DNA of 64,000 nt, taken from NCBI GenBank assembly GCA_963855995.1, contig OY979722.1, positions 6,418,001 to 6,482,000 of the forward strand. The letters are read 5' to 3'. This stretch comes from Muricea muricata. Its lineage: Eukaryota > Cnidaria > Anthozoa > Malacalcyonacea > Plexauridae. The translations under genes and the position numbers were made by a program. Shown here in pieces: positions 1 to 64,000 of the stretch. Each line of letters begins with the position of its first letter. Positions within the stretch are counted from its first letter, which is position 1. Under the pieces are notes generated by a model. It did no database searches. It saw nothing but the letters and a program-made list of their open reading frames with translations, and was not told the DNA's origin.

Positions 1-205
1 AAATTAAAATTCACCACGGCAAATTAAAATCGATCACGGCAAATTCAAATCGATCACGGCAAATTCAAATCGATCACGGCAAATGCAAATCGATCACGGC
101 AAATTCAAATCGATCACGGCAAATTCAAATTCACCACGGCAAATTAAAATTCACCATGGCAAAATAAAATCGACACGGCAAAATAAAATTCACCACGGCA
201 AATTG
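1..205 (+). repeat. 20-bp subterminal tandem repeat, left end
   Basis: About ten units of the form AAATTCAAATCGATCACGGC, with variants in which the CGATCACGGC half is replaced by TCACCACGGC. The same repeat appears reverse-complemented at 8461-8793, so the arrays behave as subterminal inverted repeats, often the binding sites of a transposase. The peptide readable through this array (83-334) is a product of the repeat and is not called as a gene. Confidence 0.85.
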
Positions 206-367
206 AAATTAAATATACTGCCAAGCAAGTATCCTCAGACATTCACGATTATCCACATCGATTCACAACTATACCTGACTGTACCACACTTCGCTTCCCT
301 CCCAAACCACTGGCTTAATGGCACCTTACTATAGCACCGTGCACGTCAAGACGAAGCTGGATATATC

Positions 368-434
368 ATGTTTTGCTCGAGCTGTGGGCACGAACGAAAT
401 GAGCGGGACAATTTTTGTTCCTATTGCGGTCAAG
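368..434 (+). CDS. Exon 1 of HECT gene: zinc ribbon encoded in left terminal repeat
   Basis: An ATG at 368 opens a 22-codon exon with cysteines at residues 3, 6, 17 and 20 (CxxC, ten residues, CxxC), typical of a short N-terminal zinc ribbon. It ends CAAG with a consensus donor GTAAGG at 435. The one leftover base joins exon 2 at 2904 in the correct phase, giving glycine at the junction. An almost identical exon lies at 8195-8261 on the opposite strand. The ribbon probably binds DNA or protein; its role here is inferred only from the fold. Confidence 0.65.
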
Positions 435-1255
435 GTAAGGCAGTTATTGTTTATGATGCAAGCTTTTGTTTTAAATTATAAATATTAATGAAACATCAAG
501 ATAGTATGTGGATGCCACAAAACTGGGGCTCCCTCGACACAACATGGATATTGTATTATCAGTTATTGTGATATATTGTAAGTTTTACACAGCATTAACC
601 GTTTGTATGGTACGCCCAGGTTAGCTAATTTTTGCCTCTTGTTTCCGCTTGAATTTCGTTGAAATGTGTTAAAGTTTCGTAATGTTGTGTTTTAAGTTTT
701 AACGACAGTTATAATATAGCATTTGCGAATTCTGAATGCTGGTTCATGCAGTGTCAACACGGAAATCTCCAGCCGCTATTTTTAAAAATATAAAGCATAT
801 TCCCAAAATTTATAAAGAATATAAAACATTCTTTCTATGCTGTTATACAGTTATATCACTTGTGAAAATTGAAGAAAAACAACTCGAAACTGTGAAAGCA
901 TTTATTCCACTCTGCGGGCTTGGTGTTCCACACAGTTTCTTGTTTTCCTGATTTTCACTTGTGTTGATGTAACTGTATGTTATATCTCAAATTCAAATTC
1001 TCCAATCAAAAAATTGTATTCCTGTCACGTGATAGGGTGATTTTCTCCGGTATTCTGCTCTGAGAAAAAAACCACAAGATATTTACTATATCTCACTTTT
1101 AAAAAGGTGAGATTTATCATTTATATACCGGGAGCTCATTGATGATCAAAATATCATTACTTCTTTAACTATCCATGATATCAACATAGGAAATGTTTAA
1201 TGTTTCTCAAGTATATCATTATTATTGCCAAATTTTATATATTTATATATATATA

Positions 1256-1256
1256 G

Positions 1257-1329
<73 letters not shown>

Positions 1330-1435
1330 TATGTGTGTGTGTGTTTGTATATATTTATGTGTGTGTGTATATATATGTGTGTGTTTGTGTGTGTGTGTGT
1401 TCGTGTGTATTTATGTATATATATATATTTATATA

Positions 1436-1520
<85 letters not shown>
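1256..1520. repeat. (AT)n / (GT)n microsatellite
   Basis: Long AT dinucleotide runs with an interposed GT-rich segment at about 1330-1410. The Tyr-Ile and Cys-Val repeat peptides readable here are artefacts of the microsatellite. Confidence 0.95.
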
Positions 1521-1523
<3 letters not shown>

Positions 1524-1524
1524 A

Positions 1525-2509
1525 TTTATTTATAGGACTCAACAAATTCCACTAGGCATCTTTATTACTAACTAGTTTCTTACCACGAGATGTGGCACTC
1601 ATCAGATAAAATAGCCTAATAACTACTCGTTAAAACTTACAATATTTATGTACAAATGTTTAAGACTTTAAAATTTTAATCCTATTTACAGAGCGTGCAA
1701 AACAATTAGTATGGTATTTGATAATCTGACAGGACGCGGAAATATCAACAACATTATAGTAAAGCGCAGACGGGTCAACATTGCGCGGAATATTTAAATA
1801 TATTGTTATTTAAATGTTTTTTAAAAGAAATTTCTTATAATGTCTGCATGATGATACCAGTTCGTTTCGTTTGTTTAGGGTAGCCATGGTCGGTTCACAT
1901 ATGATAAAGTATTTCTCCCACAAGCATAGGTTACATCTATCTGAAGTTGGGTTATAAGATCTAGCACGTTTAAGTATTTTCCAGTTAATTATATAGTCAA
2001 TGTTATTGTTCTTTAACATAGACTATAACATTGACTATATAATTAACTGGAAAATACTTAAACATACTAGATCTTATAACCCAACTTCAGATAGATGTAA
2101 CCTATGCTTGTGGGAGAAATACTTTATCATATGTGAACCGACCATTGCTACCCTAAACAAACGAAACGAACTGGTATCATCATGCAGACATTATAAGAAA
2201 TTTCTTTTAAAAAACATTTAAATAACAATATATTTAAATATTCCGCGCAATGTTGACCTGTCTGCGCTTTACATAATGTTGTTGATATTTCCGCGTCCTG
2301 TCAGATTATCAAATACCATACTAATTGTTTTGCGCGCTCTGTAAATAGGATTAAAATTTTAAAGTCTTAAACATTTGTACATAAATATTGTAAGTTTTAA
2401 CGAATAGTTATTAGGCTATTTTATCTGATGAGTGCCACATCTCGTGGTACGAAACTAGTTAGTAATAAAGATGCCTAGTGGAATTTGTTGAGTCGTATAA
2501 ATAAATTAG
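1525..2509. mobile_element. Foldback (palindromic) MITE, about 985 bp
   Basis: The left arm (about 1525-2006) and right arm (about 2025-2509) are near-perfect reverse complements separated by an 18-bp loop at 2007-2024. Apparent 69- and 73-codon reading frames at 1810-2019 (-) and 2000-2221 (+) are the same sequence read from each arm, with no recognisable domain. Both sides abut AT microsatellites, so the target-site duplication is not readable. Confidence 0.85.
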
Positions 2510-2569
2510 TTATGCTCTGGATATCCATTGAGCACTCTTTCAAAAGTTTTTATAAACGGCAAAACCTAA

Positions 2570-2680
<111 letters not shown>

Positions 2681-2750
2681 TAGCTTGTGAGTGGAAGGCA
2701 ATACACAATGACTTACTCATATTCTACATGAAAACAATTGCACATTTCTC

Positions 2751-2890
<140 letters not shown>

Positions 2891-2903
2891 TGCTTTTATT
2901 AAG

Positions 2904-5133
2904 GTGTTAAAGGGAAAACTAAGACTACGGTGAATACATGCTCTATTGGTACAAAACCTGTGAAGTCATTTTCTGCATACAAAGAGAGTAAGGGAAAAGA
3001 GTGGAAACTGAAAGTTAAACAGTCTGGTGATGAGAAGAAAAAGAAAGTCGAAAGTGTCATGGTTTATGTGAGTCTTATGGAGTGGAGTGAAAAGGAGCAG
3101 AAACTAAAAGCAAAAAGAGGCAAGAAAGTACCAATACGAGTGCCAACAACAGCTGGTTACGCCACACTGAAAACTGAAGCTGAACAGAAGTGGAAACATT
3201 TTCACAGTGATATATATGATGAGAACAAACAATATCACCTTCTATATGAAGATGGCCAACTAGCTGTTTATATTCCTGGTTCAAACAGGGAGGAGTTTAC
3301 ATTGAGCAGATATAAGGAAGAAGTGGGGAAAGATTTCAAACAAATCACACTATTTCTTTGTTCAGATTTGGATTTTATGATGACAGAAGGATTACTTGAT
3401 GATGAAAATCCTGATTGTGAGTTTGGTGATAACTGCGATGACCACAATGCCAAACCTTGTACTAGTGCATCAGAAGTTTCCCTCCAGAGTTTTAAACCTA
3501 AACGTCCTAGACACCACAGCCCAAAAAACGTTGACGTTGTAACAGAACAGCTAGAAACTGCAAAAGCAGAAGATGCAAACTGTGCCATGCATGATTCCAC
3601 TAGAAAACTTAACCAATCTGAATGTGATCAGCAACTCGCTACGCATCTACAGGAAATATATGATGCCGCGAGCATTCCGCTAGTCATAGTTATACTTGTT
3701 TATCTTCAACAAATAATGGTGAGGAAAATAGCAGCACATCATTTACTATGACAAGCAAACCACTTTCAACACCAGGCGTTGGTAACCATGGAAATATATC
3801 TACTTACAAAACCAGCCCACCTTCTCCACCTAGCATTGTTGATATGTTAGCCAAAAGAGTGATGTAATCCGAGAAGCAACTGTTCATCGTTGTGAGAAGA
3901 AATGCTCCATTGAACAGAATACTTGCCATTTGGAGCGGAGAAGTGAAAAAGAAATCTCCTCATTATGTTGTGAGAGTGAAATTTGCAGGCGAGCAAGGGA
4001 TTGATTCTGGCTCCATGGCGATGGAGTACTTCACAATGGTATTGCACAGTATTGGCTCATCTATATTTCCTGGAGGAGTGCCCCTATATTCAACTTCCCA
4101 CATTCAGAATGGGAATTTCAAAGCTTCTGGAGAGATCGTAGCTGCAAGTATTGCACAAGGTGGACCACCACCTTGTTTCCTGGATGAAAACGTGTATGGT
4201 TTGATGGTAAATCCTAATGTGCCACTACACGAACTTAATGCAGAGATGCATTTAACTGAGTCCGATAGAGCTTTGCTAGAGTCTGTTCGATCCGATGTAA
4301 TTGCCCATACCGATATCATAATTGATCATGGGTACACTGGAAAAATCGATGATGCCTATATTAATGAAATTCTTCAGTCTATTATTATCAGTATTGTAAC
4401 TAAGAGATTGGTCTGCTAACTCTGCTTGAAAGAATTCATGGACGGACTGAACTCATATGGGCTTGGAAACATTTTGCAAATCCATCCAGACACATGCAAA
4501 GGTTTTTTTGTTCGAGGTTTCCAAAATGATGCAGTTGATGCAAATTACCTATTCTCAATCATCCAACCAAAGTTTTCAGAGCCTGGTAGCATACGGAAAG
4601 AAAAAGAAGAATCTATGATGGATTTTCTGCAAGATTTCCTGTTCCAGCTAGAAGATACACCAAATCTTCCTGGGAATTCAGAAGAAAGTTCAAGCTGTGA
4701 AGATACAGATAATGCATGTGCCTCTGGTGGTAATGTGGAAGATATCGCAAGGTGTGCTGATACCAACTCTGAAGGAAAAGATTCAAGAGCTGCCAGCAGT
4801 GGAAATGTCATCGCTGGGTGCAATGAAGACAATGGAGCTACTGAAGATCCAGATGAGGAGCGGCCAGTTGTCACAGATTACACCCCTGCAGGCATCATGG
4901 GATGGCTCACCGGGCAGAAACATAAGCCGCTTGATGGAAAACCACTGAAAATTACAATGATATTTGATCATGACTGTTTAATTCATAATCCGAACCATCG
5001 CATTTGCTTCCCAGTTGTCAGGGCTTGCAGCAAAGAAGTTTCATTTCCTGTTGCTCATATGGAAACAGCTGAAAATTTCAACAAAACATTTTAACTAGCT
5101 CTTTCTAAAGGACAGACGGTGGATAGACCTTGA
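2904..5133 (+). pseudogene. HECT-domain E3 ubiquitin ligase-like gene, decayed (exon 2)
   Basis: This exon follows the zinc-ribbon exon in phase. The N-terminal part (to about 3660) is a lysine-rich stretch and a compact domain. The next part is Ser/Thr/Pro-rich, and from about 3868 the sequence is a HECT-like domain. It includes the motifs EQGIDSGSMAMEYF, GGPPPCFLDENVYGLMVNP and, near the C-terminus, RACSKEVSFPVAHM. The cysteine codon in that last motif (5026-5028) aligns with the HECT catalytic cysteine. Such HECT proteins transfer ubiquitin through a cysteine thioester. The gene is broken: the frame changes between about 3661 and 3751, and in-frame stops lie at 3865-3867, 4417-4419 and 5092-5094 before the natural-looking stop at 5131. 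All breaks fall in otherwise readable homologous sequence, so this is recent decay. Similar HECT genes accompany integrase-like transposons in other animals (recalled, not searched). Confidence 0.7.
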
Positions 5134-5391
5134 TCACACGCCATTTCTTGGGTGGATGAATAACTTCTAAAGATCAATGGATCTGAAAAAATTATTTAAG
5201 TAATGTAATAATTTGACTCACAAAGACAAACCCAATAGATAACTACCATATTGGAGAAATATCTATGCCAGTATGCACAAATATGTTACCCTGTAGTTTG
5301 GCTTGTACAAGCTATAGTGCTTGGCTTGGACAAGCTGTTATGAAAGTAGTATATGCACATCAGCTCAACGTTTTTATCAAATGTACAAGTG

Positions 5392-5520
5392 AATCTACCA
5401 CAGTAGCCCGTAGCCAGCTGTACATGCTGTCATCATAATATGTTTAATATACTATTAGCATATTTTACATATTATGATGCCAGCATGTACAGCCGGTTAC
5501 TGGGCTACCTGCGATTCTGT
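5392..5520. mobile_element. Short palindromic MITE
   Basis: About 50-bp arms sharing CAGTAGCCC..CAGCTGTACATGCTG..CATAATATG face each other around an AT-rich loop at about 5442-5468. It lies between the HECT gene and the transposase gene and has no coding content. Confidence 0.75.
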
Positions 5521-5901
5521 GAATCAACTTCTAGTGACAATCAACAAGAATTTTCTTGTGTATGAGCTAGATCTTGGTTTTAACTTTCCGGTCAAGGTAT
5601 TTGAACTTCATGTATACTGCAAAGATATTTATCTACAACCATGTCATTGGTGTTTGATATATATATACATTGTCTCACATTAGCTGTTAAACAACACAAG
5701 CTATTTTACTTTTATATCATTATAAGTTTATGAACTTGTACTGGACTACTGTTGACATTCACTTGGTACAAACTTGCCAATCATAATACACATATATATG
5801 TATAAAGTTAATGCAGATGTAAAAGTTATTTCTTGCATATTTTAAAACTCAAATAACTATGTTGTTATGCACCATTCTCAGACACTTCAACAAGCCTTCT
5901 A
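5521..5901. other. Noncoding interval between convergent genes
   Basis: AT-rich sequence holding the 3' ends of both genes. No recognisable gene or repeat. Confidence 0.5.
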
Positions 5902-7041
5902 TTAAGACTGTCTGTCACTTGGCATTTCCATGTTGAGTGCACTTCTTGCATAATCAAAATAATCTTGATACTCATCAAAGCCATCTACTGGGAGGATGTT
6001 TTCGGCTGTATAATCGATCTCTGACTGAGGGACAGCATACAAAAGGTTTGCTATAGCACCATGATGCTCTGGAAGAAAAAAAAGGGAATCTGGTCGGCCA
6101 GAGACTGTGTTATGTCTGGATTTTCTGATTCTATGGCTGTTCCAATGTTCTCTTACAATGTCAAGGTCACTTTGCAAAATTTGCGCGAAACAATACCACA
6201 GGCAGCCCATGCTTAACTCGGAAGAAGAATCTAATAAACCTTCAGACTCTAAATCTTTAAAATAATTTCGCCACCAAGCTGACCTATTGCGAGCATAAAA
6301 TGACCACCACCCTTCAATTCTTTGATTTCGGGGTGAGGCCACATAACGATGAGCGTCAGCATCATCTCTAAAGTAACATTGAATGGAAGCTGCCAGTCCA
6401 TTTTCCGTACCAAGGTCTGTAATCAGCTGCACTGGACAACCATGTAGTTCACGTACAGCATCTAAGAAAAACGATGCTATGTTGTCCGGTGAATTGTTAG
6501 AGCGGTTTACTTTCAACCACAGCACTCTTCGACTAAATACATCAATGGCTCCATGGATGGGAAATCCAAAGGGTTTTAGTTTGTCATACCCATCCATGTG
6601 CCATGCTTGATTAGTTCCTGGATTATAGTACATTCGTCTTTTCAATCGCCTAGCCCTCCTAAGTTGGGTACCTTCTGGATCTAACTCTTTCAACAAGTCC
6701 TGGACGATTATTCGTGGAACATGCAAACCCTCCATTCTTAACATATGCCATACAGTTCTATATCCAGCACAAGATCCAGGGCCATTGATAACTTCACAAA
6801 TACGTCTTCTAACTAGTTCTGTTACATTGTGTGAATCATCTCGATCTAAAAACCCTCTTTTGGAAAGCCCATATGATTTCAGGCGTCTTAGTAGTGTGCT
6901 GTAACTAATCTGATGCTTATGTCGCTCATTAAGCAGAAGAACTATCTCTTCATATGTATGTCCATGATTAAAGTAATACTTTATAATGGACTCTTCATCA
7001 AACTCGGCCTCACTGTCTGAGTCTTCACTTGAGTCTTCCAT
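5902..7041 (-). CDS. Integrase-core (DDE) transposase
   Basis: An intact 379-residue protein. An acidic N-terminus (about 1-20) is followed by a helix-turn-helix-like region at about 18-62 (YYFNHGHTYEEIVLLLNE, then LLRRLKSYGLSKRG) and a second helical region at about 72-120. The integrase core has Asp150 (WHMDG), Asp209 (ITDLGTENG) and Glu243 (NQRIEGWW), matching the D,D-35-E triad with 33 residues between the last two. A Trp/Tyr-rich C-terminal segment follows. It should catalyse strand transfer of the element that contains it. The start is the first Met after an in-frame stop; splicing from the zinc-ribbon exon at 8195-8261 could instead enter at an AAG just before or after this Met, both keeping frame. 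Family: integrase-like eukaryotic transposases, possibly IS3EU-type. The intact frame suggests recent activity. Confidence 0.85.
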   Translation of the reverse strand: MEDSSEDSDSEAEFDEESIIKYYFNHGHTYEEIVLLLNERHKHQISYSTLLRRLKSYGLSKRGFLDRDDSHNVTELVRRRICEVINGPGSCAGYRTVWHMLRMEGLHVPRIIVQDLLKELDPEGTQLRRARRLKRRMYYNPGTNQAWHMDGYDKLKPFGFPIHGAIDVFSRRVLWLKVNRSNNSPDNIASFFLDAVRELHGCPVQLITDLGTENGLAASIQCYFRDDADAHRYVASPRNQRIEGWWSFYARNRSAWWRNYFKDLESEGLLDSSSELSMGCLWYCFAQILQSDLDIVREHWNSHRIRKSRHNTVSGRPDSLFFLPEHHGAIANLLYAVPQSEIDYTAENILPVDGFDEYQDYFDYARSALNMEMPSDRQS

Positions 7042-8194
7042 CGAGTCTTCATTAATTTAAATTCCATTATCACGTAAGTCTGCAAGATTGAAAGTTTTTA
7101 TTTACAACATTTCAGTTTTTTATTACATTTCAGCATTTTTACTACATTTCAGTATTAGTACTGCAGGGGCCGGTTGTTCGTCGGGTACTGTATAAATGTG
7201 TAATTTGTTAACTTTGCATTTCACGACTGACATTACAATAAAACATCTCAAGCAGATTTGAATTTCAGTTTATAAAGCTCATTTCATTTCCCCTGTCCAT
7301 CTAGTTCATTTCCCCTGTCCATTTACAATTGACCAGAGATGTTGGAAGTTAGTGAGGGCAAAGCGTGCAAATTACTGTCAAAGGGGCATATTCTTGTCAA
7401 AAAGATACAAATATATATATTAAAACCCTATACAAGAAATTATCCTGTTATATATACTTGTATGTCCATGCTTTTGGCATCCCTGCTATTGGCAAAACAT
7501 TACTCAATACTCATTAGGTTTATTGAGACCAAACTGTTTGCTATCAGGGGGGGACCACCTCATCACGCCTCACGGCCATTCATTGTGCAGGCCTGTAGCT
7601 ATATCGGTAATTGGGGGGACTTATATTCATGTTCACAAATTTTAAAAACAATTGATTTCAAAACAAATAAATAATGCAGAACAAAAATATAATTATGAAT
7701 ATAGCCCCCCTGCAATTATCAAGTTAGCTGTTGTGGGGGACATCATTTAGACGAAGAGTCTAGACGAATACTCTACCAACTGTACAACACAACAAATACC
7801 TATGGTGTAGTCAGCATGTTAAACAGTGTTGACCTATGTGCATGAGGTTGTACTTTCATTGTTCAGGCTCAGTTAATTTAGCACCTGAGCCCAAATTTTG
7901 TTGTTTTTGTAGTTATCAGGAACTTGCCTGAGTTGCCTCCAAACAGAAGAATTTCCTGAAATAATGTTTAAGGAGCTGCAGCTCAACTGCCTCCTCTTCC
8001 TTACAATTAACCCCTCCTTTCAGTCCAACCATTCATTGTTCAAACAGTCTTGCACACAAGCAGGCGAGGGTGAATCAACTTGCACGTTTTTGACACATTT
8101 TAGTAATACTTGAATACCGAATTTCATTGTATTAAAATAAGATACTAACATTTACGTTACATATTAAAGTTCAAGTCGAAAAAAGCTGCCTTAC
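7042..8194. other. Upstream region or intron of transposase gene, no other gene seen
   Basis: AT-rich sequence between the zinc-ribbon exon and the transposase. Around 7105-7155 the segment TTACATTTCAG is repeated three times. On the minus strand possible acceptors (TGCAG at about 7081 and 7160) lead to stops, so the exact splice cannot be fixed. Confidence 0.45.
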
Positions 8195-8261
8195 CTTGAC
8201 CACAATGAGAGCAAAAATTGTCCCCTTCACTTCTCTCAAATCCACAGCTTGAGCAAAACAT
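8195..8261 (-). CDS. Zinc-ribbon exon encoded in right terminal repeat
   Basis: Reading on the minus strand from ATG at 8261, the exon encodes 22 residues plus one base, with cysteines at 3, 6, 17 and 20, and ends CAAG followed by the donor GTAAGG. Length, phase and motif match the left exon at 368-434, with a few differing residues. It faces the transposase gene and is the natural first exon for it. Upstream sequence is also shared with the left end (ACATTCACGATTATTCACAT-like), consistent with a duplicated promoter. Confidence 0.6.
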
Positions 8262-8460
8262 GAAGGTTATATGAAAATCGTATTTTCCTGTGATTCTGCG
8301 AATGCGAGTTTGCAATGTTGATGTCTGTAGTGCAGTGTAGTTTTGGATTGATGTGAATAATCGTGAATGTTCGAGGACATTCGGGATACTACTTATAGAA
8401 TGCAAACCTGATGCAAACGCCTGACAGTAAATTATTTTTTAAAATAATTTTCCGCGATTC

Positions 8461-8793
8461 TAATTTGCCGTGGTGAATTTCCATTTGCCGCGATCGATTT
8501 TATTTTGCCGTGATCGATTTCAATTTGCCGTGATCGATTTTATTTTGCTGTGATGAATTTTAATTTGCCGCGATCGATTTTATTTTGCCGTGATCGATTT
8601 CAATTTGCCGTGATCGATTTTATTTTGCCGTGATGAATTTTAATTTGCCGTGATCGATTTTAATTTGCCGTGATCGATTTCAATTTGCCGTGATCGATTT
8701 TATTTTGCCGTGATGAATTTTAATTTGCCGCGATCGATTTTATTTTGCCGTGATCGATTTCAATTTGCCGTGATCGATTTTAATTTGCCGTGA
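8461..8793 (-). repeat. 20-bp subterminal tandem repeat, right end
   Basis: About sixteen units of TTTGCCGTGATCGATTTTAA and variants, the reverse complement of the array at 1-205. A higher-order pattern is visible: a block of units with CGATCGAT, TGATCGAT and TGATGAAT cores is repeated, which suggests local amplification. Confidence 0.85.
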
Positions 8794-8855
8794 CAGTTGT
8801 GGGCCACCGTAGGAATGGGCCATAGATATAGTAGGTCCTAGATAGCCAAAGCATA

Positions 8856-10102
8856 CCTAGCGCAGGTGTCACATGTATGATGAATCCAAGATGGCATTGT
8901 CAACCGGCAAAAGACTGATGGATGTTTTAGATGTGAACTGGAAAGTGGGTGCCGAATTTTTCAAAACTAATGTGTGTTAAATTATTTATAGTCATCAGCT
9001 ACGTATGCCGGCTAATGTGTTTTTATGGCGTATGTATATCATAATTATTGGAGTACAGACCACAGTATTTAAAGTGTAAAATTGCTGATTGCATAACGTC
9101 TGCTGACAGAGTAATGCAAATATAACAACAAATGAAATAAGTAAGGAAACCCATGTTTTCAAGGGTTGCTTATTACTGTGTTTATGATAATTTATATCAG
9201 CTGAGCAGGTAAGCTTAGTTTTAGAGACTCATAATATTATTATAGGTGTACAAGAATAACTCCATAAAAATTAGGTTTTGTGTCTTTAAAATGCAGAAAA
9301 CAGATGAACAGCTTAGTAAAGTTGAAAATAGAAATTGCCAATTACAATATTGGAATCTCACAATTTGTCAACCAGTTGTGCCTTCTGACAAATGTGTTGC
9401 AAAGGTGAAAACAGCTTGTGACATCCTGTGATTTTATAAAGCTCCTGCAAACTTGGTAACAATCATTATTTATATAAATGCTTGTAAATGTGTGGGAGTG
9501 TAAGTACAGTTTTGGCAAGACAATATATTATAAAATTAGGTATGCTTCAGGACTGCTACAGAGATGCTTTAGTACAACTTGTAAAATTAACTTTTGCTGG
9601 GTATCAGTTTTTATTAGTAATAAATACATGTATGACATTCCTGCAAGCACACGACATAACTGCTGCATGCCCATTATTGGGCTTATTTCAAATCAAAGAC
9701 AATCATGATGCATCCTGGAAAACTTGTAGTTACATGTGTACTAAAGGACAAATTTTGTGCAGATATTCAATATAACTAATACTAAGCAAAAATCTAAATA
9801 ATGCTCAAATTAGCAACCGCTCACAATTCACATCTAAAACATCCGTGATAAACATCCTTTCCTAAATATATGAGATCGATCGTGATTCGAATGTTTAAAA
9901 GTCAAATAATGAAACCGGTCAAAATGTCCACTTCTTGACGAGCCCACTCTTCATTTTGCATTCAAAACGTCTGCAATAGTGATCTATTTTTTAAAGGTCA
10001 AGTTGAACAGTGGCAGTTAAACCATCTAAAATGTCCAAAAACCTGCTTCTTTTAATGGAACGTATATCTTGGATTTATCATACATGTGACACCTGCGCTA
10101 GG
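8856..10102. mobile_element. Non-autonomous DNA transposon, 1.25 kb, about 35-bp TIRs
   Basis: The left end CCTAGCGCAGGTGTCACATG and onward is mirrored at the right end as CATGTGACACCTGCGCTAGG, extending about 35 bp. A second inner inverted pair (GATGTTTTAGATGTGAA at about 8921 and its complement at about 9828) makes the ends longer and imperfect. A TA lies at both edges, compatible with a TA target duplication. The interior has small reading frames (for example 9488-9775) without recognisable domains. Confidence 0.75.
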
Positions 10103-11215
10103 CTGCCATAGTGGTAAAGAGATGCATAAAGCGATATGCATGGACACACAAACTTCAGTTGAGTGGCTCTACTGTCTATTCGATCCCTATACTGTGATTT
10201 CATTTTGTTTTAAAACAGGATTTTTCAAGAGGTTTTTTACATTTATTTTAGCAACTTTTCGAACAGTTTTTCTGCCCATCTTAACATTCATTCATGGGCA
10301 TGGTAAAGGTGGAAAATGTTGTTTCAAGCCCCCTTAAATAAAAGCCTCGAAAATATTTACTCTTTTCAAACAATTGAGTCACAGTTTGCCAGAATAAAAT
10401 CTATTGTTCTGATTTCATGGAACATTCTCAGTGTAGCTATTGATAGCTACATACCTGGTCACATAGAGTTAGGGTAAGTGTTAGGGTTGGTTTAGAGTTT
10501 AGGTTAGTGTTAAGCTGGCTAAGTATTATATAACTATTTCACATCTTCATTAAAAATAATGCCTCTTGGTTGTAGAGCAAATCACATTTTATGACACCAA
10601 AGTCAAGCATTTCCTATGAAAATATTAGCCAATCGTGGCTTACAAAAATGCCCTTTGATGGTGTTCAAAGGAGGGTTTAGTAGCCTAGCAAAACTACAAA
10701 ATATGGCTTTTGACAAATAGATTTCATCAGTCAATTGAGGACTTGTTCTGTGATGGGGCAATATATGGGTTGGGAATAGACTTTTGACAAAAGATCTGTT
10801 GAAATGGCCTGTGATTGTGCCTGTGTGTGTGTGTGTGGGGGGGGGGGTGATGCAGTTTCGGTACAGGACATGTGATTGATGGATTGAACCCATTTGGTAA
10901 TGGCTACTAACCCAACTAGTGTGAAAATTCCTTGTGTTTATATAGGCGGAAGAAAGGCAAGTCCTTTGAGGGGAGATTTAGTTATTGACTTCAGTATAGT
11001 GTGCATTCTGTGTGCAATGAGTTTCAGATCACAGCCCTTGTTGAAGGAGTGTGTAAGGTTCCTTATCCCGGAGCATATAACCCATCCCCTTAGTAAGAGT
11101 GTGTGGGGTTATGGATGTTTTTTGATATATTTAAGTGACATATTATTTAATTCACACAACCACGTAATTGCTTCATTAACTTTTGTATTTTGTTTACAAT
11201 TGAGCTTTTCAACAA
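10103..11215. other. Unassigned sequence
   Basis: No gene recognised. It holds a short degenerate GTTAGGG-like stretch (about 10468-10520) and a GT run ending in a G9 tract (about 10823-10847). Short open frames here look random. Confidence 0.5.
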
Positions 11216-11217
11216 TA

Positions 11218-11618
11218 GCGACGCCATCTTGAATTTTGAACATATCGCGGTGCATTGTGGTCTATCCAGGGTAATTTAACTGTTTTAAACCGCTGTAAAT
11301 AAAATATATGGGAGAGAACCGTTATTTTTATTATTGTAAATAACAGACAAATGCTCAGGGTAACTTATAGAACAAAGGAAACCCTGGGAAGATAAATAAA
11401 TCCGAATGAAATTTATTACTTAAAGTCCATTACCCCATATGTGCACACTGATGGCATAAAGTGCTTCGAATATTGATTGACATATCCCCATTGTAACTAA
11501 GAAAACATTCATCGCAATATTTTTCCTGTACGGCGTATTCCTCCAACGATAGCGGCATTTACATAGTGGTTTTTACCCTGGATAGACCACAATGCATCAC
11601 GATTCAAGATGGCGTCGC
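11218..11618. mobile_element. TA-flanked MITE, 401 bp
   Basis: Long imperfect terminal inverted repeats begin GCGACGCCATCTTGAA and include GCATTGTGGTCTATCCAGGG. The right end is its complement, ending GGCGTCGC. A TA dinucleotide sits on both sides (11216-11217, 11619-11620), as in Tc1/mariner-type elements. No coding content. Confidence 0.85.
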
Positions 11619-11620
11619 TA

Positions 11621-12849
11621 TGATGAATAGATTAATTTCATTTATATCATAGCTTAAAGAATTCTCTGGAATTTGTTTGTAGGTCAACAAAATGCCCCAA
11701 CTCTCAGCTTTGACAGATTATAAAAGTTAAGATATTATTTTTCTTCTTTCAATCTAGATGGATAATTTATCTCTAAACATGGTTTAAGAAACATCATAAA
11801 CATTCAATTTTTTTATATTTTTATAGATAATTGTTGGAAGTTTTAAGAATGCTTCATTTGAATTCCCACCTGACATCCTCGTGATCACCGAAAAATAACC
11901 ATTGTCTGGAATGGAAAGTATAAAGAAAGGTTTCAAACTTCTTATATGCTCAAATTGACTTTAAATATTTGTTTAAAAGTTTGAAACATTCATTTAAAAA
12001 TCGCAAAGATGGTTATATACAAGCTCCAGTGCTTTCTAAAATTAATTTCTTATCAGAAGAAATTTGAATCATCATCAAATTATGCACTGCTTTAAACTTG
12101 GCCATTGCTTAACCTGTATAATAAAATAATCCTCCTTCCTTGTTTTGGCAAGCCTAACACCATGATTGCCCTTACTCGTGAATGGCAGAATGTGTTAGTG
12201 GATCCAATTCCTTGAGAACCCAAAGTTCACGAATTCTAGTCTTAGTCTAGCAAATGCATTTGCCACAAAAAAACAAATTGACTACGGCTTCTTGTTAATG
12301 ATTTTTTGCAAATGATACACCTTGTAAACACAAACTAAGAGGTTACATATAGCAGCTTTAAACAATGGACCGTTCCCCTTTTAGACAAACGTTTATATTC
12401 ATTTGCACAGCTGGAAAGAGCATTCTAAATTTTAGTAAAATGGTGATGTTTTGTTGCAAAAAATTGTACAATGTAGAAAGTATAGCCCAGTGAAGTTTGC
12501 AAATTTTATATAGTAACTACTGTATTGAGTGGAAAAGTGTAATCACATTTCGAGTTCTGAGTACACTTTTCTGTGCATAATACAAGAGTACGGTGTATAC
12601 ATTTTACAATATTTTGCAACCAAACTTCACAATTGTACTAAATTTAGGATGCTCTTTGCAGCTGTGCTAATAAATATTCCTAATTCAAATGTTTGTCCAC
12701 AAGGGGAATTGTCCACTGTGCCACAGAAAGTGAAAATTCAACTGTTTTTATGCATTTTAATCTTTAATTTTTTGGTCTTTGTGATATTCAATAGTAATGT
12801 ATTCAACTTTAGAACAAACAATTATGGTCAAATAATCAGAGCAGCATAA
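11621..12849. other. Unassigned AT-rich sequence
   Basis: No gene recognised. A 106-codon frame at 12529-12849 has no ATG start and no domain. Some short stretches resemble the 19.4-19.8 kb part of the palindrome arm, so this may be an old remnant of the same unit. Confidence 0.4.
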
Positions 12850-13075
12850 TGCATAAACTAAGCATTGCTGTATTGCAAAGTGGAACTGGTTTGAATGCAA
12901 ATGAACTGAAGCAATTTTTATTAAAATATAATATAAGTAGAACCCCAACCATAACAGATAACAAGATTATTCTTAATGAAACCCTCGGTAGCCCAAAACC
13001 GGTGCTTTGTATAAGTTCAAACATCCATTCAGTTTCGAATATTGCGGTCTGTGGCGTAGCGGTGGTAGCGTAATT
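12850..13075. repeat. Diverged repeat shared with 19.7 kb and 49.8 kb
   Basis: The part containing TTGCAAAGTGGAACT matches sequence at about 19728. The part containing GTCTGTGGCGTAGCGGTGGTA matches, reverse-complemented, about 49815-49905. The latter places this segment opposite 49.8 kb in the outer, degraded continuation of the palindrome. Confidence 0.6.
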
Positions 13076-13359
13076 GTATATAACTATTATTAGTAGAATC
13101 ATACTAGTATACTATTGCAAATGCTGTAATTTGATTGGTTACTCAAGGAATAGATAGCGAGTAGCGAAACAATCATCTTCCTATAGGGATTTCTTTTAAA
13201 AAAATTGCTTGAAAATCAAATTTTTTGTTGAATGTTCCATGTTTGATCTCTGATTCTACTAAAACAATTAGATTACTCGCTCTCGAATTCTATGCGGTTA
13301 TAGTTGATTCGGGCTTCGCCCTCATCAACTATCACCGCGGTACGCTCATTGAACTCAAC

Positions 13360-13748
13360 AGGGACCTTACGATTTATAGGACGGCAACGCGACGGCAACG
13401 GCGAGAAAACACTTTATGATGTAGCTTAGTAAAGCATAGAAGTTGTTTATCATCAATCGCATAAGTTGAGTTAACACATGTTAACAACACTTTGGTTGAA
13501 GACATGAGCTATATGTTTGAGAAGAGTTCTTAACTAGATCGAATTTAAAACTCCACCGGCTAAATTCAATACGCCTGCGTTAATACAATACGTGAAAATA
13601 TTTGATTTGCCGTCGTCAGCAATACGAGAGCCGCTTTTCAAATATTCAAATGCATTGTTCACAACTATAATTATTCACTTCTTTTCAATTGACTGTTTGT
13701 CTTAAAACGTTGCCGTCACGTTGTCGTTCTGTAAATCGTAAGGTCCCT
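13360..13748. mobile_element. MITE with about 40-bp TIRs
   Basis: Starts AGGGACCTTACGATTTATAG and includes CGGCAACG. Ends with the complement CGTTGCCG..CTGTAAATCGTAAGGTCCCT. 389 bp, noncoding. Confidence 0.8.
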
Positions 13749-13750
13749 AA

Positions 13751-14184
13751 TATAACTGGAAGGCTACCTTTGGCGGGAAATTTGAAGCCACTCGTACCCA
13801 GCCTTTTCACGCACGACCAAACAAAAACAGGTAATTTGCGTGAAAATCCGATGTCAACATGCCTGTCATTGAAATATTTTGGCATAACCACTTGTTTTTG
13901 AACCAAGACATTCTATTTTTGATTGAAAGTAAAAATGTACACATAACCCAGAAAATCAACAGTTTACCTCACTAATCCTTTCTTGCGTCTTGCCTTCTTT
14001 CGTTCTTTCAAAAGTCAATTTGTCGCCCCCTGCAGTATAACGCGTGACTCTCAAGGAAAACGCGTGCAATTCGCGCGACAGCACGCTAAAGTGCGGGACT
14101 TTACCTCCAGACACGCGTGTCTGGAGGTAAAATTTGGCTTCAGGCAAGTTTAGGTGTTTCATAGGAGGTAGCCTTCCAGTTATA
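13751..14184. mobile_element. MITE with TATAACTGGAAGGCTACC ends
   Basis: An 18-bp perfect inverted pair at 13751-13768 and 14167-14184. The interior includes a 32-bp perfect palindrome at 14100-14131. No coding content. Confidence 0.65.
14100..14131. repeat. Perfect 32-bp palindrome
   Basis: TTTACCTCCAGACACG is followed directly by its reverse complement, with no loop; the centre is an ACGCGT site. It would extrude as a short cruciform. Confidence 0.9.
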
Positions 14185-14289
14185 TTGAGTTCAATGGGTA
14201 CGCTACCGCTCGCTACTGATCTCTATATGAAACTACACACTGAATTGGGCCGCCTATGATCTAATTGTTAAATAAGGTTGGCAACTAAG

Positions 14290-15871
14290 AGGTCGGGAAT
14301 TTTCGAGTTAAGCCCTTCGAGTTAAGCCCCTCGAGTTAAGCCCTTTTCGAGTTAAGCCCCGACCACGCCCTTTTATCTCCCGACCACGCCCTTTTCCAAA
14401 AAGGGCTTAACTCGAACAACGAAACATGATTTGGGTCATTCGAGTTAAGCCCCGGGGCGTAAAAAATTCCTCTTGCTCGAGTTAAGCCCCGACTTGTGAA
14501 GTATGCCAAAGAGTGAAACATTAAATTGTCAGATTTTTAATGCAAATAAGCCAAAACAGAAATTTCACCCGAAAAGAACTAATAAATCGCTAATGGAACA
14601 TGATTATTAACTATTATATCGTTAGCACTATTATTTTAGATTTTTCATACATTTAATCACACTTCCGATATTGGGCGTAAGCATCGAATAGTTGCTTCGC
14701 ACATCTCCCAATAGAAAACTAACGAAGAGTTTAAAAACTCCAATCCAAAACGATCCATTATACTAAAAAACCGACTTGAGCTATTAAAAGCTAAATAGAT
14801 TCACAAGAGATTATTTGATAAAAAGCATACAACTTGACTCAGTTGAACGTACGTATTAACGCATGCAGCGAAATATCACGGGGAAAAATTTTACATTTGG
14901 GTATTTTACTTAAACTCGATCGAGTCTGTCGGAATCTTTGAAGTTTGTGCCATGCAGGCGGACTGCATTCGATTTCAAGCTGGCGGAATAAATCATATTT
15001 TCCGATACAAGTATTCGCTTAAATGAACAGCAAAGCATAGGAAAAACTTCAGCTATACTAAGCAAAAGGAATCTTTTAACAAACTAGCACTATTCAAACT
15101 AGCACTAGTTTCATTGCAAGCATGGTATATTCAAATTTCAAAAACAATTGTGATAACACTCAATAAACTGACAAAGATTTAGCTAATAAAATTAGCTGTA
15201 CATGTAAATTTACGCTGCGTATGAAGGCGCGAGTCTCAAAGACAGATATTCTATACCAAAATTCCTCCCTTTTCCTTTAGCTATTACGTGCATGCTGTTA
15301 TTTTCGATTATTTCTTGAATAGGTTAGTTTTGTTCAAGGTGACGGGAAAGGGTTCCACCTTTTCTTTCACACTAACATGACGGTAAGATGAACATTGTAA
15401 CGCGCGCGCGCGCAAACAGGGTGTACAAACGTCAGGTTCTATGTACTTTATAGTTAAAATATTGTTTTGTTGTTTTGTTATGTGGATAAACGAACCATTA
15501 AATGTATGAAAAACCTAAAATAATAGTGTTAACGATATAATAGTTAATTGATAATCATGTTCATAAGCGATTTATTAGTTTTCTTGGGGTAAAATTGCTG
15601 TGTTTCGGCTTAATATTTGCATTAAAAATTTGACAATTTAATGTTTCACTCTTTGGCATACTTCACAAGTCGGTGCTTAACTCAAGCAAGAAGATTTTTT
15701 CAAACGTCGAGTTAAGCCCCGGGGCTTAACTCGAATGACCCAAATCGTGTTTCGTTGTTCGAGTTAAGCCCTTTTTTGAAAAGGGCGTAATCGGGAGATA
15801 AAAGGGCGTGGTCGGGGCTTAACTCGAAAAGGGCTTAACTCGAAGGGCTTAACTCGAAGATTCCCGACCTC
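14290..15871. mobile_element. CGAGTTAAGCCC-repeat foldback transposon, copy 1
   Basis: A 1.58-kb non-autonomous element. Ends begin AGGTCGGGAA; the terminal inverted repeats run about 370 bp (14290-14655 and 15500-15871). The outer 200 bp of each holds several copies of CGAGTTAAGCCC in both orientations, with interposed CCCGACCACGCCCTTTT blocks. The roughly 850-bp interior is AT-rich with a short (GC)n run near 15402 and no gene. From 14707 inward it also belongs to the left arm of the giant palindrome. Confidence 0.85.
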
Positions 15872-16137
15872 CAAGCGTTTATCTGCCTAGCGTTTTTAAC
15901 AAATTCTTGGTTTTCACGTGACGTCATAAATTTCACTGGGGGTCAACTCGAAGTCGATACACAGTCATTGGAGGGATATAATTTTTCACTCTATGTGTTG
16001 ACCTTTTGTCTGGCAGCAAATATGTGCAATTTCGTGAGATTTGTTCACTCCAGTACACTATAATCATCAATAATTACATTTTGGGTTGACCCCCACTCAG
16101 ATTTACTGCAAAATGCCCTAGTGAAACCCAAGAATAT

Positions 16138-16620
16138 TTAAGCAATACAATACAATAAGATTTATTAGGTTCCCCGTAACGATCTTCATACCTAATTTAT
16201 ATGATAAGATATATAAAAAGAGATACAAATATACTGTTATTTACATGAATGTTTTGTATGGTTAATTTAGCCTACTGCTGAGCAGATAGCTTCTCAAGCT
16301 ATGTTTGAAAGTGTTTAGGTTGACAAATCACGGATCTCAGGAGACAGTGAGTTCCATAATGCTGCACCTTTATAGTAAAAGAATTTTTAGCCAGTGCTGA
16401 AGGCACTTAGCAAGATTAAGGTTATTAATGTTCCTGGTGTTATTATAGTCATGAATCTGAGATCTTTTCTGAAACATGTTCTTCAGGTAAGTAGGTGCTT
16501 GATTGCTCATACATTTAGACATCTGAACAGCATCTCTGAATCTGGAAGCATCAGTTTTACCGCAGTTCATAGTAACGAGTATGTGTTGGGCTCTGCAACA
16601 ATGAATGTTTGTATATAAAA
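16138..16620 (-). pseudogene. LINE 3' fragment (left arm copy)
   Basis: On the minus strand this encodes a C-terminal piece of a non-LTR reverse transcriptase polyprotein (APTYLKNMFQKRSQIHDY, then NINNLNLAK), with a frameshift after about LAKC. It continues into a 3' UTR ending in a TTGTA-type microsatellite near 16140. This matches the usual end of CR1/L2-like LINEs. The 5' part of the element is missing. The mirror copy is at 44619-45101. Confidence 0.65.
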
Positions 16621-18157
16621 GTACATATAGTTGTACAAATAAAAACACGTGGTGTATAAAAGCAGTTTTGTGATAAAGAAATAATGGCAGAAAAGGTGAT
16701 TGGTTGATCAATCACGGTAGCATTTCGAGGCATGTGTTTGTTTCATTACACTCGTCTTGAAATCGATGGTTATCGTCGATACCCATTGAGGCAGGAAATA
16801 TTTTTAAGCATTACCTTTGAGGGAACTACTTTGAAATTAAAAATAACAGCCTCGTAAACCAATTGTCCTTGTAGTTCATTGGCAATACAATTTAAGCAAT
16901 TTTTACCATAATACGGATTACCTGAGAGGTTAGCCTTTACGAGCAATTTTTGACCAAAAATCCCAAGCGGTTGATTGGCCTTATTAGCTCAGTACTTCAC
17001 TTTTTTGTTGAAAAAGTAAATTAAGGCTAAGTAAACACATTGGACAATTCATAGTTTCAGTGAAAGAAAATCAAGATACTGCCCTGGATGAGACCCAATT
17101 AGGGACCATTTACCATTCGTTTCACCACCAGGCACTTACCCCTCCCCCCTCCCGTCGCCCTTGGGCTTTTTTCTCATTAGTTGCTCGGGCTTCGCCGACT
17201 TGCTGGCGTGCTTGCTCGTCGTATTTGCTCGTCGGCAGTTCGGACAGCGCCAATTACAAATTCAACAATTTTGTCTAGAATGGCGTACAGAAAGTTTTCA
17301 AGATATTCGAAGCAATCCAACCAATCCTGCCTTTATTTCAAGGTAATATGCTTTCCTTTCTATCAGAAGTTGTAGACGAGTATCTAGACCTATGATATAG
17401 ATTAATTGTTAGGACAATCAGGGTGGATTTAGTGAAATATTTGAGCATAAAAAGTTTGTATTTTGCATGTGTGAAAATCATATTTGGTGTTCCTATGGTC
17501 AAATATGGTTTCCTATCATTCCGAAATATAACCCCTAGTTTAAATGAAATCTACTGTTAGTTTTTGTTTGTTAGTACTAGTAAGACAACTAATTAGGACT
17601 GCATAACAATCCCAATGAAAATTGTGGTTTTTCAGCTGTAATGTTGCAAATTAAACATAATTATTTCGATTCCCTTTTTCCATTGATCTGAAAGAACCAA
17701 GTAACTTAAATTTAATAGTGGATTCTGATAATAAGAAGTAGATCCATACTTTTCTCCTTCTGAGAATTCTAAGTCAACTAAAGGTATCCTGTTAAATATT
17801 TTCTTTCTGCCAATCTCCATCCCTATTACTTATTTCTCAATCAAGTTAATAGCTAAATTGCTTTTCATCACAATGTGTACATACCGTAGTAAAGTACTTC
17901 ATTTCCTTTTTGCCTGTAAATATTTGAATATGATAAATAAATTCAGCCCTCTAAAATGAGGTTGGCATTCAACAATGCTGACCTAAATGCCGACCTATTG
18001 ACCTAGGATTAACCAACCTAGGTTGGATTTAGGTATGAATTTTTTGCTAACCTGAATTTTGATGGTTTTTGAGTGCTTGTAAACTTGATTTTTCATTACT
18101 TACCCCACCCCTCCTTGTTGGTTTAATTCTCGGTAGGGTCTCAATGTGATTCAAATA
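16621..18157. other. Arm sequence without an assigned gene
   Basis: At 17281 an ATG opens a basic 21-codon segment (MAYRKFSRYSKQ...) that ends in a possible donor CAAG|GTAATA at about 17341. It could be a first exon of a lost gene, but no second exon is found. The rest is AT-rich; around 17990-18030 is a short CCTAGG-centred inverted repeat. Confidence 0.35.
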
Positions 18158-18428
18158 CTGAATCTAATACTGAACAGGTCTGCCCCTGAAGCTTGTCCTC
18201 ATGAAAAGAGTACAAGTTGTTGCTCTGCCCAATATTGTCGGCTTTCTCCAGGTACTCTGGTTCCTCCCACAGGAAAACTTGACTGTTTTAGCTTAGGTAA
18301 TATGGCAAGACAGCCATTGGTATGCATTGTTGAGGTGAGCCTGCCCATGAGCAGTGGCATAGCCAGGATCTCCTCTCAAGGGAGGCCCAAAAACCCAGGG
18401 GCAGACCTGTTTTAGTATTAGATTCAGT
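18158..18428. mobile_element. Foldback MITE with SINE-like core
   Basis: Ends GAATCTAATACTGAACAGGT and CAGGGGCAGACCTG..ATTAGATTC form about 28-bp inverted repeats. The interior contains a CTCCAGGTACTCTGGTTCCT block, related to the TACTCCGGTTT segment common in animal tRNA-derived SINE tails. The mirror copy is at 42808-43078. Confidence 0.6.
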
Positions 18429-18429
18429 A

Positions 18430-21400
18430 ATAGATTGGCAGTTTTCTCAGCAGCAATCCTGCCACGGGGAGACAGGCCCCTGGGCCTCTCTCTGGCTAGG
18501 CCAAGCTTAGTAATATATGCTGTAATTCAATCGTGTCTGGTCAAGTGTTAATTAACTTATCATATATTTTGACATTTTTTAGATCTACAGCGCTTTGAAA
18601 GTTTGATGAATGCTTATCCAGCAGGTCCTCAAGTGAACACTGTTGATGAAAAGTGCATAGAAGGTCTTGATATTTTTATGTTTTATTTCACATTGAAATG
18701 CTTTGAGTAGCATACATGATTTTCCAGAATTACTGGCTGTGTTTATGTTTTGAAAAAAAATATTTTTATCTATCACCAAAAATATGGCAAGAAAGACAGT
18801 TTTGAACGTCAAAATTATTTCATCATTCAACAGCAAGTGGGACAGTATAACTTAGAAATACCAGTTTTATTCTCACCTTATTTGATTATCATTTTAAGCA
18901 ACTTCTGATCATAAAAGTTGTATGTGCTCAAAGCATTTTAATCTCAGAAAAAGTCAAATAATGTTGAACTGTGTTTTGTGATTTGAATTTGTCTACAGAA
19001 TCATGTTTCTGTTTGGTCTAGTACTTGATATGAAAGACACATGCAAAAGGCTTTAAAATGTTTAAGTCATCAAATCCTAGGACTGGATGTCTCATTTAAA
19101 TATCTCATTTGACTCTTGTCTTTGCTGGTTTGCTAATATCAGTAAAGGTGCTAGTATCAGTAAATTGTGGGGTTTTTTGAAAAAGGTTATGCCCTTTTGA
19201 GTTTGGCATTATTTGACTTTGTAATGTACTACTGTACTTTGTTATGTTTACAAAAGAATTGAGGTGGTTTTATCAGAAACAAAATATTTATTATCATTTT
19301 ATTATTTTTGTATCTCAGTTTATCGACAAACTCAGTCTATTCACAGAAAATTTGTTTCTGCAAGAACATAAAAAAACGGTCATAATTTTTCATTAATTCA
19401 ATGAAAAAGCATTTAAAAAATATTTTGTTTCCAGGCTTGCCATCTCAATCTTCTTTTGTTCAAGTCGACTTCGAGCATTCATTTGAAAATCTGAAAAGTT
19501 CATTTAAAAATCACAACAGTTCTAGATGTTATCGGAGCATAATTTGAATATTTTTTGATGTAATTTGAAAATCCTTTGCAGTACAAAACCCCTAAAAGTT
19601 AAAAAATACTTGGTATTGTTTCATTGTACTGTACTTCACCTTCAAAACAGAATTTGTGATTTTGTAAACAGAACTTTCCTCCTTTAAGATGAACTGCTTA
19701 AGGTCAAAAGCTTGTTGCTTTATTGCAAAGTGGAACTTGTTTGGAATTGAATTGAACTGAAGCAGTTAAACATACTTTATTTTGAGGTCAATGCTGATTG
19801 GTAAGAGTTAAAAAAAAGGAAAAATGGGCAACCAGATTTTTTAGGCTCTGTTTTGCACTATTCCAAATGAAGGATGTGAAAAGTATATAAGAATTTTAGT
19901 AGAAATTTGGTAAAATTAAATGCAAGTTTTTTGTTACTATTTCATCAGAGCAACAGTATTTTATGAAATCAACAGGTAGCTGTGATCCCAGATTTGCACA
20001 GATAAACAAGAAGCATGGAAGTCTAAGATTTTATTGCAAATGTTTGGCATTGATACCGAACTGATACAAAGAGATCTGTATCAGACAGAAATCTGCATAC
20101 GATACAGACTTAAAACAATTACAAATCAAGTTAAGTATTTTGATGGTATTAGGCAATTTCAGGTCTTGCTTATTTCTTAACATAAGAAATTTATTTTGCT
20201 GAACATCAAGTCTTCAAGTAAAATGGTCTTGCATTAGGTGGAGAAAAATAATATAAATTAGTTCCGATTTGATAACAGTTTGGTTTTTATGATTATAAGA
20301 TATTTTCTTTAACTTTCAAAACATTTTTCTGTGAACTTTTCATATTGTGTGGTTGTGGTGAATTTGTGTTTTTATGTATACATTCCATTTGCTCCAGTTC
20401 AAGCTTGCTTTTCAAATAGTTCCACTTTGTAAATGTAGTTAAGTAATAATAATATAAGAAAACAGGTTTACATGGCATTTAAGCATGGTCTTTTCAACAA
20501 GTAAGTAAAGATAAATTTATACTTCAAAGAGATTTGTTTTTAACCTGACAGTGACACCTTCCAATCAATCATTAAAACATTTCTTTCAACTAGATTTTAT
20601 CTTTTCAATGTAAGATCAGTCTTGTATATTTCGACTTTTGGTTTGATTTTTATCACTAAAACTACCAAAGGAAGTGTTTTGTTCCATTGAAAGTTATTTT
20701 AATGATTTTGATTATTAAAAAGTTGTGATGAATGAAAAATGTCCACTGTTGAGCCACTCCAATAATAGCAAGGCAGCCAAAGCGTTGTTCTTCATCTTTT
20801 TTTAAATGCGGGAGCTTTTTCTCAAGAAAAAATAGTGTTCGGAGTAATATAAAGGCAAAGAAACAAAGTTAGCACTGTCTAATAAATTTGACACTCTCAG
20901 GTTAAAAACACAATCAGAAAAAATATATGGCTCTAAAAGTTCAAGTTGTCTCCCTTTCGAATTTGCTATTCCTTCATAAAAAAGGAATAATTTCTGCGTG
21001 CTTTTAGACATTTGGAAGAGTTTTTCCAGTTGCAATAAAATATTTTCACTATTTGCTTCCTTTACCTGCCAGAAAGACATCAAATTAGTCGGTAGTTTGT
21101 GCAATTTTTGTCTGAACGATATAAAAAAAAACCTCAATGAAATCCTATCTTTCTATTGGCAAAAGCGCTTTTTACCTCCTGAAAGTCGTAGGTTCCTCCG
21201 GGTACTCCGGTTTCTTCTCGCAAGGAATATTGACAGGGTTGTTTAGATCATAAAAACATGACTAACACTTGATAACCTTTCCAACTGTAACAGTAGGCTT
21301 TTCCTGTCCACCACAAATTTTTAAAAAAATGAAAAACTCTCATAAAAAACATCTCTTTGATGAACTAAATGCAACTATGAGCCATGTATTTTCTTTGTAA

Positions 21401-21790
21401 TTGTGAAACGGCGTGGTGTTTATATTAGATGATTTCTCTTTCAAATTGGGAAAATCACTTTAATCACTTCCAGTTGTTTCATAATTATTTATATCTTGAA
21501 GTATAAACGTTTATCTTGAAGAGACCAAGTTTTCTCAACATTGCGTTTTCACTTGTGTTTATTCGTTTGTGTTAAGTGCAATGTTGTCAGTTGTTCTCGT
21601 TCTGCCATGTTCTGTTTTCTTCTATTGTTCTTTGAAATAAGTACAATGTGTGATAGTTAATCTCTTTTTATTGTTATTCAAATTGTAACCTTTACAAATT
21701 CTTTTCAATAAATTGTTTACAAAATTTACATCTGACCCTTTTTAATTAAAAATTCAATTCCCATGGGAATTGAGAAATTGAATAAAAAAA
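18430..21790. other. AT-rich arm sequence, no clear gene
   Basis: No recognised family. The minus-strand frame 20802-21137 (111 codons) reads identically over its last 100 codons in the other arm (40124-40426), but it is not preserved in the older third copy, so I do not call it a gene. A SINE-tail-like CTCCGGGTACTCCGGTTTC block is at about 21195-21213. Confidence 0.4.
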
Positions 21791-21796
21791 TCCCCC

Positions 21797-21912
21797 TACC
21801 CCGGCCAGCTCCCCAAGTGCTACTTCCACCTAAGTAGAAGTACTTGTACATATATTCCAAGTACTTCTACTTAATTGCGGTGGAAGTAGCACTCGGAGAG
21901 CTGGCCGGGGTA
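21797..21912. repeat. 116-bp GC-rich hairpin (left arm)
   Basis: Arms begin TACCCCGGCCAGCTCCCCAA and end in the complement, about 50 bp each, with a short AT loop near 21850-21858. The same hairpin occurs at 39317-39432 and, with substitutions, at 51780-51895, always 116 bp long. A second hairpin follows directly at 21925-21963 (AAGATCAACCTTGC / GCAAAGTTGATCTT). Confidence 0.85.
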
Positions 21913-21924
21913 GCCGGCGAAGAG

Positions 21925-21963
21925 AAGATCAACCTTGCTAATGCAAATTGCAAAGTTGATCTT
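21925..21963. repeat. Second small hairpin next to the 116-bp hairpin
   Basis: 14-bp arms around an 11-bp loop. Retained in the other arm, and in the third copy with changes near 51911-51953. Confidence 0.6.
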
Positions 21964-21965
21964 CC

Positions 21966-22169
21966 CTAGAGAGCAGCCGCGCATACCTAGCAAATTAAAA
22001 CAACAAACGTTAGTGACTTAAGTACTTAGCATGCAAATTTGATTCCCAAAGCCAAAATGACAAGTTCCCCCCTCTGATCCTACCAACTGCCTACCTGCCT
22101 CAGCTCTAAGCTGTCTTCCTCGGTCCTAAACTCCTGCACTCCATTCGTTACCCTCACTTTCCTCACCAT
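21966..22169 (-). CDS. Possible two-exon microprotein (31 codons), left arm copy
   Basis: Minus strand: ATG at 22169 and 25 codons to CAG at 22095, with a donor GTAGGC. The acceptor TTTGCTAG ends at 21987, then exon 2 (21986-21966) reads six codons and TAG. The predicted peptide is charged, then hydrophobic (VCAAAL) at the end. It reads open in all three copies of the unit with the same splice sites. Between left arm and third copy, exon 1 has four changes in 75 nt (three conservative replacements, one silent) and exon 2 two, both silent. The neighbouring intron is also well conserved, so selection is not proven. No family recognised. Confidence 0.3.
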
Positions 22170-24170
22170 CGCACAGTCACTCTCAGCTGATAAACCGCAT
22201 GCACCGCCACCACCCCGACTGCCACCCAAATTCGAAAATTAAAAGAATTGAAATTTCGGTAAAGTATGCGTAGTGAATGTTTATTTTTTCGGATATTTTA
22301 GGTCAAACGTAAACAGAAAATGTCGAAGGTTCTATATACAAACAGGTGAGCGCCAGCTACTTGTCTTGATACACGAAACTAACAAATTCCAAAATATACA
22401 AAACTTAATGGCATGCACACTAATGAAAATTTTAGTTAAAATAATATATTAATGCTGATAATTTAGCTGTGATGACGGTAGATTTTAGTTGAAGCATACT
22501 TTCAAAAATTTTAATTCCTTTAATAAGCCTAACCCCATGCAACTTACACACGGCGCACACCCTCACAGTCCATACATTTAGCTAATAAATTGCGTTATAA
22601 ACAAAAAAAGCAAAATAAAAAGATAAATTACGTTATCTCTAGCTACTTAAACCCACTTAGACTGAGTATTTGATTGAGTTTCAAGACGTAAAACCTTAGC
22701 TGAAAGGGCATGGGCTTTTCGTTGTGTTTACTGATACGAAGTAAATATAAGCCTAATACTTACCAAAATCTAAGGCTGGGTCAAATAAGCATGAGAATGC
22801 AAAGAGTATAAATAATTTGAAAACGCGAAACGCAACTTGGGTTTTTTCATAGAAGGCCTTATCTATAGGAATATGTAAATTCTAAACTGTTTAGTACAGT
22901 TATTCTTACTAAATAGTTTAAAGGGTCAATATGTTTTAAAATTTGACCGCAATTCTCATACTTATTTAACCGAAACGCCTTCTCATTTGCATGGTACCTC
23001 GCAGCTGCTCTCAAACCACTTCCGTAATTATTGGTTTTAGTGCACACAAACAATGGTTTTATTGTTCCATTGTTCCTGCTTACCAAGCAAACCAAAAACC
23101 CGGAAGCACCAAGATACTTATCGTATTCATAATCAAAGAGGATTCTCACCATGAATTTAAGTATTACCGTGAAAACAAAGCAAGCAGTATTCCCATGGGA
23201 ATTCAAAATGCAAAAAACGCATTGATGATTCAAATTAACAGAGAAATATACAAATATTATATTCCCCTGGGAATTAGAATAAAAATATCTTGATTCCTCG
23301 TTATTTTAAACATATGATCTTAGAATAATTTAATTCAATCTCAATTTTTAAGTCAATTTTTTGCTTTTCTTTCACAACGCGAAACAATAATTTTGTTCAA
23401 CGAGAAACAATAGAATTTATTAAATCCTCTTTGATCTCTCAATAAGTATCTTGTTTTCTACTAACTTACATTTGTATAACTTCCAATACTTTCGTATTAG
23501 CAATGTCTAGCTTGCTTTCGCATTCTTGTGGGTTTTTATTCTTTTGTCGGTCTATATCTTTCAGCATCCTTCATTCTGGTCTTTTCTTCTTGAATTTCGT
23601 TACATCTTATCACCTAATAATATTGATTGTAGACAACGATTATAGAAATTCATTAGCTGTTGTATAAAGCTGTTCTAAAAAGGAGTAAACTAAAAAGGAA
23701 ACGGTTTGCTTTATTTAACGTAGTTGTGAATCATTTTCAACATCAAACAAAAAACTGTTTCTGTTAACATGCAAAATTTGACGGTAATTTTCGTCAAGTA
23801 TTCATGCCAACTATTTCATAAGATTGAATCGTTTTCATTTAAAGGTTCCAAGGTTAGGGGTATACCCGACAAAACAGCTTCGTGTTGACCCATTGAACCT
23901 GCAACGACAAATCCAGGTAAAAGCGTTTGGGTGAAGAATGAGGTTCATCAAACATTATTATTATTTATTGAAAATTTTTCAGGAGTTTTGATTGGTTAAG
24001 AGCTAAAGGTGAAATCGTCATATCCGCAAATTTGGGGTTGAAAATAAATATACGAGATTATAAGTCATTTCGTCGTATATTTAAAACAAATATACGACAT
24101 TATGACTCATTTCGTCGTATATTAACTGACCTTGTAATCTGACAATTGAAAACAACTGAAAAGTAATGAA
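22170..24170. other. Arm sequence without an assigned gene
   Basis: AT-rich. The 124-codon minus-strand frame 22859-23233 is altered by indels in both other copies and is not called. Short repeats of TACGAC/GTCGTATAT lie at 24045-24125 in both orientations. Confidence 0.4.
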
Positions 24171-24176
24171 ACAATT

Positions 24177-24312
24177 ATTGAATTCAGTTCTCGCAGGATA
24201 TGAGGAATTATTAAGGCCTCGGTTTGTGTTATCTGCCTCAGGCTTCGGCAGACAACACAAACCTCTGCCTAAATAATTCCTCATATCCTGCTCGACCTCA
24301 TTTAATAATTGT
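24177..24312. mobile_element. Palindromic MITE
   Basis: About 60-bp arms (TCTCGCAGGATATGAGGAAT..GGTTTGTGTTATCTGCC and complement) around a 9-bp loop TCAGGCTTC. The mirror copy is at 36912-37047. Confidence 0.8.
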
Positions 24313-25012
24313 TTAATGTTGTGAACAGTTTACCATCATTTTCTCAAGCTATTTCCTTTCTCAAAAAGAAACCAAGATGTAAGTCCATAAATTATAACAT
24401 CACTTTTTAAATCAAAGTGTAGACACTAAATCTCGGTACATTCCTGCACATGGTGTCAACCGCGCCAACAAGAAGTAATAGAGAGGGACTGACAATTGAA
24501 CGTCAATTTATCTCAGCCCCCCCCCCCCCCCCGGACATGTTGCGCGCCTCTGCGTGTGAAGCCTAGTTTCATTTTGGTCGTAACTATCGTAGTAAAGTCA
24601 TTCTCGACGATGTGATATAGTCTGGATCTAACTTTTCTTTTGTGGGCTGTATTCAAATTAGTTTTAGTATAATTTCTTTAGTAAATAATGGTTTTCAAGC
24701 ATTTTGATTGGTTGCCTGACCAGTAAATATGAGGCAATATTTACTAGTTGGCATTTTTTCAAAATAGTCGCCAATGAGAGTCGTTTTGATGTATTATACT
24801 TTTGCCAAAATTAGCAAATGGAGAAAAGTTACATTAATATAAACTCAAAGAATACAAACAAAGTTGGTGTTAAACTATCTTAAGTAATAGATCGTTTGCA
24901 AATACCTTATTAAATACTTTTTTCACTTTTTAAAAATTACAAGTAAACTTAAGTCTTTACTTAGGAATTTTCAGAAGTAAACTGTGTTTATAAAAGACGA
25001 CAGTGCATTTTA

Positions 25013-26716
25013 AAGTGTTACTTTCCCCGATATTTGGAAAAAGGGCAAGATTATTCCCCTCTACAAATCGAACGATCCAACATCACCAAATAACTACAGA
25101 CCTATAACTATTCTGCCAATCTTAAGTAAAATAATGGAGCGCATAGTTCACAGGCAAGTTTACAATTACTTGGAGGGACAAAATTCCATCACTGCGGAAC
25201 AATTCGGATTTCGGCCTAAGTTATCCACGAACATTGCCCTTACACAGCTATCCGAAGAAATACTGCAAAACCTCGATAACAAGTTGGTCACCGGTGCTGT
25301 TTTTATTGACTTGCGAAAGGCATTTGACACAGTAGATCACGAACTGCTAATCTTAAAGTTACAAAATCTCGGATTTTCAACTTCAGTTGTCAACTGGTTT
25401 CGCTCATATTTATCATCACGTACAGCAGTTACATCTATCAACAACATGTCTTCAGATCCAAAATCAGTTACTGTAGGTGTACCACAAGGTAGCATATTGG
25501 GTCCACTTCTATTCTTGTTGTACATTAATGATTTGCCTCAGTGCCTCAACCATTGTAAGTCAATTCTGTATGCTGATGACACCTTACTGTACTACTCTGG
25601 GAAAACAGTGGCTGATCTTCAATTAAAGATTAACACTGATTTAGAATCACTTTCGCAGTGGCTCAATAACAACCTTCTTACCTTAAACTACGAAAAAACG
25701 AAGTTCATGATCTTTGCCAATAAGAAACCGACACCATCGCTTTCTGATGTTACAATCACTGTCCAGAATCATAAAGTACTACGCGAGAAATCAATTACAT
25801 ATCTCGGAATAACACTCAGTGAAGATTTCTCCTGGCACGAACATATTGACAACATGATTGCAAAAATTAATCAAAGACTAGGAATACTAAAGCGCATCAA
25901 TCATTGTTTGGATTTAAACACGCGTTGTATTATTTACACATCGCTGATTCTACCATTGTTTGATTATGCCGACACCATATGGGGTGATAAGAACAATTCT
26001 GTACTAATGGATTCCCTACAAACCCTGGAAAACAAAGCTGCTAAAATGATACTTGATGAACACCCACGGTCTTCCGCAACAGACGCATTAAAACGACTTA
26101 ATTGGACAACTCTAGCAACAAGACGTCATAACCACAGATGCATTTTCGTTTATAAATGTATCAACGAATTAATTAACTTTAAATTTAACCTAATCAAGAA
26201 TGAAAATGTACACAACTACAACACAAGGAGAAGTAATGACCTGCACTTACCAAGAGCGAACACCAACAAAGGCAAACAAAGACCTACATACCAAGCATCT
26301 ATAGATTTTAACAATCTGGATCAGAGAACTAAAAACGCTATTACATTGAAAAACTTTAAGGCTTGTTTAAAAAGAAACTCAAAATAGAAATAAGAGATAA
26401 TATCCAATTCTCTTTGTGCATGGTTTCCTATGGTTTGTGCATTATTGAAAGATTTCTATCTTTAGTTTCTTTTTGGGTTATAGCAGCGAGGGGATCTGGA
26501 CACTAGACCATTAATATATTAATATATATTATTATATTTATTATATCGTATAATCTCATATATATCATACTGTAATTGTATCGTACCGTGTCGTTTTGTA
26601 TTGTATCATACTGTATAGTATATATTTTTGTAAAATTTATTATTGGAGGACCCCACTGAAAAACACTTCGGTGATGTGGGTATCCTCGTAAAATATAATG
26701 ATAATAATAATAATAA
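25013..26716 (+). mobile_element. 5'-truncated LINE (non-LTR retrotransposon), left arm only
   Basis: The right arm has an uninterrupted site at the matching place (about 36211), which defines both edges. The copy lacks its endonuclease half, carries an open RT frame and ends in an (ATA)n-type microsatellite tail at about 26697-26716. Truncation at the 5' end and a microsatellite tail are typical of target-primed insertion. CR1/L2/jockey-like group; the clade is not certain. Confidence 0.9.
25014..26387 (+). CDS. Reverse transcriptase, 5'-truncated non-LTR element
   Basis: The frame is open from the insertion edge with no stop; the first internal Met is at 25134. RT blocks in order: NNYRPITILP, then EQFGFRPKLSTN, motif A FIDLRKAFDTVDHELL, GVPQGSILGPLLF, catalytic ILYADDTLLYY, and a thumb and C-terminal region with CLDLNTRCIIYTSLILPLFDY. 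The catalytic aspartates in motif A and YADD are present. It ends FKACLKRNSK. The endonuclease and ORF1 are absent, so it cannot move alone, though the enzyme core looks undamaged, which suggests a young insertion. Confidence 0.85.
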   Translation, partial: SVTFPDIWKKGKIIPLYKSNDPTSPNNYRPITILPILSKIMERIVHRQVYNYLEGQNSITAEQFGFRPKLSTNIALTQLSEEILQNLDNKLVTGAVFIDLRKAFDTVDHELLILKLQNLGFSTSVVNWFRSYLSSRTAVTSINNMSSDPKSVTVGVPQGSILGPLLFLLYINDLPQCLNHCKSILYADDTLLYYSGKTVADLQLKINTDLESLSQWLNNNLLTLNYEKTKFMIFANKKPTPSLSDVTITVQNHKVLREKSITYLGITLSEDFSWHEHIDNMIAKINQRLGILKRINHCLDLNTRCIIYTSLILPLFDYADTIWGDKNNSVLMDSLQTLENKAAKMILDEHPRSSATDALKRLNWTTLATRRHNHRCIFVYKCINELINFKFNLIKNENVHNYNTRRSNDLHLPRANTNKGKQRPTYQASIDFNNLDQRTKNAITLKNFKACLKRNSK

Positions 26717-26869
26717 TACACGTAAACTTTACTAAAGAAATTATACTAAAACAATTATTCGCCTTAGGCTCAGTGATTATGGTAAATATTCACCTCGACT
26801 TTTTCTCGGTGAATGTTCACCAATAATCACTTCGCCTTCGGCGAAGAATTGTTAAATATTAAGTGTAGA

Positions 26870-27840
26870 TACTCTAGTCTAGAAAGCTCACATGCTCAAT
26901 CTCATCGCTCACCTTCATGTATTTACAACATTCACGACCACATGAAACTAGGCTGAAAGTGCGCATTTTTAAGGCTGCTTTCCAGTTATCCGTGTTTTAC
27001 ACGTACGTGCACGCCGTAAAAGTTTAAACTCTTCTAAGTAGTTTGTATTTAACAAATAGAATCACTAAAGTATGCTACTTCGTAGGGAATGCAGAATTCT
27101 CTCTATCAATATATTTGTTCATTTCAAATCTAATATTGAAACTGATTTAGACTTTTACGTTGGAAGTTTCCCGGAGGAACACGAGATTTGAATCGATTAG
27201 AATCGCCACTGACATTTGGACACAAATATTTTTGCTGTACACTTACATTTCTAAAACTTGCATGTAGGCCTTGACTCGTTGTTCGATGTCGCAATCTCTA
27301 GTTGGTTCTTCGTACCACCTTTTACGTCCTTTTGAAAAACGAGAAATATTTCCATTAGATACGAGGGAAAACGTCTACTGTTGGGGGGGGGGGTGTATTT
27401 AAAGAAACTAAGTTATGGTGTACGTTCTTCCTGTAAAAAAATTATACTTAGAATTATGTGGAAAACTATATTTAGAATTCTGTGGAATACTATTTTACGC
27501 TTTGTTCAAATGTGCAAAAAAAAACAACGCAATACAAAATGGCGGGATTTGAAGTCGTTCATGGCGGGCAAATATATGTCAAAGTTATTTTAAATTTTAA
27601 AGGGAAGTTGCATGAATTTTTAATAAACAGTCGAATGCTGGTTGTTCTGTCGCGAAAGAATAATAATTGCATTCAAGCTCGCACAAGATGTATTAAAAAA
27701 AGAAAAAAAAAACGTTAGCAGCCCAAAAAGGACGCCCAAGATTGAGCGAATTTTGCGCAATGTGGGTTACAGATTTTGATCACGTAAGTGACTGATAAGA
27801 AAATAAGAAAGTAACAAAATAATAGTTTTTTGTGTTCAAG
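26870..27840. other. Arm sequence without a gene
   Basis: Contains a complement (26915-26958) of sequence at about 24559, giving a further outer shell around the MITE. It also has a G10 run at 27382. Small open frames are identical in both arms but have no domains. Confidence 0.4.
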
Positions 27841-27841
27841 A

Positions 27842-27946
27842 TAGCGTCATCCATGCACGCGTGATGTTAGGATGTTTTAGGAGATATTGAACTTCAGAAA
27901 ATCTCAAGTCGAAGCCGACATCCCAAGCGCATGGATGACGCTATTC
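27842..27946. mobile_element. Short palindromic MITE
   Basis: ATAGCGTCATCCATGC at the left and GCATGGATGACGCTAT at the right frame about 105 bp. The mirror is at 34985-35089. Confidence 0.75.
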
Positions 27947-28041
27947 CGCCCAGGAAATTACGGTAATAAACATTAGAGTGAAACACAAGACAATGTCAGG
28001 TCCAAATTTCTCGTGTAGGATTGCTTTATCTTGCACAGTAA

Positions 28042-28215
28042 TTACCAAGTGGCGCAATCATCAGGACAAGCGCCTGTCACCTCTGAGATCGTGGGTTCAA
28101 TCCCCACTTCAGACTCGTGACACTTGTGTGAGGAGAAATCCCTGCCCAGATCTACGCGTACTCCGGTTTGGGAATGTTGAAAGGGTGGTTGGTATAAAGT
28201 CTGTGTTTCACCGTA
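28042..28215 (+). mobile_element. tRNA-derived SINE (left arm copy)
   Basis: The head has an A-box-like TGGCGCAATCATCAGG and a B-box within a perfect T-arm, GTGGG TTCAATC CCCAC. It is followed by GAGGAGAAATCCCTGCCC and a TACTCCGGTTT block typical of animal tRNA-SINE bodies. The acceptor and anticodon stems do not pair well, so it is not a functional tRNA gene. Copies are at 34716-34889 (-) and 62905-63085 (+, diverged). Confidence 0.7.
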
Positions 28216-28929
28216 GTTATTATATGCATGTAATTGTCAAATTGAATGAATAATTCTCCAGTAATTACGACAAATCAATCACTGACAAATATACTGGGAG
28301 AAATAGGTAAACAACAGGAAGTTATTATTGGAGTAAATGAAGTTGCTACTCAAGGGGGGATACTGCGAGAAAGATGGGGTTAAACAGGGTAATGATTGTG
28401 GCGGAGTAAGTAAAGGGGTACGAGTAATCCAATCTATCCCCCAGTACCCTAAAGGGGGTACAGCATGAAAATTCGTGCGAAGTGACGAAAAGGGAAATTA
28501 AACGAAGGGCTGAAATGCAAGATCACGAAATTCAGACTGTCATCTCAAATCAAAATCAGTTCAAACGTCATGTGAGCACTCGTTAGTCAGTTGTTAACAA
28601 TTGTCTGACTTAATGTGTTCTCACTTGATCCTAATTTGGAATTCCCTTGAATTTGAACTGGAAATCTGAATTTCCTGTTTCTTGTATAGAGTACAGTGTT
28701 CTGTGGGTGATAGAAGAGATTTTGAAGAAGAAAAAGAAAGGGAGGACAAAAGTAAGTTATAACACAGAAACTATATTCTAAAAATCATAATAATGATAAG
28801 CTCTATATTAATTAAATTAATCCCCATAGGTGGCTGTCATTACTGGAGAGGGAGGTTTAAAACAAGATCACGGCTAATCACTTCGAATGCCAAAAGTAAT
28901 CATGAAAAGCAAGTTAAGAGAGAGAAGCT

Positions 28930-29096
28930 GGTAATAATTCCGTGTTCTCAGATGACGAATATAAATCTTAATCCAAGCCGCAACCCCGACACTAACCAAC
29001 GTTTTATTTGTCATGTTTTAACTTTGATGGATTTGATTAGATTTAGGGCTTGGATTAAGATTTAATTTTGCGTACTGAGAACATGCAATTACTACC
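28930..29096. mobile_element. 167-bp MITE with 8-bp target duplication (hAT-like)
   Basis: TIRs start GGTAATAATTCCGTGTTCTC and end in the imperfect complement; the arms reach about 55 bp including AAATCTTAATCCAAGCC. GAGAAGCT is directly repeated at 28922-28929 and 29097-29104, an 8-bp target duplication as in hAT elements. The mirror is at 33833-33999. Confidence 0.8.
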
Positions 29097-29109
29097 GAGA
29101 AGCTGAACA

Positions 29110-30270
29110 GAAAAAAGCATTCAATAATTTTTATGGTAAATTTATGAAACTGGGGGGGGGGGCTATAATAGAAAATTTACTATTCTAATATTTGGTTTCT
29201 TACCATTAAATCCATATGAAAATCTTTTTTGTCTGTGGGTTCTCGTATCACAGTTTTCGCGTAATTTTCTTGCCATGTGTGAAATATCTGAAGTGTAATG
29301 CAATATGTTAGGTATGAAAATATGGAAACAATTCAAAAGGCGGCAAAGTATTTTAAATTCTTCAAGAAAATTAACGTTTCAACGTTTGCCTGAATCAGTT
29401 GAAAATTATTTTACCTTGAAAAGGTTCTGTTTTAATCTTCTCAACGCTCTTCCATTTCGGACCTTTCTTTCATGGAACAGCTACAAAGAGAGCAATAGAA
29501 ACTTAGTCATATATATCAGTAAATTTCATTTACATTTAAAAGTAAGATTTCGACCTGGTAAGCAGAACGAATTTCTTCAAACAAAAAAGCATTTAACAAC
29601 TAAAACATGCTACAAATAGTTAGAGAACACTTACATGTGTAATAAAAATCCGATATTGTTGATGTCCAACTACACTAGAGCGATTTTTTCTGCATTTTTA
29701 GATTGGACAAGAAGACGACGCCATTTTGATTTTGAATTCTTTCGACAACGCCACATTTTGCTTCGCTATTTTTCCCCTGTTTCTTCGTCATTTTGGCTCG
29801 AATCTCCTCCAAATATCTCCATCACCACTTTTATTGAATCAACAGATGTAGAAAACGTGTGTTTGATAGCAATTAGAAGACTTTTGGCTTGTAAATTCTT
29901 GGCCACGAGCAGACATTTTGGACGAACCTTCTTCTTCAAGGACAAGCAGTAAATGACGTCAGATGATTATTGTCCACCAGAAAGTACCCGTATGTATAAT
30001 GTCTAACGATATTTATACGAAGCTTAAAGTAAGATTTTATTGCGAGAATTAAGTGTTTTTGCTATTATTTCTCACTCATAGTGTTCTCTAATCTCTTTGT
30101 TTGTACTTTACTTATTTATTTTGCAAAAAGAAGCGCCTGTAAGGGGCGTTTTTATATATTTTTTTAATTGCATGCTGATGAGCAAGAAATGAGCCGTTCG
30201 AGTTTTCATTAGCAATCAACTTTCCCTCCGTGGCCGAGAGGTAAAGGTAACTGTCTTCCGGTCTTCGCAA
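29110..30270. other. Arm sequence without a gene
   Basis: G10 run at about 29152, differing in length between arms. Two roughly 100-codon frames (29305-29619, 29635-29952) are nearly identical in the other arm, as all sequence is here, and show no family. Confidence 0.4.
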
Positions 30271-30274
30271 ATGA

Positions 30275-30390
30275 ATTTGATTTTGGATGGATCGTCGACA
30301 GGTCAAGTCTAGCTGTGAGGTGTTGGTTAGAATTTAATTCTTCACTCGCTCAGTTGGACAGACCGGTCGACGATCCACCCAAAACTCAAG
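30275..30390. repeat. Foldback repeat with SalI-like GTCGAC arms
   Basis: TTTTGGATGGATCGTCGACAGGTC faces GACCGGTCGACGATCCACCCAAAA. Just upstream, CCGTGGCCGAGAGGTAAAGG resembles the A-box of a Leu/Ser tRNA, without a convincing B-box. The mirror is at 32539-32654. Confidence 0.6.
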
Positions 30391-30529
30391 TCAAAGTTGG
30401 GCGTGGAGTGTAGGAAAACACTAGGCAGTACCGCGAGGCCAAGGAGGCAAACGTTATCTGCCTAGCGTTTTAACCACCATTTAAGCAAATTTCCTTAACT
30501 TGACTGTTGGGGACAGGCCTTACAGGGTT

Positions 30530-30690
30530 GGCGCATTGAAGACTTCTCGCCGTTATTTCCCTTTCAAGAAGACAACTTGTCTTCGTCGAGAAATAACAAC
30601 GAGAAGACTTCAAGGCACCACTAAACCGCTACACTCGTCTGTAAAACTACAGTGTAGTGGTTTAGCTGGCTACACCACTACACTGTGCCA
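30530..30690. repeat. Two consecutive hairpins
   Basis: TTGAAGACTTCTCGCCGTTATTTC pairs with GAAATAACAACGAGAAGACTTCAA (about 30536-30613). Next, an ACCACTAAACCGCTACACT segment pairs with AGTGTAGTGGTTTAGC-type sequence. Mirrored in the right arm. Confidence 0.65.
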
Positions 30691-30714
30691 AACATATAGG
30701 GCGGACTTCTTCCC

Positions 30715-31085
30715 AAAGATTACGGTGCACAAAGCATGGATGCGCAAGACGCGCAAACACTTTAAAGTCTTTAAAACAAGTGTTTTCTTTTAGAAAAGAG
30801 CCAAAGACAACAACACTTATTGAATCAAAGCCTGTACTCATGTTTAAGTTGTTCAGCTATGTTTAACGATCTTTAATGGCGAGGTCTTGGCAAGAAGGTA
30901 CGAAGCATGGAAGCACAAAGACGCACAAACACATTAAAGCCTTTAAAGCTATTGTTTTCTTTCAGGAAAGGGTCGAAGAGGATACTCTTACTATCCTCTT
31001 ACTAAATCAAATCCGTGTACTCATGTTCTAAGTTGTTCAGTTATATTTAACGATCTTTTATGGCGTGGTCTTTGCAAGAAGGAAA
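30715..31085 (+). repeat. Two tandem copies of a 185-bp unit
   Basis: Each unit runs from a CAAAGCATGGATGCGCAAGA-like start through AAGTTGTTCAGCTATGTTTA to GGCGAGGTCTTGGCAAGAAG, at about 30715-30898 and 30899-31085. The copies are clearly diverged from each other but identical to their mirror copies at 31844-32214. Confidence 0.7.
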
Positions 31086-31312
31086 GTCAGTTTTCATGTA
31101 ATGATTGACTGTCTGTGAGACGTTTCTTTCTTGATCGAGTTTTATATGCCATTGCGTCCAGTGTCCTTGAATAGGAGTCATGCATTTATGGCCTTGGGTT
31201 TAATTCCCAAACACTGAATGGCAGTCTTCAGCTCTTTCAAGTAATGAGATAGCATTTTACCAGATGGCGTTGCGTTATTGCTTTGCTCAGTTACTATGTC
31301 TCACTGTAACCA

Positions 31313-31616
31313 AACAAATGCGATATTCTGTAAGCCTTAACTCCGAACGCTTCCGTCAGTTTTTATTGTTTTGATAGCAAATTATCAATAGTTTTTCATG
31401 GTTGCTTTAAAACGTTGCCGACAATGGTATCGTTGTAGCTCAGAATTGTAAGACAACTAGGGTGATACAGATCTTTTGTGAAAAGCTTTCTCGTTGATAG
31501 GGAACTATTGGTCCTATCATGGAAACTTATATCAAGATACTTACTCCCAACAGGAACGTTTGAAATTCACAGCTTGTACAAGTAACGCACTTTGTAGGTT
31601 ATATCACATGAAAAAC
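31313..31616. other. Spacer at the palindrome centre
   Basis: 304 bp of unique sequence between arms. The left arm ends ..CACTGTAACCA at 31312 and the right arm begins TGGTTACAGTG at 31617. No gene, hairpin or known element is seen. Confidence 0.9.
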
Positions 31617-33832
31617 TGGTTACAGTGAGACATAGTAACTGAGCAAAGCAATAACGCAACGCCATCTGGTAAAATGCTATCTCATTACTTGAAAGAGCTG
31701 AAGACTGCCATTCAGTGTTTGGGAATTAAACCCAAGGCCATAAATGCATGACTCCTATTCAAGGACACTGGACGCAATGGCATATAAAACTCGATCAAGA
31801 AAGAAACGTCTCACAGACAGTCAATCATTACATGAAAACTGACTTTCCTTCTTGCAAAGACCACGCCATAAAAGATCGTTAAATATAACTGAACAACTTA
31901 GAACATGAGTACACGGATTTGATTTAGTAAGAGGATAGTAAGAGTATCCTCTTCGACCCTTTCCTGAAAGAAAACAATAGCTTTAAAGGCTTTAATGTGT
32001 TTGTGCGTCTTTGTGCTTCCATGCTTCGTACCTTCTTGCCAAGACCTCGCCATTAAAGATCGTTAAACATAGCTGAACAACTTAAACATGAGTACAGGCT
32101 TTGATTCAATAAGTGTTGTTGTCTTTGGCTCTTTTCTAAAAGAAAACACTTGTTTTAAAGACTTTAAAGTGTTTGCGCGTCTTGCGCATCCATGCTTTGT
32201 GCACCGTAATCTTTGGGAAGAAGTCCGCCCTATATGTTTGGCACAGTGTAGTGGTGTAGCCAGCTAAACCACTACACTGTAGTTTTACAGACGAGTGTAG
32301 CGGTTTAGTGGTGCCTTGAAGTCTTCTCGTTGTTATTTCTCGACGAAGACAAGTTGTCTTCTTGAAAGGGAAATAACGGCGAGAAGTCTTCAATGCGCCA
32401 ACCCTGTAAGGCCTGTCCCCAACAGTCAAGTTAAGGAAATTTGCTTAAATGGTGGTTAAAACGCTAGGCAGATAACGTTTGCCTCCTTGGCCTCGCGGTA
32501 CTGCCTAGTGTTTTCCTACACTCCACGCCCAACTTTGACTTGAGTTTTGGGTGGATCGTCGACCGGTCTGTCCAACTGAGCGAGTGAAGAATTAAATTCT
32601 AACCAACACCTCACAGCTAGACTTGACCTGTCGACGATCCATCCAAAATCAAATTCATTTGCGAAGACCGGAAGACAGTTACCTTTACCTCTCGGCCACG
32701 GAGGGAAAGTTGATTGCTAATGAAAACTCGAACGGCTCATTTCTTGCTCATCAGCATGCAATTAAAAAAATATATAAAAACGCCCCTTACAGGCGCTTCT
32801 TTTTGCAAAATAAATAAGTAAAGTACAAACAAAGAGATTAGAGAACACTATGAGTGAGAAATAATAGCAAAAACACTTAATTCTCGCAATAAAATCTTAC
32901 TTTAAGCTTCGTATAAATATCGTTAGACATTATACATACGGGTACTTTCTGGTGGACAATAATCATCTGACGTCATTTACTGCTTGTCCTTGAAGAAGAA
33001 GGTTCGTCCAAAATGTCTGCTCGTGGCCAAGAATTTACAAGCCAAAAGTCTTCTAATTGCTATCAAACACACGTTTTCTACATCTGTTGATTCAATAGAA
33101 GTGGTGATGGAGATATTTGGAGGAGATTCGAGCCAAAATGACGAAGAAACAGGGGAAAAATAGCGAAGCAAAATGTGGCGTTGTCGAAAGAATTCAAAAT
33201 CAAAATGGCGTCGTCTTCTTGTCCAATCTAAAAATGCAGAAAAAATCGCTCTAGTGTAGTTGGACATCAACAATATCGGATTTTTATTACACATGTAAGT
33301 GTTCTCTAACTATTTGTAGCATGTTTTAGTTGTTAAATGCTTTTTTGTTTGAAGAAATTCGTTCTGCTTACCAGGTCGAAATCTTACTTTTAAATGTAAA
33401 TGAAATTTACTGATATATATGACTAAGTTTCTATTGCTCTCTTTGTAGCTGTTCCATGAAAGAAAGGTCCGAAATGGAAGAGCGTTGAGAAGATTAAAAC
33501 AGAACCTTTTCAAGGTAAAATAATTTTCAACTGATTCAGGCAAACGTTGAAACGTTAATTTTCTTGAAGAATTTAAAATACTTTGCCGCCTTTTGAATTG
33601 TTTCCATATTTTCATACCTAACATATTGCATTACACTTCAGATATTTCACACACGGCAAGAAAATTACGCGAAAACTGTGATACGAGAACCCACAGACAA
33701 AAAAGATTTTCATATGGATTTAATGGTAAGAAACCAAATATTAGAATAGTAAATTTTCTATTATAGCCCCCCCCCCGCCAGTTTCATAAATTTACCATAA
33801 AAATTATTGAATGCTTTTTTCTGTTCAGCTTC

Positions 33833-33999
33833 TCGGTAGTAATTGCATGTTCTCAGTACGCAAAATTAAATCTTAATCCAAGCCCTAAATCTAATCAAAT
33901 CCATCAAAGTTAAAACATGACAAATAAAACGTTGGTTAGTGTCGGGGTTGCGGCTTGGATTAAGATTTATATTCGTCATCTGAGAACACGGAATTATTA
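33833..33999. mobile_element. 167-bp hAT-like MITE (right arm)
   Basis: Mirror of 28930-29096, with the same flanking 8-bp duplication reverse-complemented. Confidence 0.8.
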
Positions 34000-34715
34000 C
34001 CAGCTTCTCTCTCTTAACTTGCTTTTCATGATTACTTTTGGCATTCGAAGTGATTAGCCGTGATCTTGTTTTAAACCTCCCTCTCCAGTAATGACAGCCA
34101 CCTATGGGGATTAATTTAATTAATATAGAGCTTATCATTATTATGATTTTTAGAATATAGTTTCTGTGTTATAACTTACTTTTGTCCTCCCTTTCTTTTT
34201 CTTCTTCAAAATCTCTTCTATCACCCACAGAACACTGTACTCTATACAAGAAACAGGAAATTCAGATTTCCAGTTCAAATTCAAGGGAATTCCAAATTAG
34301 GATCAAGTGAGAACACATTAAGTCAGACAATTGTTAACAACTGACTAACGAGTGCTCACATGACGTTTGAACTGATTTTGATTTGAGATGACAGTCTGAA
34401 TTTCGTGATCTTGCATTTCAGCCCTTCGTTTAATTTCCCTTTTCGTCACTTCGCACGAATTTTCATGCTGTACCCCCTTTAGGGTACTGGGGGATAGATT
34501 GGATTACTCGTACCCCTTTACTTACTCCGCCACAATCATTACCCTGTTTAACCCCATCTTTCTCGCAGTATCCCCCCTTGAGTAGCAACTTCATTTACTC
34601 CAATAATAACTTCCTGTTGTTTACCTATTTCTCCCAGTATATTTGTCAGTGATTGATTTGTCGTAATTACTGGAGAATTATTCATTCAATTTGACAATTA
34701 CATGCATATAATAAC

Positions 34716-34889
34716 TACGGTGAAACACAGACTTTATACCAACCACCCTTTCAACATTCCCAAACCGGAGTACGCGTAGATCTGGGCAGGGATTTCTCCT
34801 CACACAAGTGTCACGAGTCTGAAGTGGGGATTGAACCCACGATCTCAGAGGTGACAGGCGCTTGTCCTGATGATTGCGCCACTTGGTAA
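34716..34889 (-). mobile_element. tRNA-derived SINE (right arm)
   Basis: Mirror of the element at 28042-28215; the T-arm GTGGGG..CCCAC region is unchanged. Confidence 0.7.
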
Positions 34890-34984
34890 TTACTGTGCAA
34901 GATAAAGCAATCCTACACGAGAAATTTGGACCTGACATTGTCTTGTGTTTCACTCTAATGTTTATTACCGTAATTTCCTGGGCG

Positions 34985-35089
34985 GAATAGCGTCATCCAT
35001 GCGCTTGGGATGTCGGCTTCGACTTGAGATTTTCTGAAGTTCAATATCTCCTAAAACATCCTAACATCACGCGTGCATGGATGACGCTA
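34985..35089. mobile_element. Short palindromic MITE (right arm)
   Basis: Mirror of 27842-27946. Confidence 0.75.
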
Positions 35090-36177
35090 TCTTGAACACA
35101 AAAAACTATTATTTTGTTACTTTCTTATTTTCTTATCAGTCACTTACGTGATCAAAATCTGTAACCCACATTGCGCAAAATTCGCTCAATCTTGGGCGTC
35201 CTTTTTGGGCTGCTAACGTTTTTTTTTTCTTTTTTTAATACATCTTGTGCGAGCTTGAATGCAATTATTATTCTTTCGCGACAGAACAACCAGCATTCGA
35301 CTGTTTATTAAAAATTCATGCAACTTCCCTTTAAAATTTAAAATAACTTTGACATATATTTGCCCGCCATGAACGACTTCAAATCCCGCCATTTTGTATT
35401 GCGTTGTTTTTTTTTGCACATTTGAACAAAGCGTAAAATAGTATTCCACAGAATTCTAAATATAGTTTTCCACATAATTCTAAGTATAATTTTTTTACAG
35501 GAAGAACGTACACCATAACTTAGTTTCTTTAAATACACCCCCCCCCCAACAGTAGACGTTTTCCCTCGTATCTAATGGAAATATTTCTCGTTTTTCAAAA
35601 GGACGTAAAAGGTGGTACGAAGAACCAACTAGAGATTGCGACATCGAACAACGAGTCAAGGCCTACATGCAAGTTTTAGAAATGTAAGTGTACAGCAAAA
35701 ATATTTGTGTCCAAATGTCAGTGGCGATTCTAATCGATTCAAATCTCGTGTTCCTCCGGGAAACTTCCAACGTAAAAGTCTAAATCAGTTTCAATATTAG
35801 ATTTGAAATGAACAAATATATTGATAGAGAGAATTCTGCATTCCCTACGAAGTAGCATACTTTAGTGATTCTATTTGTTAAATACAAACTACTTAGAAGA
35901 GTTTAAACTTTTACGGCGTGCACGTACGTGTAAAACACGGATAACTGGAAAGCAGCCTTAAAAATGCGCACTTTCAGCCTAGTTTCATGTGGTCGTGAAT
36001 GTTGTAAATACATGAAGGTGAGCGATGAGATTGAGCATGTGAGCTTTCTAGACTAGAGTATCTACACTTAATATTTAACAATTCTTCGCCGAAGGCGAAG
36101 TGATTATTGGTGAACATTCACCGAGAAAAAGTCGAGGTGAATATTTACCATAATCACTGAGCCTAAGGCGAATAATT

Positions 36178-36565
36178 GTTTTAGTATAATTTCTTTAGTA
36201 AAGTTTACGTGTATAAAATGCACTGTCGTCTTTTATAAACACAGTTTACTTCTGAAAATTCCTAAGTAAAGACTTAAGTTTACTTGTAATTTTTAAAAAG
36301 TGAAAAAAGTATTTAATAAGGTATTTGCAAACGATCTATTACTTAAGATAGTTTAACACCAACTTTGTTTGTATTCTTTGAGTTTATATTAATGTAACTT
36401 TTCTCCATTTGCTAATTTTGGCAAAAGTATAATACATCAAAACGACTCTCATTGGCGACTATTTTGAAAAAATGCCAACTAGTAAATATTGCCTCATATT
36501 TACTGGTCAGGCAACCAATCAAAATGCTTGAAAACCATTATTTACTAAAGAAATTATACTAAAAC
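36178..36565. mobile_element. 388-bp MITE, empty site for the LINE
   Basis: Uninterrupted copy of the MITE at 24661-26752. It shows the pre-insertion sequence at about 36211 where the left arm holds the LINE. Confidence 0.9.
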
Positions 36566-36911
36566 TAATTTGAATACAGCCCACAAAAGAAAAGTTAGAT
36601 CCAGACTATATCACATCGTCGAGAATGACTTTACTACGATAGTTACGACCAAAATGAAACTAGGCTTCACACGCAGAGGCGCGCAACATGTCCGGGGGGG
36701 GGGGGGGCTGAGATAAATTGACGTTCAATTGTCAGTCCCTCTCTATTACTTCTTGTTGGCGCGGTTGACACCATGTGCAGGAATGTACCGAGATTTAGTG
36801 TCTACACTTTGATTTAAAAAGTGATGTTATAATTTATGGACTTACATCTTGGTTTCTTTTTGAGAAAGGAAATAGCTTGAGAAAATGATGGTAAACTGTT
36901 CACAACATTAA

Positions 36912-37047
36912 ACAATTATTAAATGAGGTCGAGCAGGATATGAGGAATTATTTAGGCAGAGGTTTGTGTTGTCTGCCGAAGCCTGAGGCAGATAACACAA
37001 ACCGAGGCCTTAATAATTCCTCATATCCTGCGAGAACTGAATTCAAT
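36912..37047. mobile_element. Palindromic MITE (right arm)
   Basis: Mirror of 24177-24312. Confidence 0.8.
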
Positions 37048-39059
37048 AATTGTTTCATTACTTTTCAGTTGTTTTCAATTGTCAGATTACAAGGTCAGTT
37101 AATATACGACGAAATGAGTCATAATGTCGTATATTTGTTTTAAATATACGACGAAATGACTTATAATCTCGTATATTTATTTTCAACCCCAAATTTGGGC
37201 AACTACCATGCGGATATGACGATTTCACCTTTAGCTCTTAACCAATCAAAACTCCTGAAAAATTTTCAATAAATAATAATAATGTTTGATGAACCTCATT
37301 CTTCACCCAAACGCTTTTACCTGGATTTGTCGTTGCAGTGTTTCATAGAGTTCAATGGGTCAACACGAAGCTGTTTTGTCCGGTATACCCCTAACCTTGG
37401 AACCTTTAAATGAAAACGATTCAATCTTATGAAATAGTTGGCATGAATACTTGACGAAAATTACCGTCAAATTTTGCATGTTAACAGAAACAGTTTTTTG
37501 TTTGATGTTGAAAATGATTCACAACTACGTTAAATAAAGCAAACCGTTTCCTTTTTAGTTTAATGAATTTCTATAATCGTTGTCTACAATCAATATTATT
37601 AGGTGATAAGATGTAACGAAATTCAAGAAGAAAAGACCAGAATGAAGGATGCTGAAAGATATAGACCGACAAAAGAATAAAAACCCACAAGAATGCGAAA
37701 GCAAGCTAGACATTGCTAATACGAAAGTATTGGAAGTTATACAAATGTAAGTTAGTAGAAAACAAGATACTTATTGAGAGATCAAAGAGGATTTAATAAA
37801 TTCTATTGTTTCTCGTTGAACAAAATTATTGTTTCGCGTTGTGAATGAAAAGCAAAAAATTGACTTAAAAATTGAGATTGAATTAAATTATTCTAAGATC
37901 ATATGTTTAAAATAACGAGGATTCAAAATATTTTTATTCTAATTCCCAGGGGAATATAATATTTGTATATTTCTCTGTTAATTTGAATCATCAATGCGTT
38001 TTTTGCATTTTGAATTCCCATGGGAATACTGCTTGCTTTGTTTTCACGGTAATACTTAAATTCATGGTGAGACTTAATTTATATGAGAATCCTCTTTGAT
38101 TATGAATACGATAAGTATCTTGGTGCTTCCGGGTTTTTGGTTTGCTTGGTAAGCAGGAACAATGGAACAATAAAACCATTGTTTGTGTGCACTAAAACCA
38201 ATTACGGAAGTGGTTTGAGAGCAGCCGCGAGGTACCATGCAAATGAGAAGGCGTTTCGGTTAAATAAGTATGAGAATTGCGGTCAAATTTTAAAACATAT
38301 TGACCCTTTAAACTATTTAGTAAGAATAACTGTACTAAACAGTTTAGAATTTACATATTCCTATAGATAAGGCCTTCTATGAAAAAACCCAAGTTGCGTT
38401 TCGCGTTTTCAAATTATTTATACTCTTTGCATTCTCATGCTTATTTGACCCAGCCTTAGATTTTGGTAAGTATTAGGCTTATATTTACTTCGTATCAGCA
38501 AACACAACGAAAAGCCCATGCCCTTTCAGCTAAGGTTTTACGTCTTGAAACTCAATCAAATACTCAGTCTAAGTGGGTTTAAGTAGCTAGAGATAACGTA
38601 ATTTATCTTTTTATTTTGCTTTTTTTGTTTATAACGTAATTTATTAGCTAAATGTATGGACTGTGAGGGTGTGCGCCGTGTGTAAGTTGCATGGGGTTAG
38701 GCTTATTAAAGGAATTAAAATTTTTGAAAGTATGCTTCAACTAAAATCTACCGTCATCACAGCTAAATTATCAGCATTAATATATTATTTTAACTAAAAT
38801 TTTCATTAGTGTGCATGCCATTAAGTTTTGTATATTTTGGAATTTGTTAGTTTCGTGTATCAAGACAAGTAGCTGGCGCTCACCTGTTTGTATATAGAAC
38901 CTTCGACCTTTTCTGTTTACGTTTGACCTAAAATATCCGAAAAAATAAACATTCACTACGCATACTTTACCGAAATTTCAATTCTTTTGATTTTCGAATT
39001 TGGGTGGCAGTCGGGGTGGTGGCGGTGCATGCGGTTTATCAGCTGAGAGTGACTGTGCG

Positions 39060-39263
39060 ATGGTGAGGAAAGTGAGGCTAACGAATGGAGTGCAGGAGTT
39101 TAGGACCGAGGAAGACAGCTTAGAGCTGAGGCAGGTAGGCAGTTGGTAGGATCAGAGGGGGGAACTTGTCATTTTGGCTTTGGGAATCAAATTTGCATGC
39201 TAAGTACTTAAGTCACTAACGTTTGTTGTTTTAATTTGCTAGGTATGCGCGGCTGCTCTCTAG
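39060..39263 (+). CDS. Possible two-exon microprotein, right arm copy
   Basis: Exon 1 39060-39134 and exon 2 39243-39263, with the same splice sites and length as 21966-22169. One codon differs (Val to Leu at residue 7). The same doubts apply: no family and no proof of expression. Confidence 0.3.
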
Positions 39264-39316
39264 GGAAGATCAACTTTGCAATTTGCATTAGCAAGGTTGA
39301 TCTTCTCTTCGCCGGC

Positions 39317-39432
39317 TACCCCGGCCAGCTCTCCGAGTGCTACTTCCACCGCAATTAAGTAGAAGTACTTGGAATATATGTACAAGTACTTCTACTTAGG
39401 TGGAAGTAGCACTTGGGGAGCTGGCCGGGGTA
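39317..39432. repeat. 116-bp GC-rich hairpin (right arm)
   Basis: Mirror of 21797-21912, with the second small hairpin alongside at about 39266-39304. Confidence 0.85.
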
Positions 39433-42400
39433 GGGGGATTTTTTTATTCAATTTCTCAATTCCCATGGGAATTGAATTTTTAATTAAAAAGGGTCACATG
39501 TAAATTTTGTAAACAATTTATTGAAAAGAATTTGTAAAGGTTACAATTTGAATAACAATAAAAAGAGATTAACTATCACACATTGTACTTATTTCAAATA
39601 ACAATAGAAGAAAACAGAACATGGCAGAAAGAGAACAACTGACAACATTGCACTTAACACAAACGAATAAACACAAGTGAAAACGCAATGTTGAGAAAAC
39701 TTGGTCTCTTCAAGATAAATGTTTATACTTCAAGATATAAATAATTATGAAACAACTGGAAGTGATTAAAGTGATTTTCCCAATTTGAAAGAGAAATCAT
39801 CTAATATAAACACCACGCCGTTTCACAATTACAAAGAAAATACATGGCTCATAGTTGCATTTAGTTCATCAAAGAGATGTTTTTTATGAGAGTTTTTCAT
39901 TTTTTTAAAAATTTGTGGTGGACGGGAAAAGCCTACTGTTACAGTCGGAAAGGTTATCAAGTGTTAGTCATGTTTTTATGATCTAAACAACCCTGTCAAT
40001 ATTCCTTGCGGGAAGAAACCGGAGTACCCGGAGGAACCTACGACTTTCAGGAGGTAAAAAGCGCTTTTGCCAATAGAAAGATAGGATTTCATTGAGGTTT
40101 TTTTTATATCGTTCAGACAAAAATTGCACAAACTACCGACTAATTTGATGTCTTTCTGGCAGGTAAAGGAAGCAAATAGTGAAAATATTTTATTGCAACT
40201 GGAAAAACTCTTCCAAATGTCTAAAAGCACGCAGAAATTATTCCTTTTTTATGAAGGAATAGCAAATTCGAAAGGGAGACAACTTGAACTTTTAGAGCCA
40301 TATATTTTTTCTGATTGTGTTTTTAACCTGAGAGTGTCAAATTTATTAGACAGTGCTAACTTTGTTTCTTTGCCTTTATATTACTCCGAACACTATTTTT
40401 TCTTGAGAAAAAGCTCCCGCATTTAAAAAAAGATGAAGAACAACGCTTTGGCTGCCTTGCTATTATTGGAGTGGCTCAACAGTGGACATTTTTCATTCAT
40501 CACAACTTTTAATAATCAAAATCATTAAAATAACTTTCAATGGAACAAAACACTTCCTTTGGTAGTTTTAGTGATAAAAATCAAACCAAAAGTCGAAATA
40601 TACAAGACTGATCTTACATTGAAAAGATAAAATCTAGTTGAAAGAAATGTTTTAATGATTGATTGGAAGGTGTCACTGTCAGGTTAAAAACAAATCTCTT
40701 TGAAGTATAAATTTATCTTTACTTACTTGTTGAAAAGACCATGTTTAAATGCCATGTAAACCTGTTTTCTTATATTATTATTACTTAACTACATTTACAA
40801 AGTGGAACTATTTGAAAAGCAAGCTTGAACTGGAGCAAATGGAATGTATACATAAAAACACAAATTCACCACAACCACACAATATGAAAAGTTCACAGAA
40901 AAATGTTTTGAAAGTTAAAGAAAATATCTTATAATCATAAAAACCAAACTGTTATCAAATCGGAACTAATTTATATTATTTTTCTCCACCTAATGCAAGA
41001 CCATTTTACTTGTTAATACAGAAGACTTGATGTTCAGCAAAATAAATTTCTTATGTCAAGAAATAAGCAAGACCTGAAATTGCCTAATACCATCAAAATA
41101 CTTAACTTGATTTGTAATTGTTTTAAGTCTGTATCGTATGCAGATTTCTGTCTGATACAGATCTCTTTGTATCAGTTGGGTATCAATGCCAAACATTTGC
41201 AATAAAATCTTAGACTTCCATGCTTCTTGTTTATCTGTGCAAATATGGGATCACAGCTACCTGTTGATTTCATAAAATACTGTTGCTCTGATGAAATAGT
41301 AACAAAAAACTTGCATTTAATTTTATCAAATTTCTACTAAAATTCTTATATACTTTTCACATCCTTCATTTGGCATAGTGCAAAACAGAGCCTAAAAAAT
41401 CTGGTTGCCCATTTTTCCTTTTTTTTAACTCTTACCAATCAGCATTGACCTCAAAATAAAGTATGTTTAACTGCTTCAGTTCAATTCAATTCCAAACAAG
41501 TTCCACTTTGCAATAAAGCAACAAGCTTTTGACCTTAAGCAGTTCATCTTAAAGGAGGAAAGTTCTGTTTACAAAATCACAAATTCTGTTTTGAAGGTGA
41601 AGTACAGTACAATGAAACAATACCAAGTATTTTTTAACTTTTAGGGGTTTTGTACTGCAAAGGATTTTCAAATTACATCAAAAAATATTCAAATTATGCT
41701 CCGATAACATCTAGAACTGTTGTGATTTTTAAATGAACTTTTCAGACTTTCAAATGAATGCTCGAAGTCGACTTGAACAAAAGAAGATTGAGATGGCAAG
41801 CCTGGAAACAAAATATTTTTTAAATGCTTTTTCATTGAATTGATGAAAAATTATGACCGTTTTTTTATGTTCTTGCAGAAACAAATTTTCTGTGAATAGA
41901 CTGAGTTTGTCGATAAACTGAGATACAAAAATAATAAAATGATAATAAATATTTTGTTTCTGATAAAACCACCTCAATTCTTTTGTAAACATAACAAAGT
42001 ACAGAAGTACATTACAAAGTCAAATAATGCCAAACTCAAAAGGGCATAACCTTTTTCAAAAAACCCCACAATTTACTGATATTAGCACCTTTACTGATAT
42101 TAGCAAGCCAGCAAAAACAAGAGTCAAATGAGATATTTAAATGAGACATCCAGTCCTAGGATTTGATGACTTAAACATTTTAAAGCCTTTTGCATGTGTT
42201 TTTCATATCAAGTACTAGACCAAACAGAAACATGATTCTGTAGACAAATTCAAATCACAAAACACAGTTCAACATTATTTGACTTTTTCTGAGATTAAAA
42301 TGCTTTGAGCACATACAACTTTTATGATCAGAAGTTGCTTAAAATGATAATCAAATAAGGTGAGAATAAAACTGGTATTTCTAAGTTATACTGTCCCACT

Positions 42401-42807
42401 TGCTGTTGAATGATGAAATAATTTTGACGTTCAAAACTGTCTTTCTTGCCATATTTTTGGTGATAGATAAAAATATTTTTTTTCAAAACATAAACACAGC
42501 CAGTAATTCTGGAAAATCATGTATGCTACTCAAAGCATTTCAATGTGAAATAAAACATAAAAATATCAAGACCTTCTATGCACTTTTCATCAACAGTGTT
42601 CACTTGAGGACCTGCTGGATAAGCATTCATCAAACTTTCAAAGCGCTGTAGATCTAAAAAATGTCAAAATATATGATAAGTTAATTAACACTTGACCAGA
42701 CACAATTGAATTACAGCATATATTATTAAGCTTGGCCTAGCCAGAGAGAGGCCCAGGGGCCTGTCTCCCCATGGCAGGATTGCTGCTGAGAAAACTGCAT
42801 ATCTATT

Positions 42808-43078
42808 ACTGAATCTAATACTAAAACAGGTCTGCCCCTGGGTTTTTGGGCCTCCCTTGAGAGGAGATCCTGGCTATGCCACTGCTCATGGGCAGGCTCA
42901 CCTCAACAATACATACCAATGGCTGTCTTGCCATATTACCTAAGCTAAAACAGTCAAGTTTTCCTGTGGGAGGAACCAGAGTACCTGGAGAAAGCTGACA
43001 ATATTGGGCAGAGCAACAACTTGTACTCTTTTCATGAGGACAAGCTCCAGGGGCAGACCTGCTTCAGTATTAGATTCA
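42808..43078. mobile_element. Foldback MITE with SINE-like core (right arm)
   Basis: Mirror of 18158-18428, with minor substitutions. Confidence 0.6.
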
Positions 43079-44618
43079 GTATTTGAATCACATTGAGACC
43101 CTACCGAGAATTAAACCAACAAGGAGGGGTGGGGTAAGTAATGAAAAATCAAGTTTACAAGCACTCAAAAACCATCAAAATTCAGGTTAGCAAAAAATTC
43201 ATACCTAAATCCAACCTAGGTTGGTTAATCCTAGGTCAATAGGTCGGCATTTAGGTCAGCATTGTTGAATGCCAACCTCATTTTAGAGGGCTGAATTTAT
43301 TTATCATATTCAAATATTTACAGGCAAAAAGGAAATGAAGTACTTTACTACGGTATGTACACATTGTGATGAAAAGCAATTTAGCTATTAACTTGATTGA
43401 GAAATAAGTAATAGGGATGGAGATTGGCAGAAAGAAAATATTTAACAGGATACCTTTAGTTGACTTAGAATTCTTAGATAGGAGAAAAGTATGGATCTAC
43501 TTCTTATTATCAGAATCCACTATTAAATTTAAGTTACTTGGTTCTTTCAGATCAATGGAAAAAGGGAATCGAAATAATTATGTTTAATTTGCAACATTAC
43601 AGCTGAAAAACCACAATTTTCATTGGGATTGTTATGCAGTCCTAATTAGTTGTCTTACTAGTACTAACAAACAAAAAACTAACAGTAGATTTCATTTAAA
43701 CTAGGGGTTATATTTTGGAATGATAGGAAACCATATTTGACCATAGGAACACCAAATATGATTTTCACACATGCAAAATACAAACTTTTTATGCTCAAAT
43801 ATTTCACTAAATCCACCCTGATTGTCCTAACAATTAATCTATATCATAGGTCTAGATACTCGTCTACAACTTCTGATAGAAAGGAAAGCATATTACCTTG
43901 AAATAAAGGCAGGATTGGTTGGATTGCTTCGAATATCTTGAAGACTTTCTGTACGCCATTCTAGACAAAATTGTTGAATTTGCAATTGGCGCTGTCCGAA
44001 CTGCCGACGAGCAAATACGACGAGCAAGCACGCCAGCAAGTCGGCGAAGCCCGAGCAACTAATGAGAAAAAAGCCCAAGGGCGACGGGAGGGGGGAGGGG
44101 TAAGTGCCTGGTGGTGAAACGAATGGTAAATGGTCCCTAATTGGGTCTCATCCAGGGCAGTATCTTGATTTTCTTTCACTGAAACTATGAATTGTCCAAT
44201 GTGTTTACTTAGCCTTAATTTACTTCTTCAACAAAAAAGTGAAGTACTGAGCTAATAAGGCCAATCAACCGCTTGGGATTTTTGGTCAAAAATTGCTCGT
44301 AAAGGCTAACCTCTCAGGTAATCCGTATTATGGTAAAAATTGCTTAAATTGTCTTGCCAATGAACTACAAGGACAATTGGTTTACGAGGCTGTTATTTTT
44401 AATTTCAAAGTAGTTCCCTCAAAGGTAATGCTTAAAAATATTTCCTGCCTCAATGGGTATCGACGATAACCATCGATTTCAAGACGAGTGTAATGAAACA
44501 AACACATGCCTCGAAATGCTACCGTGATTGATCAACCAATCACCTTTTCTGCCATTATTTCTTTATCACAAAACTGCTTTTATACACCACGTGTTTTTAT
44601 TTGTACAACTATATGTAC

Positions 44619-45101
44619 TTTTATATACAAACATTCATTGTTACAGAGCCCAACACATACTCGTTACTATGAACTGTGGTAAAACTGATGCTTCCAGATT
44701 CAGAGATGCTGTTCAGATGTCTAAATGTATGAGCAATCAAGCACCTACTTACCTGAAGAACATGTTTCAGAAAAGATCTCAGATTCATGACTATAATAAC
44801 ACCAGGAACATTAATAACCTTAATCTTGCTAAGTGCCTTCAGCACTGGCTAAAAATTCTTTTACTACAAAGGTGCAGCATTATGGAACTCACTGTCTCCT
44901 GAGATCCGTGATTTGTCAACCTAAACACTTTCAAACATAGCTTGAGAAGCTATCTGCTCAGCAGTAGGCTAAATTAACCATACAAAACATTCATGTAAAT
45001 AACAGTATATTTGTATCTCTTTTTATATATTTTATCATATAAATTAGGTATGAAGATCGTTACGGGGAACCTAATAAATCTTATTGTATTGTATTGCTTA
45101 A
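44619..45101 (+). pseudogene. LINE 3' fragment (right arm copy)
   Basis: Mirror of 16138-16620. Here the frame runs on the plus strand and shows the same C-terminal RT-polyprotein residues and TTGTA-type tail. The shared truncation means this fragment was present before the arms were duplicated. Confidence 0.65.
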
Positions 45102-45368
45102 ATATTCTTGGGTTTCACTAGGGCATTTTGCAGTAAATCTGAGTGGGGATCAACCCAAAATGTAATTATTGATGATTATAGTGTACTGGAGTGAACAAAT
45201 CTCACGAAATTGCACATATTTGCTGCCAGACAAAAGGTCAACACATACAGTGAAAAATTATATCCCTCCAATGACTGTGTATCGACTTTGAGTTGACCCC
45301 CAGTGAAATTTATGACGTCACGGGAAAACCAAGAATTTGTTAAAAACGCTAGGCAGATAAACGCTTGG

Positions 45369-46523
45369 AGGTCGGGAATCTTCGAGTTAAGCCCTTCGAG
45401 TTAAGCCCTTTTCGAGTTAAGCCCCGACCACGCCCTTTTATCTCCCGATTACGCCCTTTTCAAAAAAGGGCTTAACTCGAACAACGAAACACGATTTGGG
45501 TCATTCGAGTTAAGCCCCGGGGCTTAACTCGACGTTTGAAAAAATCTTCTTGCTTGAGTTAAGCACCGACTTGTGAAGTATGCCAAAGAGTGAAACATTA
45601 AATTGTCAAATTTTTAATGCAAATATTAAGCCAAAACACAGCAATTTTACCCCAAGAAAACTAATAAATCGCTTATGAACATGATTATCAATTAACTATT
45701 ATATCGTTAACACTATTATTTTAGGTTTTTCATACATTTAATGGTTCATTTATCCACATAACAAAACAACAAAACAATATTTTAACTATAAAGTACATAG
45801 AACCTGACGTTTGTACACCCTGTTTGCGCGCGCGCGCTACAATGTTCATCTTACCGTCATGTTAGTGTGAAAGAAAAGGTGGAACCCTTTCCCGTCACCT
45901 TGAACAAAACTAACCTATTCATGAAATAATCGAAAATAACAGCATGCACGTAATAGCTAAAGGAAAAGGGAGGAATTTTGGTATAGAATATCTGTCTTTG
46001 AGACTCGCGCCTTCATACGCAGCGTAAATTTACATGTACAGCTAATTTTATTAGCTAAATCTTTGTCAGTTTATTGAGTGTTATCACAATTGTTTTTGAA
46101 ATTTGAATATACCATGCTTGCAATGAAACTAGTGCTAGCTTGAATAGTGCTAGTTTGTTAAAAGATTCCTTTTGCTTAGTATAGCTGAAGTTTTTCCTAG
46201 GCTTTGCTGTTTATTTAAGCGAATACTTGTGTCGGAAAATATGATGTATTCCGCCGGCTTGAAATCGAATGCAGTACGCCTGCATGGCACAAACTTCAAA
46301 GATTCCGACAGACTCGATCGAGTTTAAGTAAAACACCCAAATGTAACAATTTTTCCCATTTCGCTGCATGCGTTACGTACGTTCAACTGAGTCAAGTTGT
46401 ATGCTTTTTATTAAATAATCTCTTGTGAATCTATCTAGCTTTTGGTAGCTCAAGTCGGTTTTTTAGTATAATGGGTCGTTTTGGATTGGAGTTTTTGAAC
46501 TCTTTGTTAGTTTTCAATTGGGA
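45369..46523. mobile_element. CGAGTTAAGCCC foldback transposon, copy 2, truncated
   Basis: Mirror of the inner part of copy 1. It loses homology at about 46523, inside the element, so its far terminal repeat is missing. Confidence 0.8.
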
Positions 46524-46700
46524 ATCAAATCACGGGAAATGGTCTTTGCAGAGGCCCGTAAATAACGAGGGAGAATTCTCACGCCCCCCCGCCATACAAA
46601 ACGATTATGTATTAGCGAGCGTTGCCACCACCACAAACGTACACAATTAAGAAGTCGGTCCCTGATACGACACCACTTGAATTTGCGCCCCTGGTTCGAA
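46524..46700. other. Unrelated filler at the broken palindrome edge
   Basis: About 175 bp with a C7 run near 46583, not matching copy 1 or the left arm. Possibly an insertion or repair-joined sequence. Confidence 0.5.
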
Positions 46701-46888
46701 TTTGACGATAAGATGAACATTGTAGCGCGCGAACAGGGCGTACAAACGTCAGGTTCTATGTACTTTATAGTTAAAATATTGTTTTGTTGTTTTGTTATGT
46801 GGATAAACGAACCATTAAATGTATGAAAAACCTAAAATAATAGTGTTAACATTAGCGATTTATTAGTTCTATTCGGGTGAAATTTCTG
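46701..46888. mobile_element. CGAGTTAAGCCC transposon fragment, plus orientation
   Basis: Matches the 15383-15590 part of copy 1 in the same orientation (GTACAAACGTCAGGTTCTAT, then ATGTGGATAAACGAACC), and stops at AAATTTCTG where copy 3 begins. Confidence 0.75.
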
Positions 46889-48465
46889 AGGTCGGGGAAT
46901 CTTCGAGTTAAGCCCTTCGAGTTAAGCCCCTCGAGTTAGGCCCTTTTCGAGTTAAGCCCCGACCACGCCCTTTTATCTCCCGACCACGCCCTTTTCCAAA
47001 AATGGCTTAACTCGAACAACGAAACACGATTTGGGTCATTCGAGTTAAGCCCCGGGGCTTAACTCGACGTTTGAAAAAATTCTTCTTGCTCGAGTTAAGC
47101 CCCGACTTGTGAAGTATGCCAAAGAGTGAAACATTAAATTGTCAAATTTTTAAAGCAAATAAGCCAAACACAGAAATTTTACCCGAAAAGAGCTAATAAA
47201 TCGCTAATGAACATGATTATTAACTATTATATCGTTAACACTATTATTTTAGGTTTTTCATACATTTAATGGTTTGTTTATCCACATAACAAAACAACAA
47301 AACAATATTTTAACTATAAAGTACATAGAACCTGCTCGCGCGCGCGCGCGCTACAATGTTCATCTTACCGTCAGGTTAGTGTGACAGAAAAGGTGGAACC
47401 CTTTCCCGTCACCTTGAACAAAACTAACCTATTCATGAAATAATCGAAAATAACAGCATGCACGTAATAGCTAAAGGAAAAGGGAGGAATTTTGGCATAG
47501 AACATCTGTCTTTGAGACTCGCGCCTTCATACGTAGCGTAAATTTTCATGTACAGCTGATTTTATTAGCTAAATCTTTGTCAGTTTATTGATTCTTACCA
47601 CAGTTGCTTTTGAAATTTGAATATACCATGCTTGCAATGAAACCTTGAATTTCTCTTAAATAGTGCTAGTTTGTTAAAAGATTCCTTTTGCTTAGTATAG
47701 CTGAAGTTTTTCCTATGCTTTGCTGTTCATTTAAGCGAATACTTGTATCGGAAAATATGATTTATTCCGCCAGCTTGAAATCGAATGCAGTCCGCCTGCA
47801 TGGCACAAACTTCAAAGATTCCGACAGACTCGATCGAGTTTAAGTAAAATACCCAAATGTAACAATTTTTCCCCGTGATATTTCGCTGCATGCGTTAATA
47901 CGTACGTTCAACTGAGTCAAGTTGTATGCTTTTTATCAAATAATCTCTTGTGAATCTATTTAGCTTTTAATAGCTCAAGTCGGTTTTTTAGTATAATGGA
48001 TCGTTTTGGATTGGAGTTTTTAAACTCTTCGTTAGTTTTCTATTGGGAGATGTGCGAAGCAACTATTCGATGCTTACGCCCAATATCGGAAGTGTGATTA
48101 AATGTATGAAAAACCTAAAATAATGGTGCTAACGATATAATAGTTAATAATCATGTTCCATTAGCGATTTATTAGTTCTTTTCGGGTGAAATTTCTGTTT
48201 TGGCTTATTTGCATTAAAAATTTGACAATTTAATGTTTCACTCTTTGCCATACTTCACAAGTCGGGGCTTAACTCGAGCAAGAAGAATTTTTTAAGCCCC
48301 GGGGCTTAACTCGAATGACCCAAATCATGTTTCGTTGTTCGAGTTAAGCCCTTTTTGGAAAAGGGCGTGGTCGGGAGATAAAAGGGCGTGGTCGGGGCTT
48401 AACTCGAAAAGGGCTTAACTCGAGGAGCTTAACTCGAAGGGTTTAACTCGAAGATTCCCGACCTC
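46889..48465. mobile_element. CGAGTTAAGCCC foldback transposon, copy 3, complete
   Basis: AGGTCGGGGAATC to GATTCCCGACCT, 1577 bp, with both repeat-studded TIRs and an interior similar to copy 1. It is flanked on both sides by inverted 34-bp stretches of the same family's own subterminal sequence (46855-46888 and 48465-48498), showing insertion into or next to related elements. Confidence 0.85.
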
Positions 48466-48502
48466 AGAAATTTCACCCGAATAGAACTAATAAATCGCTA
48501 TT

Positions 48503-48756
48503 GCGTGTTGCGTGTTGCTATATTTTTTCGCTGAAACGATGCGGGATGCTTAGTACCTAGCAACGGATTTTGCTTCAAATGACGAAGCAGTGAATTCATT
48601 AGCTGCTGAAATTACTTCATTTGGATTTCATTGGCTGCTGAAATTTCAGTAATTTTAGCAGCCAATGAATTCACTGCTTCGTCATTTGAAGCAAAACCGT
48701 TGCTAGGTACTAAGCACCCGGCATTGTTTCAGCGAAAAAATACAGTAATACGCAAT
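48503..48756. mobile_element. Palindromic MITE, about 250 bp
   Basis: Arms carry TTTTTTCGCTGAAAC and CTTAGTACCTAGCAACG..TTTTGCTTCAAATGACGAAG, mirrored around about 48629. No coding content. Confidence 0.8.
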
Positions 48757-48969
48757 ACTTTAGTAAATTTTCATTACTTTTCGAGTTGTTTTCAAGTAAA
48801 AAACCTACTAGAAAGCAAGTAAAAATATCAAATTTTATAGTTATGTAGTTATATAATTATGTAGTTATGTTGTGTTACCTGGTATATTTTCGTTGTTTTT
48901 TTCAATATTCTTGAGGTGGTAGATCGTAAAATTGTAATAATTTGTATTTAGTTGCCAACCTTATTAATT
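48757..48969. other. Short AT-rich spacer
   Basis: Holds several TATGTAGTTAT repeats (about 48835-48870) and, at 48950-48966, TTGCCAACCTTATTAATTG, the complement of 14263-14285, an outer remnant of the palindrome. Confidence 0.5.
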
Positions 48970-49813
48970 GTTATATACGGCTATTAGTAAAACCAGGAAC
49001 ACCGGAACACGGAACTTCGCATATACATAGAAAACTCAAATTCAAACTAACTCAAATTCAAATGTTATTTTCTGTCCACGACAACCTAGCTTTTATTAAA
49101 GAGCTGTTTATAAGGAGCCGGATAAGACCAGTAAGTGAAAATGTGAGATTAACTTTTGTTTGCATTTCACTATTCATTAACATTAAGCCGGTTTGCTGTC
49201 TTTTGTTTTGTCGTTTCGAGCCATACAATGTTTAATTTGAAACTATCGAAACTTCGAATTGATCGAAACCCGTTGATCCCGGCAAGCAGGTTGGGAATAT
49301 TTTCATCCCGCTTGGCGAGATATCTCGCCTCTTTCAAGCGACATCTCGCCCTTTCATATAAGTAGCTCTTTAGACTCTAATGCCAAACCTAGTTTGAACA
49401 ACAGATGAAAATGTTTTTCCGCTCAAAAGCGAGTTCGTAAAAACAAGGAAGCCAATTAACTGCTGTTACATGTCATGCAAATAAAGATAAAAAAGATAAG
49501 CCATTTATTATCAATAAATAACAATTCTAGGTTTGATTCCTACTTATTTTTCTACTTATTATTACTTTGATTTCTAAATATTTATTACTCAGAGATTGAT
49601 TTCTCTTCATTGTATTGGTACTTTGGTAGGTATCGGCAAGTCTGAATAGTTAAAAGCATGTTTTACATAATTTACGCAATAATTATTCCAGCAATAACTC
49701 CACCCCCCGGTATTTTTTTTCTCGAGTCTCAACAAATTAAGAGTTTTTAGTGTTCCGTGTTCCGGATTGATGCTGTTCTGGTGTTCCTGGTTTTACTAAT
49801 AGCTGTTATATAC
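48970..49813. mobile_element. Foldback element with about 45-60 bp TIRs
   Basis: GTTATATACGGCTATTAGTA..CCAGGAACACCGGAACACGG at the left is mirrored by TCCGTGTTCCGG..GGTGTTCCTGGTTTTACTAA..TATATAC at the right. 844 bp. The internal frames have no recognisable domain. Confidence 0.75.
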
Positions 49814-50339
49814 AATTACCACCGCTACGCCACAGACTGCAATATTTGAAACTGATTGGATGCTTGAATTTATACAAAACAACGAGTTTTGGGCTACCTA
49901 GGATGAAACTACAAGAAAAACCCTCAAAAATTTATGAATTGTCCAGTTAGTATATGTTGCATAATAACATGCATGTAGCATTTCTGAACTTTATGCTCAA
50001 TAAAAGCTAGATTTAGGAATAAACAATCAATAAAGTAGTTTAGTTCAAAATTTTGGTGATAGATGTACTGAAACTAAAGTTTATAACATAATCTCAGTGA
50101 AGTTTCCTCTTGCTGTGGCATGCAAAAATGTTTTTACAAAACATTTAAGTTTGAATGAAATTTGTAGCATTTCAGTTGTTTACTTATTTAAACCACTCAG
50201 GCAATTCTCTTCAGATTTTATCCATATTTTAGGCTTAAAAAATAAGTTGTTACTGAATCTGTTTAAATGCAATAATTGCAAGATGTTTAAGATGTTTGGC
50301 TTGTTCATTTTATTTTGGCAATTGAAATCAACTTTGTGA
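49814..50339. other. Outer palindrome remnant and unassigned sequence
   Basis: 49814-49905 is the diverged complement of about 12985-13060. The rest is AT-rich with no gene. Confidence 0.5.
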
Positions 50340-51779
50340 AGTTTGTGTGTTTCATTTCCTTGGCTTCAGTTTAAGTGTATATTCAAGTAGTTCCACTTTG
50401 TGATTGTAATAATAATATAAGAAAACAGGTTTATATGGCTTTTGAACAAGGTCTTTTTAATTCAACAAGTAAGTAAAGATAAGTTCATACTTCAAAGAGA
50501 TCAGCTTTTTAACCTGACAAGAACATTGACAAAATTTTTTTTGGACATTCCTGCTTTACACACAAATGCTCTATCTAAACTGTGTTGCTACTAAATTTTT
50601 TGATGTTGGCTCTAGTTTGTAAAACTCAGAGAATTAAAAGGAAATACTAAGAATTGAGTTAAAATTGATAGCTTTGTGTTGCATACTGCATAGTATATTA
50701 ATCAATTGAGTAAATTTTCCTACCTTTGCCTAAGCTTTTTCTGAATAAAATGTCTGAGTTGTTGACAAATCAGAATTTTGAAATTAAAATTGCAGAACTT
50801 TCCTTTCTGGTGAAGCGGTTCTTTATTTTAAACGTGTAAAAAGGAAATTTTTCTAAGCAAAACAAATATGTTGAAATTGTGTTGGAAAGTACATAGACTT
50901 TGATTTAAGTTTATAAAATGTAAAAAAATATTAAAATAAATAAAGAAACATTCGAGACATTACGTCTTGTCAGGTTAAAAAAGTAACGTAGATATATGGC
51001 TTATAAGATGGAAATTATTTGTTTTCAAAACTCGTGGGACTGTAGACAAAAACTGGGATGCTTCTCGTAGGAATTTTAGTATACATTTTTTCAATAAGTT
51101 TCCTAAAGTACTCCAAATAATACATTAGCAAAATGTTGAGGCAATTTAGAGGTCATTTCAGGCCATTTCTAACTTAGCTTAAAGGACTTTGTATACATGT
51201 GTTCTTGTATTTCAACTAGTCCATTGCTTGAGTAAAAACTACCATCAATTTTAAGAAAAAAGACCATTTGTATAAAGGACTCTAATTCGTGAGAAAAACA
51301 GTTACTCTTCTTATTTTTATCCAAAACAAATAGCATTTTATTTAGTTCTTTAAATCTTTGAGCCATATATTTCTAAGTATTATATAATATGAAACAACTT
51401 GGTGTTACGTTTTGCATTTCTCTGTCAAGCTCGCAAAATGAACCATTAGTAGTTGTTTTGTAAGTGATTTATCTTGGAGTATAAAAATTTATCTTGACAA
51501 GACGATTTCCATTTAATTAACATTGCTTTTTCACTTGTGTTCATTATTCACTTGTGTTAAAAGCAATGCTAATTATTCTTTTTTGCCATGCTCTGTTTTC
51601 TTGTATTGTTATTTAAATACGTACCAGTTTGCGGTAGTTGAAGTCTTTTTATTGTTATTCAAATTGTAATCTTTACAAATTCTTTTCAATAAATTGTTTA
51701 CAAAATTAACATGTGACCCCTTTTAATTAAAAATTCAATTCCCATGGGAATTGGAAAATTAAATTTAAAAAATCCCCTC

Positions 51780-51895
51780 TACCCCGGCCAGCTCTCCAAG
51801 TGCTACTTCCACCTAAGTAGAAGTACCTATACATATAGTACAAGTACCTCTACTTATTTACGATGGAAGTAGCACTCAGAGAGCTAGCCGGGGTA
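51780..51895. repeat. 116-bp GC-rich hairpin (third copy)
   Basis: Same length and fold as 21797-21912, with substitutions in both arms and the loop. Some substitutions disrupt pairs, so I do not claim full covariation. Confidence 0.8.
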
Positions 51896-51955
51896 GCGAG
51901 GCAAAGAGAAGACCAATCTTGCAAATGCTAATACAAATTGCTAAGTTGATCTTCC

Positions 51956-52167
51956 CTAGAGAGCAGCTGCACATACCTAACAAATTGAAATAACTAACCG
52001 TTATAACCGTGACTTCAAATTACTTAGCATGCAAATTTGATTCCCAAAGCGAAAATGACAAGTGCCCCCCTCTGATCCTACCAACTGCCTACCTGCCTCA
52101 GTTCTAAGCTGTCTTCCTCGGTCCTAAGCTCCTGCATTCCATTCGTTACCTTCACTTTCCTCACCAT
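51956..52167 (-). CDS. Possible two-exon microprotein, third copy
   Basis: Exon 1 52167-52093 (25 codons, donor GTAGGC) and exon 2 51976-51956, acceptor TTTGTTAG. Frame, splice sites and stop are kept despite divergence. Replacements are Arg6Lys, Val11Met and Phe14Leu; exon 2 changes are silent. Sequence upstream of the ATG has an indel that breaks the longer frame, supporting this ATG if the gene is real. Confidence 0.3.
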
Positions 52168-54000
52168 CGCACTGTCACTCACAGCTGATAAAGCCCACAT
52201 GCACCACCACCACTCCGACTACCACCCAAATCCGAAAATTAAAGGCATTAAAATTTTAGTAAAGTATGCCTGTTTATTTTGGTTAAATTGATGTTTTAGG
52301 CCAAAACGTCGAATATAAAAATAACAAAGCTCGAATATAGAAACAGGTGAGCTGACTTTGTACTTAAGATTATAGAAAACTAGTATACAAAACTTGACCC
52401 GAATTTTTGTCCCTAATATCTTACCACTGCACACAATACTAGTTTGAATAATAATACTAGACAAATTTCGTTGATGTTGAGAACTTACTCCAAACTGTTT
52501 GTGAGAAGTGATGGTAGAGTTTGGTTTTCAAGCATACTTTCAAAAATTTTTAATTCCTTTAATAAGCCTAACCCCATGCAACTTACACACGGCTCACACC
52601 CTCGCAGTCCATACATTTAGCTAATAAATTACGTTATAAGCAAAAAGCAAAATAAAAAGATAAATTACGTTATCTCTAGCTACTTAAACCCACTTAGACT
52701 TAGTATTTGATTGAGTTTTCAGACGTAAAACCTTAGCTGAAAGGGCATGGGCTTTTCGTTATGTTAAACTGATCCGAAGTAAATATAAATCTGATACTTA
52801 CCAAAGTTTAAGGCTGGGTCAAATACGCATGAGGATGCAAAGAGTTTAAATCTTTTTCTCTTTGAGGCTATCTTAGAGATTTAAATCCTACACGGTAGTT
52901 ACCATGCAATTAAATCTCCCTATAGCTATTACTGTATATAGTTCAAACCACTTCCGTAATTTACTCTTGTGCACACGAACAATGGATTTATTGTTCCATT
53001 GTTTATGCTTCAAGCAACTAAGATACTGATTATATTTATAATCAAAGAGGATTCTCATTATACAGTCACGTCTCTACCATGAATCGACATATCACCATGA
53101 AAACAAAGCTTGCTCTATTCCCTTGGGAATTAAAAATTTCCAAAAAAATAATAAATCCTACTGTTTTAATTACGCATAAATCAAATTAACTAAGAAATAC
53201 AGAAACAGTATATTCCCCTAGGAATTAGAATCAAATGATGAGTCTTACTACCTCATTTTTTTAAAATTATATGTTAATGATGGTAATATAATACAATAAT
53301 AATAAACCAACCGAATCCAACTTAGTATGATTAAGCCAAAATAGTATTGAAACAGATTTTTGTTTTCAGTCTTACTTATCAAGTGACATGCATTATTTCG
53401 TTTTGCTTTTAGAAATAACCACAATCCAAATGTTATTATTTTATTACAGTTTTGAACTCGAAATATGAAACAAAAGATATTAAGTTTCATTACTTCAAGA
53501 CTTCTAGTGTTTCGTGCGATCTATTTTTTTCAATGTTAGTTCAATCTTAAATTTCTTGCTTTTTTCACAACGAGAAACAATGATTTTGTTGGACGAGAAA
53601 CAATAAAATTTACTTGAATCCTCTTTGATCTCTTAATAATTAGTATCTTGTTTCTACAAACTTGTAAATTACCACTACTTTGTATTACAATGTCGTGTCC
53701 TCTCTCTTGCGGATTGTTCATGATTTGTGGGTCCTTGCACCTCATCCAGCATAGTTTATTCTGGTCTTTTTCTGCTGCGTTTTTCACACCCCATCGCCTT
53801 TCGAAATTAAAGAATCGTATCCGTTAGTTTATTACAATTAAATTGTAAACCACTTTATTGCAAAAAAGAAATACGAAGTTCTAAATCTGACTGATTTTTG
53901 CACTAAACGAGATGTAAGAAAATTTCACGTAAACAATTTCCAGAAATATTCATATCAACTTTTCGCTATGATTCAATCATTTGCAAATAAAGTTTACAAA

Positions 54001-54960
54001 CAGGCCGTGATTTTTGCTTTATGATGAAGGTAGTGTGATATTTTACGCGACAAAAAGGGGTTCGTGACCAGTTTATTCGCAGCATTTCAGGAATCTACGT
54101 ATTGTTGTTTAATAGTAGTTTTACTTGGCTAGCTCTGGTTGTGACGTCACCAAATCAACGTTAATTAATGAGTTCATTGATGGCGGGTAGCTCATTTTAT
54201 TCACAAAATATTTTTGGAAATAAGCGACGTAAAATGTACAAGAGAGATAAAATATTTAAAGCTAGGGATATGGCAATATATTTCTTAAAGCAATTGGAAT
54301 ATCCCGTGTTAATTTTTTCCTAGTATGCTTACTTTTAACAAATCGGAGTTGACTCGATATTAATTAAAGAACTCGCACTTGTAGTACAATGTAAGAAGGA
54401 AGATTCCTTTTCTTGGAAAAAAATGAATTAAACTTTTAGCACAATTTTGAAGCAATTTTCTAATAAATATAAAGAGTACGAGAATTTTAATAATAGTCTA
54501 CGTTTTCAAATGTCCACGGCGAAAACGCTTTGGGAAGTGAACATTCGTTCAAATAGCTGTGCCCTTGGTCAACAGTGTGTATTGTAGGGTGTCACTTGTG
54601 GGTATGTGTGGGTGTCTAGGATGGAATGTGCACACGAGGTAACGTTTCCGGACGTTTTCACAGCAGTCAAAATGAAAACGATGTGAACTATAAGAGTTCT
54701 CGTTGTATGAAGCTTTTAGTTTTTGTCCTTAAACGAAGTTTATGCTGGTTTTCATTAAATTATGTCAACAAGTCGACACCTTTTGAAATAATTCGAAATA
54801 AAAACGCTCAGAAACGACACCGTGTGCACGTAGCCTAGTTTATACTTGACTTGAAAATGAATACTATACTAGATAATGCAGGCCTTGGATTTGAGCTTAA
54901 ATGCACGAGGCTTGTAGTTACTGGACTGCAACAAAAACACACACCGTCCGCCATGTTGTT
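54001..54960. other. Unassigned sequence
   Basis: AT-rich, with no recognised gene or repeat. A 70-codon frame at 54626-54838 has no family. Confidence 0.4.
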
Positions 54961-55330
54961 CTATAATTAGCTCTATTTGAACGACGTCACTACAGTGTAG
55001 ACTTTATAAAACTTACCGTCAACGAGTTAAATCTTAATGAAATTGACCATTCGCAATTTAAGAAAGATTTATATACATGCAAATATAGATTTACAATACA
55101 TTATTTACAAACAAGAGTGAAGGCCATCTGCAATAACTATTAATGAGCTAGACGAGGCAGATGACCTTAAAGTAGAAGTGAAACTATTATATTAAACAAG
55201 GTGACGGAAAACAATTAAAATATATTATATGTTAACCTAAGTTACAGTGCAACATTTATGAGACAAACAAACAAGGCACGAAACAAAAAACAAACAGAAA
55301 ACAAACAAAAAACAAGCAAACAAAGAGCAA
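54961..55330 (-). mobile_element. Probable LINE 3' UTR remnant
   Basis: On the minus strand, GGCCTTCACTCTTGTTTGTA followed by AATAATGTATTGTAAATC looks like a LINE 3' UTR. It lies on the far side of the gypsy element from the interrupted LINE at 58834-61930 and in the same orientation. Calling it the 3' end of that LINE is inference. The A-rich tract 55260-55330 adjoins it. Confidence 0.4.
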
Positions 55331-55589
55331 AGAGCCAACATAAAGTATAATACTTATTAAATCAAATGAAAATAGATCGATTTGATGTCTGTGGATTGAA
55401 AACTTAATGTCAGTAAAGGCCAATTAGCCTTTCTCACAACCTGCGAACAGGTGCATGTCCACCATGTTTGGGTACCGAGTAGCGCGAAGAGCGAGATGGA
55501 AAACACGACAAAAGTTGTTTTTTAAAAGCAAACTACAATGTTGGAGTTGAAGTTTTAAATGGTTAAAAATAAGCAGGCAGTTTGATCTT

Positions 55590-58500
55590 TTGTTGGTAAG
55601 TAAAAAGTATAGTTACTTTCATCCTGGAGAAATTCTGGTGTCAAACTTGCAAAATATAAAGAGAACAACCATTTTATTCAAAATCGACAGCGGGGCTGAC
55701 GTCACAGTGATACCTTTGACAGTATATCAACGAAGCAACCTACAGCCAACACTTAAGTCGACTAGCAAAGTTCTAATGGGCCCGTGCAACTACAAAATGA
55801 ACTGCATAGGAACATTCACTACACAGCTTCGACACGAGGACAAGACAACTACAGAAGAAATATTCGTCGTCAAAGGACTCGAAAGATCATTGTTAGGAAG
55901 ACAAGCAGCCCACAGTCTGAATCTACTCAACCGAGTCGACGCCTTAAACAGTAGCGAAATCAAAGAAAGTATTAAAGAAAAGTATCCCAATCTTTTCACT
56001 GGTCTTGGACAAATCAAACACCAGGAGTACGACATCAAACTCACACAAGATGCGACTCCTTATGCAATCGCGGTGCCACGACAAGTTCCAATTCCTCTTC
56101 GCAAAGAAACTGAACGGGAATTACAGAGAATGGAACGCAATGGAGTAATATCTCGAGTAGAAGATCCAACCGAATGGTGTGCTCCGATGGTTGTAACCCC
56201 AAAGAGCGGTGGAAAAGTTCGAGTATGCGTAGATCTCACAAAGCTCAATCAGTTTGTACAACACGAAAACCATCCCCTACCAACAACCGACACAACATTT
56301 GCAAACCTTGCTGGTGCTCGTTATTTTTCAAGATTAGATGCCAACTCAGGATTTTGGCAAATCAAGCTCTCGGACAGATCAAAACCTCTAACAACATTCA
56401 TAACGCCTTGGGGAAGGTACCGTTTCAGTGTTCTTCCCTTCGGAATAAGTTCAGGCTCAGAAAAGTTTCAGAAATGTATGAGCCAAATACTCGAAGGTTT
56501 GGACGGGGTAGAATGCAACATCGATGATGTTCTGGTTCACGGTGCAACACAAGAAGAACACGACCGAAGATTGGAAGCAGTTCTCCAACGACTCAGCAAT
56601 GCCAACGTCACACTCAACGCCGATAAGTGTGTGTTCAACGTTGCGAGCGTGCTATTCCTTGGTCAGATCGTGGGACCCGATGGCATAAAACCCGACCCAG
56701 CGAAAGTAAGGGCAGTTCTAGAAATGCCAGCCCCAAACAACCAACACGAAGTCTGTTCCTTCCTGGGAATGGTGAACCAATTTAGCAAATTCACCAACAA
56801 TCTCACTGACATGACGAAGCCCATCCGAGAGCTGCTAGTCAAGAACACCGTATGGACATGGAGGCCACCACAGCAAGACGCTTTTGGCAAGATCAAGAAA
56901 GCCCTGACATCGATACCGATACTCACCTTATATGACCCCAATAAAGCGACCAAAATAGCAGCCGATGCCTCATCATATGGCCTTGGAGCAGTAGTGCTAC
57001 AAGAAGAAGAACCAGGCATCTGGAAACCAGTATCATTCATCTCACGATCGATGACAGCAACCGAGGCAAAGTATGCCCAAATAGAGAAAGAGGCTCTAGC
57101 AGTAACGTGGGCATGTGAGGGGTCGAGCAACTACATCATTGGAAAGGAGATCACTGTAGAAACTGACCACAAACCATTGGTACCTCTCTTAACCAACCAT
57201 ACCATCGACAAGTTACCTCCAAGATTACAACGCTATAAAATGAGACTCATAAGATTTAACATCAAAGATGTTCGGCACATACCTGGGAAATTACATTACA
57301 CGGCTGACACCCTGTCGAGGAAAATACCAGAAGGTACAGTCCAACCAACCGTAGACGAAGATGAAATGAAGGTATACGTTTCAAGTGTGATCGACGCCTT
57401 ACCAGCATCTAATACGAAATTAAAAGAAATTCAAAAGGCACAAGATGAAGATGAAATCTGTAAAGAAGTAAAAAAATACTGCAAGGATCAATGGCCAGAC
57501 AAAGACCACGTTACACCTACAGTAAAGCCCTACTGGTCAGTGCAAGGAGAGCTCACCATCGTCGATGGGTTACTGCTCAAAGGAACTAGATTAGTCATTC
57601 CATCCAGCTTGCAACGCCATACCCTCAACCAAATTCACGAAGGTCACCAAGGTATCACCAAATGCAGAGAACGGGCAAAAATATCTGTTTGGTGGCCAGG
57701 ACTCAGTGCCCAAATTAAAGTCATGGTGGAAGACTGCACAACATGCAGCAAGCACAGACAAGCGCATCCAGAACCACTGATGCCTACGCCACTACCTGAC
57801 AGACCATGGCAACTGATTGCAACCGACCTTTTCATTCTAGAAAAGGTTACATATCTACTTGTGGTCGACTATTATTCCCGCTATGTCGAAGTTGTAGCAT
57901 TACCTAAAAGTACAAGCTCACTAAAGATCATCCAAGCCCTTAAAACTATATTTGCCAGGCACGGCATTCCGGACGAGGTCCGTTCAGACAATGGGCCACA
58001 ATATCATAGTGATGAATTCGAACAGTTTGCAAAGGATTGGGGATTCCAACACAGCACTAGCAGCCCGAGGTATCCACAAGCGAACGGCGAAGTGGAACGA
58101 GCGGTAAAGACAGTGAAAACTATCCTGAAGAAGAAACAGGATCCAACGAAAGCACTGCTGGCATATCGGTCAACTCCATTAGCAAGCGGATACTCGCCAG
58201 CAGAACTCCTCATGGGAAGAAAGATAAAGTCAACAATACCAATAATACCACGACATTTGATACCGCAACTGCCAAATCAGGAACTTTTCAAAGAAAAGGA
58301 AGAAGTGTACAGATCGAAGCAGAAAAAGAACTTTGACAATCGCCACAAAGCTCAACAATTAAAACATCTACCATCAGGAGCAACAGTATACATCACAGAT
58401 ATGGATTGTACAGGGACAGTAATACGACCATCAAAGAAACCAAGATCATATCTGGTAGACACTCCTACAACGGTTGTAAGAAGAAACCGAGTCCAGTTGC

Positions 58501-58631
58501 GGAACATTCCCATTAACACCAATGAGAAGCAAGACGAACAGCAAACAGTACCATCATTAAATATAAGTAGCAGGCCAAGGAGAATCAAAACATTGTCTTT
58601 AAAAGCAAGAGAAAATTTGGGACTGGAGTAA
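55590..58631 (+). CDS. Ty3/gypsy Pol polyprotein (PR-RT-RH-IN)
   Basis: A single uninterrupted frame of about 1013 codons in gypsy order. Aspartic protease: DSGADVTVIP at about 33-42. Reverse transcriptase: GGKVRVCVDLTKLNQ, then FSRLDANSGFWQI at about 245, and the catalytic CNIDDVLVHG box at about 309 (IDD instead of the common YxDD). RNase H: ADASSYGLGAVVLQ at about 455 and ETDHKPL. Integrase: HHCC finger (HEGHQG, then CTTCSKHR) at about 680-730, and DDE residues in IATDLF (about 744), RSDNGPQY (about 799) and NGEVERAVKT (about 832). Resembles the K02A2.6-like gypsy polyproteins of invertebrates. No gag gene or 5' LTR is found upstream, so the copy is 5'-truncated; the frame has no ATG at its open start and the Met position is uncertain. 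Confidence 0.9.
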   Translation: MLVSKKYSYFHPGEILVSNLQNIKRTTILFKIDSGADVTVIPLTVYQRSNLQPTLKSTSKVLMGPCNYKMNCIGTFTTQLRHEDKTTTEEIFVVKGLERSLLGRQAAHSLNLLNRVDALNSSEIKESIKEKYPNLFTGLGQIKHQEYDIKLTQDATPYAIAVPRQVPIPLRKETERELQRMERNGVISRVEDPTEWCAPMVVTPKSGGKVRVCVDLTKLNQFVQHENHPLPTTDTTFANLAGARYFSRLDANSGFWQIKLSDRSKPLTTFITPWGRYRFSVLPFGISSGSEKFQKCMSQILEGLDGVECNIDDVLVHGATQEEHDRRLEAVLQRLSNANVTLNADKCVFNVASVLFLGQIVGPDGIKPDPAKVRAVLEMPAPNNQHEVCSFLGMVNQFSKFTNNLTDMTKPIRELLVKNTVWTWRPPQQDAFGKIKKALTSIPILTLYDPNKATKIAADASSYGLGAVVLQEEEPGIWKPVSFISRSMTATEAKYAQIEKEALAVTWACEGSSNYIIGKEITVETDHKPLVPLLTNHTIDKLPPRLQRYKMRLIRFNIKDVRHIPGKLHYTADTLSRKIPEGTVQPTVDEDEMKVYVSSVIDALPASNTKLKEIQKAQDEDEICKEVKKYCKDQWPDKDHVTPTVKPYWSVQGELTIVDGLLLKGTRLVIPSSLQRHTLNQIHEGHQGITKCRERAKISVWWPGLSAQIKVMVEDCTTCSKHRQAHPEPLMPTPLPDRPWQLIATDLFILEKVTYLLVVDYYSRYVEVVALPKSTSSLKIIQALKTIFARHGIPDEVRSDNGPQYHSDEFEQFAKDWGFQHSTSSPRYPQANGEVERAVKTVKTILKKKQDPTKALLAYRSTPLASGYSPAELLMGRKIKSTIPIIPRHLIPQLPNQELFKEKEEVYRSKQKKNFDNRHKAQQLKHLPSGATVYITDMDCTGTVIRPSKKPRSYLVDTPTTVVRRNRVQLRNIPINTNEKQDEQQTVPSLNISSRPRRIKTLSLKARENLGLE

Positions 58632-58730
58632 TGGACATTTAGATTTACTTTGATAATAGGGACATGTGAAGGACACAACTAAATTGACATTATGTTTAAC
58701 CACAATAGTTTCATCTCATGAAAAGGGAGA

Positions 58731-58833
58731 TGTAGTGTTATACAGTTACTATTTAGCATATTACTAATGACGTAATGGGTATTGTATATAAACGAGGAAG
58801 CTTTATATTAAACTCTCTTCAAACGTTACCACA
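58731..58833 (+). mobile_element. 3' LTR of the gypsy element (103 bp)
   Basis: Begins TGTAGTGTTATACAG directly after a polypurine tract AAAAGGGAGA (58721-58730) and ends ACGTTACCACA. A TATA-like TGTATATAAACG sits at 58784-58795. It is very short for an LTR. The right edge is confirmed because LINE coding sequence resumes at 58834. No matching 5' LTR is present upstream. Confidence 0.8.
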
Positions 58834-60959
58834 TGAGGAACGCCACAAGTGATAGGTTTGCACTCAGACACTGAGTTACCAATTGAGACAAATTGTCTCC
58901 TATTAGAAAGATATGAACAAAACCAATCATTTGCCACGGCCCTAACACCATACTTCTCAAGTTTTTTTAATAAAATGGAATGGTTGACCGTATCAAATGC
59001 TTTACTTAAATCAAGAAAAATACCACATGAGTAAAGTTTATTTTCAATCGCTCTTTGAATTTTGTCAGTTATGAGCAAGATTGCATGTGTAGTCGAAAGA
59101 TTTGCTCTAAAACCAAATTGGCCATCAAATAAAACATGATTTTGTTCAAGAAAATGTAATAATCTTTTGTATATTAGTTTTTCCAAAATTTTATTAAAAA
59201 TTGAAAGCAATGAAATAGGACGATAGTTTGAAACAATAACTTTAGGTCCCTTTTTATACACTGGAATAACTCTTGCTATTTTCAACTTGTCCGGAACAAC
59301 ACCCGTTAAAATTGAACAATTAAAGAGATATGTCAAAGGACCAGACAACAAGAACCTTAAAGTCTTCAATCATTTTGTAGGAATGCTAAATGGTCCAGTT
59401 GACTTAGACGAGTTTAGATTACTAATTTCATCTTCAATTTCAGTAATAGAAGCAGGAGAGAGAACAAAACTATGACAAAGTGGTGCATTCAGAAAAGTCT
59501 CAATATTGGTCTGAACTATCGGTATAGAGTTAGCAAGACTTGAGCCGACAGTAGAAAAATAATTATTAAAAGCATTTGCAATAGCCTGTGAATTGGATAA
59601 TTTAAGACCTCCAACTTCAAGAGATATTGGAATGGAATTTTTTGTTTGCTTAAGTGTTATTAATTGTTTAATACCCTTCCAAGTTTCTTTTATATTATTT
59701 TTATTGATATTAAAGTAATGAATATAATAGGATTTTTTACTAATGAGCAGCGAGTGTTTGATTTTATTCCTGTAAATTTTATACTTAGTCCAATAATAAG
59801 CATTTTTTGATTGCAGATATTTCTTAAATAGGTTATTTTTAATTCGTATAGAGGCCCTTATACCATTTGTTATCCATGGTTTAGCTAGCAGACGAACCTG
59901 TCTCCTAGAAAGCCTCCTTAAAGGAACATGTTTCTCAATAATCTCAGAAATAGTACTATGAAAAGAATCAAAAATTAAGTTTACATCATCAGTTGCAGGT
60001 AAGACATCCTCCCAGTCAATTAACTGAACATCATACAAAAGATTTGCCTCATTATAATTTGAATAATCTCGACGGTAAATAATTGGTGTGAAAGTAGAAC
60101 ACGAAAACTTATTGACGAATAGAAAGTTTGGAAGATGATCTGAAATATCATACAGCAAATTTCCACTGATACAGTGATGCTCAATGGAATTAAAGTAAAT
60201 ATTGTCAATTAAGGTAGCTGAATGCTCAGTAATTCTAGTCGGTTGTATTATATGTGGTTGAAAGCAAAACACTCCTAAATTATTAATAAAATCATCAGTT
60301 GGAGTATGCGATTCATAATTCAGCAAATTAATATTGAAATCTCCCATCAAAATACAAAATTTGTTTTCTCTTGAGATTTTATCTATAGCCTTTGTTAGAA
60401 ATGTAGTAAAATTTCCCAAGTTACTATTAGGATGTCTATAAATTACCGAACATACTATATTTCTACAAGACTTAGCATGGATTTCAATCCAAAGACATTC
60501 AAAATCTGCTGAAGAAGTACTGAGGTTATTCCTAATATGATATTCACAATCACTCCCAATATAAAATCCAACACCAACAGCATTTTGGTAGCTTGGCTGA
60601 GAGATAAAATTATATCCTGAGATATTTACATTGGCTACAGGATCTTTGTCAACCATCATTTTAGTTTCGGAAATACCAAGAAGATGAAAATTATGTGTAA
60701 GATCTGATAACAGACTTATTAGCTTATCATGATTTGCAGCTAGACCTCTAACATTAGCATGCAATACAGAAAAGGAGCTACAATTGGAAACTGATTGAAT
60801 CACACTTTCACTACAACAAAAACTAGAAGTTGAGTAATAATTAAAATTGACTTGATGTAATAAGTTACTATCCACATCTGACCCAGATAAATTAGGAATA
60901 TTATGAAGTCTAGAAATTAAATCTACCTTGGGTAAAGAATCAAAATTATTATCAGGCAT
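58834..60959 (-). pseudogene. LINE ORF2: AP endonuclease and partial reverse transcriptase
   Basis: From 60959, about 529 codons run to a TGA at 59370-59372, then the same frame continues to 58834. Endonuclease signatures, in order: HANVRGL (Asn), LGISET (Glu), SVIYRHPNS, MGDFNINLL (Asp/Asn), and SDHLP (Asp-His). RT begins after a linker containing SSKSTGPFSIPTK, then NYRPISLLSIFNK, GQFGFRANLSTTH and motif A GIFLDLSKAFDTVNH, and ends at TCGVP. The element could not be active: one internal stop, and loss of the RT palm and thumb through the gypsy insertion. CR1/L2-like by general appearance; the clade is uncertain. Confidence 0.85.
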
Positions 60960-61012
60960 TATATATTAATCCTACTTTATGGGATGATTATCACACAACA
61001 TATTTAATGTAC

Positions 61013-61831
61013 TCATCGTAATAACACATCCAAATCCTCTTTTGATGAGATAACATGTGTAGGAAGATCTTTATTTTTCTTGAGGTAGATGCGTCCAGAT
61101 TGTGTCCAAATATATCTAAAACTGTGATCCTTCTTAAACTTTAGGCAGTCTTTAAATAATTCTTTATTCTTTGTAGTCAAACTTTCTGAAATGAAGATAT
61201 GACCATCCAGTGATAGAGAAAAACCAAGGTCTTTAGTTGACTTATCTTTCAAGTATTTACGCCCTTGGTAAAATTGATCTTTAACTGACCGTCTAGCAAA
61301 TTTAACAATGATCTTGGGGAATCGATTGGCAGAATTTGAAGTAGCAGAAGCTCCCTCCCTAGGCCTCAGCCTTGAGCTATAAGTTTCGCTTTGAACTTTG
61401 TGTGGCAACCGATGGCTAATCGAAATATCCTTTTCATCAATTTGAAGTCCAAACAGGGCCCCAATCTTAATCGTTAAAGCGTTTGTATTCTCATCAGGTT
61501 CCTCTGGTATACCAGAAATTTCAACACAATCACGTCTGGAGTACTGCTGAATATTATTTATTTCACTATCGTGTGTTTTAATAATATTAGAAAGTCTCAA
61601 CACCTCCGACTTCAGACATTTATTCTCTTTCAAATTTGATTCATATTTTGACTCTAGAGCATCAACTTTTTTTCCTGTTGAGTCAAATTGATCGCTTAGA
61701 AATTTGACGCTTTCACTTAAGTTATCCATCATTGACATCATTCGATCAATTGGCTTGAGCTTTTCTTCAAGTTTCTTTTCCAGAATTGCCTCTAATATGG
61801 CTTTAGTAACTGGCGTATTGTGACTCATCAT
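61013..61831 (-). CDS. LINE ORF1 protein
   Basis: 272 residues. The N-terminal third is a heptad-like coiled coil (about 10-95; KKLEEKLKPIDRMMSMMDNL and onward). A following RNA-binding-type region starts QQYSRRDCVEISGIPEE (about 99-115), as in L1/CR1-like ORF1 proteins, and a basic C-terminus follows. It likely binds element RNA. The frame is intact. It lies 53 bp upstream of ORF2 on the same strand. Confidence 0.75.
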   Translation of the reverse strand: MMSHNTPVTKAILEAILEKKLEEKLKPIDRMMSMMDNLSESVKFLSDQFDSTGKKVDALESKYESNLKENKCLKSEVLRLSNIIKTHDSEINNIQQYSRRDCVEISGIPEEPDENTNALTIKIGALFGLQIDEKDISISHRLPHKVQSETYSSRLRPREGASATSNSANRFPKIIVKFARRSVKDQFYQGRKYLKDKSTKDLGFSLSLDGHIFISESLTTKNKELFKDCLKFKKDHSFRYIWTQSGRIYLKKNKDLPTHVISSKEDLDVLLR

Positions 61832-61930
61832 TTACAAACAAATACGAGCAACAAACAACAAAAAATAGTTAGAAAAAATACAAAACAATATGAAATTACG
61901 TGGAGCTCAAAAAGTTACCGCCATCTTCCC

Positions 61931-62904
61931 ACGGTGCTTCCACTTTGTGATGTTAAACATGTTTGCTAATTGCTTTGCCCTGTTCGAATATTCAAGATGG
62001 CTGATGACTAGCGTCTTTTCCTTTCAATATTTCAGAACCTAAGCACGTTATCAAAAATTTAAGGTTCCTATGGATAAGTCAAATTAAATTATCTGAAAAT
62101 GAGACAAACATAATTGTGACTACTCAATTCTCGACGAGAACCTTCGTTTGAAACGTCGAAATCTGTTTATATTGTTTCAGATAATCAAAGAACCGGGCAT
62201 TTTGTGTGCCTTTAATTGCACTACCGACGCTGGAAACATTATTTCGAGATTTTTATGCCTATTGCCATATCTCTTCAATGACAAATATGCGATAGGTTTA
62301 CGAAGCAAATAACTGAAAGGAGAAGAAATGTAATCACTTGCTTTAACTCTATCCTTGGATCGTCGTGGCTTCGTTTGGTCTAGTTTCATCATATGCTGTT
62401 CATGGTTTCATCTGGTTGGCATTCTCTCTTCAAAGAACATCACGCCGGTTCAGTTGGTCAATAAGCTGTCTCATATCCAGTCAAGCATCATAAAATAAGG
62501 AAAAAATTCGCAATGTCACAAAACAATATTTTAGAATGTTGAAAACAAAACTGCGGAAATGTGATTGTGAATCAATTTAACAAACCGTACATTCCGATGG
62601 TATTTTCATCTTGACATTTTCTGATGGACACGGCTAGTGATTCACGTCTTGGATCAATATTAGTTATTCCCATCTTGTTCAATGATTGGCTGGTGTATTC
62701 GCTCTTTCACTTGTCGTCCTTTAATAAAGTAGATAATTACAATGTTTAAAAAACTCGTTCCAGGATAAGCAAAGAAAACTACGTTAACAAGCATTGAGTA
62801 GGATTAAGTAATTATATAATAGGTGTGGCATATCACAGAGGATAGTCACTAATGGACAACGGGATGGAAATTAAATTTCTCGTCCAGGATTGTTGGATGC
62901 TACG
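61931..62904. other. Unassigned sequence
   Basis: AT-rich; no gene recognised and no clear match to the left arm. Confidence 0.4.
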
Positions 62905-63085
62905 CAGTTGTCACTAAGTGGCGCAATCATCAAAGCAAGCGCCTGCCGCCTAAGTTCAATCCCCACTTCAGATTCGTGGCACTTATGCGAAGAGTTAGTC
63001 AATTCAACTCTCTGTCGACAGTCGTAGGTTTACTCAGCTACGGTACACCGGTTAGGGAATGTTGAGAGGGTGGTTAGAATTGTAA
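62905..63085 (+). mobile_element. tRNA-derived SINE, diverged copy
   Basis: Keeps AGTGGCGCAATCATCA and AGTTCAATCCCCACTTC but has a deletion before the B-box and a poorer T-arm than 28042-28215. Confidence 0.6.
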
Positions 63086-63240
63086 AATATCGGTAATCAA
63101 CGGAACTCGAGTAACTAGCCAAGGCTGCTATAGCTAGATGGCGATGAAGTTACGTTAAAATAAATGAATAAAACTAAGTGTTTCACTGTAGTTATCATAT
63201 AAATATCATTGTCAAACTGAATGGATAATTCCAGTAACCA

Positions 63241-63295
63241 CGAGGGAGGAAGGAAGGAAGGAAGCAAGGAAGCAAGGAAGGAAGGAAGTAAAGGA
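63241..63295 (+). repeat. (GGAA)n microsatellite
   Basis: GGAAGGAAGGAAGCAAGGAAG type tetranucleotide repeats. Confidence 0.9.
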
Positions 63296-63760
63296 TGGAA
63301 TTGGAATGAAGGCAGAAAGAAATAAAACTTGTTGTTAACATTATTTGCACGTAACGAGTTCTCACTTGACCCTAACTCGGAATTCCCTTTGAATTAGAAC
63401 TAGAAATCGGAATTTCCTGTTTCTTGTATAGATTGCAGTGTATCAGTGGACAGAAAAGGTTTTGAAGAAAAATAACAACGAAAGAAGAGGAAAAGTAAGT
63501 TACAATAAAGTTTATAAAAAAATAATCAAAAAACTATCGATACAACGCTCGATACATCATAATAATCATCACCCTAAATTCTCTATTAATCCCCATACAG
63601 TGGGTGTGGTCTTGCTGTGTAGGAAGGTTTGAAACGAGAGCACGATTAATCCCGAACCGCAGCGCTCCGGGGCGAGGTATACTAATCCTGAGATGCCAAA
63701 GTCATCCGCCATTATGTGTTGGTTTGGTTTGGACGTTCGACCTCTTTGCTCACGTCATTG

Positions 63761-64000
63761 AATTTCGACGATTTTTTAAAATAAATGTCAAGAAATTTGT
63801 AGAAAAACAAATCGAAATCATTAAAAAACAATAAAAACAAATCAAAACAAGGAAAAGACGACGAAGAAACGCGCCAACAGCAGGAACCAATAACGGAAAC
63901 GTACATAAAAGGTAGCCATATTCAGACTATTCAGTAGCCGTAGTGATTCCACATTTTAATTTCGAAGTTTACGTTTCTTTGTTTTGTAAAAGCAAGACTG
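63761..64000. other. Window end, no gene seen
   Basis: A-rich sequence without a recognised feature. Confidence 0.4.

Follow-up and report, generated by a model that had tools for sequence, protein, structure and literature searches.

A palindrome of about 34 kb in the genome of Muricea muricata, probably formed by fold-back inverted duplication of a knot-ended repeat

Work on large palindromes is difficult because the unfolded precursor has usually disappeared. The closest described rearrangements are the human fold-back inverted duplications, which according to Hermetz et al. 2014 (PMC3907307) carry 2-8 bp of inverted microhomology in 13 of 21 junctions and repeats at some; these duplications are terminal, large and taken from patients, and their spacers span 766-70,466 bp. 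In yeast, diverged and spaced inverted repeats were described to start inverted duplications (Ait Saada et al. 2023, PMC10164571), the duplicated stretches being ~24 or ~100 kb long and ending near repeats such as Ty1. The ODIRA and tandem inverted duplication models, as outlined in PMC4689423 and PMC10766186, combine short interrupted inverted repeats at forks with a template switch and an interstitial outcome. For the human Y palindrome P8, birth at 5 bp of microhomology was reported (PMC6790999).

The palindrome described here lies in a stretch of 64,000 nucleotides of Muricea muricata (the window; contig OY979722.1, here C7, positions 6418001-6482000). It was compared with 453 Mb in 74 contigs, all genome-wide comparisons being made within this one assembly, and because the best 33-40 candidates were scored per genome search, copy numbers are lower bounds. 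Like the human duplications as described in PMC3907307, the window palindrome has an unduplicated spacer, and a 2-bp overlap at its join may correspond to their short inverted microhomology; unlike those, it is interstitial, with arms of ~15 kb, and several cases of different ages occur in one repeat family. The yeast system presented in PMC10164571 involved engineered repeats, a mutant with long single-stranded DNA and a subsequent translocation, whereas the present set is natural. ODIRA-type models in the form given in PMC4689423 and PMC10766186 yield inverted triplications, but no age-matched third copy lies beside the window palindrome. Large arms, here probably homogenised in part, are shared with the sex-chromosome palindromes treated in PMC6790999, whereas the arms found here hold no recognised gene, occur on several contigs and are tied to one dispersed repeat. 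The foldback-type transposons Galileo, Tetris and Tm1, as far as described, are likewise dispersed and have an inverted-repeat structure linked to rearrangement; here, in contrast, the unit itself lacks symmetry and most relatives examined are lopsided. Our verdict is that of an unusual natural set of an already known rearrangement type. No report of a repeat family that repeatedly seeds palindromes was found in the open-licence literature, which does not prove its absence in print.

Self-comparison of the window placed the palindrome arms at 14706-31312 and 31617-46523, with a spacer of 304 bp between them (31313-31616). The inverted matches were 98.72% over 8979 bases (14706-23655 with 37561-46523), 98.0% over 1351 (23686-25012 with 36214-37562) and 99.89% over 4599 (26716-31312 with 31617-36214). 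Chance cannot account for matches of thousands of bases at E = 0, and the presence of the palindrome in the sequence is confirmed. End-to-end alignment of both arms gave 94 difference events, including one insertion of ~1.7 kb found in the left arm only. This insertion (25013-26715, plus strand) is a LINE with reverse transcriptase (RVT_1, E 4.9e-40), the empty site of which is kept in the right arm; inspection by eye revealed no clear target-site duplication there. Substitutions between the arms numbered 54 in 8,557 bases of the outer part (15099-23655) versus 3 in 5,923 aligned bases of the inner part (23656-31312, plus strand; Fisher P = 1.8e-9). Later conversion from arm to arm probably homogenised the inner arms, which would explain this step in divergence. 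The sequence-only reading had described a palindrome of about 32 kb with a 304-bp spacer, very few indels and an almost identical inner part, and had stated that none of the transposons inside explains it as a single element; all of these statements hold. Its limits (14707..46523) fit the strict mirror, but symmetry continues to 14289 and 48465.

The outer ends lie in a transposon of 1.57 kb with inverted ends of ~364 bp, full-length relatives of which were found on C16 and C4 (93%). The left transposon (14289-15859, plus strand) is a mosaic of two right-side copies. From 15099 inward it differs from the right-arm piece at 3 positions in 735; at 14706-15098, 19 of 385 positions differ from that piece and 5 from a second right-side copy (46915-48465, minus strand), and out to 14289 the difference to this second copy stays near 1% (outer ~800 bases). 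The symmetric region therefore runs from 14289 to 48465, about 34 kb. Its left arm (14289-31312, plus strand) includes the transposon and the LINE; its right arm (31617-48465, minus strand) is a strict mirror to 46523, followed by extra transposon pieces and then the second copy, so that the right side carries ~1.5 kb of extra transposon DNA. Judged from the mosaic, the end of the copied arm appears to have been made by homology within the transposon. Beyond both transposon ends (14289 and 48465) the flanks are unrelated. When 3001-14289 was compared with 48466-64000, the only inverted match was one of 120 bp (84%; 12983-13101 with 49788-49902), located at nearly mirrored places, which may be a dispersed repeat; no further inverted match between left and right flank was obtained at E 1e-20 in the whole window. 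Elsewhere, on C11, two copies of this transposon share a gap and lie in opposite directions 46 kb apart (11518712-11520073 and 11566019-11567381); they are maybe another inverted duplication.

The arm itself is a dispersed repeat. Among the best candidates, relatives of 26700-31200 were found on C2, C3, C5, C7, C13 and C15, those of 15860-20360 on C5 and other contigs, and those of 20361-25010 also on C4, C10, C12 and C16. The best conserved part of the family arm, the core, occupies 29600-31312 (plus strand) with its mirror at about 31617-33330. In a tally made by eye from the 40 best candidates, 24 of 32 listed loci had the core on one side only and 8 had both arms; at 0.513-0.518 Mb of C5 the core was listed on both strands. 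No Pfam family matched any of the six frames of the right arm at an E-value threshold of 1, while other ORFs of the window gave RVT_1 and an integrase as positive control. No ORF conserved among the core copies was found, and scanning the window for tRNA genes and Rfam families gave 0 hits each; short or unfamiliar exons in the arms are possible. Insertions common to both window arms are missing at the same place in the C5 copies. Both arms contain a short, high-copy dispersed repeat (15903-16136, plus strand) and a second dispersed repeat (16155-16554, plus strand), the latter absent at the corresponding place of the C5 copies. A stop of C5 homology at the element end at 16555 was considered and rejected, as the C5 copies continue past this position.

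On the right flank, outside the palindrome, the left arm recurs in direct orientation as a diverged copy with interruptions (50341-63540, plus strand). Among the best 40 candidates for 62310-63540, the nearest relatives were nearly all on C3 (2-58 Mb), with C6 contributing some and C2 one; the palindrome arm was nearest to C5 copies, also among the best 40 candidates. Judged from these matches, the repeat subfamilies look chromosome-enriched. On C16, the window part 20.9-23.0 kb has at least seven relatives at 3.56-4.36 Mb, all on the minus strand and irregularly spaced by ~55-235 kb. Two relatives in opposite directions and with equal scores, ~49 kb apart, were seen at C3:19879751-19930700 and may represent an inverted duplication with its turning point at the outer end.

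Small inverted repeats form a knot at the inner end of the arm. It is composed of a stem s (31083-31312, plus strand) and a loop L, which is the 304-bp spacer (31313-31616, plus strand) and in the family context belongs to the left side. The stem adjoining the right arm (31617-31846, minus strand) is identical to the left one; both are of the long-arm type, and the short-side stem described below is absent from the window. In relatives, the knot contains further s and L pieces on both strands. Among the best 40 candidates of a genome search with s and L, at least 37 loci were listed; they are spread over eight contigs, and C5 holds 17. Knot pieces were on both strands in 30 of the 37 listed loci; this tally used 86 of the 114 listed pieces, 28 short, weak loop pieces being omitted, and counting the discounted weak loop piece C6:12382957 would give 31 of 37. 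Closer comparison revealed both strands in three of the other seven loci as well (C13:5.04, C3:27.36 and C5:17.53; positions in Mb).

Around the knot, 9 of 15 relatives examined were lopsided, consisting of a long arm, the knot and a short old stub (C5:13.46, 16.54, 16.77 and 17.53; three on C2; C3:27.36; C13:5.04); the other 6 were symmetric (C5:17.41 and 17.46; two on C13; C3:40.38; C4:15.38). In the lopsided loci the short side stops after 0.2-1.8 kb, and old, diverged stubs were present in every one examined. Because the stubs of C5:13.46 and C5:17.53 reach 1.2-1.8 kb, some long-lived symmetry is old. Stub ends, examined as a possible transposon end, cluster near 30720-30750 in some loci without coinciding at one sharp position. 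In all nine lopsided loci, the short-side s was 94.5-99.5% identical to the short-side s of another locus (best of 7 or 8), versus 82.9-93.2% to its long-side partner at the same locus. The outer s copies of symmetric loci were 97.6-100% alike in 6 of 6 tested, a set that includes the window and excludes C4. In the stem tree, the A/B split had a support of 0.724. When modelled as a hypothetical single strand, the lopsided centre of C5:17.53 was predicted to form one long hairpin of -385.8 kcal/mol, a value calculated without shuffled control.

All four relatives compared across the window turning point continue unturned (the left half of C5:17.41, C5:17.53, C5:16.54 and C5:13.46), these being relatives elsewhere in the genome and not alleles. 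The overlap at the join is TG (31617-31618), a microhomology of 2 bp, and 2 bp or more occur in 7% of random 304-bp spacers. In the two C5 palindromes (17.41 and 17.46 Mb) the turning point lies elsewhere, inside the stub, with a spacer of 52 bp that is exactly inverted between the two loci and a microhomology of 1 bp (by eye). This turning point is crossed unturned by both lopsided relatives compared, C5:17.53 and C5:16.54, which are 97.6% and 93.5% alike up to there. In the core tree, the nearest relative of the window is the lopsided C5:13.46 (support 0.996), whereas the C5 palindromes group with C5:17.53 and C5:16.54 (0.993), apart from the window. Given the differing turning points and this grouping, two separate foldings are the simplest history.

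The remaining palindromes have other centres. The C13 palindrome has a spacer of ~350 bp. An unbroken match of 1,788 bases to the lopsided C2:23.82 covers its right arm, its spacer and part of its left side; as C13 turns inside the repeat stem, its turning point is not sharp. Spacers of ~346 bp (C3) and 561 bp (C4) likewise belong to centres that differ from that of the window, and no relative crossing the C3 or C4 centre cleanly was found. Arm likeness was 98.0% and 99.4% in the C5 pair, 96-97% in C3, ~92% in C13 and 97-98.5% in C4. In the tree of the two duplicated C13 palindromes, left arms group together and so do right arms; thus no conversion between the C13 arms has taken place since the locus was duplicated. 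From these sequence comparisons we infer that fold-back copying occurred independently at least twice and probably five times. Since unturned relatives survive beside palindromes of several apparent ages, the birth of a palindrome, its turning point, healing and homogenisation can be read from the sequence.

The explanation we favour, with a probability of roughly 0.7, is fold-back inverted duplication of the knot-ended repeat unit, recurring at other members of the family. An unduplicated spacer lies between the inverted copies both in the window (304 bp) and in the C5 pair (52 bp), and the unrearranged form crosses the turning point in relatives (4 of 4 and 2 of 2, respectively). We infer the direction and order of events, with fold-back or template-switch synthesis and conversion as the cause of the divergence step, to be as follows. 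The starting state would have been a long non-coding arm A, a knot of s and L pieces and a short, old and diverged stub. Having passed s and L, synthesis would have jumped at the end of L to a point 304 bases back on the opposite strand, using the 2-bp microhomology. Outward copying of ~15 kb of arm A would then have replaced the stub and produced A-s-L-s'-A'. Homology inside the 1.57-kb transposon would have resolved the copy, because of which symmetry stops at the transposon ends. Conversion between the arms would later have homogenised the inner 6-7 kb, and the LINE would have entered the left arm. Other members of the family would have undergone separate events of this type, turning at different points.

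Several points count against fold-back copying. The microhomologies are only 2 bp (window) and 1 bp (C5), the support of the A/B stem split is only 0.724, and the 120-bp inverted match of the outer flanks sits at nearly mirrored places. The old symmetry indicated by the stubs of C5:13.46 and C5:17.53, the blurred turning point of C13 and the lack of a relative cleanly crossing the C3 or C4 centre weigh on the same side. Copying primed by the inverted repeat also predicts that the old stem of C13 is more diverged than the arms, which is not clearly so; a clear difference had been suggested at first and was rejected on remeasurement. It is unlikely, in our estimate, that the repeat was ancestrally a full palindrome, the lopsided loci having lost most of one arm while conversion kept the arms of the survivors alike. 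The old stubs in every lopsided locus examined would agree with such an ancestry, and the divergence step together with the exactly inverted C5 spacer fits recombination between arms. Conversion, however, leaves a turning point fixed, yet the centres of the window, C5 and C13 differ, lopsided relatives carry unturned sequence across those centres, the stub stems are orthologous among loci, and the C13 arms went without conversion after locus duplication. Alternatively, a deletion of ~1.7 kb in a palindrome with another centre could have produced the centre seen in the window.

That a giant foldback-type transposon inserted as a ready-made palindrome with inverted ends of ~15 kb appears highly improbable. 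Although the family is dispersed over many contigs, as expected of such an element, the core is on one side only in 24 of the 32 loci listed among the 40 best candidates, lopsided loci read through the turning points of both the window and C5, both window arms hold locus-specific insertions, and the six-frame Pfam search of the right arm gave no protein. An assembly artefact, either a fold-back read or the head-to-head join of two haplotypes about which the sequence-only reading had cautioned, is very unlikely for the window palindrome on these comparisons. The divergence between the arms is within the reach of two haplotypes, but a LINE in one arm only is impossible for a single folded molecule, and in a haplotype join the outer flank should recur on both sides, whereas the flanks are unrelated except for the 120 bp. 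Moreover, the centre coincides with the knot of the family, and the same assembly holds differently centred palindromes of the family on C13, C3 and C4, whose arms are older (92-98% alike). These results speak against the earlier caution.

A wider form of fold-back duplication is doubtful. The repeat family would act as a heritable seeder of palindromes, its knot folding repeatedly in the germline into palindromes of tens of kb, their outer ends healed by copying into transposons elsewhere and the events also joining different chromosomes and spreading the family. This wider form predicts that the left arm of the window is nearest to C5 and the arm copy on the right flank nearest to C3, which was observed and is not proof. 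If true, germline seeding of palindromes by a dispersed repeat, outside recognised genes, would link the fragility of inverted repeats in the laboratory with natural genome evolution.

Apart from the palindrome, the window contains two arrays of a 20-bp repeat (1-210 and 8455-8793), mutually inverted and ~85% alike. An ORF on the minus strand at 5905-7056 encodes an integrase core domain (rva_4, E 1e-28), and 55551-58631 is a long ORF, which we take to resemble the polyprotein of a gypsy-type retrotransposon.
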